Shown: piece by piece, positions 1 to 64,000 of the stretch | Layout: every line of letters begins with the position of its first letter | Numbering within the stretch: position 1 is the first letter of the stretch | Origin: Sugiyamaella lignohabitans | Taxonomy: Eukaryota > Ascomycota > Dipodascomycetes > Dipodascales > Trichomonascaceae | Length of the DNA stretch: 64,000 nt | Reading direction: 5' to 3' | NCBI RefSeq assembly: GCF_001640025.1 | Contig: NC_031673.1 | Span: 1,488,001 to 1,552,000, forward strand | Program-made: the position numbers and the translations under genes | The notes under the pieces: model-generated | Told to the model about the DNA's origin: nothing | Database searches by the model: none | Seen by the model: only the letters and a program-made list of their open reading frames with translations

Positions 1-59
1 CTCTCCTGCGAAGCAGGAGCCACGGGGTCTGGGGCAGAGCCCCAGCCCGGCCGGAGGCC
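1..59. repeat. GC hairpin element, single R arm
   Basis: Type 2 hairpin CTCCTGC-GAA-GCAGGAG, then CTGGGGC-AGA-GCCCCAG, ending CCGGCCGGAGGCC. The end module differs slightly from the usual GCCGCCGGAGGC. The partner arm may lie outside the window. Confidence 0.85.
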
Positions 60-213
60 AGGCCCCCTCCCCAGACATCTGCATATGTACACCGATCAGG
101 GGGGACAGTGTCAGGCATGACGCAGGCCCAATGCGACCACACAAAAACACGCCAAGCGGACGACTGGTCCAGTTGCTGGAAACCTTAACAGTTGTATTCC
201 GGGCGTGGGCATG

Positions 214-353
214 GCCTCCGGCCCGGCTGGGGCTCCGCCCCAGACCCCGTAGCTCCTCTCGCTTCGCTCGAGTCGTTCCGTCGACGGTCCCAGCCATCTC
301 CTGCGAAGCAGGAGCAACGGGGTCTGGGGCGGAGCCCCAGCCCGGCCGGAGGC
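214..353. repeat. GC hairpin element, L-R palindrome
   Basis: The L arm has a type 1 second hairpin and the R arm a type 2. Both ends carry the variant CCGGCCCGGC / GCCCGGCCGG, so both arms changed together. The spacer is about 30 bp. Confidence 0.9.
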
Positions 354-2530
354 CATGCCACCCGGGCCAGGCCGGCCAGGGGCAGCAAATTTTTCGTTAG
401 TTCCGATCCTAGCCCTACCCCGGCGTCGATAACAATAGCGGCATATGCAGTGCGATGCATGTTTGCTGCTGGATGTGGTAAGCGCAACTGCGTTGAAGGC
501 GCATGGCCACCACAGCAGACCGAGCGACGTTGCGTTTGCCGCCGGCCGGGTTAGGCATGGCTCCGCCTCGTTTGTGGGCGGTGGTGCTGGTGACCCGAGG
601 GGTAACATCCGAACGGCACTTCAGTGCCTGGCGTCCTCCCTGGCCGGTGGAGAATTTCGGAGTAACACCAGCCAGGATGAAATGCTACGTGGGTTTCGTG
701 GTCCGTATTTTCCCTTTCGGTTTTTTTTTTTTGTCTGCTGGTGGGTGGAGGAGGAGCCCTATCGCGGGTGACGTCAGAAAATTAAAAAAATCCACGGCTG
801 AAAAATTGGTGGTTGTGAAAATAGACAGCGCACCGGTATCGGAAAACCAGGAACAAAATAAAATCCGAGGGGTGGTTGCCCCTCTTAGCGGCACTAGCAG
901 CAGCGGCAGAATCAGCGGCAGGGGTGGCAGCAGCAGAAGCAAGCAGCGGCGGCTGGGAGGGGGACAGACAGGGGAGCTCAGATGTCGGGCTGCATGCCAC
1001 GCGAGCATAGTCCAACTGAGAAAGTGATTATCAACAGACCTGCTATCGCGCCGTCCCAAAAGGGATCTAGTACCAGGAGATCTACAGTTTGGTGCAAAGA
1101 GGTGCAGACATGCACCTTTCTGTGATTGACACCACCAGACTAGGAGAGAAACAAAAAAAAATCCATTTTATAAAATCACCGTGGGCTGCTCGCTTTTTAT
1201 CTATTTTTAAATTAATATTTTTTTATTAATATTTTTGTTTCATTTGTTTTTGTATTGGTGTTTTTTTTTTTGGTTTACCATTACAAAAATACACCTTCCA
1301 AACTCCAACATTCCAACTTCCCATCACACCCGTATCTACTATTGCTATTTAGTGTTGCGCGCTGTGTTTATTTGATCATATTAGTAGTGGAAACCGCCTT
1401 AAAAACCGAGTTTTCCAGTGTGAGTTTTGAAATCTAGTTGAACATCGAATCGACCTTGATTAGTGCGAAATCCTAAACATTGGCGATTTAATTGTTAAGA
1501 ATCTGTTTTTTAAAGCTGTTTTTTCGAAGTTGTTGGTCTGAATCTGTTCTTATCATCGGCGGTTGATTCTGTTTAGAGTGGATTGTTTCTATTTCCAATA
1601 ATCACGAATTTCAGATTGTTTTCGAAATAACTTCGACAATTGGTCCATTTCATTATCGGTAATTGACAGAAATAGCAGTTCCAAGATATCAGGAATCGAT
1701 TAATATATACACGGCACCACACTTACATACGGCATAGCATACAGCATACAGTAGTAGAACTTACAGGTAGTTCTAGAGTGAGTCTCACAGCAAAAAGTGG
1801 TCCAGTTTATTATAAGAAGCCAAAACAAAGTTTAATCTAACTTGAATTTGCAAGATTAAATAGATAAACTGTCGACAAGATATCATTATCTATCGCATTT
1901 GTGGACTCATTATTATTACTTTATTGGGCACAGCAACAACCAAAAACAAAGTTCCTCATTATTTACTGCACCGGAACAGACTCCGTGAAAAAGCGCATAG
2001 TGTGACAATCCAAGATTAAAAATCAGAGGTAAATCTCACGAATCAAAGCAAACAAACAAATCTAGAAAGACTCGAGTGTTTTAGCATAATTTTCCTCTTT
2101 CTTTTTAGTTTTGTTTTGATTTTGTTTTTGATTTTTTGATTTTTATTTAGAAGCGTTTGCTCGTCGGTTTGTTTCACTCTTTTGTGGTACATATTTGAAT
2201 TCCCAGACCGAGAAGTTATTTATTGATTTGCCAAAAGTAACGAAAGAAGAGATAGGGTATCGAGATCTCTGCTCGTTTGTTATTTAAAAGCCATTCGTTC
2301 ATTTCACAGCACTACAATTCATAGATATATATGTGGTTACAGCATTAAGAGGTAAGTAGGTATTGAGAGGAGACGGGTGGAAGTGTTAAGGAATGAAAGA
2401 AAAAAATAATTTAGAGAATGAAGACAGGAGAACGGAGAATAGAGAATGAATAAAGAAGAACCGAGAAAGAAGGAAAATGAATGCGAAGTATTATTATTGG
2501 GATGGTGGTGAAGATGAATTAAGAATGAAG

Positions 2531-2570
2531 CAGCAGCAACAGCAACAGCAACAGCAGCAGAATCAACAGT
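2531..2570. repeat. CAG/CAA trinucleotide tract
   Basis: Imperfect repetition of CAG and CAA units in non-coding sequence. Nothing indicates that it is translated. Confidence 0.8.
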
Positions 2571-3109
2571 GAGATAATGAGCCACCTTCTTTCGAAGCGA
2601 CAGCCAGCCAGAGAGATCCGGGAACGACATTAGATGAACCGAGAAATTCAAGCGACAACCGGCCTGGTGGCTTAGAGTAATTCAGGATGGGTCTCAGGCG
2701 GACCGCCCGACACATGCCAAGTATAACCGAAACACAGGTACAGGTTGCAGTTACAGTTCAAAGTCAGGCTCAGACATTCAAATACATCAAATATGCAAAC
2801 CACGCAGAAATCAGAAAATACAGAATACGAGAAATGGAGATACCACTGTCGACAGACCATTATCGGGCCCTAAGTGGCGTTATCTGACAATTGAGCCGAT
2901 TGTGATCCGACCGTAATCCGACAACCTGAAAAACAATTGAGCTACCTTATTTTCCAAGAGTTACCAAGAAAAGATCATTACAAAACTTAACCTGCAAGCC
3001 AAGCTGGGATTACCCCTGAAATACCAGCAGAAACCGCTGCCAAGAACCCTTCGCAGCCAATAAATCCTGACAGCACAGACCCCAGCAATACCGTTTTACC
3101 CCCCAACTC

Positions 3110-3162
3110 GCTCGCGAAGCGAGCACAACGGGGTCTGGGGCAGCGCCCCAGCCGCCGGAGGC
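3110..3162. repeat. GC hairpin element, single R arm (type 3)
   Basis: GCTCGC-GAA-GCGAGC hairpin, then CTGGGGC-AGC-GCCCCAG, then GCCGCCGGAGGC. No L partner is near. Confidence 0.9.
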
Positions 3163-3825
3163 AGAACCCCACCCCCCTCATCGGCATCCGAACCCGCCTG
3201 TACATCAAAGACATAAACCACGAGACCGTATTCCAGGAGCGATATTGATCGACCAGGCTGCAGCAACTAGTGAGTTTAAGCTTTTGGTTCGGAGATGCCA
3301 AGGAACCAAGGCAGTGGTAGTGAGATTGGGGATACGGTGGCTGTCTTATTAGAGTTTTGGCTGGGATTAATAGTGGCAGCTGGGTTTGGCAGGTGAAATC
3401 AATGTCTGATATAATATTAGTACCAGACAGTAGGCCAGCAGGCCGAGGAACGAGGTGCACCAGACAAACAGCAGCGAGGTATGTGGGCAGAAAGCGAGTT
3501 TGGCTGTGCCTTGAGAGGTTGGATGATGCTGTTGTCATGGGAATTATTACGTCACGTCGGTGAAAAAGAAATAGGTTGATGAGCTGGCGGTGGTGGTCGT
3601 TGCGGCTGTATGTGGAGCTTATCTTTACGGAAGTTATATCTCCGTGTTAAAAGGTTTCTTTTTCTGTTCTTTTTATCTTTTCGTTGTTCTTTCATTTTTC
3701 GTTTGAATCTCCATTTATCTTATTTTATTTTACTGGTCATTTGAAGAGTGTGAATATCCGTTTGCTAACATAACCAGATCCATCGTAATATTTTGTAAAT
3801 ATCCACATTTCACACATTCACAATC

Positions 3826-5994
3826 ATGTCTTTACCAATTGATTCGATAGACGCTGAAAAGCAACTCGACACAGTAACAAGGTCATCACGACCAACGTCG
3901 CCCTCGGATTTAGATTCTGACAGTTCCAAAGTCATTGGCTGCTTAGCATATGTGCCCGTTGTTCTGGGCCGTAATACTTCGAGATTCACTCGACTACTAC
4001 GACACAATGTCATTGGCAAGATCCTGCTGATACTAGGGTCGGGTTATTTCATCACCATTGCCATGCTGTACATGTTTTCTTCAGACGTGTACCCATCAAC
4101 CGACTCTCTCAAGGCATTGTTTGAAACAGGTTCTAACGCCAATTCAGCACCAGTCGAACCAAAACCAATTGAAGATGGTCGATTCGACCCTCGAGCCATT
4201 GTCACTGCTCTCAGAGCTACTTCGACTGACGAAGTATCGGTATTTGACTGGGGTGACTGGCTCGACCTGTCCGAAGTCAAGGGATATGCCGAGACGAGTG
4301 AGAGCTCTAAATTCAACTGGCTGTCCAAGACAGTCCCTCTTAGTGAAGTCAACTTTCCTCCACGTAGTAAAGCCGACGAGAAGGAACAGGCCTTTGTTGG
4401 TAAGCTTTATCTCGATAACTTTGCTCGTGTTCCTAGTCAAGTCATTATGGTTGGTGAAGCCAGAGCTACTTATGCTATGAGAGCCAAAGACGCCTCAAGA
4501 AACCACGTCGACTACTCTGAGCAACCAGAGCCTGAAGAGACTGAGCAACAGAAACAAGATCGTGAAAAGGGCGAGGAAGAAGACCGCAAACAAGAAGCAG
4601 AGATGAATAAGAAGAAGCAAGATCGTGAGAACCGTAGAAAGGAAGCCGAGGAAAAGAGAAAGAAGCTCGGCGAAGAGAAAAAGGAAGAGAAGAAAGAAGA
4701 CGAAACTGCTGACAAGACTAAACGTGACGACGAAACCGAGGTCGATCTTGAAAATATTCCTGTTGTGTCTCAAGTGCCCGATGCTCCAAGTCCCCGCATT
4801 ATCAACATGACTCCAGCTGAAATGGCTAAGGAAAAGGCTCGTGTGTTCCCTCCTCTGTTACCAGCACTTGCTAATGGTACTTTGGAAGACAAAGTTGCCG
4901 TCACCCTCAATGCCAGCATGTTCACACTCGATCTTGCTGCCTTGCAAAAAACCGGAGTCAACTCGTCACCACTGGAAATCAAGCACGCCGAGATGATTAA
5001 GAAAGCCCGTAAATATGTTGGCACCTCATCCAAGCACTTCTACGAGGTCTTGTTGACCAATGATCCATATGGACACGGTACTCACTACGACTGGAGATTT
5101 TTCAACCTGGTTCGTCTTGGAAACGAGCACGAAGCTGTCATGCACCATTTGATGCGAGCCTGGTCTATGTTTGCTGACCAAGAAGGCATTGCCTCGTGGA
5201 TTTCTCACGGTTCGCTTATTGGTTGGTACTGGAACGGTATTTCGATGCCATGGGATTCTGACAATGATGTCCAAATGCCTATTGTCGAGCTCGACCGATT
5301 TGCCCAGCTGTATAACGGCACCTTGGTCGTTGAAGACGAAAAGGAAGGTACTGGCAGATACTACATTGATGTTGGTCCCTGGTACGTGAGCCGTCATAAG
5401 GGCAATGGTCGCAACGTTATCGACGCTAGATTCATCGATATCCGATCCGGTATCTACATTGACATCACCGGTTTGGCCCAGACAGACCGACCTGGTCAGT
5501 TTGCATGCAAAAACAACCATTACTATCACCACGACTGGCTCAGTCCCATGCGTAGAACTCTTTACGAAGGTGCCGAAACCTATGTTCCCAACATGTACGA
5601 AGCAGTCCTGCGAGACGAATACAACAAGTACCGTCAATCTACATTCAAGGACTGGTCGTTCAACCGTGATTTGAGACTATGGGTCCCCACCAAGAAATGC
5701 GCCAAGTTCAACGTCCCATCGCTCAAATTCGACGAGAACAACGATCTCAACCTGTACGGAGCTTGTAACGACGCCAATATCTACAAAGAATATACCCTAA
5801 CAAAAGAAGTGTCACGTGAACACGCCAACGAGATGGATATCTACAATCGCATGGACATCGTCAACAAAAACGGCAAGAACATGTTTGTCGACACCGACGA
5901 GACGAGAGCTCTATTTGCAGACGAGTTCCGCGTCTACTACCCACCTCTGCGAGCCGATCCTGGCATTTCGGCCGATAAGTCCTGGCAGCATTAA
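3826..5994 (+). CDS. MNN4: MNN4-like LicD-domain protein, mannosylphosphorylation
   Basis: This 722-residue protein looks like a type II Golgi membrane protein. It has a cytoplasmic tail with a Ser/Thr/Pro-rich start, one hydrophobic segment at about 63-84, a highly charged Lys/Glu-rich stretch at about 229-308, and a LicD-type domain in the C-terminal half. The LicD signature is the acidic motif WDSDNDVQ at 476-483, after HGSLIGWYWNG. In S. cerevisiae Mnn4 promotes transfer of mannosylphosphate to N-glycans with Mnn6, and it also has a Lys/Glu-rich repeat. Here the charged stretch is internal, not C-terminal. LicD proteins act in phosphosugar transfer; whether this one is catalytic or regulatory is not shown. 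The ATG at 3826 is the first in frame. Other MNN4 paralogues are equally possible, so the symbol is a family assignment. Confidence 0.85.
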   Translation: MSLPIDSIDAEKQLDTVTRSSRPTSPSDLDSDSSKVIGCLAYVPVVLGRNTSRFTRLLRHNVIGKILLILGSGYFITIAMLYMFSSDVYPSTDSLKALFETGSNANSAPVEPKPIEDGRFDPRAIVTALRATSTDEVSVFDWGDWLDLSEVKGYAETSESSKFNWLSKTVPLSEVNFPPRSKADEKEQAFVGKLYLDNFARVPSQVIMVGEARATYAMRAKDASRNHVDYSEQPEPEETEQQKQDREKGEEEDRKQEAEMNKKKQDRENRRKEAEEKRKKLGEEKKEEKKEDETADKTKRDDETEVDLENIPVVSQVPDAPSPRIINMTPAEMAKEKARVFPPLLPALANGTLEDKVAVTLNASMFTLDLAALQKTGVNSSPLEIKHAEMIKKARKYVGTSSKHFYEVLLTNDPYGHGTHYDWRFFNLVRLGNEHEAVMHHLMRAWSMFADQEGIASWISHGSLIGWYWNGISMPWDSDNDVQMPIVELDRFAQLYNGTLVVEDEKEGTGRYYIDVGPWYVSRHKGNGRNVIDARFIDIRSGIYIDITGLAQTDRPGQFACKNNHYYHHDWLSPMRRTLYEGAETYVPNMYEAVLRDEYNKYRQSTFKDWSFNRDLRLWVPTKKCAKFNVPSLKFDENNDLNLYGACNDANIYKEYTLTKEVSREHANEMDIYNRMDIVNKNGKNMFVDTDETRALFADEFRVYYPPLRADPGISADKSWQH

Positions 5995-6180
5995 ACCCAT
6001 TCACCACCACAAACAAGCACATGAATAAAAGCACCTAATCACTCTCATTCACACATCTCTCTATTGCATCTCAGCACACACGCTGCTGCTCCACCCCTCA
6101 TCGTCATTACCATCTTCACAATACTTGTATTTGTATAATCAATGCATATTTATCTAGACTATTCTTGGGGGATCACACTT

Positions 6181-6392
6181 GCCTCCGGCGGCTGGGGCTC
6201 CGCCCCAGACCCTGGTTGCTCCTCTCGCTCCGCTCGAGTCGTTGGTGGCCTCGTGCCTCCGGCGGCTGGGGCCTCGCCCCAGACCCCACTGCTCCTCTCG
6301 CTGCGCTCGAGTCGGAGCGTGGACGGGTCGCGGGAATCTCCTGCGAAGCAGGAGCAACCAGGGTCTGGGGCGGAGCCCCAGCCGCCGGAGGC
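6181..6392. repeat. GC hairpin element, L-L-R cluster
   Basis: Two L arms (from 6181 and 6255) and one R arm of type 2. The second L arm has hairpin 1 with a CTC loop. It lies 186 bp after the MNN4-like stop codon. Confidence 0.9.
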
Positions 6393-7230
6393 AGGTGGGA
6401 GGGATGTATTTTTAGAAGAGTGGAACGCGGGATGACCTCTGCCAAGCAGGGGTCGCTTGGCACACTTAAACTCTGTTTCGTGCTAATAGTGCACGGTCCA
6501 AGCGCAGTCTCGACGGAGGTGAGAGAGTGATCCCTGAAAGAGATGCTGGTCGTGTTCAGGGTCGCTATGATGTCAATTGTTGGAGCAGAGACGTCATTTG
6601 GCTCACGGCGAAACGGGGGATATGTGGTTGATTGATCCCGAAACACCCGGGTGAATTGAAGCGAGAAGCTGTAATGGGAAGCCCAGTTCAAGCTACTCTG
6701 CTTTTTAGATTTATTTGCTTGTTTTTATATTTCTATTTTTATTGTAATTTTTATTCGGGTCTAATTGTAGGACTCCAGAATAACCGAGTCTTCGCCAATT
6801 CACTCAGACCAGAAAACTAACTTTCTTCAATATCCAGGTAGCAATTAAAAATGCCGGACGATATAATCAGCAGATAATTGAATAGATATCAGTAGGTTGA
6901 CTAACAATTTCAAGTGGTGTAGCCTCGAAGACTATCAAATAATATAGAAATAGTTACAAGATAATGCTTTAATGTTTACGATCGCAATGAGCTGAGCTTT
7001 AAAGAAAATAGAGTCAAATTGGTTATCTGACTATCTAACTTCTAGAGATTCATGGTTAATACAGCAGTTTGCTGAGTGACTCACTGATAATCAGATTTTG
7101 TTAACCTTCGAGTGGGTCTAATTTAATTCCTGTCTGGCAAGCCAGAAAATTCGAAGAACGGGGATTACAGTCCATTTTCCGCTTTCATGAGAATGTCACA
7201 TAGAACGAATTAAGAGAGGCAGGGGGAGAG

Positions 7231-7552
7231 ACGAAAGACTTGACGTTGAGTTCATTGTAAGAGTTGCGAGTGTCGAGTGAGCCTTGACATGACAGCCCCG
7301 AAGTTGTAGCACCCTTCATCCTACAAACTTCAGAGGGTCTAGGAGCCAAGTTTTTCGAGCTGAGAACCCCATATTCAACTTCAACAATTGTTTAACGAGT
7401 ACACAGAAAAATATATTAGAGATCTATTAGAATTAAAAACGTACATCGCCCGCCCGCACGAGCGACTGTCGTCAACAGTGGCCATGTCCAATCGGAAAAG
7501 CTTGCAAAGCAAGCACAACGGGGTCTGGGGCAGCGCCCCAGCAACCGGAGGC
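7231..7552. repeat. Diverged direct duplication, copy A
   Basis: This segment shares an ordered series of motifs with 7581-7874: ACGAAA-CTTGACGTTG, GAGTGAG-CTTGA, CAGCCCC-AAG, GGCACCCTT-like, TTCAGAGG-TCTAG, CGAGCT and ATCTATTAGAATTA. It ends in a type 3-like GC arm at 7500-7552 (GCTTGC-AAA-GCAAGC). The copies have diverged by substitutions and short gaps. Confidence 0.75.
7500..7552. repeat. GC hairpin element, single R arm
   Basis: Second hairpin GCTTGC-AAA-GCAAGC, a variant of type 3 with the stem kept, then CTGGGGC-AGC-GCCCCAG and CAACCGGAGGC. Confidence 0.85.
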
Positions 7553-7580
7553 CGACCCACGCCTCTGGCATGGAAAGAAG

Positions 7581-7874
7581 ACGAAACTTGACGTTGGATG
7601 TAGTGTGGAGTGAGTCTTGATATCTCAGCCCCAAAGCCGTGGCACCCTTGATCCCACCAAATTCAGAGGTTCTAGCCAAGGTACTCGAGCTAATACCCCA
7701 TGCTCCACAGCAGTATATCGATCACACTGGCGGAAAGATAAATAGATCTATTAGAATTAGAATACACTCTATCAATACCGTCGACCCGTCACATCAACAC
7801 AAGTCATTTCTCCCCTCAGAAGCTTGCGAAGCAAGTACAACGGGGTCTGGGGCAGCGCCCCAGCCGCCGGAGGC
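7581..7874. repeat. Diverged direct duplication, copy B
   Basis: Second copy of the unit described at 7231-7552. It ends in the GC arm at 7822-7874, 15 bp from the UTR4 stop codon, so the unit abuts the 3' end of UTR4. Confidence 0.75.
7822..7874. repeat. GC hairpin element, single R arm
   Basis: GCTTGC-GAA-GCAAGT hairpin, then CTGGGGC-AGC-GCCCCAG and GCCGCCGGAGGC. It is 15 bp beyond the UTR4 stop, the closest element to a stop codon in the window. Confidence 0.9.
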
Positions 7875-7889
7875 CGACCCCCATCCCCG

Positions 7890-8654
7890 TCAATTCAAGT
7901 CAACCTGATCGAGGCTGGTGATGACAGTTGTTTTAGAACGGTAGCTGTCGTCAAAAGGTGCGTTGCCGGGACGGACTACGAGAGTAGTCTGCCAGCCGGC
8001 TTTCTGAGCAGCATCGATTTCGTTAGTGTTATCAGTGAAGAACAAAATGTCAGAAGCAGGGAGTCCGATTTTCTTGGCAATTGTATTGTAAGAATCTGGG
8101 ACGACCTTCTGGCCAGCATTGACTGTGTCAAAGTAGTCCTTGAGATATGGAGTGAGATCCAGATCAGGTTCACAATGCGCAAACAACAGAATCTGAGCTG
8201 CTACAGAGCCCGACGAGTAGATATATACACCTCCATCCGAAGGAAGAGATTTGGCCCATTTCTGGATATGAGACACTGCGTCAGGATAGACAGGGGCCTT
8301 GATCTCGCCCGAGTCGTAACCTGATTTCCACAAATAACCCTGCAGAGTTTTCAGATACGAAGCTTTAACATCACGAGCGACCAGGTCATCGATATGATCG
8401 AGCAGCGACTTGGCATCACCAGTATATTCTGAGGGAAATTGCGACAGATACTGCGAGATCAGGACATTGTCGCTCGACGAGCTCAGGGGGAACGAGCTGG
8501 CTGGCAGGTCCCGCACCAAACTATGGATTTTCTGAACCGCATACGGGAACAGCACCTCCTTCACAAACGAAATGGGGCACACTGTGCCTTCAATGTCGAA
8601 CACAACTGCTCTAGCACGAACCATCTCCGACCCGTCACTCACACACTCACCCAC
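7890..8654 (-). CDS. UTR4: Enolase-phosphatase E1, methionine salvage
   Basis: This 254-residue protein is a HAD-superfamily enolase-phosphatase. In methionine salvage the family converts 2,3-diketo-5-methylthiopentyl-1-phosphate to the acireductone, by enolisation then dephosphorylation. The hallmark VVFDIEGTVCP is at 17-27, with nucleophile Asp20 and Glu22 replacing the usual second Asp of HAD enzymes, as is typical of this family. The second HAD motif (YIYSSGS) and the third region (FFTDN) are present. S. cerevisiae Utr4 is 227 residues. The extra length is mainly the N terminus: the ATG at codon 11 (MVRARAVVFD) is an equally plausible start and would give 244 residues. The gene converges with the MNN4-like gene, and its stop lies 15 bp from a GC element. 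Confidence 0.93.
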   Translation of the reverse strand: MGECVSDGSEMVRARAVVFDIEGTVCPISFVKEVLFPYAVQKIHSLVRDLPASSFPLSSSSDNVLISQYLSQFPSEYTGDAKSLLDHIDDLVARDVKASYLKTLQGYLWKSGYDSGEIKAPVYPDAVSHIQKWAKSLPSDGGVYIYSSGSVAAQILLFAHCEPDLDLTPYLKDYFDTVNAGQKVVPDSYNTIAKKIGLPASDILFFTDNTNEIDAAQKAGWQTTLVVRPGNAPFDDSYRSKTTVITSLDQVDLN

Positions 8655-8729
8655 TCTCCAGGTCCTCCTCCTCCTACTTCACCACTCCTCGATCAAAAAC
8701 CGCCTGTTATCAGGCCCAGACCGGGTTGT

Positions 8730-8884
8730 GCCTCCGGCGGCTGGGGCGCTGCCCCAGACCCCGTTGTGCTCGCTTCGCGAGCGCCGTTGGGAGTCCCCCC
8801 ACCCCCAAGCAAGCCCAGCCCGCCCGACGCAGCCAGCGAAGCGGGCACAACGGGGTCTGGGGCAGCGCCCCAGCCGCCGGAGGC
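8730..8884. repeat. GC hairpin element, L-R palindrome (type 3 arms)
   Basis: The L arm has hairpin 1 loop GCT and hairpin 2 GCTCGC-TTC-GCGAGC. The R arm has loop AGC and a decayed second hairpin (CCAGCGAAGCGGGC). It is 75 bp upstream of the UTR4 start codon. Confidence 0.9.
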
Positions 8885-9136
8885 GCACCCCCCAGGCCCG
8901 TGCAGGCTGCCAGCCCGTTCGGGTGACCCAGCCGGAAAATAGAGTTTGGGCGGGCACAGGGACCCTAGCCAAAACGGACCAACGGCGTTACAGGCGACAG
9001 ATGAAACTGTTGAGATGGCGGTTGGCTGGTGCCCTAAACAGCAGCCCACCCTCCTGCACCGATGGGCCAGCAGCCAGGCTGCACGTCGTCCAAGGGGGCC
9101 AGGCAGGTCTCGGGAGAGGGGGAGAGGTCTTTGCCT

Positions 9137-9275
9137 GCCTCCGGCGGCTGGGGCTCCGCCCCAGACCCTGGTTGCTCCTGCTTCGCAGGAGATTGTCCGC
9201 GACCGTCGATGCAGCCGACTCGAGCGTAGCGAGAGGAGCAGCGGGGTCTGGGGCGGAGCCCCAGCCGCCGGAGGC
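9137..9275. repeat. GC hairpin element, L-R palindrome
   Basis: L arm with type 2 second hairpin (loop TTC), R arm with type 1 (CTCGAGCGTAGCGAGAG). Confidence 0.92.
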
Positions 9276-9665
9276 ACACGCCCCGGACCCAAGTCTGGGC
9301 CCTTGCGCTCGCAGTGGAGAAGTACCAGGTCGGTGGAACCCGCCGGCCAGGATTTAGTTCACCAGAATCTTAATTACGGGACAGACGAGACCAACGGCGG
9401 TCTGGTGGGCCAGCGGGAGACGAGCAGCCGGTTGGCTGGCTGGCTGGGGCGGCGGGTTCGAGGGCCTGGGCCAGGCCCATGTCTCCGATCTCGCGCTAGC
9501 ACTGGCAGGCGACGCGCGCGTCCACAGGCGGCAACGACGTCATGCGCGTGCACAAAAGAGATCAGGTACTGCAACCTAAAACAGCAATCGACATAAGGAA
9601 ATTAATGTTAATCAGGAACAACAAATGGACCAGATCGTCGATCACAGGAGGGACCAGTGGGGCAT

Positions 9666-9824
9666 GCCTCCGGCGGCTGGGGCTCCGCCCCAGACCCCGC
9701 TGCTCCGCCCCAGACCCCGCTGCTCCTCTCGCTACGCTCGAGTCGGTTACGTCCACGGTCCCGAGCAATCTCCTGCGAAGCAGGAGCAACCAGGGTCTGG
9801 GGCGGAGCCCCAGCCGCCGGAGGC
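9666..9824. repeat. GC hairpin element with 20-bp internal duplication
   Basis: L-R palindrome in which the 20-bp unit CCGCCCCAGACCCCGCTGCT of the L arm occurs twice in tandem. The R arm is type 2. The same unit, in reverse complement, is triplicated at 31745-31921. Confidence 0.9.
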
Positions 9825-10056
9825 ACACCCCCACCCCGACGTACCCCCGCGAGAGAGACGCGAAGCAGGGGCGCTCGCAGAACAGAGACATTGTTGGGTG
9901 AAACAGACGACGCCGGTCGAGGCCGGGCCGGTGGTATCAGGCAGAACCGCCTTGAACTCGCCGCAGGTCCGGCGGGAATGAGAACGGGACCACCTGCACC
10001 GAACATTTTTTTTACAACTCCGTCGCAAATAATATTTTTTTCGGGGACGGGGTGCT

Positions 10057-10195
10057 GCCTCCGGCGGCTGGGGCTCCGCCCCAGACCCTGGTTGCTCCTG
10101 CTTCGCAGGAGATTGCCCGGGACCGTGGACATAACCGACTCGAGCGTAGCGAGAGGAGCAGCGGGGTCTGGGGCGGAGCCCCAGCCGCCGGAGGC
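10057..10195. repeat. GC hairpin element, L-R palindrome
   Basis: L arm type 2, R arm type 1 with middle base T. Layout and spacer length match the copy at 9137-9275. Confidence 0.92.
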
Positions 10196-10324
10196 AGGCC
10201 CCACAGGCCCCCAACAGACGGAGGGCTGTCAATTTAGAGTTGGGGCCCGTTGCCAGGAGCGGTGTTCTTAGCATGAGCTAAAATGAATTAAGTTAAGCTT
10301 AGCTCGGCTGAAAGATGGGCTGCT

Positions 10325-10468
10325 GCCTCCGGCGGCTGGGGCGTTGCCCCAGACCCCATTGCTCCTGCTTCGCAGGAGAGGATTGGGCTTGCCTGGCCAT
10401 CCCCCGGCCGACTCGAGCGAAGCGAGAGGAGCAATGGGGTCTGGGGCAACGCCCCAGCCGCCGGAGGC
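10325..10468. repeat. GC hairpin element, L-R palindrome
   Basis: Hairpin 1 loops are GTT in the L arm and AAC in the R arm, which are complementary to each other. The L arm is type 2, the R arm type 1. Confidence 0.92.
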
Positions 10469-10576
10469 ACACCCACGCTGCCCATATTTTCTGCCTCTTG
10501 CTTTTTACAGCCAGAACCCACCGGCTTGGCGAGCCATCCTCCCCCCGGACGCTGCCACCCAGCACGGTTCTAGCCC

Positions 10577-10630
10577 CTCCTGCGAAGCAGGAGCCACGGG
10601 GTCTGGGGCGGAGCCCCAGCCGCCGGAGGC
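10577..10630. repeat. GC hairpin element, single R arm (type 2)
   Basis: CTCCTGC-GAA-GCAGGAG followed by CTGGGGC-GGA-GCCCCAG and GCCGCCGGAGGC. Confidence 0.9.
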
Positions 10631-11700
10631 CAGCTGCCAAACCCCCCAGTAGCGCCCCCTCCAAGGCCTGGGCCTCGAGAGTGTTGGGGTGGTGATGGGT
10701 ATTTGTTTTTATTTTCTGTTTCTTTTCTTTTCCTATTTAATCTCACTGCTGCAAATGCAAGGGGGTTTGCTTTTTGTGATAGACGTATAAAATCCTAATT
10801 ACCCACCGTAGCGCAGATCTGGTGCGTCAGTTATGGGAAATTTTTTCATCTGCTTTCATGCTGCCCTATTTCGTGTGTCGACTGCGTCAGCGGAAGGGAC
10901 CACAGTGTTTGGTTTTTTCTTCCGGTTAGTAGTTTGACTCAGATAACAGCGGAGAAGTGGCCTGTCGTGCCTCGACCGAGGTCCCAGAGTCTCCCCCAGT
11001 CCCCGGGTCGCGCTGCTGCTGCTGCTGCTTCTGCTGGCACTAGGCCGGGGTGCGTCTATTGTCCGTAAATCAGTGTTCCAGACAGGACAATGGTAATGGC
11101 ATTCACGCCGGCTGCGCTGACTGCACGAGTTTCTCTATTCACGACAACAGCGTCCACCTGATAGAATTAGTTAGTCGCGCTAGCCTCGATGGCCATCGGG
11201 CTGCTATTGTTGCTGCCGCTGCCGCTGCTGCTGCTGCTGTTGTTGTTCCTGCTGCTGGAGCTACTGGCCAAGCGATGAGGGGTACCTCGAGCAGCACTGC
11301 TGTGCTCTGCTGTGCCCTGCTGACTGTCTCAGAGCCAGTAAAGCTTGGGCCTGATTTTGATCTCCGTTTTGCGAATGAGATGTTTTATTTTGCGCTGTTT
11401 TACTTTTATTTTGATTTTGGTTGGATGTTTTACTTTTACTTTTATCTTTTATTTTTTTATATTTTTCTGTTGTGTTTTGATTATCAACAACAATCAACAG
11501 TCGCTCAATTGCCTGCTCGCTGCCTGCCTGAAACCCGCTGTACATGACCGTTTTGTTACCTGATGCAGCAGCGAGCGAGACAGCCTGCAACGGCTAGGCC
11601 GGCCCCCTGTTTCACCTGCCCCGCTAGCCACCCCCTCCATTTAAACTTTAGCGCGAGCCCAGGCCCCAGGCCGGGTTTCTCAGGCGGGAGCGGGGGTGCT

Positions 11701-11837
11701 GCCTCCGGCGGCTGGGGCTACGCCCCAGACCCCACAGCTCCTCTCGCTGCGCTCGAGTCGGTGCGAACGGTCCCCAGCCAATCTCCTGCGAAGCAGGAGC
11801 AACCAGGGTCTGGGGCGGAGCCCCAGCCGCCGGAGGC
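11701..11837. repeat. GC hairpin element, L-R palindrome
   Basis: The L arm has hairpin 1 loop TAC and type 1 second hairpin; the R arm is type 2. The spacer is about 20 bp. Confidence 0.92.
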
Positions 11838-12842
11838 AGGCAGCACCCCCGCTCCGGCCCCCAGCCCGCCCACGTGGATCCGCGAGGGGAGCAAAACCCG
11901 GATCTGGGGCGAAATACGGTTATTAGAGTTGGGCCCCGAGCTCAGGTGGGCCGGCGGCTGGTACGTATAGTAAAGTTAGCACTGGCACCGACCGGTAGTA
12001 ATTTAATTGTGAGACAGCAGCAGCAGAAGCAGTAGGTAGAGGGGGCTATGAAGCGAGGGTCGCGAGCGAGCGGGGTGTTTGGCTTGGTCTGAGACAGAGC
12101 TTATTGGCGGTTTATAGGTGTCTACGAGGTGTTGCGGCGGTTCTAGAGGTCGTCGGAGGTGGTGTTAGTAAGAGCGAATGTGTTTAAAATGGTAGTGCAA
12201 TTGCTGGGAGCGAGTGGTTGGTGGCCGGAGCGGGCAGGCTCGAGCCAACGGTTCAGCCAACGGTTCTGTCATGTCACATCACTCATGTCAACGTCAATGT
12301 CAACGTCAGGCGCCAGGAGAGTGGGTTGAGGCGGCGGCGGCCGGAGGGTTGGTATTTTTGTTGGTCCCAACCTTGGTAGGCCGTACTGCTGGCGGTCGTA
12401 CCGGCGGGGAGAGGGACGGAACGGACTAAGCTGTGATTCCTGGGTTGGGCTGGAACGTGACCCGCACCGAAGACAACTGGACTCTGGCGGGGGGGCCTCT
12501 AGTCTGGACTGGGTTGCTGCACAGGGAATACGCCGGCGTTGAACCGTTCAGTTGGGTTTAATCCCGGATAGGCTTGGTCATACGGTCGTTCCTGTAGCGG
12601 GCAGGTGCTGGGTGCATGGCATAATCGGGGCCAATGTAAGGGGGCCCAGTTTCGGCATTGTGGCTTGATTTTTACGGGTGGTGCTGCAGGCCTGGACATG
12701 CAATGCTTTCCACAGACGTTGGGGAACGTCCCGTACCGGCCAACGCCAACGGGCGGGCCAGCAGCAGCGGCAGACGACCTGATCTTGACAGGCAGCCGGC
12801 TACTGCCTGATCGATGATTTCCGGGGCTGAGATGGGGGGTGT

Positions 12843-12974
12843 GCCTCCGGCGGCTGGGCTCCGCCCAGACCTGGTTGTGCTCGCTTCGCGAGCTGCGAGG
12901 GGGTCCCCAAGCTTCGACTCGAGCGTAGCGAGAGGAGCCGGGGGGTCTGGGGCGCAGCCCCAGCCGCCGGAGGC
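12843..12974. repeat. GC hairpin element with shortened hairpin 1
   Basis: In the L arm hairpin 1 is CTGGGC-TCC-GCCCAG: one pair shorter than usual, with one base lost from each side, so pairing is kept. The second hairpin is type 3. The R arm has the full-length stem and type 1. Confidence 0.9.
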
Positions 12975-13319
12975 GCACCGGGTGTTGAGAGAGGGAGGTG
13001 AGTGGTGGTGCAAAGCTAGTGAGCCAGGCTGCTGACCAGGCTCGTGACCTGAGGACTGCGACAGGTGATCAGTGCTGTTGATTCAGGCGATTCGAGGCCA
13101 TAGAGCGACCCAACCCAACAATCCACACATGTCCAATGATTCACCCAATCAATAAACCACCTACGACGCAATCAATCAATGAATGAATCAAACAATCAAT
13201 GGCCCATAGGCCAATGAACGACATACAATAGCATCAAAAGCTCGATGATCGGGGTGGGGGCATTGGTTGGCAGGACACGCACAAAACAAAACTGCAAACC
13301 TGCGGACCATCTCGACGCC

Positions 13320-13379
13320 CGACTCGAGCGAAGCGAGAGGAGCAGCGGGGTCTGGGGCGGAGCCCCAGCCGCCGGAGGC
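13320..13379. repeat. GC hairpin element, single R arm (type 1)
   Basis: CGACTCGAG arm followed by CTGGGGC-GGA-GCCCCAG and GCCGCCGGAGGC. No L partner is within 340 bp. Confidence 0.9.
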
Positions 13380-13850
13380 AGGCCCCCTTCCCCTCCAGAT
13401 ATCCCCCCACCCGGCCCCAGGGGAGGCTGGCAGCTGGGTACTCGGGCAGCGTTTGACACACCACAACGTTTCTTTTTGTAAAAGATTGCAGAGATGGTCG
13501 TTTCTTTTTCGTACTTTTTCCGTTATGAGCTTAAACGTTACTTTTAGTGGGTGGATGTCCGTCCGATTTGAAGGGGTGCTTGTTTGGTGCAGTAACCCTC
13601 GAGACCCTAGCTAAGCACCGGCCAGCGGGCACTAGCTTCCAGTAGGAGCGGTGGCAGCAGCAGCGCGACCAACGGTAGCTGGAGAGTAGTAGTAGTACTG
13701 ACCGGCAGGAGGACTGGCAGGAGGGCCAGCAGCAGCAATGCAGAAAGAACAGAAGAAGAAACGCCAGCAGCAGCAGCAGTAGCCCGGCAGGTCAAGCAAG
13801 ACAAACGGGCTTGTTTTTTTTTTTTATTTTTTTTTTCAGCCCTGTATACC

Positions 13851-13876
13851 CAGCCAGCCAGCCAGCCAGCCAGCAG
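13851..13876. repeat. (CAGC)n tetranucleotide tract
   Basis: About six and a half copies of CAGC in the Myb upstream region, directly after T-rich runs. Confidence 0.8.
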
Positions 13877-14569
13877 CAGGGGCAGCAGTAGCCAGCAGGA
13901 GCGGCAGGAGCAGCGGCAGGAGCAGCAGCAGCAGTCAGTTGCAAGATTAAAGACATAAAGACCTAGCTAAGCTATAAACTCGTGAAGAAGCGCATCGGAA
14001 CTTAGACCACTTCCAAGGCTAAATTTTTTCACCTACTTTTGCTATTTTTACGAACTTGGCTTGATTGTCAACAGCAAAGAGGTTTAAAAATCGATTGAGC
14101 TGGTTGTTTGATATTTTGTATTTCTACATCAACAGCCGAAAAAGTTACGGTGATTCATTTTATTTTGTTTTTTTTGCGAATATTTCATTACCTTTAAATC
14201 GGCCCGACTGGCCTTGTCAAGTGCAAAATCTGCCATCTCGGTAAATTCTTTCGACAACTCGATAATCGTCTGTTGATTGAGACAAAAGTGGTTCTAACTC
14301 GACACGATTCGATTGCTATATTTATTTTGCTACAATATCACGTTTCGCTTTTTCTACTGTTGGTACAACCTTTTTGGTTATAGGTACGATACGGGAATAA
14401 TTGTAATCACGTAGGATAATCGGTGTATTTCTCGTCAATCTCGACGTTGTAACAATAGTTCAAAAGCCAGTTTGAGTTGGATCTTTTTATTTATCTAGCT
14501 TTTCGGTCGATTGTGGATGATTTTTTGAGAAGAGCATTCGATCGATATTTATTCAGTCAGACACACAGT

Positions 14570-14620
14570 TCGGTTACAGTTCGGTTACAGTCAGTTACAG
14601 TCAGTTACAGTCAGTTACAG
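14570..14620. repeat. 10-bp tandem repeat TCRGTTACAG
   Basis: Five copies of TCGGTTACAG or TCAGTTACAG in the Myb leader, one base of slip after the first. A second short repeat of GACATTTGACATTC-like units follows at about 14705-14742. Confidence 0.8.
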
Positions 14621-14977
14621 AGTTACGTACACAATTAGTGGAATCTCTTAGTTTAACAGATTACTTGGTATAATCGAAATTCGACAACTGCTACATCGAC
14701 ATTGACATTCGACATTTGACATTTGACATTCGACACTCGACACTCGTACATCAACACATCGATACAGCCAGTCAAACGAACTACACGATTACACAACTTC
14801 TACAAACTCCGAAACAGCAAAAAAGTTGTGAGTTTCTAGTGCCCAACGCACTTGTATTATCGATTTGGTTTTGTCTCGGAAGTTCATTTTTGAGCTTCGC
14901 ACACAGTCACAATTCAACAATCACGAAGTTGCTCGCCTCGTCGGGGACCGTGGTCCCCGGCTGAGGACCAAAGACTC

Positions 14978-16867
14978 ATGTCTTTAATATACGAACACGG
15001 CCCGTCCAACTGGGTGCGTATTTCACAAATGTTAGAAAGCAGGACTCCCAAACAATGTCGAGAACGGTATCATCAGAACCTCAAGCCCAGTTTAAACCAC
15101 TCGCCAATCACTGATGAAGAGGGTGCGTACATTGAACAGTTGGTGGCTCAGTATGGTAAAAAGTGGGCTGAGATTGCCCGTCATTTGACTGGTCGGTCAG
15201 ATAATGCTGTGAAAAACTGGTGGAATGGTGGTGCCAACCGTCGTCGTCGAGCCTCTTTACAAGTCACTTCGCCAATGGATCAGAATTCGGTTGGAAGTCC
15301 TGGTTATGATAGCCATAATCACCATCAACAACAACAACACCACCAGCAACATCAACATCAACAACCACATCCTCATCATCAACACCATCCACAAGTTCAC
15401 CCCCCACCACCTCCTCCACCACCTGGTGGACCACATTCAAATGGCGGTGGTGCACCAATATTTGGCAATCCTTTTGCCAGTAGTGGCCCTCCTCCCCCAC
15501 CTCAACAATCTCATCATTCACATGATACTCCGCCTCCACCACCACCACCTCATTCTAATACATCTCAAGGAGGATATTATAATTCGTCATATCCGCCACC
15601 TCCACCACCATCATCATCATCAGCAGGCCCTAATACATTACCACCGCAGTTCGGCAACCCTTCATTCCATTCAATAGGCCATCGGGTGTCACTGCCAAAT
15701 ATTTATTCTGATTCTTTTGCTTCAATGCGACCAGGAACCACTACTACTCCCACCACCAGCTCTCCTTTTGCATCGCCTCAATACTCGTCTGGCATTCCTT
15801 CGAGTAGAAAGCCATCAGGTGTAGTATTCAATTCGGCATACACTTCCGACTCTTCTGGGTTTAGAAAGTCGTCGACTGTGGCAGTTTCCTCGACAGTTGA
15901 CCCTCATCACGAGTCTCCGGCTATTCTTGCTAGCGATCCAGGAGCTCCTGGATCCGCCAGTTCCTCACTGGGAAGTTCTAATGGTGCTAATGGTAGTCCT
16001 AATTCATTAGGTGGTGGTCCCTTAACTGGAAATAAGGTCCGGTCTCATCGTAGAGCTGGTTCTCTCCATCATGGTTCGTCGGCTTCACCATTTCAACGGA
16101 GAAGGGCTCATCTTGGAGACGACGACTTGGCTCCATTTTCAAGACGGTTTTCTGCAACGACCACTTCGTCGTCTACTCACCGGTCGAGTCGTGCTAATTC
16201 TATTAGTGGTCTGTCATCTGCTTCTGATACCGAAGAACCTGTTATGGCACCTTCGGCATACAGTTTGTCGCGATATTCACTCTCGAACAGTACATCGAGT
16301 TCTCGTAGAAGCAGTCATGTTGTTCCTCAACTACCCGACCCTACAGTTCTACCGCCATTAGCAGCAGCTGCTAACGGAACACTTGCACCTAACTCGACAA
16401 TTGCAACCGGATCAGCGTCTGCTCCATCAGCTCTTGGATCTTCTGGCAATACTAATGGCGGACAGCCAATCTCATCAACACCTGGATTACCATCAGTGAC
16501 TACATCATCAGGGTCTCCACCTAATACACAACCTTCTGGAGTATTATTCAACCCGAGCTATACGTCTGCATCCCCATCGCCATCATTCCCATCAATGACA
16601 GCACCCACTGAACACCGCCAGAGCGTATCATCTGTGAACTCGCTGTTACAGCAATCGCACTTGCAGTCGCATCGACCCAGCATCTCGGCCCCATCATCGA
16701 ACTCATCCGCTTCATCTGCCAACGACGAATCTTCCAGTTCCATGACCGCCACACCCTCCTCGACCGCCATCCCACCCATCAAAACGGAACCCCCCCTCAA
16801 AACCGAGCCACCAGCCAGCCCCGCCATCCGCGAGCCCAAACTGAAAATATCCAACCTCCTCTCCTAA
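14978..16867 (+). CDS. FlbD-like Myb transcription factor (5' end incomplete)
   Basis: The first ATG gives 629 residues, but the protein almost certainly starts further upstream. It carries two Myb repeats that match the FlbD type of filamentous fungi. The first repeat continues upstream of the ATG, where the same frame reads RRGPWSPAEDQRL from 14939, up to an in-frame TGA at 14891. The ATG start would cut off the first tryptophan of repeat 1. Visible landmarks from the ATG are PKQCRERYHQNLKPSLNH at 24-41, Trp63, and SDNAVKNWWNG at 74-84. The remainder is low complexity: a Gln/His/Pro-rich stretch at about 105-230, then Ser-rich sequence to the end. FlbD controls development in Aspergillus; the role in yeasts is not established here. 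A nuclear DNA-binding role is inferred from the domain. Confidence 0.85.
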   Translation: MSLIYEHGPSNWVRISQMLESRTPKQCRERYHQNLKPSLNHSPITDEEGAYIEQLVAQYGKKWAEIARHLTGRSDNAVKNWWNGGANRRRRASLQVTSPMDQNSVGSPGYDSHNHHQQQQHHQQHQHQQPHPHHQHHPQVHPPPPPPPPGGPHSNGGGAPIFGNPFASSGPPPPPQQSHHSHDTPPPPPPPHSNTSQGGYYNSSYPPPPPPSSSSAGPNTLPPQFGNPSFHSIGHRVSLPNIYSDSFASMRPGTTTTPTTSSPFASPQYSSGIPSSRKPSGVVFNSAYTSDSSGFRKSSTVAVSSTVDPHHESPAILASDPGAPGSASSSLGSSNGANGSPNSLGGGPLTGNKVRSHRRAGSLHHGSSASPFQRRRAHLGDDDLAPFSRRFSATTTSSSTHRSSRANSISGLSSASDTEEPVMAPSAYSLSRYSLSNSTSSSRRSSHVVPQLPDPTVLPPLAAAANGTLAPNSTIATGSASAPSALGSSGNTNGGQPISSTPGLPSVTTSSGSPPNTQPSGVLFNPSYTSASPSPSFPSMTAPTEHRQSVSSVNSLLQQSHLQSHRPSISAPSSNSSASSANDESSSSMTATPSSTAIPPIKTEPPLKTEPPASPAIREPKLKISNLLS

Positions 16868-17079
16868 TCACCCCACCTCTCAGTCCACAATCGTAATATC
16901 AAATGTACATTAGCCAAACACCCACCCACTCACACACTCACTAATCTAACCTTCGACGGGCCCAGCCGGCTCACGCACACACCTTTTTATGTATAATGCA
17001 CTATATCAGCTCCTGGCTATATAATAATTTATTATCCCTCAGCGGTTTCTAGATACCATACTTCCGGGACGGGCGATCT

Positions 17080-17219
17080 GCCTCCGGCGGCTGGGGCTCC
17101 GCCCCAGACCCTGGTTGCTCCTCTCGCTGTGCTCGAGTCGTTGCTAGGGGGCCCCCCGGCCGTCTCCTGCGAAGCAGGAGCAACCAGGGTCTGGGGCGGA
17201 GCCCCAGCCGCCGGAGGCA
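17080..17219. repeat. GC hairpin element, L-R palindrome
   Basis: L arm type 1 (CTCTCGCTGTGCTCGAG, one base off consensus), R arm type 2. It fills most of the space between the Myb gene stop (212 bp away) and the RAD7 start (133 bp away). Confidence 0.92.
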
Positions 17220-17352
17220 GGGCCCCGGACCCTGATCGGCGAGCAAGTGCGGCGCGCTGCGAGAGGTAATTAAGAGGCGCAGGAAGTGTTCGCGGGAGTT
17301 TCGTGTCTCGAGAAAGTGGCAACGCAGGGTGAAGTAGGAGTAAAAAATAAAA

Positions 17353-19269
17353 ATGTCGAGAAGAAGAGGTCGAACGGGAGGAGAGGTTCGCGGGCCGAAC
17401 TCGGCTTTGACAGAGTTTTTGAGGGGCCAGGGGATTAGTGCGAACGAGATTCGGGCGAGACATTTGGAGCGCCAGGAGCAGAGACTGGCTATGGAGGCAC
17501 TGGGGGCTCGTGGCGAGGAGCAGGGAGTGGAGGCTGAGAATCGTGAGGAGGACTTGGAAAATGAAGTTCGAGCTCGAGCTGAAGCTGAGAAGAGAAGAAA
17601 CAGAAAAAGGAAACGGGGTGAGAGTGATAGCGATGACGAGGATGACGAAGATTTCGTCGATACTGAAGGTGGTGGAGCTGGTGGAGCTGGTGGTCCTGGC
17701 AGGTTGAGAAGTCGAAGAAGACGGCAGACGGACCGAAATGAAGAGGAGTTGGCGTTGGATGGTGTGGATAACTGTGCTCAGTGCAAATGTCGGTTCACAG
17801 TGACTGTTTATACAACCCAAACGGCCGACGGAAAAGTTTTGTGTCGCAAGTGTAGTGCCAGTTCTAAAGAAAAAAAGTCTGCCGATGCTGCTCAGTTGGC
17901 AGTTCGTCGCCAGCGGAAAAAGCTCGCGGAAGCTTTGTTGGATGGGAAAGATTTATTGACTATTCCGTCTCTGCAAGATCAGTGTATAGCCACAGTTGTC
18001 AAGTATATTGACGATGTCGAGGCTCTTGGAGATATCGGCGCTATTAATTTACAAAAGATATCGCGGATCATGACTCGTAATCGACGACTGACTCCAGTGA
18101 TTTTGAAACTGTTTCTTGACCCGTTATCACGAGACATCGAGCTCTGGGACTGCTCGTCGCTGACTCATGACTCGCTACAGTCTATTGCCTCGTTCTGTCC
18201 TCATTTAGAGAAACTGGTTCTAGGAATGTGTGGCCAGTTGAAAAATGAGAATCTTCTTTATTATGCGACAAACTTGCCGAACCTGAAATCGATCTATCTG
18301 GACGGCCCGTTTTTGATCAATAAAGAAACATGGATCACGTTTTTCGAAGCCGTCGGGCCTCGACTCGAGGAGTTCCATGTCCGCTCGACTCATAGAATCG
18401 ACGAAGAAGTCATTGCCAACCTAGTGATTAACTGTCCGAACTTGACTCACCTGACTTTTCATCGACTTTCAAATATTAAAGGCAATACCGCCATACACTT
18501 AATTGCCGACCTCGCTCATTTAGAGCATCTTGAACTGTCGTATTTAGGCGATGATTACAGTCAGGCCGGCACTGGACCTCCCCCCGTGCGACCTGTTACT
18601 GTAGAAGAAGAAGTAGGTCGTGATATGGACGAGACTCCCGAGGTACAAGTACAACCGGTTGCTGAAGACCCAGTTGACGTCGTCGCCGTAGGAGATCCTG
18701 ATGCTGAAGACCTTACGGTTGTGACCGACGATGCCATTGTGGCTATTTTGAATAAAGTCGGCTCGCAACTGAAAACATTGATTCTTGACGGGTGTTCGGC
18801 ATTGACCGACCGAACTATCACAGCTGGAATCAGGCCGTGTTGCGGAGAACTGACGACACTTTCACTGACTTTGTTGGACCAGATCACCGACGAGGCAGTT
18901 GCCGACCTGTTTACAGACTGGACTATCAACCCTGGTCTCGTTAAAGTGTCTTTTAGAAGATGTATTGGACTAGGCGACTCGGCAATCGAGGCTCTGGTGG
19001 ACCACAGTCGCGACACGCTCGTCGACCTCGACCTGAACTCGCTGCAGTTCGTGACCTCTCGCGGTCTTTCCGCCCTGAAAGGCACTCCTAACCTGACCAC
19101 CATTGATCTCGGGTTCGTTCGTAGCACCGACGACCGCATCGTCGAGGCCCTCGACCGGTCCTGTCCTCACCTGGCCCGTGTCGAGGTCTACGGTGCCCCT
19201 AAGGTGACTGCCGCCTGTCGCATCACCCCCGGTCGCAAGCTCATCGGTCGCCAAAGCGACACTATCTAA
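17353..19269 (+). CDS. RAD7: Rad7, global-genome nucleotide excision repair
   Basis: This 638-residue protein matches Rad7. With Rad16 and Abf1, yeast Rad7 detects UV lesions in non-transcribed DNA, and with Elc1/Cul3 it forms a ubiquitin ligase. The N terminus reads RGPNSALTEFLRGQGIS (14-30), the conserved Rad7 start. A Lys/Arg- and Asp/Glu-rich linker follows, then a zinc-binding motif (CAQCKC at 141-146, CRKC at 164-167). From about 190 to the end there are leucine-rich repeats of the cysteine-containing F-box/LRR kind (LEKLVLGMCGQL, LKTLILDGCSAL). An acidic insert at about 405-458 (Val/Glu/Asp/Pro-rich) interrupts the repeats. Length is close to the 565 residues of S. cerevisiae Rad7. The ATG follows an A-rich context. 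A GC element begins 30 bp after the stop. Confidence 0.95.
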   Translation: MSRRRGRTGGEVRGPNSALTEFLRGQGISANEIRARHLERQEQRLAMEALGARGEEQGVEAENREEDLENEVRARAEAEKRRNRKRKRGESDSDDEDDEDFVDTEGGGAGGAGGPGRLRSRRRRQTDRNEEELALDGVDNCAQCKCRFTVTVYTTQTADGKVLCRKCSASSKEKKSADAAQLAVRRQRKKLAEALLDGKDLLTIPSLQDQCIATVVKYIDDVEALGDIGAINLQKISRIMTRNRRLTPVILKLFLDPLSRDIELWDCSSLTHDSLQSIASFCPHLEKLVLGMCGQLKNENLLYYATNLPNLKSIYLDGPFLINKETWITFFEAVGPRLEEFHVRSTHRIDEEVIANLVINCPNLTHLTFHRLSNIKGNTAIHLIADLAHLEHLELSYLGDDYSQAGTGPPPVRPVTVEEEVGRDMDETPEVQVQPVAEDPVDVVAVGDPDAEDLTVVTDDAIVAILNKVGSQLKTLILDGCSALTDRTITAGIRPCCGELTTLSLTLLDQITDEAVADLFTDWTINPGLVKVSFRRCIGLGDSAIEALVDHSRDTLVDLDLNSLQFVTSRGLSALKGTPNLTTIDLGFVRSTDDRIVEALDRSCPHLARVEVYGAPKVTAACRITPGRKLIGRQSDTI

Positions 19270-19299
19270 TTTATATATCCGCTCGTTTGACCTGATCCT

Positions 19300-19424
19300 G
19301 CCTCCGGCGGCTGGGGCTCCGCCCCAGACCCCGCTGCTCCTCTCGCTCCGCTCGAGTCGGGACGTCGGGGGTCCCAGATCTCAGTTCATGTCGACGAAAT
19401 CTCCTTCGAAGCGGGAGCCACAAC
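19300..19424. repeat. GC hairpin element, L arm plus decayed R arm
   Basis: The L arm is intact and type 1. Of the R arm only the second hairpin remains (CTCCTTC-GAA-GCGGGAG, two mismatches); hairpin 1 and the end module are missing. Confidence 0.85.
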
Positions 19425-19920
19425 ATTTAGTTCATTGTTGACATCAACAAAAAATAACATCATCGTATCACAACCTATTCCAGCTGGCCAATCAACTCTT
19501 ATAAAAAATTATTTCAATCCAGACCATTCACATTAACATTGATCTTCTCGATATTCATATATTTGAACTGACATGAACCAACTTGGGACACTAGGACAAA
19601 ACTCTAGAGATGTGAAAAGACCAGTAGAACCTGACCAGAGTCCTGGCCAAAAACACCAATCTGAAATCATAAATGAAACCCGCTTAACCTAAAGGCAAAA
19701 CAACCCATTTCCAAACTTCTCAACCCGTGATCGTAACCCACGAGAGATGGATCGAACGGGTCGGAAACAACTTACACGAACAACTTTTGTGAGGCAGGAA
19801 AACAAATTGAAGAAACTAAAGTTAAAACAAAAAAAAAAGAATATCAGATACAACTCAAACTGATCAGGAATCCTCTATTAATCTCGAACAATAATTAGCA
19901 AGCGACCAGACCCGTTCAGA

Positions 19921-20143
19921 CCGGGGTCTGGGGCAGAGCCCCAGCAGCCGGAGGCAACCCCGGACCCTCGAGTCCCAGTCAACGGTCGACGAAAACTCCT
20001 GCGAAGCAGGAGCCACGGGGTCTGGGGCCGAGCCCCAGCCGCCGGAGGCAACCTCAGACTCTCGAGTCCCAATCAACGGTCGACGAAATCTCCTGCGAAG
20101 CAGGAGCCACGGGGTCTGGGGCAGAGCCCCAGCCGCCGGAGGC
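19921..20143. repeat. Tandem direct array of three GC R arms
   Basis: Three R arms in the same orientation. The last two belong to a direct repeat of about 105 bp that includes the spacer (CTCGAGTCCCARTCAACGG and TCGACGAAA). The first arm lacks its second hairpin. The array ends 91 bp from the HSF1 stop. Confidence 0.9.
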
Positions 20144-20234
20144 AGGTGGTGTGGTGGTCGACGGGGGTGGTCTATTCATAACTAAGTCATTAACAGGGTA
20201 GCAATAGATAATAAAATAATAATAAAATAAGAGA

Positions 20235-22289
20235 TTAGGAGACGGACTTGCCGCTGACCTTGCGGCGCTTTTTGGAGGGGCCGTTGGGGGGAGCGGGGCT
20301 CGGGGCCACGTCGAATGGGATGGGTGAACCGATGTGGAAGTCGCCGTCGACGGGGTTGGTCATGTCGAAATTGGGGGTGCCCGAGGCATCGACGAGAAAT
20401 TCGTCGAAGTTGGGGTCCAGACCCGGGGTTGTCTGGTCAGCGAACTTGTCGGTGACAGGAGCGAGGTCTTCGGGCGTCAGACTCTCCTCTTTGACGTAGT
20501 TGGGATTGATCCGGTGGAGTAACTCTTGCAGGTTTTGAATGGAGTCGCCTTGAGACTCGATGTGACGGGCTATCTCTTCAATGTCGCGAGTTGATTTGAT
20601 CAGTTGGTCGTCCGAGAGAGCAGGTTCAGGTGCAAATGCACTGGCATGAGCGGCATTCGCATCGTCGTCGTCCAAACTGACAATGTTGGCATTCAGACTG
20701 TTAGGATCATTGTACATGGTAAGCTCGGGAAACACTGGACGTGGTGGTGGAGGTGGTAGTGGTGCTTGGAAAACCCCGGGTGTTTGGGTATTGGATGATG
20801 ATGTGATGTTGCTGGGGTTGTTACCAGTGGTACCAAGTGTAGATGGTGGTAACGCTGGGTTTGTTCCAGTGAGAAGGTTGTCATACGGTGTCAGTGCTAG
20901 GCTGTTAGGGTCTAATGGTGCAAGATTGCTTGTGGTGTTGGGTGTAGAAGTGGCAGCTGTATGTGATTGTGGTGTAGGAACTTGACTTCCAGAATTGGTG
21001 TTATTATTGTTGCTGTTGTTATTATTACCAGCAACACTGTCAGGAGACCCGATAATTTCAGTAATAGGATCAGCCGAATTAGAACTGATGGACATGAGTC
21101 TGTCGTGGGATAATACTGAGCCAGGAGTGTCGGAAGTTTTAGCACCGGACCCAGCGGACGAAGCATCGATTTCGGTGATAGGTTCAATTGATGACGACAG
21201 GTTCATACCTCCAGATGGCATCAGCAGTCTTTGACCTTGTTTAATAGGACTCATGATATCAGCCAGTAATTTTCCCTGATTACCGTAGATGGACGCTAGA
21301 AACCGCAGAATCCGGTCTAAAGTCTCGGCGTGTTTCTTGTGTCGTTCTTGGTTCTGATAGTTTTCAGTCCATAGCAGTTCATTGTCTTTACGAATACGGT
21401 ACAAATCCTGGCTGATGGATACCTGGTTCTCTTTGATGACATTCAACTCTTCGAAAATGCGGTTTAGATCCACTTCTTCTTCATCGTCACTTCCCTTGGA
21501 TCCTCTATTACGGACAATATTATCAAGAAGATCTTCTCGGTCACGAATGAAATTGGGCGATTGGAACTGCCACTTTTCTTCGTTGGTTTGCATGGCTCCT
21601 GACGTAACGTCTTGCACTTTGTGCCATCCGTACATGTTTAATTGTCGCACAAATGACGAGAAATTAGAGTGTTTAAAGTATTTGGGCAAAACCGTCTTTT
21701 CAAACAGTTCACGACCTACTACTTGGAAACTCTTTCCATCAGGCATCCAATGAATATACTCCGAGTTGCCCTCATCGTTGACCATACTCCATAGCTTTGC
21801 TACAAACGGTCTTGTTTTGGGCTGTCCATTATTTGACCGTTTGGATTTCGCTGGTCCATTAGTGATTCTCTTTGACAGCGGTGCTACTGGTGCACTAACT
21901 GGAATACTATTATCTTTAAGAGAACGGCCAATAGCGGCTGGTGTGGTATCAGTGCCAACTTTACCACCGGTGGATGAAGCAACGGCACTTTTAGGAACAG
22001 CCATGGTATTAATCTGGTTTAACAAACTTTTAGAAAGAGCAGTTTTGCTGAGAGGAGCCAGAGAAGAGTTGTGAGACTGCTGTTGCTGCTGTTGTTGGTC
22101 CTGAAGACTGGCAGCGTTGTTTAGCAGTAACGAGCTGGGAGAAACTAGTTTGCTCCTGTTATACGGAGCCAAATCAAAAGACGAAGGAAGAGGTAGCGGT
22201 AGATTGGAATTAGATAGTTTGGATGCAAGTTCAGGGGCACTGGAAGCCAGCTGCTTGACAAGCTGCTGGAGAATGTTTGAAGTATCCAC
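20235..22289 (-). CDS. HSF1: Heat shock transcription factor Hsf1
   Basis: The open frame is up to 684 residues. The HSF DNA-binding domain spans about 158-258 (starting RPFVAKLWSMV, with recognition-helix region FVRQLNMYGWHKV at 213-225). A coiled-coil trimerisation region follows at about 275-335. Gln, Asn, Ser and Pro-rich segments flank both, as expected for activation domains, and the C terminus is basic (KKRRK). Hsf1 binds trimeric nGAAn sites and drives chaperone genes in the nucleus. The 5' end is uncertain: the frame opens at 22289 with GTG, after an in-frame TGA, and the first ATG is codon 96 (22004). An upstream exon joined near 22290 is more likely than a protein starting at codon 96, because codons 1-95 look coding. 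Confidence 0.93.
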   Translation of the reverse strand: MDTSNILQQLVKQLASSAPELASKLSNSNLPLPLPSSFDLAPYNRSKLVSPSSLLLNNAASLQDQQQQQQQSHNSSLAPLSKTALSKSLLNQINTMAVPKSAVASSTGGKVGTDTTPAAIGRSLKDNSIPVSAPVAPLSKRITNGPAKSKRSNNGQPKTRPFVAKLWSMVNDEGNSEYIHWMPDGKSFQVVGRELFEKTVLPKYFKHSNFSSFVRQLNMYGWHKVQDVTSGAMQTNEEKWQFQSPNFIRDREDLLDNIVRNRGSKGSDDEEEVDLNRIFEELNVIKENQVSISQDLYRIRKDNELLWTENYQNQERHKKHAETLDRILRFLASIYGNQGKLLADIMSPIKQGQRLLMPSGGMNLSSSIEPITEIDASSAGSGAKTSDTPGSVLSHDRLMSISSNSADPITEIIGSPDSVAGNNNNSNNNNTNSGSQVPTPQSHTAATSTPNTTSNLAPLDPNSLALTPYDNLLTGTNPALPPSTLGTTGNNPSNITSSSNTQTPGVFQAPLPPPPPRPVFPELTMYNDPNSLNANIVSLDDDDANAAHASAFAPEPALSDDQLIKSTRDIEEIARHIESQGDSIQNLQELLHRINPNYVKEESLTPEDLAPVTDKFADQTTPGLDPNFDEFLVDASGTPNFDMTNPVDGDFHIGSPIPFDVAPSPAPPNGPSKKRRKVSGKSVS

Positions 22290-22359
22290 TTTTTCGAATC
22301 CTCACCAGCTAATGGTGGATGTTTTTGAATTCAGGTAGCTGCTGTGGATACAGTAAATT

Positions 22360-22492
22360 GCAAACCAGAGACGTAACTGGATTATTGACTTGCAAACCAG
22401 AGACTTAGCTGTATGGATGACTTAAAAACTAGAGACTTAGCTGTATAAAAGACTGCAGACCACAAAGACTCAGCTATATTGTTGACTGCGAG
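22360..22492. repeat. Degenerate 32-bp tandem repeat upstream of HSF1
   Basis: About four units of the form GCAAACCAGAGACTTAGCTG plus a TATNNATGACT-like tail, each somewhat diverged. The array lies about 70-200 bp upstream of the HSF1 open frame. Confidence 0.7.
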
Positions 22493-23481
22493 AAATACAA
22501 CTCTGATTTCAACAAACTCAACAAACTGGGGGAATAAACACCACAGACCAGATGAAACAATAAAAGACAGATGAAGCAGCTGTCAATAAATAGAATGCTC
22601 GGCAGATACTGCACAATATCAACACAAAGAAAAAAACTGACAGCAGACTAATAAACTATTGACGATTTCTGATACAGATACTTCTGCTTACAACTCGGAA
22701 GGTCGGGATGGAAGCGAACCAGAAAACCTGTCCTGATACAAAAAATCAAATACGAGCTTGTCTCCACAAACCAAACAGTAACGATATTCAACAACAGTTG
22801 AAACCACAAATGCCCTGGTTCAATAAACCAAGTTGGGCAACAGACGTCGATTAAGCAGCTCGACTGTCAGGTACAAAGTAGGTAAGGGTACTACTTTATA
22901 GCTAGCGAGAGTGTCGAAGCAAACAAGCCCTAAAAACGAAATCCCACTGATAAGCTCGAGTGAACAGAAAGCAGCCCGGTTTTAGTAATTTCTTAGTCAA
23001 AACCGTCAGAACCCTTGTATGTTTCTGATCAACTTTTTTTAAACTTTGGCAGGTCAAGCGATTGTTTTTTGTTGTTGATATATCACTGTGGCAATCGTAC
23101 CTGAATAGCCGCAAATATTTTTGCACGAGCCCTGTCTCACCAGTGCAGTAGGGAGTTTTTTTTTTTCAAGATCCTCCTACAGCTGCTGTTGCTGCTGCTG
23201 CTGCTTCTGCTGGTGATTATAAACCCTTGAACACTCGACTCACCAGTCAGGCCGATTTATCTCTCTTAATAAACGTTTTTTTTCCAACCGCAAAAAATTT
23301 ACGTTGGAACAGTCGTAAAGTCAAAATCAAATCTCAAACAATCAGATCTCGGTTCCGGTATCAAAAACATCAACCACCCACGGAGATTCCACTCCCCTGC
23401 TATCACGCAAAAACCCTGTGCGGCGCCACCGATCTGTACATACCTCTCCTGTTACCCGGCTGTTCATGGAGGAGGGGGTCT

Positions 23482-23653
23482 GCCTCCGGCGGCTGGGGCT
23501 CCGCCCCAGACCCTGGCTGCTCCTCTCGCTTCGCTCGAGTCGGGCGTGGGGCCTGTCCAGATACGTTTTTTGTGACCGTGGGACCCCACGCCCGACTCGA
23601 GCGAAGCGAGAGGAGCAGCCAGGGTCTGGGGCGGAGCCCCAGCCGCCGGAGGC
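23482..23653. repeat. GC hairpin element, near-perfect L-R palindrome
   Basis: Both arms are type 1, with the same CTGG-CTGCTCC variant, and the complementarity extends past the arms (GGGCGTGGGG / CCCCACGCCC). It sits between the upstream region and the TATA box of RPL7. Confidence 0.93.
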
Positions 23654-23706
23654 AGCCGCGCCAGGGTAACCCACCCCGCGAGCGATGACGACTCTGCATG
23701 CACGAG

Positions 23707-23714
23707 TATAAAAG
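23707..23714 (+). promoter_or_regulatory. TATA box of RPL7
   Basis: TATAAAAG lies 82 bp upstream of the RPL7 ATG, at a position usual for yeast TATA elements. Assignment rests on sequence and spacing only. Confidence 0.55.
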
Positions 23715-23795
23715 TGAAAAATTTTGTTCTTTTTGATCTGGTCTTTTACAGTTTGTTAGTAGAAACATCAACAACACAGATAAATAAGAAAAAAA

Positions 23796-25744
23796 ATGGC
23801 TAAAACGTAAGCTGATACCCTCGGCACCGAGAGTGTGTGCCTGAAGAAGCCATGTGGCGATATCCATTCTGTCTGTCAGGGATTCGCAGTTGATACCCAG
23901 ATTCTGTATATATTCACTTCGCTGATAATTTTTTTTTCAGTCGCTGGCGAATATCAAAAACCCAGCCCTTTCTTCTCGTTTCGAGAGTCTTGAGATTAAA
24001 GACGCACGTCTTTTTTCTTTAAAATCATAAACGCATTTGTCGTAGCAGACCACCTGGGATGGGTCCGTATGGTGACCCGTCTGACGTGTGATGTGACTAT
24101 ACAACTGACTATACAACATCTGGTGTATGGTATTTGTATATCTTGCCAGTATGTTTGTGTGGAAAGTGACGAGAGTGCTGCAATACCTGTACTACTACTA
24201 TTATTTTGTAGTGGGGTTGGATTGCTGCTCTGGTTTTCACATGACACCCACAGAGAAGTGGAAACACTTTTTTGCCAGTGAAACGTGTCGCTACAATGCT
24301 CTTATCTCTTACATCTTGTAAGGTGTTGTTCTCAAGGTCTGACAGGACTTTTTGAATCAAAATCATCAAGGGATCCATTTTGAAGGATCTGGTAACAGTC
24401 TGTCTTTGTACAGAGAGGTGGCCTGAGGACTTGCTAGACTCAGTGCCTGTGTATTAAGCATTAAACCAGCTGTGTGCTTTGCTTGATGGGTCTACATTTG
24501 AAATTTGTTTTTGGGTCTGGTAACCGGTAACCAGTCTCAGAAACTTACTTCAACTAGAGATCCACTTGTGTCAGCTTGTTTGTTTGAATGAAGTTGGCAA
24601 CTCTGTTTTTTTACTTTTGGTCTGTGATCAAGAGCGAGTAACAGTGGGGTCAACTGAAAATCACAGCAAGCGGCACAGAAATTGGTTTAGTGGTTGATAC
24701 ACAGAAACTGTCTGGTAACCTCTTTGTCTTGTCCTCATACTAATCATAAAACAGTACCACTCCCAGTCACGAACAAGTCTTCGTTCCCGAGTCATTGCTC
24801 AAGAAGCGTGCCACTCAAGAGGCTGCTGCCAAGGATAAGGCTGCTGCTCAAGCTCAACACAAGAAGGTATGTTTTCATAATTTTGATTTCAGTAGACAGA
24901 CTGTCTAGTTTTCTAGGTTGCACACTCCATTTCCATTCGTTTCATGTTCATATTTGGTGATGATAACCCCATTCTATCGACTAGCTACGGCTGTGCTGTC
25001 GTCAGTTAACCATCTTTCGGGACTGATATAAATACAACCGAGACGACTTTGTGCTTTGGAGGTGTGCAATCTAAAGATTTATATCTTAGAGTAAATTTGT
25101 ACTAACGAGTATAGGAGAGACGTGAAGCCCGCAAGGTTATTTTCGAGAGAAACCAGAAGTACCACAGTGAATACACTGCTGCTGCTCGTGCTATTATTGA
25201 CGAGAAGCGCCAAGCCAAGGCCACTGGCTCGATCTACGTTCCAGCTGAGCCCAAGCTTGTATTTGTTGTTCGTATCAAGGGTATCAACAAGATTGCTCCT
25301 AAGCCCCGTAAGGTTTTGCAACTTTTGAGACTTCATCAGATCAACAATGGTGTTTTCGTGAGACTTACCAAAGCCACTGCCGAGCTTCTGCGTATTGCCG
25401 AGCCATATATTGCCTACGGATACCCCAGTGAGTCGACGGTGCGCAAGCTCATTTACAAGCGTGGTTACGGCAAGGTCAACAAGCAAAGAATCGCACTTTC
25501 CGACAACTCGATCATCGAGCAGTCGCTCTCTTCTTACGGAATCGTCTCTATTGAAGACCTTGTCCACGAAATCTACACCGTCGGCCCTCACTTCAAGCAA
25601 GTGTCGAACTTCCTGTGGCCTTTCAAGCTGTCGAACCCCTCCGGCGGCTGGGGAGTCCGCCGCAAGTTCAAGCACTTCATTGAAGGCGGTGCTGTCGGCA
25701 ACAGAGAAGACTTCATCAACCAGCTCGTGGCCAAAATGAACTAA
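23796..25744 (+). CDS. RPL7: 60S ribosomal protein uL30 (Rpl7), three exons
   Basis: Exons are 23796-23806, 24755-24866 and 25115-25744, joined in frame to 250 residues (S. cerevisiae Rpl7a has 244). Exon 1 codes only for MAK plus two bases of codon 4. Intron 1 is 948 nt (donor GTAAGC, branch TACTAAT at 24738, acceptor ACAG). Intron 2 is 248 nt (donor GTATGT, branch TACTAAC at 25100, acceptor ATAG). The body has the family hallmarks [20 protein letters not shown] and [19 protein letters not shown]. Rpl7 is a structural protein of the large ribosomal subunit. Two introns in RPL7, the second hosting a box C/D snoRNA, is also the arrangement in S. cerevisiae. A GC palindrome follows 60 bp after the stop. 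Confidence 0.95.
24950..25035 (+). ncRNA. Intronic box C/D snoRNA, snR39/snR59-like
   Basis: Inside RPL7 intron 2 there is a C box GTGATGA (24957-24963) and a D box CTGA (25023-25026). A 13-nt guide, ACCATCTTTCGGG (25009-25021), ends one base before box D. It is the reverse complement of CCCGAAAGATGGT, which I recall from the yeast 25S rRNA segment around G805/A807. The TATTT before box C can pair with AAATA after box D as a terminal stem. S. cerevisiae carries snR39 and snR59 in the second introns of RPL7A and RPL7B, guiding A807 methylation. By the fifth-base rule this copy would target the G of CCCGAAAG, nearer to the snR39b site. Outer boundaries are approximate. Confidence 0.75.
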
Positions 25745-25804
25745 ACGTACTCTATATTTAATACCGAGATCCTATTTAACTGCTTCTAGTTCTGGGGGGT
25801 GTAT

Positions 25805-25981
25805 GCCTCCGGCGGCTGGGGCTCCGCCCCAGACCCTGGTTGCTCCTCTAGCTTCGCTCGAGTCGGGCGTCGGGAGGGGGGCACTTCGGGGGAAACTACG
25901 ATCTGGAGACTCCCCACGCTCGACTCGAGCGAAGCGAGAGGAGCAACCAGGGTCTGGGGCGGAGCCCCAGCCGCCGGAGGC
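25805..25981. repeat. GC hairpin element, L-R palindrome between convergent genes
   Basis: Both arms are type 1. The L arm has an extra A (CTCTAGCTTCGCTCGAG). It starts 60 bp after the RPL7 stop and ends 40 bp from the GPC1 stop. Confidence 0.93.
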
Positions 25982-26021
25982 ACACCCCCATCCGCATGTA
26001 AAACAAGTAATAATTGAAAAA

Positions 26022-27299
26022 TTAGTTGATGATGACCGGTTCAGTGGGCCTGAGTTCCGGGGTGGGCAGGCCGCTGGTGCTAGTGCTGGCGGGGAGAGAC
26101 GCTGTTGGTTTGTTAGAGGATTCGTGGAAGTTGGCGACCTCGTTTTGCAGTTTGAGGAGCTCTTTCTGGAACCGTTTGCCGAAGATGTCGATGTAGTAGG
26201 TGGCTCCGTTGTACGAGGCAGTCAGGAAAATGACTGTTAGGAACATGGCTGATAGAGGCTCGCTGGCGTACCAGATGGGACACAGTAGCATCGTCGACAG
26301 CTGGTATCCGAACTGGATGACCGTGAATGCTACAATGGGGAAATGGCCAGGTAGTCCATTGACAAACTTCCCGAGCCGCGTTTTGGAGTACGATTTACGA
26401 AGAAACTCGAAACTCGTCACTCGTCCGGCTTTAATCTTCTCGGACCGACGAACGGTGATAAAGTAATGATACAAAATCTGCCACACGAAATAAGCCGTTG
26501 ACGTCCATGTCAGGCCCTGTACAAACTCCCATTTCAACAGTTTAACCGCTCCTGGGAACCTGGTGGCTTTGTATTCGTAGTCCAGTCGATGGTTTATCGT
26601 ATGGAAAACCACGGGTGGAAGAACATGGATAAACGTACTGGTGGTCTTCTCCAGAGAATGTAATACCAGTGAGTTGCGCCAGGTGATGACTGCAAACGAT
26701 AGTGTACCAAACGACAGCGAGAAACAGCAGATAAACAGTCTCTCCGAATATGGGAACAGCCAAATAAATAAAATAGTCAGGAAGTTGGCGAAATAGCACA
26801 GATCCGCCAGATAGTACTGGTACTCTTTCTTCCTGAACGAGTAGATTCGAATAGGCCACAGGAAACACAGTTCTAAACTGTATACACTGTGGAACCATTC
26901 GGGATGGCTGCCCATGATATAACCCAAGAAAAAGATGTTGAGCAGACCCAGTGAGAACGTCAGTTTCTCAGTGGCTGTGACAAACGTCTCGTTATTAAAC
27001 TTGGTCTCTAGTTTGCCAACCTGTTTCAGGACCTGGGACTTCAGTTTATCAATATCGCCTTCCCTGCCACGAATCACTCGTGATCGCTGTCTTAGCGCCA
27101 TATCTTTAAACTCTTCGCCCTTCTTGCGCATTTTGTTGTTGATTTTCTTGGTGAAATTAGCCGCCACCGAATACGAATCCAGCAGATCCAGCACCGAAAT
27201 CTTATCTGGATCCCCATCCAGCGACGCGAGCGACTCCACCGACGTCACATATTTCATCTCCGGCGAGCTCGTGTTCGAGCCGGCACTATTCGTCGACAT
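26022..27299 (-). CDS. GPC1: Glycerophosphocholine acyltransferase Gpc1
   Basis: This 425-residue multi-pass protein matches yeast Gpc1 (DUF2838), which acylates glycerophosphocholine with acyl-CoA to lysophosphatidylcholine in the phosphatidylcholine remodelling cycle at the ER. The soluble N-terminal 110 residues include a charged helical region (KKINNKMRKKGEEFKDMALR). About eight hydrophobic segments follow, starting near 111-128 (FSLGLLNIFFLGYIMG). Conserved-looking loop motifs include SHPEWFHSVYSLE, NHRLDYEYKATRFP and WEFVQGLTWTSTAYFVWQ. The C terminus is cytosolic and Ser/Thr/Pro-rich. The ATG at 27299 is the first in frame. A GC L arm lies 37 bp upstream of it, unusually close to a start codon, which would put the arm in the 5' leader. 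Confidence 0.92.
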   Translation of the reverse strand: MSTNSAGSNTSSPEMKYVTSVESLASLDGDPDKISVLDLLDSYSVAANFTKKINNKMRKKGEEFKDMALRQRSRVIRGREGDIDKLKSQVLKQVGKLETKFNNETFVTATEKLTFSLGLLNIFFLGYIMGSHPEWFHSVYSLELCFLWPIRIYSFRKKEYQYYLADLCYFANFLTILFIWLFPYSERLFICCFSLSFGTLSFAVITWRNSLVLHSLEKTTSTFIHVLPPVVFHTINHRLDYEYKATRFPGAVKLLKWEFVQGLTWTSTAYFVWQILYHYFITVRRSEKIKAGRVTSFEFLRKSYSKTRLGKFVNGLPGHFPIVAFTVIQFGYQLSTMLLCPIWYASEPLSAMFLTVIFLTASYNGATYYIDIFGKRFQKELLKLQNEVANFHESSNKPTASLPASTSTSGLPTPELRPTEPVIIN

Positions 27300-27336
27300 A
27301 CGTCGTTCTACACGGGTTAGTTTCTCTGTTGGGTCT

Positions 27337-27397
27337 GCCTCCGGCGGCTGGGGCTCCGCCCCAGACCCTGGTAGCTCCTCTCGCTACGCTCGAGTCG
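27337..27397. repeat. GC hairpin element, single L arm (type 1)
   Basis: Intact L arm with CTCTCGCTACGCTCGAG. Its likely partner is the R arm at 28485-28545; the tandem array at 27500-28325 lies between them. Confidence 0.9.
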
Positions 27398-27499
27398 GGC
27401 GTGGGGGTGTCGTAGTAGTGAGGTATCCTGGAAATGGGTTCGTAGTGTGGTTCAGGGAGAGTGGAGAATTCAAACCAGTAGGTCAAAGCCTGTGAAAGT

Positions 27500-28325
27500 T
27501 CAATCAGATGCTCATTCTGATGTCACAATAACCACATGTTCATGAATCAGATCGCACCATAACTAAATGATCTTGATGAATCAGATATCACTGTAACCAG
27601 CTGATACTCATGAAATATGTGCCCCTGTAACATAGCACTTCCATGAATCAGACTCAAAGTTGCCATCCACGATCTCAGGTTACTGTGGCCAAAAGACCAT
27701 TGTTTTCATCAATCAGCTGTCACTGTAAACATAGCACTCCGTCAATCAGATATCACCATAACTAGATGATCTTGATGGATAAGATGTAGTAACCAAGTCA
27801 TTTTCATGAATCAGGTTGCACTGTGAGTATAGCACTCTCATCAATCTATAACTTCACAACTACCACATGGCATGTTGAAGACTCAGACGTCACTGTATCA
27901 GATGTCACTGTAACTAAATGACTCGGAACCAGCTCTCTCAGTAACTAGAAGATTTTCATGAATCACATACCACTGCTACAAGATGATTGTCATGAGTCAG
28001 ATGTCACAATAAACATGACATTCTCGTCAATCGGACGTCACAGCTACCAGAGTTGTTCATGAATCAAATGTCACACCTGCTAGAGCATGTTCACGAATCA
28101 GATATATCACATTAACCAGATGGTTCTCATGAATCACATGTCACAGCTACCAGGGCATTGTCATGAGTCAGATGTCACTGTAGAAAAATTACCATGAATC
28201 AGATGTCACAGTAACTGAAATATTTCATCAATCAGATCTTAATGTTACCAGATACGATTTTCACGAATCAGATGTCATAGTAACTGAAATATTCCGTCAA
28301 TCAGATATCACAGTAACCAGAAAGC
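27500..28325. repeat. Degenerate tandem repeat array (CATGAATCAGATGTCACTG)
   Basis: About 20 diverged units of roughly 35-45 bp. The common core is CATGAATCAGATGTCACTG, then TAACCAGATGAT, with frequent CATCAATCAG and CATGAGTCAG variants. It is AT-rich and non-coding, apart from its right end, which overlaps the last codons of the small gene at 28297-28674. Confidence 0.85.
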
Positions 28326-28674
28326 TTTGCCGGATCACATCCTGTGAGTTTTTATAACGAGCGTCCTTCTCAGCTACAGCATCCGAAAGACTGGACACAC
28401 CAAACTCTAAAATCCACACCCCCTGTTGATCTGCTTCCTCCCAAACTCCCCTGAAGCCCCCATCCCCCTCGCTACCCACACGCCCGACTCGAGCGAAGCG
28501 AGAGGAGCAACCAGGGTCTGGGGCGGAGCCCCAGCCGCCGGAGGCAACGCCGTGAAAACACTTACGTAAATTTCCCACGCCAATGATGTCGTTGTCACTG
28601 GCAGGTTTGGTCATGAGGTTGCTCCTACTAGGAGACGAGGGCACCTCGAAAGACAGTCCGCGATCTTCTGACAT
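28297..28674 (-). CDS. Unrecognised small spliced gene
   Basis: I do not recognise this protein. Exon 1 (28566-28674) starts MSEDRGLSFEVPSSPSRSNL and ends at a GTAAGT donor. Exon 2 (28297-28406) follows a TTTTAG acceptor. Joined, the frame is kept and gives 72 residues, with a Ser/Pro-rich start, an acidic patch (SDNDIIGVGNL), and a charged helical-looking segment (SDAVAEKDARYKNSQDVIRQ). The 159-nt intron contains one GC R arm; no strong TACTAAC branch site is visible. The last eight or so residues (LVTVISD) are encoded by the end of the tandem array, so the true 3' end may differ, or another splice may follow. The charged helix would fit a small coiled-coil subunit, but this is only an impression. 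Confidence 0.5.
   Translation of the reverse strand: MSEDRGLSFEVPSSPSRSNLMTKPASDNDIIGVGNLRKCFHGVASGGWGSAPDPGCSSRFARVGRVGSEGDGGFRGVWEEADQQGVWILEFGVSSLSDAVAEKDARYKNSQDVIRQSFLVTVISD
28485..28545. repeat. GC hairpin element, R arm inside an intron
   Basis: Intact type 1 R arm within the intron of the small gene, between donor and acceptor. Confidence 0.9.
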
Positions 28675-29143
28675 GGTTTATAAGATCACGGTTGGTCGCG
28701 TCGTTCCTAGTTAGACTTCTGTTTTGTGTATCTCTAAGACCAAGTTCTGTCTGTATATTATTAGGTCTGACACGGGTTATTATGTTTGTTGTGAATGGAT
28801 GCTTTGCTGTTACTCCGCAAAAGGTCAGGAAAGTCCAGTTAGGTCTCTAAAGTAGCCCCGATCTCTCTATAACTTGTGGTCAGAGGCACGAACGTCTGGA
28901 ACCAACTGGCGAGTCGGAAAAGTGTTTTCAGTGATGTTTAGGTCTGCCCTAAAAACTGCCTGATCTGACGGTCCTAGCAGTCCTCTCTTCATGCACATCC
29001 ACCCTGTGAAATCCATTTATTTCTTTCACATGCACCTCTCATTAAACTCTTCACGTGCATGCTTTCTGCTCATCACACTGGGGGACATGGCGCGGCGCTA
29101 TTTCCCCTGAATATACCGCAAGAACACGCGGGGACGGGGGTCG

Positions 29144-29204
29144 GCCTCCGGCGGCTGGGGCTCCGCCCCAGACCCTGGTTGCTCGTCTCGCTGCGCTCGA
29201 CTCG
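29144..29204. repeat. GC hairpin element, L arm of a wide inverted repeat
   Basis: Carries two rare variants, GCTCGTCTCG and CTCGACTCG. Both recur exactly in the partner at 29777-29837. With its flank (GGGCGTGGGG) the match is about 70 bp and perfect. Confidence 0.92.
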
Positions 29205-29776
29205 GGCGTGGGGGTGGGGGTACTCGGGTTTTTGGACGGGAAAGAGGGCGGAGGGGAGTTATTGGGGGGTTTTTGTCGGGGATGGTGGTATGCAGGGACC
29301 AGGGGCGGGTATGAGCCAGTGAAATTTTTTCAGAGTCGATTCCGTTGGGTTATTCCAAAGTGTGCGGACGGTCTGAAATGGCAGAGGATATGGTGATTCA
29401 GGGCCTCATCAAAAGAATACAGGAATTTTCTGATAAAAAAAAACGATTGAAATGAGACGAAGCTCAGGGTCCAGTCTGTCACTGGGTGAGTGGTTGTAAT
29501 TGGCTAAAAAAGTTGAGAATTCCGACCTGGTTGACCAGTAAATCACTCTACCACTCCACCGGCTTATGTGAAGATACTGGGAGTATGAAACACTTGAATT
29601 TTTGGATTTGAATCAAGTATTCGTTACACTGTCCTCTGCAGATTTTACAGCACAAGAGTCAGTCTCATTCTGGAGAACAGAAACCCCCTGTACCGACCCC
29701 ACTCCCTCAAAACCTCATTCACAACCCTCCAATCTCCTCTCATCTCCCCCAGTAGCAAAACCAGGGACCCCACGCC

Positions 29777-29837
29777 CGAGTCGAGCGCAGCGAGACGAGC
29801 AACCAGGGTCTGGGGCGGAGCCCCAGCCGCCGGAGGC
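29777..29837. repeat. GC hairpin element, R arm of a wide inverted repeat
   Basis: Exact reverse complement of the L arm at 29144-29204 including rare variants. It ends 37 bp from the PRE6 stop. Confidence 0.92.
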
Positions 29838-29874
29838 ACACCCCCCAACGAGAATTTAAAAAGCATGTATTAAT

Positions 29875-31004
29875 CTAGGCTTGCTGCTGGTCCGAAGAAC
29901 GAGGCTTCTTTTTAGCGGCCTCAGCGGCCTTTTCGGCCTCGATGTCGGCCACGTATGTAGCGAGGGTCTCTGAATCGAGCAGCTCGAGTTCCGAGCCGGG
30001 CGACATGATGGCGATTTCGATGTTACGGGCTCCGGTTTGAACTACTTCTAGTAAACTTTTAATCACAAGCTTAACTGAAGCTTCTCTATCCATGTCTTCT
30101 TCATACGATTTCTCCAGCAGGTCACGAACGGTTTTCGAGCTGCGGCCAATAGCATTGGCTTTCCAGGCCGAATAGATTCCTGATGGCTCGGTTTGGTAAA
30201 GTTTAGGAACCTTGTCATTAGGATCAAATCCAATCACCAGAGTCGAAACACCAAACGGTCTGACACCTCCGCTCTGAGTATACCGTTGCTGCACTCCGGC
30301 AATGTATTTGGTGATATACTCCACACTGGCCGGGTCCTCTAAAGTGAGTTTATGCGATTGGGCCTCGACACGCGCCTTATCAATCAGCACTCGGGCATCG
30401 GCATTCAACCCGGCAAACGCCAGAGTCAGATGCTTATCAATCTTACAAATCTTGGACGGGGTAGTCCGAGTATCCTGTAACTTCAAAGCACTGCGCTTCT
30501 CACATCCCAAAACAACCACGTCTCGGCCCTTGACACCCACGGCACAGGTTCCTCGTTTCACGGCCTCAAGGGCGTACTCTACTTCTATTGACGGGTTAGC
30601 ATTTACGGGTGGGGGGTGCTGCCTCCGGCGGCTGGGGCTCCGCCCCAGACCCTGGTTGCTCCTCTCGCTTCGCTCGAGTCGGGTGTCGGGGGTCCAGATC
30701 GCGGGGGTCGAATGCCACTGCTGGAAGTAAATCAAACAGTCAGATCAAAGACCAGAACCCCTTGGCACCCACGAGCCCTCCGCGAAGCGGAGCAACGGGG
30801 TCTGGGGCGCAGCCCCAGCCGCCGGAGGCAATTCAGGCACCGATTGTGTGTGCCACTTACGAAAAACGTGTCCGTCTGGACTGGAAAAGAGGTTAGTTAC
30901 GGTTTGGAAACGAGACTGGGCCCGGCAACGGAGGGTCAGTGGCGGGGCCCGAGGGGGGCAAAACTTACCTGAAAACTGATAAAGCTCGGTCGTATCCGCT
31001 CATT
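29875..31004 (-). CDS. PRE6: Proteasome alpha4 subunit Pre6, three exons
   Basis: Exons are 30970-31004, 30861-30880 and 29875-30584, joined in frame to 254 residues. Exon 2 is only 20 nt. The spliced start reads [20 protein letters not shown], the classic alpha-subunit N terminus, followed by [20 protein letters not shown]. The proteasome alpha signature region and [11 protein letters not shown] are present, and the C terminus is a Lys-rich, Ala/Glu-rich tail. Alpha subunits form the outer rings and gate of the 20S core and are not catalytic. Similarity to S. cerevisiae Pre6 is strong throughout. Intron 1 is 89 nt. Intron 2 is 276 nt, with a CTAAC branch site just before its TAG acceptor, and holds two GC arms. 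Both donors are GTAAGT. Confidence 0.95.
30621..30681. repeat. GC hairpin element, L arm in PRE6 intron 2
   Basis: Intact L arm of type 1, near the 3' end of the intron on the gene's strand. Confidence 0.92.
30778..30829. repeat. GC hairpin element, R arm in PRE6 intron 2
   Basis: R arm with a variant second hairpin CTCCGC-GAA-GCGGAG, perfectly paired but different from types 1-3, and hairpin 1 loop GCA. Confidence 0.9.
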
Positions 31005-31220
31005 GCGAGTTATTTGTGAATCTGGTGGCCCAATTGGATCGTTGGATCTCTGCTAGAGGTCGGTGTGAATACGTTTGTGCAAATTGGTCGTTGCCTGATG
31101 TCAGCAACCGTGCAAAGTGTTTCTGGTGGTTGGCGATGATGTTACTGTACTTCGTCCATCTCACTTCAAGAAGCGGCTGACTGCATCACCGCCTCACCCT
31201 GTGCGGCTGGGTAGGGGTAT

Positions 31221-31357
31221 GCCTCCGGCGGCTGGGGCTCCGCCCCAGACCCTGGTTGCTCCTCTCGCTACGCTCGAGTCGTCTCTCCGACGTTCCTGGC
31301 AAACTCCTGCGAAAGCAGGAGCTACGGAGTCTGGGACAGAGCCCAGTGGCCGGAGGC
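31221..31357. repeat. GC hairpin element, L arm plus degenerate R arm
   Basis: L arm intact, type 1. The R arm is decayed: CTCCTGC-GAAA-GCAGGAG has one extra loop base, hairpin 1 reads CTGGGACAGAGCCCAG, and the end is GTGGCCGGAGGC. Confidence 0.88.
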
Positions 31358-31744
31358 ACCCGTAGTGGACCCCGCTCACGCACAGTAAATAGTGATATCG
31401 CTGTAACGGGGTCGCTTGCCATGGGCTGTTCTCCTGGTCTCCATTTTCACCTAAATTTCAAGTAGGCGCTTTGAAAGTGAGTCTAATGTGTTTATAACGG
31501 CGAGTTGTCTATGGAGCGGCGTTCATTTTTCGATGAAAGCCCCGCTCAGCCATTTACAACTCCAACTGTTTAATATCACGTGATACCATTGATATGGAGG
31601 TTAAATGTTCAGAAAATGCCACAAAACTCAATTAAACCATCTGTTAACAAACGAGAATGGTCGAGGGTTAGATCAGAAATAATGTCCGGGAATCTGGAGT
31701 AACGAGGGTGCTCAGGGGGCCAGGGACTCTTGTTCTGGGGCTCT

Positions 31745-31921
31745 GCCTCCGGCGGCTGGGGCTCCGCCCCAGACCCTGGTTGCTCCTGCTTCGCAGGAGT
31801 TGGATGGGACCGTAGACAAAACGACTCGAGCGGAGCGAGAGGAGCAGCGGGGTCTGGGGCGGAGCAGCGGGGTCTGGGGCGGAGCAGCGGGGTCTGGGGC
31901 GGAGCCCCAGCCGCCGGAGGC
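31745..31921. repeat. GC hairpin element with 20-bp triplication
   Basis: L arm type 2, R arm type 1. In the R arm the unit GCAGCGGGGTCTGGGGCGGA is present three times in tandem. Confidence 0.92.
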
Positions 31922-32365
31922 AGCGTCCCGGCCCCGGAAGGTGGGGGATACTGGTTGAATTGATCAGACAGCTGGAAACTGAGTTTCTAACTAGAAAAAT
32001 TCGCTGGGTAAATTGGCTGGGAGCGAGAGGGTCGAAACGAGATATTTCAGGGGGTGGGATCGGCGGTGCATGTATTTTTTCAGCCTCGCATGTTGAAATA
32101 TTTCAGGGACCACAGCGGTTCGTGCAGGGGTTGGACTGACACATTCGCTCGGAGAGAGGATGACATCGCACGAACGTGGGTAGAGTGGTTGTTAGCGGGC
32201 TTGCGGTTCTGTTTTAATTATTAAATCAACCGCTTTTTTGCTTCTCTAAGATTTAAACAGGGTTTTTCCACTCACAATCACACACTACAGACCGGTTTAA
32301 ACGGTGAAATACCGGCATTAAAACCCCCCGAAGCCTCGTTTCTGGTCACTTTTTGAGCACGAATC

Positions 32366-32761
32366 ATGGCCAAAGCACCCAAAACTGGATCGGCCAGCTC
32401 TGTTCCGCACCGCGACCAGTACTCGCGCATCTGGTTCCTGTTCCAGGCGTCGTCCGCGCTCACGGCCACCGACCGGTCCACAGGCCCAATTGCCCGAGCA
32501 TACGCCCAAACACTGAAAACCGTGGCTCAAAAGAACGTCCTACGACTGTCGCCACACCTCAAACGGCAGATTTGCAAGTCGTGCTCCCAGCTGCTCATCC
32601 CGGGCCTCACCTGCTCCGTCCGCCTCTACAACCCGTCCAAAACAAAATCACCCACCAACGACCGGCTCCACATCACCTGCCTTTGCGGTACCACCAAACG
32701 CTTCCCTGTCGGCCAAAACCCCGATTACGTCCTCTGGACAGATCAGCCTGAACGCCAATAG
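32366..32761 (+). CDS. RPR2: RNase P subunit Rpr2 (Rpp21 family)
   Basis: This 131-residue protein matches the Rpr2/Rpp21/Snm1 family of zinc-binding subunits of nuclear RNase P, which matures pre-tRNA 5' ends. The N-terminal helical part has RIWFLFQASSAL (21-32) and ARAYAQTLKTVAQKNVLRLS (43-62). The zinc ribbon begins with CKSCSQLLIPGLTC (Cys70, Cys73 and Cys83) and is completed by TCLCG (Cys105, Cys107), followed by TTKRFPVG. The second cysteine pair is spaced C-x-C here, where many members have C-x-x-C. The related RNase MRP protein Snm1 is the main alternative, but the C-terminal TTKRFPVG block and length fit Rpr2 best. A GC palindrome follows 27 bp after the stop. Confidence 0.9.
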   Translation: MAKAPKTGSASSVPHRDQYSRIWFLFQASSALTATDRSTGPIARAYAQTLKTVAQKNVLRLSPHLKRQICKSCSQLLIPGLTCSVRLYNPSKTKSPTNDRLHITCLCGTTKRFPVGQNPDYVLWTDQPERQ

Positions 32762-32788
32762 CATCCCACTCCTACTTCTTCCCTGCCT

Positions 32789-32926
32789 GCCTCCGGCGGC
32801 TGGGGCTCCGCCCCAGACCCTGGTTGCTCCTGCTTCGCAGGAGACGGCCGCTGACCCCCTAACAACGACTCGAGCGCAGCGAGAGGAGCAACCAGGGTCT
32901 GGGGCGGAGCCCCAGCCGCCGGAGGC
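32789..32926. repeat. GC hairpin element, L-R palindrome
   Basis: L arm type 2, R arm type 1. It occupies the middle of the 394 bp between RPR2 and TAF5, which otherwise holds only the TAF5 leader. Confidence 0.93.
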
Positions 32927-33155
32927 AGGGTCCCAACGCAGGGTCCCAAGCCCGGGTAAGGGTGCGGCTGAGTCGTGTCTGAAATATTGGAGATGCGATG
33001 TTCGTGAAGTTCATTTTGGAGAGTTAGAGTGAAGTTGAGTGAGAAGCGGGTTTGTTTAGAAGCCTGATTTTTGCGGTTGGTTGATAGATCGCTGTTGTGC
33101 GGGAGAAAAGAGTGTTAAGAGTTTTGGCAGCTGAAGATAGTGGAATCGGTCACAG

Positions 33156-35582
33156 ATGGTCCCTCCTCCGGTGACGCCAGGTCAGGGCGGTCCTCAAACG
33201 CCGGTGAATAATGTTGGTACGCCTGTAGCAGGCGGTCAGGGTCAGCCTGTGCGGCCTATGGTTAATTCGGCAGGCCAGAATGGAGCAGTGGCTGGCGGAA
33301 CAGCAGGTGCTGGTGGTGCAGTGAGACCTCCAGGGACTCCTACAGCAGGTCCAGCTGGTGGTGCTGGAGCACCTGGTCAGCCTCCACAACCTGGTCAACC
33401 TTTACCATTGGTTGATCTTAATCGAATTGTACTGGAATATCTGAATAAGAAAGGTTATTCACGGACAGAAGCCATGCTTCGAATGGAATCGTCGAGAATT
33501 CCCGCTCCTCCTGCTAATAATGTCGGTCCTAATGGCGGTGTAAGGACCGGTCCTATGGGCAGACCAGGCCAACAAACTCCTGATATGGGTGCTGCTGGTG
33601 CTGCTGGAACTGGAAAACCTGTCATTGCAGCTCCTTCGGAACCACCAGAGGCATATGTTGCCGCGTATCGAGCGCTTAAGAACTGGACAGATCGGTCGCT
33701 CGATTTATACAGACCAGAATTGCGACGCATTTTGTACCCGGTCTTTGTCCACATTTTCCTAGAACTCATTAGTAAAGACCATGGAGCAATTGCTAAGGAC
33801 TTTTTTGACGAGTATTCACAGGACCAGGCTGTCGTTCATTCACAAGATATTGAAAAACTGTCTGCCATTTCACTACCTTCACATGTTAAAGAGAACGAGC
33901 TAGCAAAAGCGTTTCTTGAACAAGAATATAAATTAACAGTATCACGCACGTCGCTTGACTTGCTGCTGTATTTTGTATATGAGATTGAACAATCTGGAGG
34001 ATCGATTATTATCCGATTGCTTAATCAGTATATGGATATCCAAGTTACAAGTGCTCGACCCAGCATCACTGACACAGAAAGTGTACTAAACCCAGACGAA
34101 GGACTTATTGGAATCCATGGAACCGGTCGTGGCACTGGACAAAGTACTTCGGGTGGTGGCAGTGGTGGTTCTGGTGGAGCTGGTGGTGCCGCAGCAGTTG
34201 CTGCTCAACAGAGCCAAATCGACTCGTTCAATTCACAACCTCTGAAATTAGGACACTTACCAATGGATGCGGATTTTCAGAAAGATGTGACTACAGCTTT
34301 GGAAGAGAAAGATAAACAACTGGCTGCGTCGGGTGACGAAGCTGCTAATGCTGCTGTAGGAACTACGGGATATAAGACTCTGAGTGAAGAGTTTGCAGCA
34401 CAAATCAAGCAACAAGAATCAGAATCAGGTAAGAACGCACCAACAAGAGAATCGTTGCCATTACCAAAGTATAAATCAGTGGATGTCGAGCTGGAAGTCA
34501 AAAAAATCATTGACTCAAGAGCCAAGATCCATCTCGGCACCACTCAGACGCCTCTACCCAGTGTGTGTATGTATACATTCCACAATACACACGACGGACT
34601 CAACTGTCTGGACTTTTCCGACGATTCGAGTCTGGTAGCAGGTGGTTTTTCCGACAGTTTTGTAAAAGTATGGTCATTAAAGGGAGACAAGTTATCGAGT
34701 GTGGTTAAAGACGATGTTCCTAGTACCAGCAAACGGCTTATTGGCCATTCGGGTCCTGTATTTGGCACCTCGTTCAGTTCGGATAATCGATATTTACTTT
34801 CATGTTCGGAAGATAACACTGCCAGACTATGGTCCTTGGATACTTATTCGGCCTTGGTGTCGTATAAAGGACATAACCACCCAGTGTGGGACGTGAAATT
34901 CGGGCCATATAACCACTATTTCGCTACTGCGTCGCATGATCATACCGCGAGACTGTGGTCGTGCGACCATATCTACCCACTACGGATCTTCGCTGGTCAC
35001 TTGAGTGATGTCGATACCGTGAGTTTCCACCCCAATGGTACATATGTGTTTACTGGTTCGAGCGATAAGACCTGTCGCATGTGGGATATTAATAAAGGAA
35101 GTGCTGTTCGTGTATTTATCGGCCATACTGGAGCCGTCAACACGACAGCTGTGTCGCCTGATGGTCGATGGCTGGCCACTGCTGGTGAAGACAGTGTTAT
35201 TAATGTATGGGATATTGGGTCAGGACGACGACTGAAGAGCATGAAAGGACACGGCCGAACGTCAATCTACTCACTGGCGTTTTCCCGCGACGGAGCTGTG
35301 CTCGTCAGTGGGGGTGCCGACCACTCGGTGCGAACATGGGATATCCGCAAGGGTACACACGACGGCGGGCCCGAGCCCGAGGTGTTCAAAAACGAATCCA
35401 AAACGGCCAACATCCCCGACCCCAGCACCGCCGACCCGGCTTCTGGCGACCGCAAAAAGACCAAAGAAGTGGTCGCCACCTCGGACCATCTCGCGGTCTA
35501 CCACACTAAACGCACCCCCGTCTATAAAGTGGCCTTCACGCGTCGCAACCTCTGCCTCGCCGGCGGGGCCTTTTCCAACTAA
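33156..35582 (+). CDS. TAF5: Taf5, TFIID and SAGA WD40 subunit
   Basis: This 808-residue protein has the Taf5 layout. A Gly/Pro/Gln-rich start is followed by a LisH-like motif at about 84-112 (VDLNRIVLEYLNKKGYSRTEA). The conserved NTD2 dimerisation domain is at about 168-300 (YRALKNWTDRSLDLYRPELR, FVHIFLELISKDHGAIAKDF). A Gly/Ala/Gln linker leads to a C-terminal WD40 propeller at about 470-740, with repeats such as HSGPVFGTSFSSDNRYLLSC, YKGHNHPVWDVKFGPYNHYF and FAGHLSDVDTVSFHPNGTYV. Taf5 scaffolds the TFIID lobes and is shared with SAGA. Length is close to S. cerevisiae Taf5 (798). The ATG at 33156 is the first in frame. A GC L arm begins 33 bp after the stop. Confidence 0.95.
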   Translation: MVPPPVTPGQGGPQTPVNNVGTPVAGGQGQPVRPMVNSAGQNGAVAGGTAGAGGAVRPPGTPTAGPAGGAGAPGQPPQPGQPLPLVDLNRIVLEYLNKKGYSRTEAMLRMESSRIPAPPANNVGPNGGVRTGPMGRPGQQTPDMGAAGAAGTGKPVIAAPSEPPEAYVAAYRALKNWTDRSLDLYRPELRRILYPVFVHIFLELISKDHGAIAKDFFDEYSQDQAVVHSQDIEKLSAISLPSHVKENELAKAFLEQEYKLTVSRTSLDLLLYFVYEIEQSGGSIIIRLLNQYMDIQVTSARPSITDTESVLNPDEGLIGIHGTGRGTGQSTSGGGSGGSGGAGGAAAVAAQQSQIDSFNSQPLKLGHLPMDADFQKDVTTALEEKDKQLAASGDEAANAAVGTTGYKTLSEEFAAQIKQQESESGKNAPTRESLPLPKYKSVDVELEVKKIIDSRAKIHLGTTQTPLPSVCMYTFHNTHDGLNCLDFSDDSSLVAGGFSDSFVKVWSLKGDKLSSVVKDDVPSTSKRLIGHSGPVFGTSFSSDNRYLLSCSEDNTARLWSLDTYSALVSYKGHNHPVWDVKFGPYNHYFATASHDHTARLWSCDHIYPLRIFAGHLSDVDTVSFHPNGTYVFTGSSDKTCRMWDINKGSAVRVFIGHTGAVNTTAVSPDGRWLATAGEDSVINVWDIGSGRRLKSMKGHGRTSIYSLAFSRDGAVLVSGGADHSVRTWDIRKGTHDGGPEPEVFKNESKTANIPDPSTADPASGDRKKTKEVVATSDHLAVYHTKRTPVYKVAFTRRNLCLAGGAFSN

Positions 35583-35615
35583 AAATAAACGTGTATTTTT
35601 TCTACAACCCACGCT

Positions 35616-35676
35616 GCCTCCGGCGGCTGGGGCTCCGCCCCAGACCCTGGTTGCTCCTCTCGCTTCGCTCGAGTCG
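35616..35676. repeat. GC hairpin element, single L arm (type 1)
   Basis: Intact arm directly after the TAF5 stop. Its possible partners are the R arms at 36254 and 36342. Confidence 0.92.
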
Positions 35677-36253
35677 TTTCATCGGGATACCTTTCTTCTT
35701 CCCAGCATTGAGCTGGTCTACTCTCGTGTGCTCGTTGAAATATCGAAAGCAAAATTTTTTTATAGCCAAGTAAACAGACTGCAATCTGGTAATTACGCGA
35801 GTGATCCTCCAGATCCAACTATTCACAAAATGAACATGCTGTTTCGATTTCTGATATCAAAAAAAAGACAATAGAATAAAATGCCTGGAAACATTATTTA
35901 ACAACTGGAGAATCAAACCATTACGATAGAAGAGCGTTCAAATGAGATACCTGAAGGGGGTAGTTCGTTTTTCAATTCACCGGTTGATTGAGGCTAGCCA
36001 TCTCCTAGTCAGAATACATTTGTAGACCAATCTACTATGCTTCCTACTGGAAAGTGGGTAAAGAAGAGAGTACATGGCAGACTATCTCTAGAGTTCGAGG
36101 AGAGACAGTAGAGTTGTACACCCCGGAGTCCCCATTTTTGTTGATAATATGATAGTGGGTTTACGAGAAAGACATTAGAATCGAGATAAAGAGAAATTTT
36201 GAATGAAGACAGAATTTTCCTGTAAATGATGGGATGTTAAACATGGTTTTATT

Positions 36254-36396
36254 CTCCTGCGAAGCAGGAGCAACCAGGGTCTGGGGCGGAGCCCCAGCCG
36301 CCGGAGGCAGACCCCCGGAGAAGAGGAAGTCTCGGTTGGATCTCCTGCGAAGCAGGAGCAAACCGGGTCTGGGGCGGAGCCCCAGCCGCCGGAGGC
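36254..36396. repeat. Two GC R arms in direct tandem (type 2)
   Basis: Arms at 36254-36308 and 36342-36396, same orientation, each followed by CAGACCC-CAGAGAAGA-like sequence, so the repeated unit of about 88 bp includes flanking DNA. The second arm reads AAACCGGGTC in place of AACCAGGGTC. It ends 37 bp from the PPR-like gene stop. Confidence 0.92.
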
Positions 36397-36433
36397 AGAC
36401 CCTCAGAGAAGAAGAAGAAAGAAGAAGATTTAT

Positions 36434-39007
36434 TCATGACAGTTCGTGACGGATGCGTTGCGAGGTGATGACGACGCCCGAGCCGCGGGCGTAGTCGTAC
36501 CATTTGTGGGCCTCGCGGAGGTCGCGGATGGTGAGGTAGTATTTAATGATGGCGGTGAGGAGGCCTCGTGGCATGGGGATGTGGTTGTTCGATTGTATAG
36601 CTCGCACGAGCTCGAGCGGTTTGGCGACGTCAGCACCGAGACCTGGGATGGGTGGGAAACAGTGGAGGTGGGCGAGACGGCCGAGGGTCGAGCAGGACCG
36701 GTTTTTGTTGGTGCTGCGGTGGAATGGCAGGCTCGTCACCGCGTCTATGAACATGGCATGTGCTTGGGTGATGGACTGGTGGGTGGGTGTTTGGCAGAGT
36801 GAGCTCATGAGCCAGTCGATAATCTTGATTGATGCTTTTTTGGGTGGGATCGAGTTGAGAATCATGGCTCGATAATCGCGATATAAACTAGTGATGGCGT
36901 CGTTGCTGTTGGTCTGACTACAGATGGATTTGTATAGAAACGCGAGCGCATATGACTCATCCATGTCGTAGACTGAAGAGTCGACTTTGTCTGGTGATAA
37001 AGGGAATTTTAGTGATTTGTCTAGTCGAAAGTCATGGTGGTTGTGAGTCCATGTGTCGATGTATTGTGGAATTCCTAGCTGTTGAACAAGTTGTTCGTTG
37101 CGGGGGTATATGACTTTGTAGTATGCTAGTACAGTGTCGGGTCCGTACAGTGTACAGATTAATGATAACAATTCGAGACTGAGCGGTCCACTGAGAAGAT
37201 GGCCATCTGCAAACAGTTGGTTGAGTACTTCGTAACATTTGTTTTCTTGGCCGTGAAGTCGAAATCCACGGAACAGGATCCTGTACATGTCAGCATCGGG
37301 TTTGATCCCCTTTTCGATCATGGTGTCGAAAATCACACACGCAGCGGGCATGCCATCCAACTCAATGGCTCTTATCATTAACAGTCTTAATGCTTCGTCT
37401 AGACTTTTCAAATCGTGCGACTCTTTGAGAATAATGTTTTCCAGAAACCACGCTGTTTTATGCGAATCTTTCTGTTTGGATAGCAGTGGTAACAGGTATT
37501 TATAGAATTGTCGGTCATATGCTGGTCTTGTCGGTTCTATTGTTGGTTCCTGGGTCATGTCCTGGTTTATATGCTGTTCATTTTGTTCTACTTGTTCTAG
37601 TTTTTCTGGAACTTTTTCATTGTTATGTTCTCTGTCCATCTCAACTTCCACTGTATCCTCATGGTATTGCTTGATGATCTCGTCGGTGCTGGAGACAAGC
37701 TGTTTACCAAGATCCGAACTGGAATACAGCGATTTTAAAAACGGTTTCATATGCGGATTAAATATGTTTGCCCGTCGGGTCAGCAGTAGTTTATAAAACT
37801 CGGAGTAACTGCTCGACGGGATTCTGGACGCCAGATGATGTGCTACTGGCGGCAGTAGAGCTATGTTTATCTCGGGGTTGAGCTCTTCAATCACCGAAAA
37901 CATTTGTCTCCAGTGCTGGCTGATACCGCTGTCCAGCACATCTTTCGAGTATCTCTGGAGTATCACGTTCAAACCAAAGTTTATTCCGTGTGAATAAACA
38001 GTACTCAGACTGTTGTTCGCAGTGATATCAATATCTCCACTCAGCTGACTCTTTTTCTGGTCAGAAGTAGCAGCAACATTCAAAAACCGCTGGCTACTAA
38101 TATGATGCAAAATATGGTGTGCTACGTGCACTTGTTTATGACGACACAAGACGTCGAGTAATACTGGTGTAATCTCCACCGACAAGGGAGACACTGCGAC
38201 ATGAGCCCAAAACCGGTCAAACTGAACAAGATCAACTTGTCTCAATTCCGACAGCAGCTTTACAAATGCATTTGGCAGTAATCCATAGCTGCTTGGCTTG
38301 GCATTACTCCTTATTAAAGTCGGTTGAAGATTGTCCTGTAGTCTCTTATCGATATACTCAAACAGTTTAGTCCAGTAGTGAAGAGCCTCTTCATACTGCT
38401 GTTGTCGCAGCCGGGTCAATGCATTTCCCATATGGTTCAAAGCAGTCGACTCATAGCATGCTTCTATCGCCAGAAACGACTTTTCATACAGTTTGTGTAC
38501 CGACTTCTTGCGAGCTCCTTTATACCACTGCTGCCAGATCTGGTGGCCTTCGCCCTTTGACAGCACACTCTCTCTGTACGGCAGGTTCTGTCTCACGAAA
38601 CTGCGGCTTCCATTCCTCCTGAACTCTTTAATCCTCTCCATTCGTCCCGAAACCGTATCTCGAGACACCACCGTCTCTGCTGGCTCTGATCTGTCCACAG
38701 GACTCAGAACTCCGCGAACCACTGAACTACTTCCCACTGTCCGTTCAGCAGTTTCTAAACTTGGATTCTTATTCAAAAAATGTTCAAACCTGGTGGTCTC
38801 TTCGTCGATATCAGACTCGTACGACACAAACTCGTCCAACATTGGCGTTGAAATGCTCTTCACGCCGGACCCTGCCACCTGACCGGGTCCCGACGAAACG
38901 GCTCTTGCCCAGATCCCGGCCCCCGGACACTCTCGAGCGACCGGACACCAGACCCGCGACGGCCGCACCGGCAGCCTGGCGCCATTCCTGGACGTACAAC
39001 TCCACAT
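36434..39007 (-). CDS. PPR-like protein, probably mitochondrial
   Basis: The 857-residue product is not identified to a named family member. The first 45 residues are rich in Arg, Ser, Ala and Val with almost no acidic residues, fitting a mitochondrial presequence. Helical repeats resembling pentatricopeptide units occur in the C-terminal half; the clearest is MPAACVIFDTMIEKGIKPDA, followed by DMYRILFRGF. Another lies near the end (LREAHKWYDYARGSGVVIT). The middle has an acidic Glu/Gln-rich linker (EVEMDREHNNEKVPEKLEQV). Yeast mitochondrial PPR proteins bind organellar transcripts for stability or translation; that role is inferred. Candidates such as Rmd9, Msc6 or Dmr1 relatives cannot be separated by eye. 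The ATG at 39007 is the first in frame. GC elements lie 37 bp beyond the stop and 127 bp upstream of the start. Confidence 0.75.
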   Translation of the reverse strand: MWSCTSRNGARLPVRPSRVWCPVARECPGAGIWARAVSSGPGQVAGSGVKSISTPMLDEFVSYESDIDEETTRFEHFLNKNPSLETAERTVGSSSVVRGVLSPVDRSEPAETVVSRDTVSGRMERIKEFRRNGSRSFVRQNLPYRESVLSKGEGHQIWQQWYKGARKKSVHKLYEKSFLAIEACYESTALNHMGNALTRLRQQQYEEALHYWTKLFEYIDKRLQDNLQPTLIRSNAKPSSYGLLPNAFVKLLSELRQVDLVQFDRFWAHVAVSPLSVEITPVLLDVLCRHKQVHVAHHILHHISSQRFLNVAATSDQKKSQLSGDIDITANNSLSTVYSHGINFGLNVILQRYSKDVLDSGISQHWRQMFSVIEELNPEINIALLPPVAHHLASRIPSSSYSEFYKLLLTRRANIFNPHMKPFLKSLYSSSDLGKQLVSSTDEIIKQYHEDTVEVEMDREHNNEKVPEKLEQVEQNEQHINQDMTQEPTIEPTRPAYDRQFYKYLLPLLSKQKDSHKTAWFLENIILKESHDLKSLDEALRLLMIRAIELDGMPAACVIFDTMIEKGIKPDADMYRILFRGFRLHGQENKCYEVLNQLFADGHLLSGPLSLELLSLICTLYGPDTVLAYYKVIYPRNEQLVQQLGIPQYIDTWTHNHHDFRLDKSLKFPLSPDKVDSSVYDMDESYALAFLYKSICSQTNSNDAITSLYRDYRAMILNSIPPKKASIKIIDWLMSSLCQTPTHQSITQAHAMFIDAVTSLPFHRSTNKNRSCSTLGRLAHLHCFPPIPGLGADVAKPLELVRAIQSNNHIPMPRGLLTAIIKYYLTIRDLREAHKWYDYARGSGVVITSQRIRHELS

Positions 39008-39134
39008 TTACCGCTGAAACTGGCCCCTGGACATAATCATCCCGCATCACCGCCCTTGCAGCATCTGAAAAATGGTGATCTCGCGATGCGGCTCACCCCC
39101 CTCCTGCAGGGTCCAACCCAGGGGGGTGGGCTCT

Positions 39135-39271
39135 GCCTCCGGCGGCTGGGGCTCCGCCCCAGACCCTGGTTGCTCCTGCTTCGCAGGAGATTCAGCGACT
39201 GTGGACGGAACGACTCGAGCGGAGCGAGAGGAGCAACCAGGGTCTGGGGCGGAGCCCCAGCCGCCGGAGGC
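39135..39271. repeat. GC hairpin element, L-R palindrome
   Basis: L arm type 2, R arm type 1 with middle base G. It fills the gap between the CTR3 stop (45 bp) and the start of the PPR-like gene. Confidence 0.93.
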
Positions 39272-39316
39272 AGTGTGTGAGAAAAGGACATTAATTAATA
39301 GGAATAAATAGGGGTG

Positions 39317-39970
39317 TCAGCAGCAGGCGATGCTGGTTTCTTGGTGGAGGCCGTCGGTGATGTTGTCGGAGCCGAAGAAGAAGTAGCCTATTAAGGCGCC
39401 GATGATGATGCAGAAGATGATGTAGCCGTTGAAGGACATGGCTAGGAGCATGAGAATGTAGCCGGCTCCGACAACGACGGCGTAGAGAATGGACCGGATG
39501 GTGTGCTCGACGAGCGTGGGTGAGAAACTCTCGATGGGACCCATACGGGATCCAAAGTGTCGAGTGAGGTTGGTCACATGGAGTCCCAGCTTCTCGTTGA
39601 GCGAGACAGTGGTGAAACCTGATGACATCTCAGGATCCTCGTTTTTGGCTTTGTTGGCTTTCCAGTTGCGCACAATCATTCGGTCGTACTCGCGACTCAG
39701 ACGTCGCACAAACTCCAGAGCAACGACAAATCCAATGACTCCAATACACGAACCAGCAAACATGCTTTTTGAGGTGATGTGCCACGAGCCGGCGATCAGA
39801 CAGTCGTCTATGACGTTCCAGTTCCAGATCATTTGCATGTTACAGGCGGGCATCGAGCTGCCGCCGTCACCCATCCCGGACATGCCAGCCATTCCAGAAG
39901 CAGTAGCTGACGACATGGCCATAGACATGGACATGCTGGCCATGCTGCTAGAGGGAGTTCCCATATTCAT
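39317..39970 (-). CDS. CTR3: Copper transporter, Ctr3 type
   Basis: This 217-residue protein matches Ctr3, a plasma membrane high-affinity Cu(I) transporter that works as a trimer. The extracellular N terminus is Met/Ser-rich (Met 10-35) and is followed by the Ctr3-type block NMQMIWNWNVIDDCLIAGSW at 44-63. Three membrane segments lie at about 71-88, 160-180 and 183-200. The pore motif MLLAM (174-178) is the family's MxxxM in the second segment, and GALIG (191-195) is the GxxxG of the third. The protein ends in CC, a metal-binding tail seen in the family. The loop between segments 1 and 2 is charged and cytosolic. S. cerevisiae Ctr3 is 241 residues, and the N-terminal Met cluster here is longer than in that protein. 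Copper-dependent regulation is likely from the family. Confidence 0.93.
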   Translation of the reverse strand: MNMGTPSSSMASMSMSMAMSSATASGMAGMSGMGDGGSSMPACNMQMIWNWNVIDDCLIAGSWHITSKSMFAGSCIGVIGFVVALEFVRRLSREYDRMIVRNWKANKAKNEDPEMSSGFTTVSLNEKLGLHVTNLTRHFGSRMGPIESFSPTLVEHTIRSILYAVVVGAGYILMLLAMSFNGYIIFCIIIGALIGYFFFGSDNITDGLHQETSIACC

Positions 39971-40723
39971 TGTGGAGTGAGAGGTGTGTGATGTGTGATA
40001 ATACTTCTACAGAACCAGACCTGTAGTAAGCAGTGTACCAGTACCTGAATAAGATCTGATGGAAACAGTGACAGTTGTTAGAAGTGGTAGTACCGTAGAA
40101 GTACTAGCAGAAACAACAGCAAATAGAAATACCAAGACTGAAAAATACTAGGTAGAACAGTTGAATAGTAGTAGAAGTACTAGGTAGAAACAGCTGAAAG
40201 AGCGGTAGAAGCAGCAGCAGAGATAAATATTATGGCTCCGACGCAAGATGCTTTATGCTAAGTGATAGAGCTCAGTAATAACTTCTGTACTGAGTAATAA
40301 CTGCTAAGTGTTCAGGGACAACTGATAGTAATACAGTTATCTTTTATCTGAGAGTAACCACTTGATCCAATAAAAATGAAATTCTAGTTCTAAAGAGATT
40401 CTCAACCAAAGACAGACGCTGTAAGTTATTACCTGACCAGTAGAGATATATATATACAACAGGCGAAATCCAACCTCTCCGTGTCAACTCAACCCACAAA
40501 AAAAATGCGAAAGTCTAATAACCAAAACTAATAACCGAGTACGACGACAACGTATTCCTGACAGTCTAATCTAATAATGGGTCGGCAAAGTCCATATAAA
40601 TAAACAGATGTAATAGATTATCGGATGTTACAGGCATGAGCAGTAATGAGCATATATTAATCAAACAATCGGCTAGTCTTTCTTCAACGGGAATTTTTCA
40701 CCGCCGATCCGCTAGTGTGCTAA

Positions 40724-40731
40724 TTTGCTCA
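40724..40731 (+). promoter_or_regulatory. Possible Mac1-type copper response element
   Basis: TTTGCTCA matches the S. cerevisiae Mac1 site TTTGC(T/G)CA. It is single and about 750 bp upstream of CTR3, whereas functional sites usually come in pairs nearer the gene. Confidence 0.25.
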
Positions 40732-41248
40732 CTATGTAAAGCATGCACCGGCATGAAATGAGCGCTTGATCCGTACATCACTCTTGTCAATCGCCAGTAG
40801 CCGCCGCGATCTAGCCGCCGCAATACGTGGATTCGAAACACCCACTGATTCAGAATCATAGCACACCTGCTACCTCCAACAAGGTCGAAATTCGCTCTTT
40901 ACAGGCCACTGATTCACCTGACTGTGCATTCCTGTGCATCCTAGTCCAAACCAGTTCACGTGAAACATTGACTGACTCAAACAAACCACCACTCACCCTT
41001 CCGTGACCTCACTACCTCTCACAGCCCGTCCTACCATCCACCAGCCGCGAGCCCCCTGCCGACCCATGCAAGACCTTGCAGCACGTCAATTTAAGCACTG
41101 CATGTCCGTCTCAATTCGGTCTCGGGCCAAAATTAATCTGATCGGCCTGCATATCCAATTTTTCACCCCCTGAAACTGCCATCCTCTCGACACACGCCAC
41201 ACTGGGGTCGACTTCTGACTGGGGTGGGCTGGTGGGGGATGGGGGTCT

Positions 41249-41309
41249 GCCTCCGGCGGCTGGGGCTCCGCCCCAGACCCTGGTTGCTCCTCTCGCTTTG
41301 CTCGAGTCG
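41249..41309. repeat. GC hairpin element, single L arm (type 1)
   Basis: Intact apart from CTCTCGCTTTGCTCGAG, one base off consensus. Confidence 0.9.
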
Positions 41310-41506
41310 TTTTTGGGGGTCTACCCAGGAAGAGCTGAAGGAGAGAAAGCAGCAGCGAGCAGTGAGTTAATTTTGACGTAATCGGGTCTTGGGCCGTAAA
41401 TTGGCGCTTGTCTCAGTCTTGGCTCGCGGGCCGCGACCGCATGTGCGTGTCTGTTTCGAGCTCTCCACTACTCCTGGCTCTTCAAACCCACGGGTGAGGG
41501 GGGTGT

Positions 41507-41645
41507 GCCTCCTGCGGCTGGGGCTCCGCCCCAGACCCTGGTTGCTCCTGCTTCGCAGGAGATGACCGGCAGTCCCCCGAAAAACGACTCGAGCGAAGCG
41601 AGAGGAGCAGCCAGGGTCTGGGGCGGAGCCCCAGCCGCCGGAGGC
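41507..41645. repeat. GC hairpin element, L-R palindrome
   Basis: The L end is GCCTCCTGCGGC (one substitution) with type 2 second hairpin; the R arm is type 1. Confidence 0.92.
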
Positions 41646-41743
41646 ACACCCCCACCCGAGCGGTCGCGGCCCGTGGGCGGCCAGCTTAGGTTCGGGCGGT
41701 TTAAAGTTTAGACTTTGGAGTTGGGACTGGGACCACCCGATTT

Positions 41744-41797
41744 CTCCTGCGAAGCAGGAGCTACGGGGTCTGGGGCAGAGCCCCAGCCGCCGGAGGC
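41744..41797. repeat. GC hairpin element, single R arm (type 2)
   Basis: CTCCTGC-GAA-GCAGGAG, CTGGGGC-AGA-GCCCCAG, GCCGCCGGAGGC. Confidence 0.9.
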
Positions 41798-42986
41798 ATG
41801 TCCCCCGACCGCCGATGGCCGTTGCTGGTGGGTTCTGCTGGTTTCAGGTGGGCTGGATCAGTGGTTTTTGGTGGGAAAAGGTGGCTTATAGGGGTGTTTG
41901 AGGTTCTCTGTGTCAGTATCAGCTGTAGCGGTATCACTGGTATCAGCAGCAGCTCTAGCGGCAGCATCGGCGTCATCAGGCAGGAGAGCTCTGTATCTCG
42001 CTGCTGCTGCTGCTGCTGCTACCTCAGCTGGCCAGCTGCTGTTACCACGGCTGCTGTAGGTTTGAGCTATGGGGCAGCAGCAGCGGCAGGAGTGTCGGCT
42101 GGATTAAGAATGGTGCTGGGAGAGGAGGTGCAGGCAGGCTGCTGGCGGCCGGCTGAAGCTTATTGGGAGAAGGTCGTAGTTTCAGAGCAGACGGACCGAG
42201 AGGAGCAGCAGCAGGTGCACGTTTCAGGCTGGTCCCACCGGCCTACGCAGAATCAGGCTGCAGCTCAGGTCAGGGGGTAGGGGGAGGAGGAGGAGCAGCT
42301 TAGTTAGCTACTCCGAGGGGTTTGGGTGGTCACTTGACGGGCTAAAAGTTTAGTCAACTGGCAATTTTTTAGCAATTGAGTTTTGACAGGTGACTGTTGG
42401 CGGTCAGTTTACAGTTGCTGTCACGCAATGGCCAGTCAATTGCTGTTAAATTGCGAGCTGACTGTCCAGTTACCAGAAGCTAGTCTGCTGGGTGGTGAAC
42501 TAAATCAATAGCTCACAGCCAAGCCAAGCCAAGCCAAGCCAGGGCCCCTGGTCTGAATCCAGTTGCTGCCGCTGCTCCTGCTGCTGCTGCTGCTGCTGCT
42601 GACTGTCTTGAGCCGGCTGCTTTTGCAGCCCCTGCTGCTGGCCGTCCTGAGCCTGTCGCATTTGCTGCTGGGGCCTGTGGCTGCTCCTGCCCCTTGCCCC
42701 TGCTGCTCCCGCTGGCCGTTGGCTGGGCTGGGTGGGCCCACTAACCCACTCCGACCGGCAGCTCTTCTCCCAACCCCGCTGCACGCGTCCAGCACCAGGT
42801 CCCTGCCGACGCCATCGCTCTCCGCCTGGCAGGCACCAGGGCCAGGGCCAGGGCCCGTCCCAGGGGTCTGCTGGACGTACGTCACACACCCACCTCCAGC
42901 CAGCCCGACCCGGCTCGGAGCCCACCTGCACGCTCTTATTTAGGTCTGCGTCAGCGGGCCCGTGGCCTCGAGGGGGGGTGGAGCCT

Positions 42987-43141
42987 GCCTCCGGCGGCTG
43001 GGGCGCTGCCCCAGACCCCGTTGCTCCTGCTTCGCAGGAGACCTCCCCTCCCCTCCCCCAGCCCACCGACCGCCCGACGCCCGACTCGAGCGCAGCGAGA
43101 GGAGCCGGGGGGTCTGGGGCGCAGCCCCAGCCGCCGGAGGC
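42987..43141. repeat. GC hairpin element, L-R palindrome
   Basis: L arm with hairpin 1 loop GCT and type 2 second hairpin; R arm type 1 with loop GCA and the CCGGGGGGTC joint. Confidence 0.92.
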
Positions 43142-43712
43142 ATGCCCCCTCCCCCCAGGACCACCCCACATGCACCGGGCCTGTTGCAGGGTGGGTGGCT
43201 AAATACGTACCCATTCGCTGCATCATCCACAACCGCACCGTTTACTTTACTTTTGCGTCTTACAACGAACGAACGCAGCAGTTCCTGTCCTTTCCTTTTG
43301 TCCATTCTCCATTGTCCATTGTCCATTGGCAGCCGGTGTTTGCCTTTTACAGGTTATTTATTTTGGATTCGATTTGGGCTTGGCTCGCTTCTTCTGCTTT
43401 TTTGATCTCTTTTTGGTTTCCTTGAACCTCTCCAAATCAGCTGCTCCTGCTGCTGTTGCTGCTGCTTCTTCATCTTCTCTGGCTTCATTCTTCTCTGAAT
43501 TGAACTTTTCTGGGGTTTTTTCTTTTGGTTTTTATCACTGCTGCTCCTATTTCTCCCTTTGGAGCCAGCCAATTCCCGTGGTTCGTGCTTCCTACCTCTG
43601 TTGAACTGATTCTACCCGCCTGTTTTCTGCAGTTTTCTGGCTGATTAAGGGTCAATTGCTCTTCACGGGACGTCTTTCACGGTACGTAGCCTGTTTTTTG
43701 AGGGGAGGTGCT

Positions 43713-43765
43713 GCCTCCGGCGGCTGGGGCGCTTCCCCAGACCCCGTAGTGCTCGCTTCGCGAGC
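43713..43765. repeat. GC hairpin element, single L arm (type 3)
   Basis: Hairpin 1 is CTGGGG-CGCTT-CCCCAG, one stem base changed to enlarge the loop. The second hairpin is GCTCGC-TTC-GCGAGC. It lies about 270 bp upstream of the SSD1 ATG, possibly in the 5' leader. Confidence 0.9.
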
Positions 43766-44038
43766 GGTTTGGACCGTCGTCGTGGCTGGATCAGCTGCGA
43801 TTTTCCTGTTACTAACCAACTGCCAGCTCCCAGATATCGCTTGTCGATTTGCATTTGTATCCCCTGCTACCGGCTCTCGTAGCTCGGTGGTTTCCGATCC
43901 TTTTCTCCCGGACCCATCGTCAATGGATCCTGTCTTGACGTGCTCTTGTTCGCTTCTCCACTTCCCGTAAGTACCGCCGGAGCCAGACCCCCACCCCAGA
44001 AACAAACTAACTGAGCAGTTAAAAAGTATTTTTTGACA

Positions 44039-47000
44039 ATGTCGGGTTTCAACAACAATAACAACAACAATAACGCGCCGCCTGGTGGAGCTCGCCATGC
44101 TCGGGGCGGCAAAAACATCCACATCGCGCACCGGCGGTCTCCGTCGGAGCTCACTCCGCTCATGGGTAAGTCAAGCACCTGCCTCCGGCGGCTGGGGCTG
44201 CGCCCCAGACCCCCCGGCTCCTCTCGCTGCGCTCGAGTCGGGGCGTCTACGGTCTCCCGGACAATCTCCTGCGAAGCAGGAGCAACCAGGGTCTGGGGCG
44301 GAGCCCCAGCCGCCGGAGGCACACCCCACCCCCAGGGGATCACAGTACTAACAGTCGAAAAATAGTTGAGCAGCTGGCGCTCCAGCAGCAGATCGAGATT
44401 TTGCAGGCCCAGCAGCAGCAGATTCTCGCTCAGCAGCAGCAGTTTACCCAGGCAGGGCTGCTGCCGCCGCTGATGGCCAGTCCAATGGGCCCTCCGCCCG
44501 GTCAGCAGGGGTTGATGGTTCCTCCGCCGAATATGCAACCGTCGTTTATGACTTCGTCGGGCCCGTTTGGCCAGTTTGCAGCTCCTCCGCCGCCTGTGGG
44601 TCATCGCAAGGTCCAGTCGTCGGTTACTGGTGGCAGCCCGTTTGGCAGTTTTAGTGGGCCAATGGGTGGAATTGGCCAGTCCGGTGGCCAGGGTCAAGGT
44701 GGTGGTGGCAGTAGTGGCGGCGGTCATGGACCTGGTCAGGGGCCTGGTCAGGGTCCTGGCCATGCTAGGAGACATTCGTTGGCATTGGCAGACGCTAAAA
44801 AGGCAGCTGCTTTGGTTCAGGCTAAGAGACAGGGAAATTCCGGTGCTGCTACTGCTACTGCTGCTTCTGCTAGCGGCAGTGGCAGTGGTAGTGGAAGGTC
44901 CAGTGGCGGAAATCCTTCTTCGTCGCCTCCTGGTTTGTCTCCTAGCAAGAATTCCATGCCTCCTCCAAGCTTTAAATTCCCGTCGTCGCCTGAAAAAACC
45001 GCTTCTGCGGCTTCTGGCGGTGATGGCAGTGGCAGTAGTGGGTACAGAGGCCATAGTCGCAGTCAGAGTATGCAAAATAATGGCGGGTCTAACTCGTCAC
45101 GAGGATTCCAGTTTCCTGCGAAGATGACTGGACCTGAGTCTCAGTCGGGTGCAAGTGGTAGTTCGGAGTATTCTGGTGAACGACGTGGATCGATTGGAGG
45201 TGGTGGCCATCAGCATCAACGATCGGGATCACGGAATTTCGATACCAACTGGCGGAATAATCAAGCGTCTGGTGGCTATGGCGATGTAAATGCAGCAGCT
45301 GGTGGTGCTGGTGGAGGAGTTTCTATGGCAGGAGGCATGCTTGCACCTCCTACAAACCAGTTTATTCCAAGTCACCGACCTCGTGGATCGTATAATTCGT
45401 CGATTTCATCTTTGAACGCTTATTCAATGTACCCCAACCAGGGTCCTGGTGGAGGACAAGTTCAAGGAGCAGGTGGTCAGGCCAGAAAATCGCTGTTTGC
45501 GCCGTATCTTCCTCAGGCTTCACTTCCTGGATTGCTTGAGGAGGGTCGTTTGGTGGCTGGTATTCTTCGAGTTAATCGTAAAAACAGATCAGATGCATAT
45601 GTCTCGACAGATGGGCTGTTGGACGCTGATATTTTCATTTGTGGATCGAAAGACCGCAACCGTGCTTTGGAAGGTGATTTAGTGGCTGTTGAATTGCTAG
45701 AAGTCGACGAGGTATGGGGGTCGAAAAAGGAAAAAGAAGAAAAGAAAAAACGTCGTGATGCTTCGATGTTTTCGGATGTCACGACTGGTAGTGGTGATAT
45801 CGACGATAATATCAATGATAACGGTATTGGTGGAGCCGATGGGGCTGGTAATGGTGGTGGGTTTGGCGGTTCAGGTGGATCTGGCGGGTCTGGTGGTGCT
45901 ACTGGATTGCGTCGTAAGGGCAGTTTGAAACAAAGACCGACTCAAAAGAAAAACGACGATGTCGAGGTTGAAGGTCAGAGTTTGTTATTGGCAGAAGAAG
46001 AAGAACTGACCGACGAGATTAAACCGTTGTATGCCGGACATGTTGTGGCTGTTATTGAACGAATTCCCGGCCAGATGTTTAGTGGAACTTTGGGACTATT
46101 GAGACCTTCTTCACAAGCTACAAAAGATAAACAGGCTGAAAAGAAAGACCATCATCGTAGTAATACCAACTCGAACGAGGCTGAATTTAATAAACCCAAG
46201 ATTGTCTGGTTTAAACCCACTGATAAAAGAGTGCCATTGATTGCAATTCCTACTGAACAAGCACCCAAAGATTTTGTTGAACGACACGAACATTACGCTA
46301 ATAGAACATTTGTAGCCTCGATTAAAAGATGGCCCATTACTTCTTTGCATCCATTTGGCACGTTGGTTGAGGAATTGGGTCAATCTGACAGTACAGACAT
46401 TCAACTAGAAGCTATTCTTCGTGACAATAACTTTAGTTCTCAAAAGTTTTCCGAGTCTGTGCAAAAGGTGATTCCTACGGTTGAAGAACAACAACAGACT
46501 GAAGCCAAACAAGAAGCTGCTGGTGCGATTAAAAATGTATTTCCTTCACACCGCGACTTTAGTTCGGAATTTGTCATGGCATTTTCCAGCAACGATTTGC
46601 TAACTGATGAAGCTATTCATATTAAAAAAGTGTCAGATGACCGTATTACGTTGGGTATTCATATTTCAGATGTGACTCATTACTGTAAAGAAAACTCGCC
46701 ACTTGACCGGGAGGCCAAGAAAAGAGGGTCGGCCGTGTTTTTGAAACAGCGCGATATCCATCTTTTCCCACCCGAGTTTCTCGAGATTGCCTCGTTTGCC
46801 GTCGGCAAAACAAGTCCTACAATCAGTGTGATTTTCGAAATCGACACGAGTACTTTTGACGTGGTTGATACGGTTATTTGCCAGGGTCTTATCAACCCTA
46901 AACAAAAAATCAGTTATAATGTGGTTGAAGATATCATTTCGAATAATGACGAGTCGGCTGTATCTCAAGGAGTGGCTAATTATATCAAGACGTTACAATT

Positions 47001-48432
47001 ATTGTCGTTGCGATTCCGTAAACAACGACTTGACGAGCCTGCTTCATCTGGGATCAAGGAAGTGCCTATTTTAGGTCTTCTCAACTTTCTTGAAGAAGAT
47101 AGTGTGAAAGTGACGGCCAGTTTGTTTGATGGTAAACAGTCGCACCAGCTGTTTGACGAGATTAATATCAAAGTCAATACTGCTATTGCCCAGAAACTGT
47201 ATGCAGTTTTGTCGTCGCGAGCCTTTTTAAGACGTCATTCCGAACCCATTCTGTCGAAACTCGAGTCATTTGCAACTCTAGTGAGAAGTCTCGGTATTGA
47301 TATCGATACGAGTTCGTCTGCTGGACTGCAAAAAAGTCTGTTTAAAATCGAATCTGACGAGGTCCGTAAAGCTCTTGAAACTCTGTTGTACAAATGTATG
47401 AACAAGGCCAAGTATTTTGTAGCTGCCAAGGTCGACGATGTATACAGTCATGGACACTACTGGCTCAACGTGCCCTTGTATACACATTTCAATGCGCCAT
47501 TGCGAAGATATGCAGATTTGATTGTTCACCGACAAATCAAGTCGGTGATTAGTGGCACTGAATACAATGAAGACATTTCGGCGCTTGCCACATCGGCTGA
47601 CTATTGTAATTTCAAAAAGGATTCTGCCAAGAACGCTCAAGAACAGTCTATCCACCTGTTCTTGTGTCAAGTGATTGAAGGACTGTCTGCGTCTACGGGT
47701 CAATTAATCCGTGACTCGATTGTTATTCAAGTGTACGAATCGGCATTTGACGTTCTGATCCCTGAATTCGGTATTGAGAAACGAGTTCATGGCGACCAAC
47801 TTCCACTTGTGAAAGCCGAGTTTCATAAATCCACACGACTTCTCGAGTTGTTCTGGGAAAAAGGAGTTGATTCTGCCAAATTCATTCCCGAAGACGAACG
47901 AAACCTGCCTGCTTCACAACTGTCGACGAAATACCACGCTTCAACTGCCGACTCGGCCACTGCTCAAGCCGCTGCTGCTCAAGAACAGACCGAGACTATT
48001 ACAAAAGCCATTTCCAAACTAGCAGTTGAAGCCGCCGCTGCTTCTTCATCATCAACTTCCACATCAGCTGTGTCGTCGTCGAGTGGACCAGCAGCGACAT
48101 CTCAACCGTCTTCTGGCCACGAAATTCTCGGAACAGCGTCGGACGACGTTTCAAAGAGTTTACCATCGTCGCCACGACCGGGCGATTCTCACGATAAAGG
48201 ACCTCAACGAACTTCGTCTCTCAGCGAAATGCACAGCACCACTGCCAGCGCCGGCGAGCACAACCGGGCCCTGGACGCATACCTCGAGGGAGTCACGACC
48301 CGCATCGAGGGCGACAACCACATCCAAGAGATCAGGGTCATGCAACACGTCCCCGTGCTCATCCGAGCAGAAGTCGGCAAAGGTCTGCCCTGCATCACCG
48401 TGCGAGCCATCAACCCATTCCTCAAGGACTAA
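44039..48432 (+). CDS. SSD1: Ssd1, RNA-binding RNase II-like translational regulator
   Basis: Exons are 44039-44165 and 44366-48432, joined in frame to 1397 residues. The join gives SPSELTPLMVEQLALQQQ (34-51), a block conserved in Ssd1 proteins. The intron has donor GTAAGT, branch TACTAAC and acceptor ATAG, and holds a GC palindrome. The first 400 residues are Gln-, Gly- and Ser-rich with four Cbk1-type HxRxxS or HxKxxS sites: Ser36, Ser127, Ser180 and Ser277. Cold-shock-like domains lie at about 415-490 and 580-690, and an RNase II-like domain at about 765-1150. The catalytic acidic cluster of active RNase II enzymes is not visible (FVMAFSSNDLLTDEA), fitting the known inactivity of Ssd1. Ssd1 represses translation of cell-wall mRNAs and is controlled by Cbk1. 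Confidence 0.96.
44181..44320. repeat. GC hairpin element, L-R palindrome in SSD1 intron
   Basis: L arm type 1 with hairpin 1 loop TGC, R arm type 2. It takes up 140 of the 200 intron bases, between donor and branch site. Confidence 0.94.
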
Positions 48433-48587
48433 CCACTCACCTCTTTTTTTTGTTTTCGTTTTCCTGTTGTTTCCTGTATCGTTTCCGATCCCGGGACCCT
48501 CTTCCCGAGACCATAAAATGGCATCTATCACCTCACTCATTTATTATTTTATTCTATTTTATTCACATTACTTCGCTGTGCCCTCGT

Positions 48588-48747
48588 GCCTCCGGCGGCT
48601 GGGGCTGCGCCCCAGACCCCCCGGCTCCTCTCGCTCCGCTCGAGTCGGGCGTCGGGATCCCCAAACTGACTCATTTCCCCCCAGTAACGACTCGAGCGAA
48701 GCGAGAGGAGCCGGGGGGTCTGGGGCGCAGCCCCAGCCGCCGGAGGC
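48588..48747. repeat. GC hairpin element, L-R palindrome between convergent genes
   Basis: Both arms are type 1, with matching hairpin 1 loops TGC and GCA. It is 155 bp after the SSD1 stop and 23 bp from the MMS21 stop. Confidence 0.93.
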
Positions 48748-48770
48748 ACGGGGGAACACAATAAATACGG

Positions 48771-49838
48771 TTAGAGAGCCTCGATGGCTATGTCGCGGCG
48801 TTGAGACTCTTTGAGTTCGCGTTGTTTGCGGACGTTGGCTCGTTGGGCCAGTTGCGGGTTGGGTCGCAGGTTGTGGGTGCCGAAGAAGTGCTGGCACGCT
48901 GAGACGGGGCATTTGATGGTTTGCGCGCCTGTAGCTGCTGTTTGTTCAGAGAGAACTTCCATGATGGCGACTCGGGAGAAGCTGTGGTTACAGACTGACG
49001 AGGTGACGGGGTCTTCAAAGTACTGTTTGGTGAGAGGACATTTGAATGAGATGACCGCTCGTGCTTCGACAAGGTCGTCTTCGTCGTTGTCGTCGTAGAA
49101 TGTTTGGATAGACGGCATTTCTTCACTGGCATCGTGGCTTACATCGAAAATGGCCGTTCGGAACTTCTTATATGGTCCTAGCAGGTATGGAGGTTCAAAT
49201 TGTTTAGACTGTGGTAGCGATTTGAATGTATCGATTCGTTCTTTGTAATTGGTTTCTAGAACTTCGTCTAACGGTCTTGCTTGACTTAATTCGTCGACGT
49301 TGTGGATTCCAAGAACAACTGAGTCAGGGAGTCGATGAGTCCGTATGTAGTTATACCCGTCGTCCACTGACCGTTTAATAAATTGCGATTTCTCGGCCGC
49401 TGTCAATGTCAATTTAAATGCCTGATCAACAGTGTTCACAAGCGTTCCATACGTTTCTTCTTTTTGTTTGTCAGCAGAAAACACCTCGCCCATAACCGCA
49501 TCGTCGCCTGCTTCGTCCTCGGTGTATAACACACGGATTTCCTCGAGAATCTTGGCCGACTCTTCCAGTTTGTTCTGGGTCTTAGTAATACTCGACAAAA
49601 GCACTTGTGGAACCGCGTATCGATGATACTTGTCTCCAAACTCTCGCGGATACAGCAGCACGCTCCCTTCTTCTGGCTCCTCCTCCTCTTCTTCCTCCTC
49701 GGGCTCTTCATTGCCTCTTTGGGAGTTGTATTCTTCCTCGTTTTCTTCCTCTTCTTCCTCTTCAGGCTCGTTATACTCCTCCTCTTCCTCCTCTTCCTCT
49801 CTTTCCACTACAACTCGACTCCTCTTACGTCGTGGCAT
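48771..49838 (-). CDS. MMS21: SUMO E3 ligase Mms21/Nse2 of the Smc5/6 complex
   Basis: This 355-residue protein ends in an SP-RING domain at about 264-325. The likely zinc ligands are Cys267 (FKCPLTKQYFEDPV), Cys283 and His285 (CNH), and Cys310 and Cys315 (CPVSAC). The tail includes LRPNPQLAQRANV, as expected for Nse2. Mms21 docks on Smc5 through its N-terminal helices and adds SUMO to repair and kinetochore proteins. The extreme N terminus has a basic patch (PRRKRSR) followed by a long Glu-rich run at about 12-57, which makes this protein longer than S. cerevisiae Mms21 (267 residues). PIAS/Siz ligases are excluded by the absence of SAP and PINIT regions. The ATG at 49838 precedes the basic patch directly. 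Confidence 0.9.
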   Translation of the reverse strand: MPRRKRSRVVVEREEEEEEEEYNEPEEEEEEENEEEYNSQRGNEEPEEEEEEEEPEEGSVLLYPREFGDKYHRYAVPQVLLSSITKTQNKLEESAKILEEIRVLYTEDEAGDDAVMGEVFSADKQKEETYGTLVNTVDQAFKLTLTAAEKSQFIKRSVDDGYNYIRTHRLPDSVVLGIHNVDELSQARPLDEVLETNYKERIDTFKSLPQSKQFEPPYLLGPYKKFRTAIFDVSHDASEEMPSIQTFYDDNDEDDLVEARAVISFKCPLTKQYFEDPVTSSVCNHSFSRVAIMEVLSEQTAATGAQTIKCPVSACQHFFGTHNLRPNPQLAQRANVRKQRELKESQRRDIAIEAL

Positions 49839-49978
49839 CGCTTCTTTCTCCTCTCCAGAACCTGATATCCAAACGTCAACATTTCGTCGATCAACATCGC
49901 GATCTAAATTACATCCTGCATTTGGCGTCGGTCACGTGACATCACCCTGATTTGTATATCTCAGGGGGAGGGCGGTCT

Positions 49979-50039
49979 GCCTCCGGCGGCTGGGGCTCCG
50001 CCCCAGACCCTGGTTGCTCCTCTCGCTGCGCTCGAGTCG
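49979..50039. repeat. GC hairpin element, L arm (type 1)
   Basis: Intact L arm, likely partner of the R arm at 50382-50442 about 340 bp away. Confidence 0.92.
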
Positions 50040-50381
50040 GGCGTCGGGGGTCCTGCTCGTATTATTTTGTCTCGTATGCGCTCAGACGAATGGTAACCAG
50101 AAGATCCGGTAGCTTCCCTCATCAAATGCCACTATTGTGTTTGATCTCTTTATCCTATATCCTAATATTTAAATGGTTATAATATTTCATACAGTTCACG
50201 AAAAATTAATTCAATAGCTTTAATCTTATTTTGGAATTGTTTGATCAGCCTATGGTATTGCTCTGTAAGTGAAGATCGCTCAAGAGACGAGTTCAGTTGC
50301 CCCGAAACTCCCTATTCACCCCCAAACCCAGCCATATCCCCTCTTCTCCCGTTTTTCCAGTAACCACAGAATCGTCAATCC

Positions 50382-50442
50382 CGACTCGAGCGAAGCGAGA
50401 GGAGCAACCAGGGTCTGGGGCGGAGCCCCAGCCGCCGGAGGC
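50382..50442. repeat. GC hairpin element, R arm (type 1)
   Basis: Intact R arm, likely partner of 49979-50039. The two differ at the middle base of the second hairpin. Confidence 0.92.
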
Positions 50443-51242
50443 ACACCCCTGCCGGACCTCTCCCAGTAGAGTCTATTCCAACTTCCTTATCAGCAAACAA
50501 TTTAGCAGAGTGGGAAGGGGTTCAAAGTATTGAGAGAGAAATCCAAAGGGTGGTACTCTATAATCTAGACCACTGAAAACAAAACACCTGTTCCAAATAC
50601 GCGTTGTAGAAGTGAACTCTAACCAGCGTTCACCTCTCTGGACTTTATAATCCAGTAGTTGTTCGAGATGCAATATTTTTCTGAGAAATGACCCCTTTAA
50701 AGCTAGAGGGAGTTTTCACGGAAGCTGCCAATTTGCTAGTCTCAGTAGGGATGGATTTAAGGGCACACCAACGTCAGCAAGTCTTGTCAGTGACCATTAA
50801 ACTGCTTAATAGCACGAGCTTGATCAGTACACAACAGCCTCTAACGTCCAATCGAAGGGCTGTTTGGTCATTCACAAGCGGGTAAATTGTTTGAATCTTT
50901 TCATGTAAAGGATTCTGATAAACTATTGAGGCAGCCTGGACGGTAGCTCCACAGAAAAGATGAATGCTCAATTAGAAAGGACAAGAAAAAAGCTACATGA
51001 GAACTATCAGGCCTTAATAGCCATTAGTTGTTGGCACTTCCCAAAGTATATATTATCACTTTTTGATTACAAATAAGTTAACTTAATTGTGGAAGTGTTA
51101 CCAGTGTATGCTCTGAGTAATATCAAAACAAACAACACAGGTGTATGACATTTATATAGACAATAATATACAAGACAAGTTAACAAAAAATTCCATTTCT
51201 TCAAAGAAACTCTTAGAAGTTCACCCACAGCCCTGTGTATAG

Positions 51243-51266
51243 TATATATATATATATATATATATA
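51243..51266. repeat. TA dinucleotide run
   Basis: Twelve uninterrupted TA units in AT-rich non-coding DNA. Confidence 0.9.
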
Positions 51267-51673
51267 ATCCATAATGCTTGGATGGAGCAAACAGGGTTTA
51301 CAGTGTATGCAAGAATGCGAAGAATAGTTCAATTCCTGCAAGATAGCGAAGTATCTTGCAGCAGAATCTGCAGATAAGACGACGCTCAGTTGATGGTGGA
51401 TAGAGTATAGTTATTTCGACTGTTTGTTCTTTAATTGATTTCAGAAGACTGTCAACTTCGAAATGCAGGTCCTGTGATAGTTTGCTTGTTATTCTACAGC
51501 AAGTAAAATGAAGCAAGAAGGAAAGTGGATTTTTTCGACAGTGTTGGCGTGAACTCTAAAGAGACACATGGTCAGCAAGCCGCAATTGGGCAAATAAGAC
51601 AGGCTCTCCTGGCGAAATATAAGTAATAAGATTTGACAACGTTTGGATTGGATTAACTATGTATAGCATAGGC

Positions 51674-52105
51674 TTAAAATAGATTTATTGGTTTGTTGAC
51701 TGACTTCACCAGTATATAGTAATACAAGACAATAATTAACAAATAACAACAAAAGCAATTTTTAAGTGTATCCACAGCTTCAATTCCATCAATTATCTGA
51801 CATTGTGACCTATTGAGTATACCGATGTCTCTGAGAGCTGTATGAACATATTCTAAGCCTCTATATACTACCATGGACCCTGTTCGAGGAAGTAGCTGAT
51901 GTCGGCAACCAGAAACAAAGCAGTAGTGGTGGGGACTTGAAATATTTCTTAAAAAGCAGAGAAATCAGTCGAGTAATTCTATTTTCGATCCCATTTTCGT
52001 AGCTACAATCAACCCCTGTGTCTGAGATGCTAACTTGAATAAAAGCTCCACACTTGCATCATCCTCTGTCTCTTGTACAGCAATAGTCAGTCGCCAAAAA
52101 GAAAT
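51674..52105 (-). pseudogene. Possible gene relic, open frame broken by one TGA
   Basis: On the minus strand one frame is open from 52105 to 51968, has a single TGA at 51967-51965, and stays open to 51674. The parts before and after the TGA read like ordinary protein (ETEDDASVELLFKLASQ before; CFVSGCRHQLLPRTGSMVVY after). The end turns hydrophobic and low complexity. I recognise no family and no intact start codon, and a competing frame is also open over part of the region. It may be a relic or chance. Confidence 0.25.
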
Positions 52106-52353
52106 CTAGCCGAATTTTTTTCAGCGACACTCGACTGACTTCCTCTGTCCCATTCCTGTCTTTTCTTTTCACCGTTTTCCCTCATTCCTACCCCTCTTCA
52201 CCTGTGAGCCCCCCTGCAGCTTGTCTCTGCAGGGACTCATTAACAGCTGCATCACACGCGATCAACCGCAGCGAATACCCGTCCTGGCGCCAAATCAACA
52301 CCACCCCCGAACCCGCCAACCACCCATAAAACCAGACCCCCATCCCCCACACC

Positions 52354-52493
52354 CGACTCGAGCGAAGCGAGAGGAGCCGGGGGGTCTGGGGCGCAGCCCC
52401 AGCCGCCGGGGGCAGCACCACCGGTCCCCCCATGCCTCCGGCGGCTGGGGCTGCGCCCCAGACCCCGCGGCTCCTCTCGCTATGCTCGAGTCG
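52354..52493. repeat. GC hairpin elements, inverted order (R then L)
   Basis: R arm (52354-52413, ending CCGGGGGC) directly followed by L arm (52434-52493). This outward-facing order is the reverse of the usual L-spacer-R palindrome. Confidence 0.92.
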
Positions 52494-53350
52494 GGCTTGT
52501 ACGGCGAGGAGGTGCGAGGGACCCTCGCCCTTGGGCCCGATCTAGCGGCGGCGGCAGGCGGGTGAAAGCGGTCGTCGTTTTTTTTCTTGCTGGCAGGGCT
52601 GGCGGAACGGCTGCTGCTGCACCTACGGAACAGGACAGGCGCGCTGGCGGCACGGATGGATACAGCCATGTCTGCCTCTCACACGCACATACTTTTTGTT
52701 TGATACAGGAGCGGTCAAATTCACCCACCGAACCAACCACGATCAGGACTAACCCCCATTGTACGCCTTTGGACTCAAGGCAATTCGCAACCCACGAGCT
52801 CGACACTTTTCTATCTCCACGGCCCCGTATCCTCACCGCTTTATTAGCGATATCGGCATTCCATTCGGGCAGTTCAGGGCCAATTCTCGCGGGCTTTCCA
52901 AGTTTACAAAGAAACGGCTGTAAAGAGACCGGACAGTCCAAACTACAAAGTTTGTCAAAGTTTGTGCGAAGTTCGTGACCATTCTACCATCGTCACAGCA
53001 CCGCTTTGGATCCATTGCTAGCAATCATCCAAACAAATCCAGCCAGGTTATTTTGTTTCGTTGTCGACACTTTTGTGGTTATCCGATTTTTATCCACCCA
53101 TTCAACTAGACACCGACCAACCACAGCAAAACTGGGTTCATATTCGTACACAAATCAGATCGATCTTGATACAACCCCATCCCATCGACTTCGTACCAAC
53201 GCCCTCTTGCGACCAATCGCTTGCTAAACGACCACTAACGCCATTGCACCGCCGTGGCCAACCACATCCATCGCACGGGCTACCAGCACCAGACCTCGCC
53301 AAAGGTGTATGAGGTAGCGATCCAGTAAGTTTTTGGGGGGTTGGGGACAT

Positions 53351-53504
53351 GCCTCCGGCGGCTGGGGCTCCGCCCCAGACCCTGGTTGCTCCTGCTTCGC
53401 AGGAGAGGGCCGGCTGGAGGTTCCGTGGGGAGGGCCCCGACGCTCGACTCGAGCGAAGCGAGAGGAGCCGGGGGGTCTGGGGCGCAGCCCCAGCCGCCGG
53501 AGGC
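53351..53504. repeat. GC hairpin element, L-R palindrome
   Basis: L arm type 2, R arm type 1 with hairpin 1 loop GCA. It ends 39 bp before the CDC55 ATG and would lie in a leader intron if the GTAAGT at 53325-53330 is used. Confidence 0.93.
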
Positions 53505-53543
53505 AGCATCCGGACCACACGAAACTAACGCGGGAGTCAAGAT

Positions 53544-55007
53544 ATGAGTAACGACTCGACCAATCCGAACCAGGCCTGGAAGTTTTCCCAGTGCTTTGGT
53601 GATAAGGGCGATATTGAGAACATCACCGAGGCGGATGTGATTTCGGCCGTGGAGTTTGACGACACGGGAAATTACCTGGCTACCGGTGATAAGGGAGGCC
53701 GGGTGGTTTTGTTTGAACGGAATGAGACCAAGAAAGGCTGTGAGTACCGGTTTCACACCGAGTTTCAGAGCCACGACGCCGAGTTCGATTATTTGAAGAG
53801 TTTAGAGATCGAAGAGAAGATTAACCAGATCGAGTGGTGTAAACGACAGAACCAGGCACATTTCCTGCTGTCGACTAACGATAAAACCATTAAATTATGG
53901 AAGATTTATGGCAAGAGTCTTAAAGTTGTTGCCGAGAATAATCTATCAGATGCCAGTGGTGGGGCCAGTGGTGGTGCCAGTGGTAGTGCAGGTGGTGGTG
54001 GTACTTCTGGTGCCAGTCCTCGTAGTTTGTTAAATGTTAATTCGCTACGATTACCACGAATGACTCTTCATGACACAATTATTGCAGCCATGCCACGACG
54101 CATTTATGCCAACGCCCATACTTATCATATCAATTCGATCAGCGTCAATTCGGACAATGAGACTTATATAAGTGCCGACGATTTAAGGATAAACCTGTGG
54201 AACCTGGGCATTTCCGACCAGAGTTTTAATATTGTGGATATTAAACCGGCTAATATGGAGGAGCTGACCGAGGTGATTACATCGGCTCGATTCCATCCAA
54301 AGAGCTGTAACTTGTTCATGTATAGCACGTCGAAAGGATCGATTAAACTGGCGGATATGCGAGAGAATGCGCTTTGCGACAAACATGCCAAAGTATATGA
54401 ACAATGGAGCGGCAATGCCGAACAGTCGTTTTTCACGGAAATCACCTCGAGTATTGCCAATGTGCGGTTTTCGTATGATGGCAGATATATTGTGGCTAGA
54501 GATTATATGACAGTCAAGATCTGGGACGTGAATATGGAAAGAGAGCCCATTAAAAGTATTAATATCCACGAGCATATTCGAGAACGACTTTGTGACGCTT
54601 ATGAGAACGATGCCATTTTCGACAAGTTCGAGGTGGTGTTTTCAGGCGATTCTAAGTCGGTTATGACAGGCTCGTATAACAATACCATCATGATCTATCC
54701 GGATGCTGTGAATACCAGTGCTGACGATACTCAGGTGGTGCTGCAAGCAGATAAATCGGCGTTCAAGGCCAAGAAAGTAGGAGTTCCTATGCCCATTGGC
54801 ACGAACCCCAATGCCGCAAACTACCTCAACAAAAACGGTCGCCCTGCCACTCCTGGTCGGTCCGGCGGCATTAACATGATGAAACGCGACCTCGACCACG
54901 AGCCCGTCGACCTCAAAAAGAACATTCAGCACCTCAGCTGGCACCCCAACGAGAACTCCATCGCCATCGCTGCCACTAACAACCTGTTTGTCTTCTCCAC
55001 CTTGTAG
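53544..55007 (+). CDS. CDC55: PP2A regulatory B subunit Cdc55
   Basis: This 487-residue WD40 protein matches the B55 subunit that directs PP2A to substrates in mitosis and in TORC1 signalling. Hallmarks run through the sequence: [67 protein letters not shown] and [21 protein letters not shown] Gly/Ser/Ala-rich loop at about 137-158 interrupts the propeller where S. cerevisiae Cdc55 also has a variable insert. The second variable insert, near the C terminus, is shorter than in S. cerevisiae (526 residues in total). The ATG at 53544 gives a short N terminus before [12 protein letters not shown], as in other fungi. GTAAGT at 53325 and CTAAC at 53525 suggest a leader intron, but no clean acceptor is visible. 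Confidence 0.96.
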
Positions 55008-55214
55008 CCTCGTCTCCTCACTCACCCCACCCCACGTCACCTCACATCGCCTCACCTCACCTCATTCACCTCAAATCACATCACTCCGCACCTGCTACCT
55101 AATATCACCATCCACCCCTGCTGTTCTCTCAGCTGTATCTATTACAATTTTCTTGCCTTATAAAGAAGCTGTATATGAAATATATCCCGCGAAAGACCCT
55201 CTGGTGCCCCCGCT

Positions 55215-55342
55215 GCCTCCGGCGGCCGGGCTCTGCCCGGACCCGTGGCTCCTCTCGCTCCGCTCGAGTCGGTTACGGGGGTGCTGCCTCCGGCGGCCGG
55301 GCTCCGCCCGGACCCGTGGCTCCTCTCGCTTCGCTCGAGTCG
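55215..55342. repeat. Two variant GC L arms in tandem (CCGGGC subfamily)
   Basis: Both have hairpin 1 changed to CCGGGC-TCT-GCCCGG or CCGGGC-TCC-GCCCGG, followed by ACCCGTGGCTCC and a type 1 second hairpin. The stem changed on both sides together. Confidence 0.93.
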
Positions 55343-55742
55343 GGCGTCGGGCGGTGACCACGACGGGGGTTGTGGGGATTGAGTTCGGCTCATGAACCTG
55401 TCTTATATAATTAGAGTAACCATCAAATTAAAACACCTGGTAAAATGAAATACCAGTTGAAATATCCACACGTGGGCCCTATCGATGAAGGTGGATATCG
55501 GAAAAAGTAGAATTACGGACCGGACACCAGCCTGATGTCCGCTGGACAAATGCCACTCGCAGGGAAAACAGAAACTCGAGATTCAGGGCCATTCCCGGTC
55601 AAATCACAAACAGAGTTTGACCTCCACTCCCGTAAGAACCCCTCGAGCCCCCACAGCAGACTCGAGCCGAGCGAAAGGAGCAGCGAGTCCAGAGTCATGA
55701 ACCCAGTTCACGAACCCAGATCCGAGCCAAACCCCCCAAAAC

Positions 55743-55913
55743 CGACTCGAGCGAAGCGAGAGGAGCAACGGGTCCGGGCAGAGCCCGGCCGCCGGAGGCA
55801 GCAGGTCCACCAGAAGCCCCTACAACCCATTCAGATACCATGAGTCCCCCCAGTACCGACTCGAGCGAAGCGAGAGGAGCCACGGGTCCGGGCAGAGCCC
55901 GGCCGCCGGAGGC
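55743..55913. repeat. Two variant GC R arms in tandem (CCGGGC subfamily)
   Basis: Mirror images of the variant L arms at 55215-55342, both with CCGGGC-AGA-GCCCGG. They end 114 bp from the COX13 stop. A degenerate copy of the type 1 hairpin precedes them at about 55660. Confidence 0.93.
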
Positions 55914-56027
55914 AGCAGGGGCCGTCTACGGATCAGAAGAGCAGAAACAGAATCTGTTGGAGTAGATGTTATAAGTTATGATGAAGATGAAGATGCGAAG
56001 CACGGTAGCAAGGTGCGAGGTGCGTGC

Positions 56028-56444
56028 TTAGTCGCGGGGAACGTGACGGTTGGCCTTTTCGTTCCAGAAAAGAGTCTTATCACCGTCACCCCAGAAGTAC
56101 TTCTTGTTTCGGACGTTTTGGAACAAGAATTCAGTGGGCATGTCCTCGTCGGGAATGTGCGAATTGTGTTCACGGTGCTCGGCGTGCTCCTTCTCAATGT
56201 AGTAGGAATTGATGCCCGAGGCAATGAGGGCTGGCACACAAACCCAGATAGAAATGTTCTTCCACAGTCCAAAAGTGGAATTGGCGTGTTCCTTAGTGTG
56301 CTCGTAAGTCTCTTGGAACTCCTTGGCCTTGGCCTCGTTGGGCACGAATCGCTTGTTCTGATAAACAGGAGCGACCTCGGTGCTAGCCATACGACGGCCT
56401 GTCAGTCCCATAACTCGGGTGCTTCTGGTAGCGAGTCTGAACAT
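56028..56444 (-). CDS. COX13: Cytochrome c oxidase subunit VIa, Cox13
   Basis: This 138-residue protein matches Cox13, a small nuclear-encoded subunit of complex IV in the inner mitochondrial membrane that supports dimer stability and ATP regulation. The first 20 residues (MFRLATRSTRVMGLTGRRMA) are basic and hydroxylated with no acidic residue, as in a mitochondrial presequence. One membrane segment spans about 62-82 (KNISIWVCVPALIASGINSY). The intermembrane-space tail carries the family block MPTEFLFQNVRNKKYFWGDG and ends DKTLFWNEKANRHVPRD. S. cerevisiae Cox13 is 129 residues. No intron is needed. The leader includes CCCTAACCCG at about 56610. Confidence 0.95.
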   Translation of the reverse strand: MFRLATRSTRVMGLTGRRMASTEVAPVYQNKRFVPNEAKAKEFQETYEHTKEHANSTFGLWKNISIWVCVPALIASGINSYYIEKEHAEHREHNSHIPDEDMPTEFLFQNVRNKKYFWGDGDKTLFWNEKANRHVPRD

Positions 56445-56703
56445 TTTCTGTTTCTTTTTTTGGTGTTGTTTTTCCTAGAAAAAGCGCTTCTAACAATCAA
56501 TCGAAAAACAAACAATGTCGTCGATTTGGCAACTGTCAGTCGGTTCGTGATGAGCTGATGATTTTGATTTTGTCGCTCTCGCTCTCCATGCCCTGCCATT
56601 GGGTAATTCGAGCCCTAACCCGCGAGGGACGAGCGTTTCTTCTCAGGTGATAATATCTGCAGGGTCTGCTGTGGACATGCATGACTGCCAGGGGGTCGGG
56701 GGT

Positions 56704-56826
56704 GCCTCCGGCGGCTGGGGCTCCGCCCCAGACCCTGGTGGCTCCTCTCGCTTCGCTCGAGTCGTTGCGTCGACGGTTCCAGCAGTTTTCTGTGAAGCAG
56801 GAGGAGATACAGGGTCTGAGGTAGAG
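56704..56826. repeat. GC hairpin element, L arm plus heavily decayed R arm
   Basis: The L arm is intact, type 1. The R arm is barely readable (TTCTGTGAAGCAGGAGGAGA, then CAGGGTCTGAGGTAGAG), showing mutational decay of one half only. Confidence 0.88.
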
Positions 56827-57369
56827 TGCACTGTATGAACAGTTTATGGCCATGGTATAAATATTGAGATATTGATAACCTGTTATATGGTCATTCTGAA
56901 GTTGTATTGAGCTTCTACGGGTAATAGCAGTCTGCTTGGCCCCATCAGTCACCCGTTGAAATTTTGCCAAATCAGCTCTGCTTCCTTTGACCTGACCAAT
57001 CCAGTCTGTAACTGAACTAGCTGTTGAAAAATGTGTAGTGCGACTGGTACAAAGAACTGTGAAAGTTGGTACCAGTTGTTGAATGAGCTAGAGTATTCAA
57101 AGGTCGTTCCCAGGTGACTCAGAGATGAACCTGATCTGAACCCATGTATGGGAGAATATGTTCACACGCATCTCGACCAGAAGAACTCGAAATACCCATG
57201 ATAAAACAAAAAGATTTGAAGTTATGACCATTAAGTACAGCAGCTCCTGTCTTTTGTCTTGAGATTCTTGTCAAGAGCTCTACAAGGTTGGAGAGATTCT
57301 CACTGCTTATAGACTAGGGATTGTTTCTATGTTATGCAAAGTTGAAGAAAGATCTGGAGCTAGAGCCGT

Positions 57370-57850
57370 AAGAGGGCTGATAAGTACCTGATAAAAAGTT
57401 GATAAAAAATCTAAAAAGAAGTTGATATAAAGCAATACAACTGAGGAAGTAGCTGATAATGAATCTAGTGAGGTGGGTTAAAAGGAGCTGGAAAGCTGAG
57501 AAGGCAATTGGTGAACTTTTGGCAAGAGAATATGGAACTGATAGAGAAGCTTGTGAAGTGGGTTTAAAAGCTGATAGTGCAAGTGATCAAGCGACTGTTA
57601 AAACTGATAGAGTAGCTGATTAATGGAGTTGATAAAGAGTATGATAGAGCAGCTGATAGTGAAGCTGGTGAGGTGCGTCAAAGGAGCTGGAAAGGAGCAA
57701 CTGATAAGAGCTGATGGAGTATCTGATGGAATAGTTGATGGAGTAGCTGATGGAATAGCTGATGGAGTAGCTGATGCAATAGCTGATGCAATAGCTGATA
57801 AGCAACTAATAAAGAAGCAATAAAAGAGCTGAAACAGCTGACGGAAAGCT
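57370..57850. repeat. Minisatellite based on GCTGATGGARTA
   Basis: The core at about 57700-57800 is a 12-bp unit (GATGGAGTAGCT / GATGGAATAGCT), eight or more times. It is embedded in a longer degenerate pattern containing GCTGATA, and GTGAGGTGGGTTAAAAGGAG-like blocks recur at about 57470 and 57667. It is open in one frame but has a repetitive Ile/Ala/Asp translation. Confidence 0.85.
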
Positions 57851-58759
57851 GATGAAACTCAGGACCCCATCAAACTGCTTAAAATGTCGCTTGAAGAAGA
57901 ATATTTGAACTCAAAATCCAGGGAGAGAGCCATGAGATCACACAGTACTCACCGTAGCTGAAGTGCAACCGGTAGTCCACATTTAGCCTACCGTTTCATA
58001 AATGCAGAGTGCCATGTATAAACTAAGAAGTCCATACTGTCTATTTCTAAGCTCGCTCAAATGTGGATAAAAAAATACCCTCCTCGTTATTTGACGATTG
58101 GATCCCACAGAACAGTCTGGTATTTCTGCCCATCTAATAAATGCTAGCCAAAGAATTTTTTTTCCTTGTACCCTGGTTTCTGCTTCTACGACATCAATTA
58201 ATGTCAACCTCTCCTCGAGGGCTTGGTAAATCCACTCCAGTACTGAAACATGTTAGACTTCGCAGCGAGAAAGTATGTGCCCCCAGAGAATAGAATGAGC
58301 TTGTCTAGTAATCTTTTTTGATCTACTGGTAACTCCTAGGTAATCAGTAATTCAAAGCTGGTATGAACTACAGAAATAAAATATTCCTATAATCTACGAA
58401 AACCACATCAATTCGTGACAGTAAAAAATATAAAGTTGATAATCCTTGTTTTATTCTTTAGATCTGCGCCTTTATCAATCTCTTCAACGAGGTGAAAGAA
58501 ACCAGTTCTTGTAATTATACGGCCTGGATATTTCTACACCTCTTTCTTTCCAGTTCATCCACACTCGACATTTATAAAATAGGAAAGGGTCGTAACTCAA
58601 CCAACGACCCTGACTGAAGCTTTACATGACATGACATCCATATGGAACCGAATATGGATCTGAATATGGCCCTGTCCAAACTCTGAATTTACAGAACTAA
58701 AAAAATTGCAAACACATGCTGATGTGAAAATAGACCCCTCGCGCTACGGGTGCCGCCAT

Positions 58760-58896
58760 GCCTCCGGCGGCTGGGGCTTCGCCCCAGACCCCGCTGCTCC
58801 TCTCGCTGCGCTCGAGTCGTTTCCGTCGACGGTCCCAGCAATCTCCTGCGAAGCAGGAGCCAGGGGGTCTGGGGCACAGCCCCAGCCGCCGGAGGC
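58760..58896. repeat. GC hairpin element, L-R palindrome
   Basis: L arm with hairpin 1 loop TTC and type 1 hairpin; R arm type 2 with loop ACA. Confidence 0.92.
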
Positions 58897-58951
58897 ATCA
58901 CGCAAGACCGTATGCAGGGCCAGTGCATATCCTGTAAAGACCCTGCATACA

Positions 58952-59095
58952 GTGCCTCCAGCGGCAGGGTACACACCCCAGACCCCACCACCTCTCATCT
59001 CGCTCGACTCACTCCCCCATCCCGCCCTCAACCCCCCAAACGCTCGCGAAGCGAGCACAACCAGGGTCTGGGGCGGAGCCCCAGCCGCCGGAGGC
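58952..59095. repeat. GC hairpin element, degenerate L arm plus R arm (type 3)
   Basis: The L arm is decayed (GCCTCCAGCGGCAGGGTACA, then CACCCCAGACCCC). The R arm is intact: GCTCGC-GAA-GCGAGC, CTGGGGC-GGA-GCCCCAG. Confidence 0.85.
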
Positions 59096-59412
59096 ACACC
59101 CCGGCCGCCCCCATTGCGGCCCCTCGCCGCAGGCGGCTGTATACCAGCCAATCAGAGCAGGGGATGGCGTTGGGAGCTGTGTAGCCAGTCAAAGCCCGGG
59201 TACGCGTGGGAGAGGGAAAAATATTGTGGAATTTGCGAGGGACCCTAGCCCTGGCAGGAACCGGGACCAAGAAATTCTCACATATTTTCGCCGGTGATAC
59301 ACACCTTTCCACTCTTTTTTCTTTCTACACATTGTCTTGTTGTCTCCGTTTCTTGACACTCCGTTAGCAACAAAAAAGTCAACTCCAAAAGAAGAAACAC
59401 AAGAATAAAAAA

Positions 59413-61984
59413 ATGTTTCGATCTGTTTTGCAACAATCGACTCGTCGTGCTGGCCTTGCTGCTGCCAGAAGAATTGCTCCTGTAAGTTGTTGAACCTTCG
59501 TTCGGTTTGTCTGGTTTCACGAACCAAACAATTCGTCAATTGAATCATCATTTTCTTCATTCTGCTTGGTTTTTTCTATTGTGGATATAAGAATTGACTG
59601 GTTATTTCATTCGTTAGCTTTGATTTCGGGGAAGAGGGTTTTTGCTAACAATTCTGTTCAGGTCTCTCGTGTGAGCGCTCGTGCCTACGCCAAGGCCGCC
59701 CCTACTGAGGTCTCTTCCATCCTCGAGGAGCGTATCCGTGGTGTCTCTGGTGAGGCCAACCTCAACGAGACTGGTCGTGTTCTTTCCATTGGGTAAGTTT
59801 TATTTTGGTTTTGGTTTTTCCAGGATCTCGCTGGCGGTTCTTGTCTGGTGTTCACCACCTGCTCACTCAACCGACCTCCAACAACCACCTCAAACCACAA
59901 CTTCCAAACACAAAACTTGGTTTCTGGTTTGTCCATCCACTCAATCATCCTCTGCCACCACCCAATCGCCTAAACTCCCGCTTCAAGCCCGACTTTTCAC
60001 CCCCCTTCGTCCCGTCGCTCCGCTCTCTCTCCCGCCAATTTTGCAGCCCTAACCCACGGGACACCTGGTTAGGGTGTCTGATTGGCTGCTGCGAGGTCGG
60101 AGGGCTAGGGTCGGTCGGGGTCAGGGGGGATGGGGTCGTGCCTCCGGCGGCTGGGGCTCCGCCCCAGACCCTGGTTGTGCTCGCTTCGCGAGCGGTGGGG
60201 GGAGAAGAGGGTGTGTCGGGGGTGTTTGGTGCTGTTTTGGGGTTGTTGGTGGGCGGGGTCGGGTGTTGCTTGGGGTTGGACCGGGTGAGAGTGGGTGGGT
60301 GCTGGCAGTGATTGCAGTTGGTTTTGGGTTGGTTGTGGGTCGGATGTGGATTCTGGTTGCGAGATTGGACTGCGGTTCGACTCCGGTTTTCAAATTTTCA
60401 CCGTCCACCCCCGAACTGCCCCCCGTCCCCACGCCCGACTCGAGCGAAGCGAGAGGAGCCGCGGGGTCTGGGGCGCAGCCCCAGCCGCCGGAGGCAGGCA
60501 CACACCCCCACTCCACCCCACGCGACTCCCCCTGAAAACAAGACTAACAGAGGAATAGTGATGGTGTCGCCCGTGTTTTTGGTTTGAACAACATCCAAGC
60601 CGAGGAGCTTGTCGAGTTTGCCTCTGGTGTCAAGGGTATGGCTCTTAATTTGGAAGCTGGTCAAGTCGGTATTGTGCTTTTCGGATCTGACCGTCTTGTC
60701 AAGGAGGGAGAGACTGTCAAGAGAACCGGTTCTATTGTCGATGTTCCAGTTGGACCCGAGCTTTTGGGCCGTGTTGTTGATGCTCTTGGTAACCCCATTG
60801 ATGGTAAGGGACCTATTGCTGCTAAGGAGAGATACCGTGCTCAATTGAAGGCTCCAGGTATTTTGCCCCGTCGTTCGGTTCACGAGCCCATGCAAACTGG
60901 TCTTAAGGCCGTCGATGCTCTTGTGCCCATTGGTCGTGGTCAGCGTGAGTTGATTATTGGAGATCGTCAAACTGGTAAGACTGCTATTGCCATTGATACC
61001 ATTCTTAACCAAAAGCCTCTTAATGCTGGTTCTGATGAGTCCAAGAAGTTGTACTGTGTTTACGTTGCTGTTGGTCAAAAGAGATCGACTGTTGCTCAAT
61101 TGGCCCAAACTTTGGAAGCCAATGACGCTCTTAAGTACTCTATCATTGTTGCTGCCACTGCTTCTGAGGCCGCTCCTTTGCAATACATTGCTCCCTTCAC
61201 TGCTTGTGCCATGGGTGAATGGTTCAGAGACAATGGTAAGCACGCTCTTATCATCTACGACGATTTGTCCAAGCAAGCCGTTGCTTACAGACAAATGTCT
61301 CTTTTGTTGAGACGTCCTCCTGGTCGTGAGGCTTATCCTGGTGATGTTTTCTACTTGCACTCTCGTTTGTTGGAGCGTGCTGCTAAGATGTCTGATAAGT
61401 TTGGATCTGGTTCCTTGACTGCTTTGCCCGTCATTGAGACCCAAGGTGGTGATGTGTCTGCTTATATCCCTACCAACGTCATTTCCATTACTGACGGACA
61501 AATCTTCTTGGAGGCCGAATTGTTCTACAAGGGTATTAGACCCGCTATTAACGTCGGTCTGTCGGTTTCCCGTGTCGGATCCGCTGCCCAAGTCAAGGCT
61601 GTTAAGCAAGTCGCCGGTTCCCTCAAGCTTTTCTTGGCTCAATACCGTGAAGTCGCTGCTTTTGCCCAATTCGGTTCTGATTTGGATGCCTCGACCAAGC
61701 AAACCTTGGCCCGTGGTGAGCGTTTGACCCAATTGCTCACTCAAAAGCAATACTCTCCCTTGTCTGCTGAAGAGCAAGCTCCTCTCATCTTTGCCGGTGT
61801 TAACGGTTACCTCGATAACATCCCCGTCTCCGAGATTGCCCGTTTCGAGACCGAGTTCCTCTCTCACCTCAAGACCAACGAGGCCGACCTCCTCTCCACC
61901 ATCTCCACCAAGGGTGAGTTCACCCCCGAGTTGCTCGAGAAGCTCAAGTCCGTCACTGCCTCGTTCGCCGGCTCTTTCAACTAA
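59413..61984 (+). CDS. ATP1: ATP synthase F1 alpha subunit, three exons
   Basis: Exons are 59413-59481, 59662-59792 and 60559-61984, joined in frame to 541 residues (S. cerevisiae Atp1: 545). Donors are GTAAGT in both introns, and CTAAC precedes both acceptors. Intron 1 is 180 nt; intron 2 is 766 nt and contains two GC arms. The first 30 or so residues are a basic, Ala/Arg-rich mitochondrial presequence. The P-loop GDRQTGKT is at 201-208. The conserved [14 protein letters not shown] segment lies near 340, and its leucine is encoded by CTG. The alpha subunit alternates with beta in the F1 head of mitochondrial ATP synthase and binds nucleotide without catalysis. Codons in exon 3 are strongly biased, as expected for a highly expressed gene. 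Confidence 0.97.
60140..60193. repeat. GC hairpin element, L arm in ATP1 intron 2 (type 3)
   Basis: L arm with GCTCGC-TTC-GCGAGC second hairpin, 347 bp into the intron. Confidence 0.92.
60436..60495. repeat. GC hairpin element, R arm in ATP1 intron 2 (type 1)
   Basis: R arm with hairpin 1 loop GCA, 63 bp before the acceptor. Its second hairpin is a different type from the L arm in the same intron. Confidence 0.92.
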
Positions 61985-62086
61985 GCCACCCCGCTGGTTT
62001 TAGCATCTCTCTTCGTACATTAAATAAAAAATACACGAACTGACTTTACTCTCTCCTTTCTCCGGGTTTACCGGTGTCCGGGGTCT

Positions 62087-62404
62087 GCCTCCGGCGGCTG
62101 GGGCTCTGCCCCAGACCCCGTGGCTCGTCTCGCTCCGCTCGACTCGGTCGTTAACGGCGCCAGGAGACTCTCCTGCGCGAAGCAGGAGCTACGGGGTCTG
62201 GGTCCCTCACTGGGATTACCGGGGATCGCGTTCTTATTTTCCCGGAGAATCTCCTGCGAAGCAGGAACTACGGGGTCTGGGGCAGAGCCGCCGGAGGCAT
62301 GTTCCCCTCACCGGACTGACCGGGGTCTGGGATTTTTTGGCCCGGAAAATCTCCTGCGAAGCAGGAGCCACGGGGTCTGGGGCAGAGCCCCAGCCGCCGG
62401 AGGC
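62087..62404. repeat. GC hairpin cluster between convergent ATP1 and MPO1
   Basis: One L arm with the rare GCTCGTCTCG / CTCGACTCG variant is followed by three R arms of type 2. The first R arm (62163-62205) has lost hairpin 1 and its end, the second (62250-62298) lacks one half of hairpin 1, and the third (62350-62404) is intact. It starts 102 bp after the ATP1 stop and ends 36 bp from the MPO1 stop. Confidence 0.9.
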
Positions 62405-62440
62405 AGGCCCAGTCACCGGAGTTAATCCCGCCAGGGGTGT

Positions 62441-63194
62441 TTATTGGTACTTTTTGCCGTGGAAGGCCTCGAGTTCGGGCCGGATTTGTCGGTCGATGTT
62501 GTCGATAACCGATTTGCGGAATCCCAGGAAATAGGCCACTTCGAAGACTACGAAGAAGGGGGCTAGGACGAGTGCCTGGACAAGGTTGTCGAGAAGAGCT
62601 GGGGCTCGGTGCTCAAATGCTCCGTGACCCACGAATTGGGCCAGCCACGACACTACATGGATACCAACAGCGATTTTGGTGGCAGTGGCTCCCTCGGATT
62701 GCATGATATCAGTGAGTTTGACGGTGGTCAGCACTAGCAATGGGATCGAGGGAAGTCCGAATGTCACGTCCAAAAGCGCATAGAACACGCTGTATCCGAT
62801 GGAGGTGGCCACTCCAAGATTGAAATATTTGGCATACTCAATTGGCAGTGACGGGAACACCGACTCCAGCACACTCACAGGAACTCGAGTCTTCGTTCCA
62901 AGCGCCAGCGCCGTTAGAAGAATCAGGGGAATACACAAAACATGGATCAACACGTTGACATGGTTGTCTAAACGTCTCTGTTAGTTATTCGTCTGTTCTT
63001 TTTCTTTTTCTTTTTCTCTTCAATCCTTTTGTTCTTTCAAATGACACGACCCGTTTCTATTGACGACTTGGATGTCGAATCACAGCTTGTGAACCGTGTT
63101 CAATTGGCAGATTCTGGCTCAAGGACCGGTCAGACCACTACTTACAATGGTACTTTCTGTAGAAAGCAAGCTCTTTCTCGAGATTGAGGGTCAT
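62441..63194 (-). CDS. MPO1: Mpo1-like 2-hydroxy fatty acid dioxygenase, two exons
   Basis: Exons are 63146-63194 and 62441-62967, joined in frame to 191 residues. The join restores FYRKYHYNHVNVLIHVLCIP, which contains the family's YHxNxxNxxxH metal-binding block; neither exon carries it alone. The donor is GTAAGT, the acceptor TTTAG with CTAAC upstream, and the intron is 178 nt. About four hydrophobic segments follow. The second histidine block reads IHVVSWLAQFVGHGAFEHRA (VGHG and a following His), then PALLDNLVQALVLAPFFV. Mpo1 (DUF962) removes one carbon from 2-hydroxy fatty acids in the ER during phytosphingosine breakdown, using Fe(II). S. cerevisiae Mpo1 is 174 residues. The start ATG at 63194 is the first codon of the short first exon. 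Confidence 0.92.
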
Positions 63195-63474
63195 TGTTGC
63201 TGTTCTGTGACTCTTTGTAATTGCTTGCTTGTAACAGGTCTGTTGGAAATGACGACGAACCGACTCCGGTGATATCTGAGATACGACGGTTTTACCGGAT
63301 TTATATATATTTATTTATAAATTAATATGCAGATGCTGGTTGGCCCTCATACCCCACATAACTGCCCCACTAGCGACGGCACAGAGATGTACCGACGATT
63401 CAGTTGACAGCCGAGCCCACTCGGACCATCCGCTCCCCGACCCCCAGCGGGTGTCCACAATCCCGACAAAAGGA

Positions 63475-63529
63475 CTCCTGCGAAGCAGGAGCAACCAGGG
63501 TCTGGGGCGGAGCCCCAGCCGCCGGAGGC
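63475..63529. repeat. GC hairpin element, R arm (type 2)
   Basis: Intact R arm immediately left of the C run. Confidence 0.92.
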
Positions 63530-63538
63530 ATTCACACC

Positions 63539-63539
<1 letters not shown>

Positions 63540-63569
<30 letters not shown>
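63540..63569. repeat. Homopolymer run of 30 C
   Basis: Uninterrupted C run between an R arm and an L arm. On the minus strand it is G30. Its exact length may be affected by sequencing or assembly. Confidence 0.9.
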
Positions 63570-63580
63570 AGCCGGCGTCT

Positions 63581-63705
63581 GCCTCCGGCAGCTGGGGCTC
63601 CGCCCCAGACCCTGGTTGCTCCTGCTTCGCAGGAGAGTCGGCCGGCACCGTCGACAGAAAAACGACTCGGACGGAGCGAGAGGAGCCATGGGGTCTGGGG
63701 CAGTT
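63581..63705. repeat. GC hairpin element, L arm plus partial R arm
   Basis: The L end is GCCTCCGGCAGC with type 2 second hairpin. The R arm is truncated: a mutated type 1 hairpin (GACTCGGACGGAGCGAGAGG) and only GGGGTCTGGGGC. It ends 22 bp from the 3' end of the tRNA. Confidence 0.88.
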
Positions 63706-63715
63706 GGCGGGAATT

Positions 63716-63722
63716 AAAAAAA
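63716..63722 (-). terminator. Pol III terminator of tRNA-Met
   Basis: On the minus strand a run of seven T begins five bases after the tRNA discriminator base, the usual RNA polymerase III stop. Confidence 0.8.
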
Positions 63723-63726
63723 GATA

Positions 63727-63825
63727 TGCTCCGTGCCAGGCTCGAACTGGCGATCTTGGGATTACTTACTTGTAACAAGTAATCAGATTATGAGACCCAC
63801 GCTCTACCAACTGAGCCAACGGAGC
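63727..63825 (-). tRNA. tRNA-Met (CAT), elongator, with intron
   Basis: On the minus strand the sequence folds as a tRNA: acceptor GCTCCGT / ACGGAGC with discriminator A, D stem GCTC / GAGC, T arm GCCAG-TTCGAGC-CTGGC. The anticodon CAT is at 63790-63792 in loop CTCATAA. A 26-nt intron lies after the base 3' of the anticodon, the standard position. The U31-U39 mismatch of the anticodon stem resembles the yeast elongator Met tRNA. The initiator tRNA is excluded because the anticodon stem lacks its three G-C pairs and the T loop is the ordinary TTCGA kind. Confidence 0.95.
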
Positions 63826-64000
63826 CAAATCACTGAACTGGCTGGTCTGCTCTTCATCGGAGCCTGCAACGTTGATATCCAGTTCTCCATTGAAAGGCGT
63901 ATTTTTTCCGTGTTTTTATGTGTTCATGTCACTATATTATGGTTATGCGTGGGTATCTTAGTTATGTGCTTGTATTGGGGCTTGCTACGTCTTTTTGGCG

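What the first reader, a model, noticed from the sequence alone, without database searches (positions are those of the whole stretch)
5994..62441. GC hairpin elements sit just beyond stop codons of nearly every gene
Gap from stop to nearest element: UTR4 15 bp, MMS21 23, RPR2 27, RAD7 30, TAF5 33, MPO1 36, PRE6 37, PPR-like 37, GPC1 40, CTR3 45, RPL7 60, HSF1 91, ATP1 102, COX13 114, SSD1 155, MNN4-like 186, CDC55 207, Myb 212. Only the small gene at 28297 is an exception. One also follows the tRNA by 22 bp. Either the elements act in 3' end formation or transcript stability, or they insert preferentially at 3' ends.
Basis: partly seen in the sequence, partly recalled or inferred. Interest (0 to 1): 0.87.

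Follow-up and report, generated by a model that had tools for sequence, protein, structure and literature searches.

The report
Yeast hairpin repeats at gene ends
A yeast genome carries thousands of copies of a short hairpin-forming DNA repeat that often sits just past the stop codons of genes, and the same core sequence is repeated near gene ends in some unrelated bacteria, so it may be a hairpin repeat shared between bacteria and a eukaryote.

Summary
All 18 genes confirmed in the window have a GC-hairpin element 14-211 bp past the stop. In 324 kb, 25 of 89 gene 3' ends have one within 50 bp; random re-placement gives 12.8 (0 of 2000 shuffles). The excess peaks at 25-59 bp. 5' ends show none overall.

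It is not general: 37 of 40 stops in element-dense, GC-rich blocks have an element within 250 bp, 14 of 29 in intermediate, 2 of 30 in sparse ones.

The unit is an arm: 18-nt core, triloop hairpin, second hairpin. Arms often pair tail-to-tail as ~140-bp A+B dimers. The genome has 5,732 exact cores. No target-site duplication was seen.

Unexpectedly, the core is also a repeat in two bacterial genomes of one order, and its 12-nt head in Desulfovibrionaceae; 24 of 33 bacterial arms follow a stop closely.

Best reading: a eukaryotic counterpart of bacterial REP/BIME repeats, which spreads and inserts into, or is retained in, the zone past stop codons. A 3'-end function is possible, unproven. REP/RAYT membership fails two tests.

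The parts
6180..6393 (.). arms ++- after MNN4-like gene (stop 5994, 185 bp)
7818..7874 (-). single arm, 14 bp past UTR4 stop (7890, minus)
8729..13380 (.). 16 arms (mostly tail-to-tail dimers) in the 6.3-kb divergent intergenic between UTR4 and the Myb gene; not at a known 3' end
17079..17219 (.). A/B dimer, 211 bp past Myb-gene stop (16867)
19299..19362 (+). single A arm, 29 bp past RAD7 stop (19269)
19920..20144 (-). three minus arms; the nearest is 90 bp past HSF1 stop (20235, minus)
25804..25982 (.). A-type dimer (left arm one change from type A) shared by convergent RPL7 (59 bp) and GPC1 (39 bp)
27336..27399 (+). single A arm 36 bp upstream of GPC1 start: an example at a 5' end, head facing the gene
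29776..29838 (-). arm 36 bp past PRE6 stop (29875, minus); the arm 29144-29204 carries the same rare hairpin-2 variant
32788..32927 (.). B/A dimer 26 bp past RPR2 stop (32761)
35615..35679 (+). single A arm 32 bp past TAF5 stop (35582)
36251..36397 (-). two B arms, the nearer 36 bp past the PPR-gene stop (36434, minus); TAF5 and PPR converge, 851 bp apart, and each stop has its own arm
39134..39272 (.). B/A dimer, 139 bp, 44 bp past CTR3 stop (39317, minus); type example
48587..48748 (.). A/A dimer between convergent SSD1 (154 bp) and MMS21 (22 bp)
55214..55343 (+). two arms with the CCGGGC...GCCCGG stem (both stem sides changed), 206 bp past CDC55 stop (55007)
55740..55914 (-). two arms with the CCGGGC...GCCCGG stem, 113 bp past COX13 stop (56028, minus)
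62086..62148 (+). single arm 101 bp past ATP1 stop (61984)
62346..62405 (-). B arm 35 bp past MPO1 stop (62441, minus); damaged arms at 62171-62202 and 62248-62299
63580..63703 (.). dimer whose right arm (63660-63703) has lost its head, 23 bp from the tRNA gene at 63727-63825
41248..44321 (.). nine further arms in the CTR3-SSD1 divergent intergenic, not at a confirmed 3' end
56703..60496 (.). six further arms in the COX13-ATP1 divergent intergenic

Best explanation
A dispersed, hairpin-forming DNA repeat of a yeast nuclear genome, built and arranged like bacterial REP/BIME repeats. The unit ('arm', ~60 nt) is a constant head (GCCTCCGGCGGC), a 7-bp GC hairpin with a 3-nt loop, then a second hairpin of type A, B or C. 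Arms commonly occur as tail-to-tail A+B dimers of ~140 bp with a variable spacer. Shown: copy number, anatomy, no target-site duplication in 58 dimers, patchy GC-linked density, and excess 25-59 bp past stop codons in the sample. Inferred: the repeat spreads by copying of the hairpin (no mobilising enzyme identified), and it inserts into, or survives best in, the short stretch past the stop codon where the transcript is processed. Copies there may be kept as two-way 3' boundaries (a block to polymerase or to 3'-to-5' RNA decay), but that step is unproven.
For: Copy number: 2860 + 2872 exact cores, 0 in the reversed control; 3631 + 3670 with up to 3 mismatches, control 6 + 6. Anatomy: 228 arms in 324 kb, 67 tail-to-tail dimers with gap up to 150 bp; 44 of the 67 are A+B, 3 A+A, 1 B+B, 19 involve other or unclassified types. 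Dimer length 139-141 in 24 of 58; no clear excess of direct repeats at the ends over re-paired flanks. Stem kept under change: 248 genome matches to the Y...R stem pattern, and the 100 that were listed are all compensated, T...A or C...G (read by eye). Decayed copies exist: 51 of 228 lack the exact core. Patchiness: 37 of 40 stops in dense, 14 of 29 in intermediate, 2 of 30 in sparse surroundings (the classes are defined by arm density, so part of the contrast is built in); density tracks GC3, rho 0.55, 92 genes, and intergenic GC, rho 0.77, 31 bins. 3' excess. Each stop of a long convergent pair can have its own arm (TAF5/PPR 32 and 36 bp, RAD7/HSF1 29 and 90, ATP1/MPO1 101 and 35). REP literature describes intergenic palindromes with a constant tag, opposite-orientation dimers, and location mostly downstream of coding regions and between convergent or unidirectional ORFs (PMC3733652, PMC8266576: passages seen).
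Against: No mobilising enzyme was found: no Y1 transposase in this genome; the Helitron search was uninformative because its control rang nowhere; DDE transposases were not searched. No empty site could be compared. Near-stop copies being almost all intact (37 of 38), while their spacers vary, could mean selection for a 3' function rather than insertion bias. The exact head of bacterial repeats in a yeast is not explained by a purely yeast-internal origin.
Confidence: 0.55

Rival explanations
1. Functional 3'-end element: the arm, read head first from the gene, promotes transcription termination or poly(A)-site choice, or protects the transcript end, and dimers serve two convergent genes.
For: Peak at 25-59 bp past stops, 25 observed against 8.7 expected, 0 of 2000 shuffles; at starts 5 against 3.2. 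Near-stop arms intact in 37 of 38, against 82 of 119 far ones, Fisher P = 1.4e-4; 30 of 30 against 74 of 104 in dense surroundings. Near-stop spacers carry 97 edits over 308 consensus bases although 13 of the 14 dimers have both cores exact. 20 of 22 single arms within 100 bp of a gene edge have the head towards the gene. Elements per kb are highest in convergent intergenics: 1.24, tandem 0.79, divergent 0.64 (earlier element set). 24 of 33 bacterial arms lie 1-48 bp past an open frame's stop. In S. cerevisiae, AT-rich inverted repeats are enriched at poly(A) sites (PMC6420913, abstract).
Against: 28 of 30 stops in sparse surroundings have none within 250 bp. 119 of 228 arms are far from called gene edges, and by number more dimers lie in divergent (26) than in tandem (23) or convergent (10) intergenics. 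In tandem intergenics single arms face a 5' end (18) more often than a 3' end (9). The head-towards-gene count near edges is partly forced by geometry if single arms are remnants of dimers. The far arm of near-stop dimers is just as intact (15 of 16), and their spacers are slightly closer to consensus (P = 0.057), which fits youth. Stretches between stop and element carry A/T hexamers (15 of 26, against 13 of 34 in genes without an element), so ordinary signals are not replaced.
Confidence: 0.3
2. MITE: a non-autonomous DNA transposon with ~43-bp terminal inverted repeats moved by a DDE transposase, near genes because such sites are open.
For: Recurrent ~140-bp A/B unit with inverted ends; subfamilies and decayed copies.
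Against: No clear target-site duplication at the offsets tested in 58 dimers. 94 of 228 arms stand alone. Stems change in compensated fashion, which ordinary terminal repeats need not do. DDE transposases and autonomous copies were not sought.
Confidence: 0.1
3. Source of small hairpin RNAs for RNA interference: the dimer RNA folds into one long stem.
For: Dimer 39134-39272 folds as RNA at -128.2 kcal/mol against a mean of -63.9 for shuffles.
Against: No Piwi domain found in the genome (read exon by exon, control rang in 1 of 14 genomes). 94 of 228 arms have no close partner.
Confidence: 0.02

Closest known systems
Bacterial REP / BIME repeats (GTAG- and CGTC-tagged palindromes; PMC3733652, PMC8266576, passages seen)
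   Same: Short intergenic GC hairpins in high copy, constant tag at one end, opposite-orientation dimers with variable linker, mostly downstream of coding regions.
   Different: Nuclear genome of a yeast; 12-nt tag GCCTCCGGCGGC instead of GTAG or CGTC; two hairpins per unit; no Y1 (TnpA-REP) transposase found here.
   Same: Identical head; in G002 and G176 the identical 18-nt core, mostly followed by a closing stem and GACCCC; tail-to-tail pairs (98-128 bp in 7 IMG/VR contigs); near stop codons.
   Different: In the G002/G176-like copies the stem is usually GGGGCC-loop-GGCCCC with no clear second hairpin; in the three Desulfovibrionaceae loci read, stems vary; fewer copies per genome; yeast hairpin-2 type A had no match in viral contigs, the only public collection searched for it.
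Neisseria/Pasteurellaceae uptake sequences paired as terminators (PMC1852404, passages seen)
   Same: A short constant word, repeated in inverted pairs after genes, forming hairpins.
   Different: Uptake words are 9-11 nt, the pair itself forms the hairpin of a terminator; uptake is bacterial.
Mitochondrial GC clusters and double-hairpin elements (PMC2800124, PMC5499181, passages seen)
   Same: GC-rich, one or two hairpins, dispersed in intergenic DNA, thought mobile.
   Different: Those are mitochondrial; these lie among nuclear genes.
AT-rich inverted repeats at S. cerevisiae poly(A) sites (PMC6420913, abstract)
   Same: Inverted repeats concentrated at gene 3' ends in a yeast.
   Different: Those are AT- or A/T-tract-rich and tied to the poly(A) signal, not a GC-rich repeat family.

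Membership tests
REP/BIME (REP with RAYT transposase) | High-copy intergenic palindrome with a constant tag at one end | tested here: met
   5,732 exact cores; a perfect stem of 4 bp or more follows 182 of 194 copies of the 11-nt GCCTCCGGCGG in 324 kb
REP/BIME (REP with RAYT transposase) | GTAG or CGTC tag | tested here: not met
   the constant side reads GCCTCCGGCGGC in the yeast and in the bacterial copies read
REP/BIME (REP with RAYT transposase) | Opposite-orientation dimers with variable linker | tested here: met
   67 dimers, spacers variable
REP/BIME (REP with RAYT transposase) | Cognate Y1 transposase in the genome | tested here: not met
   none in the yeast; none in G002 and G176, two in G001, not examined for flanking arms
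MITE (DDE transposon derivative) | Target-site duplication | tested here: not met
   direct repeats not clearly above re-paired flanks in 58 dimers
MITE (DDE transposon derivative) | Terminal inverted repeats on a defined unit | tested here: met
   A/B dimer of ~140 bp
MITE (DDE transposon derivative) | Autonomous relative with the same ends | not tested
   would need the whole genome in hand
3'-end functional element | Position fixed relative to gene ends | tested here: met
   excess at 25-59 bp past stops; but 119 of 228 arms are elsewhere
3'-end functional element | Present at genes generally | tested here: not met
   2 of 30 stops in sparse surroundings have one within 250 bp
3'-end functional element | Effect on RNA 3' ends or stability | not testable with these tools
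   needs RNA data
Rfam families | Match at gathering score | tested here: not met
   only the tRNA in the window; in 5 bacterial or IMG/VR loci only a c-di-GMP riboswitch

The most novel reading that the evidence does not exclude
One hairpin repeat lineage crosses domains: a head-plus-hairpin repeat native to bacteria (frequent in Desulfovibrionaceae, patchy in the order of the Acetobacteraceae genome) entered a yeast nucleus, multiplied to more than five thousand copies, and took the same place there, just past stop codons, where it now serves as a two-way gene boundary. This would be the first REP-like system of a eukaryotic nucleus (from recall; I made no exhaustive search), and a repeat that keeps its sequence and its genomic address across domains.
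Probability: 0.25. Interest if true: 0.93.

Novelty: new variant of a known kind. Interest (0 to 1): 0.8.

Why it matters
REP-like repeats are described from bacteria, and mobile GC hairpins of fungi from mitochondria. Here a yeast nuclear genome holds several thousand, with a sharp preferred address past stop codons. That offers a natural experiment: within one genome, blocks with and without the element can be compared for 3' end formation, read-through between convergent genes and mRNA life. If the bacterial match is homology, it is a non-coding repeat that moved between domains and multiplied; if it is convergence, some shared constraint selects the same 12-nt head beside a hairpin at gene ends, which would be as surprising.

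Tried and rejected
Rfam match for the elements: none. Hairpin-RNA interference: no Piwi domain. RAYT/REP membership: no Y1 transposase in the yeast, G002 or G176. MITE membership: no target-site duplication. Head-towards-gene orientation as proof of RNA-level function: given up, because a dimer always presents heads outwards, single arms may be remnants, and in tandem intergenics single arms face 5' ends more often (18) than 3' ends (9). Intactness near stops as proof of selection: weakened by the equally intact far arms and by slightly younger-looking spacers. Stable GNA-type DNA triloops (name and property recalled): the H1 loop reads GGA on one strand in 133 of 199 copies, but copies are related, so not counted as evidence. 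Serine-rich paralogues with element-like 3' tails on C3 did not look like transposon genes by eye; no family search was made. Protein search with the PPR protein gave nothing. Plasmid searches with a yeast arm and with a bacterial dimer gave only weak or no matches. Longest-ORF calling in the GC-rich bacterial loci put 23 of 40 heads inside an ORF (my count); I judged most of these ORFs spurious and used the stop-distance test instead. Literature: the core as literal string gave 0 papers; the head gave 5 papers, unrelated by title and not opened; searches on Sugiyamaella with genome, repetitive or repeats showed no report of the element in the listings seen. These searches cover open-licence PMC only. 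The genome paper of the likely species is not held. An early regex scan missed some arms (for example 41506 and 52351); rest on that set, the final counts on the HMM set.

Full report
WHERE. The window is C4:1488001-1552000 of a 15.93-Mb genome in 4 contigs. Size and four contigs fit Sugiyamaella lignohabitans CBS10342 (16.0 Mb, 4 chromosomes, 50% coding, 5% of genes split; PMC5499181, passages seen). The species is an inference: no sequence test was made.

THE OBSERVATION. The one 'exception', the ORF at 28297, has no Pfam match and overlaps an arm, so it is probably no gene.

IS IT CHANCE. I fetched 260 kb from three other places (C1:100001-300000, C2 and C3:1000001-1030000) and called genes as ATG-started ORFs with a dicodon score, adding four window genes by hand. 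Arms were found with an HMM built from 177 exact-core arms (230 hits; 228 arms after merging fragments). The 115 elements (arms within 200 bp clustered) were re-placed at random within their own 93 intergenic regions 2000 times. Within 50 bp of a stop: 25 of 89 3' edges, 12.8 expected, 0 of 2000. At 25-59 bp: 25, 8.7 expected, 0 of 2000. Below 25 bp there is no excess (5, 6.3 expected). At 5' edges: 5 of 97 within 50 bp, 4.5 expected; 20 within 200 bp, 17.1 expected. In the window alone 5' edges do show an excess within 200 bp (9 of 16, 5.2 expected), which the rest of the sample does not share (11 of 81, 11.8 expected). Outside the window 3' edges: 15 of 71 within 50 bp, 8.8 expected, 5 of 2000; at 25-59 bp 16, 6.0 expected, 0 of 2000. 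On an earlier element set, forbidding placement within 300 bp of starts left 10.7 expected against 23 of 88 observed. So the 3' bias is real in this sample, sharp, and not just promoter avoidance.

NOT EVERY GENE. Density is patchy: 10-kb bins run from 0 to 20 arms. The first 100 forward cores of C1 leave 21 of 59 10-kb bins empty, against 10.8 for a Poisson spread. With 12 or more arms within 7.5 kb, 37 of 40 stops have an arm within 250 bp; with 4-11, 14 of 29; with fewer than 4, 2 of 30 (the classes are set by arm density, so part of the contrast is built in). Dense blocks are GC-rich, also at third codon positions (rho 0.55, 92 genes) and in intergenic DNA with elements masked (rho 0.77, 31 bins). 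Of 228 arms, 119 lie more than 300 bp from any called gene edge; some may border genes that I missed. Elements per kb: convergent 1.24, tandem 0.79, divergent 0.64 (earlier set); by number, dimers lie in divergent 26, tandem 23 and convergent 10.

ANATOMY. Read from the head: T, GCCTCCGGCGGC, stem TGGGGC, three-base loop, stem GCCCCA, GACCC, a short variable stretch, then hairpin 2: type A (CTCTCGCTNCGCTCGAGTCG), B (CTCCTGC-TTC-GCAGGAG) or C (GCTCGC-TTC-GCGAGC). Outside the head the strand is G-rich (G 0.70 at position -6). The 18-nt core is exact in 177 of 228 arms; others range from one change to heavy decay. Other stem forms have both sides changed, CTGGGC...GCCCAG and CCGGGC...GCCCGG. In the whole genome 248 places fit the mixed pattern; the 100 listed are all paired (read by eye). 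This may be few events inherited by many copies.

DIMERS. 67 arm pairs are tail to tail with a gap of at most 150 bp. 44 are A with B, 3 A with A, 1 B with B, 19 involve other or unclassified types. 24 of 58 examined dimers are 139-141 bp long. Their flanks show no clear target-site duplication (for 4 bases at the ends 1, 1.1 expected), but more inverted matches than re-paired flanks (6, 1.8 expected): the palindrome tends to run on into the G- and C-rich flanks. A dimer folds as one stem, -128 kcal/mol as RNA. 94 arms are single. Of 87 between two called genes, 60 have the nearest gene edge on the head side; of the 22 within 100 bp of an edge, 20 have the head towards it (15 at 3' and 5 at 5' ends); in tandem intergenics the head faces a 5' end in 18 and a 3' end in 9. 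The near-edge count would follow from geometry if single arms are remnants of dimers. That does not explain long convergent intergenics in which each stop has its own arm: TAF5 and PPR (32 and 36 bp), RAD7 and HSF1 (29 and 90), ATP1 and MPO1 (101 and 35).

INTACTNESS. Arms within 100 bp of a stop match one of five core forms exactly in 37 of 38; arms more than 300 bp from all called edges in 82 of 119 (P = 1.4e-4), and in dense surroundings 30 of 30 against 74 of 104. Against selection on the near arm alone: in 16 near-stop dimers the far arm is as often intact (15) as the near one (15); of the other 51 dimers 30 have both intact. Spacers of near-stop dimers are somewhat closer to the consensus (median 5.5 against 8 edits; 14 and 27 dimers; P = 0.057). 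Both youth and constraint fit.

THE BACTERIAL MATCH. Scanning one genome for each of 84,980 prokaryote species with the core, loop and GCCCCAGACC gave 4 contigs: Solidesulfovibrio aerotolerans, a Desulfovibrionaceae MAG, a Desulfovibrio MAG and an Acetobacteraceae MAG. In the two genomes searched whole, they belong to repeats: the 12-nt head occurs 318 times in the Solidesulfovibrio genome G001 (reversed control 1) and 416 times in the Acetobacteraceae genome G002 (control 19). In 59 genomes of G001's family (Desulfovibrionaceae by the record's name) 51 have at least one match; several are in clear excess (for example 298 against 6 in G226), others are near their control. The exact 18-mer is in 2 of 200 genomes of G002's order (Acetobacterales by recall), 343 and 44 times; in the 80 genomes of that order searched for the 12-mer, most other than G002 are near their control. 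In the three Desulfovibrionaceae loci read, stems vary but pair, and a second hairpin follows the TGGGGC form. Of 22 IMG/VR contigs with the 18-mer, 7 hold a tail-to-tail pair of 98-128 bp with the same outer ends (L036 and L050 are near copies of each other); many of the rest look like coding sequence. Of 33 distinct bacterial arms from 22 loci, 24 have an open frame of at least 120 codons ending within 60 bp before the head, 18 of these within 19 bp, against 13.6% for random positions; an opposite-strand frame ends within 60 bp of a point behind the arm's hairpin in 7. A plain longest-ORF call placed 23 of 40 heads inside ORFs, most of them spurious in my judgement. So the same core tends to follow genes there too, in a small sample. 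The IMG/VR contigs were only scanned for the motif, open frames and Rfam families.

HOMOLOGY OR CONVERGENCE. The shared letters (head, stem, GACCC) are too many for chance in one comparison. But stem halves are not independent, GC bias raises the odds, and the search space was large. By rough reckoning (inference) convergence is unlikely but not excluded. No spacer similarity was noticed by eye, and hairpin 2 of type A has no match in viral contigs.

MECHANISM. I favour a spreading repeat with an insertion or retention bias past stop codons (0.55). Patchiness, decayed copies, subfamilies and many copies away from gene ends fit a repeat; the sharp 25-59 bp peak says the site is set by something at the 3' end, such as the processing or termination zone. 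A selected 3'-end function is the main rival (0.3). Both may be true: inserted there first, kept later. The likely actions would be a block to RNA polymerase II or to 3' decay. Known parallels are hairpins downstream of bacterial genes as terminators (PMC1852404, PMC13155455, passages seen) and AT-rich inverted repeats at S. cerevisiae poly(A) sites (PMC6420913, abstract).

WHAT IT IS NOT. Not a REP/RAYT member by tag or enzyme, not a typical MITE, not an Rfam family at gathering score, and not tied to Argonaute as far as the Piwi search can tell. It works like a REP/BIME in layout; membership is not claimed.

Noticed in passing
   Followed up: partly
C1:100001-300000 and window: GC-rich and GC-poor blocks alternate on a scale of tens of kb, with third-codon-position GC following element density: an isochore-like pattern in a yeast.
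   Followed up: partly
flanks of 58 dimers in the 324-kb sample: Flanks just outside the two heads are complementary to each other more often than re-paired flanks, so the palindrome tends to extend beyond the conserved ends.
   Followed up: no
window 31839-31905 and 9683-9705: 20-bp tandem duplications inside an arm, as if hairpins slipped during copying.
   Followed up: no
C1:221401-221496 (L013): Two arms share one central hairpin, both heads lost and replaced by the hairpin-2 sides: a rearranged dimer.
   Followed up: no
window 63535-63568: A run of about 30 C next to an arm.
   Followed up: no
   Followed up: partly
window 8625-14977: 6.3-kb divergent intergenic with 16 arms and no confirmed gene; perhaps unannotated non-coding or spliced genes.
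   Followed up: no
L026 (C3:1020001-1030000): Two related serine-rich proteins with nearly the same 3' flank holding an altered head (TTGCCTCCGGCAAACGAG...).
   Followed up: no
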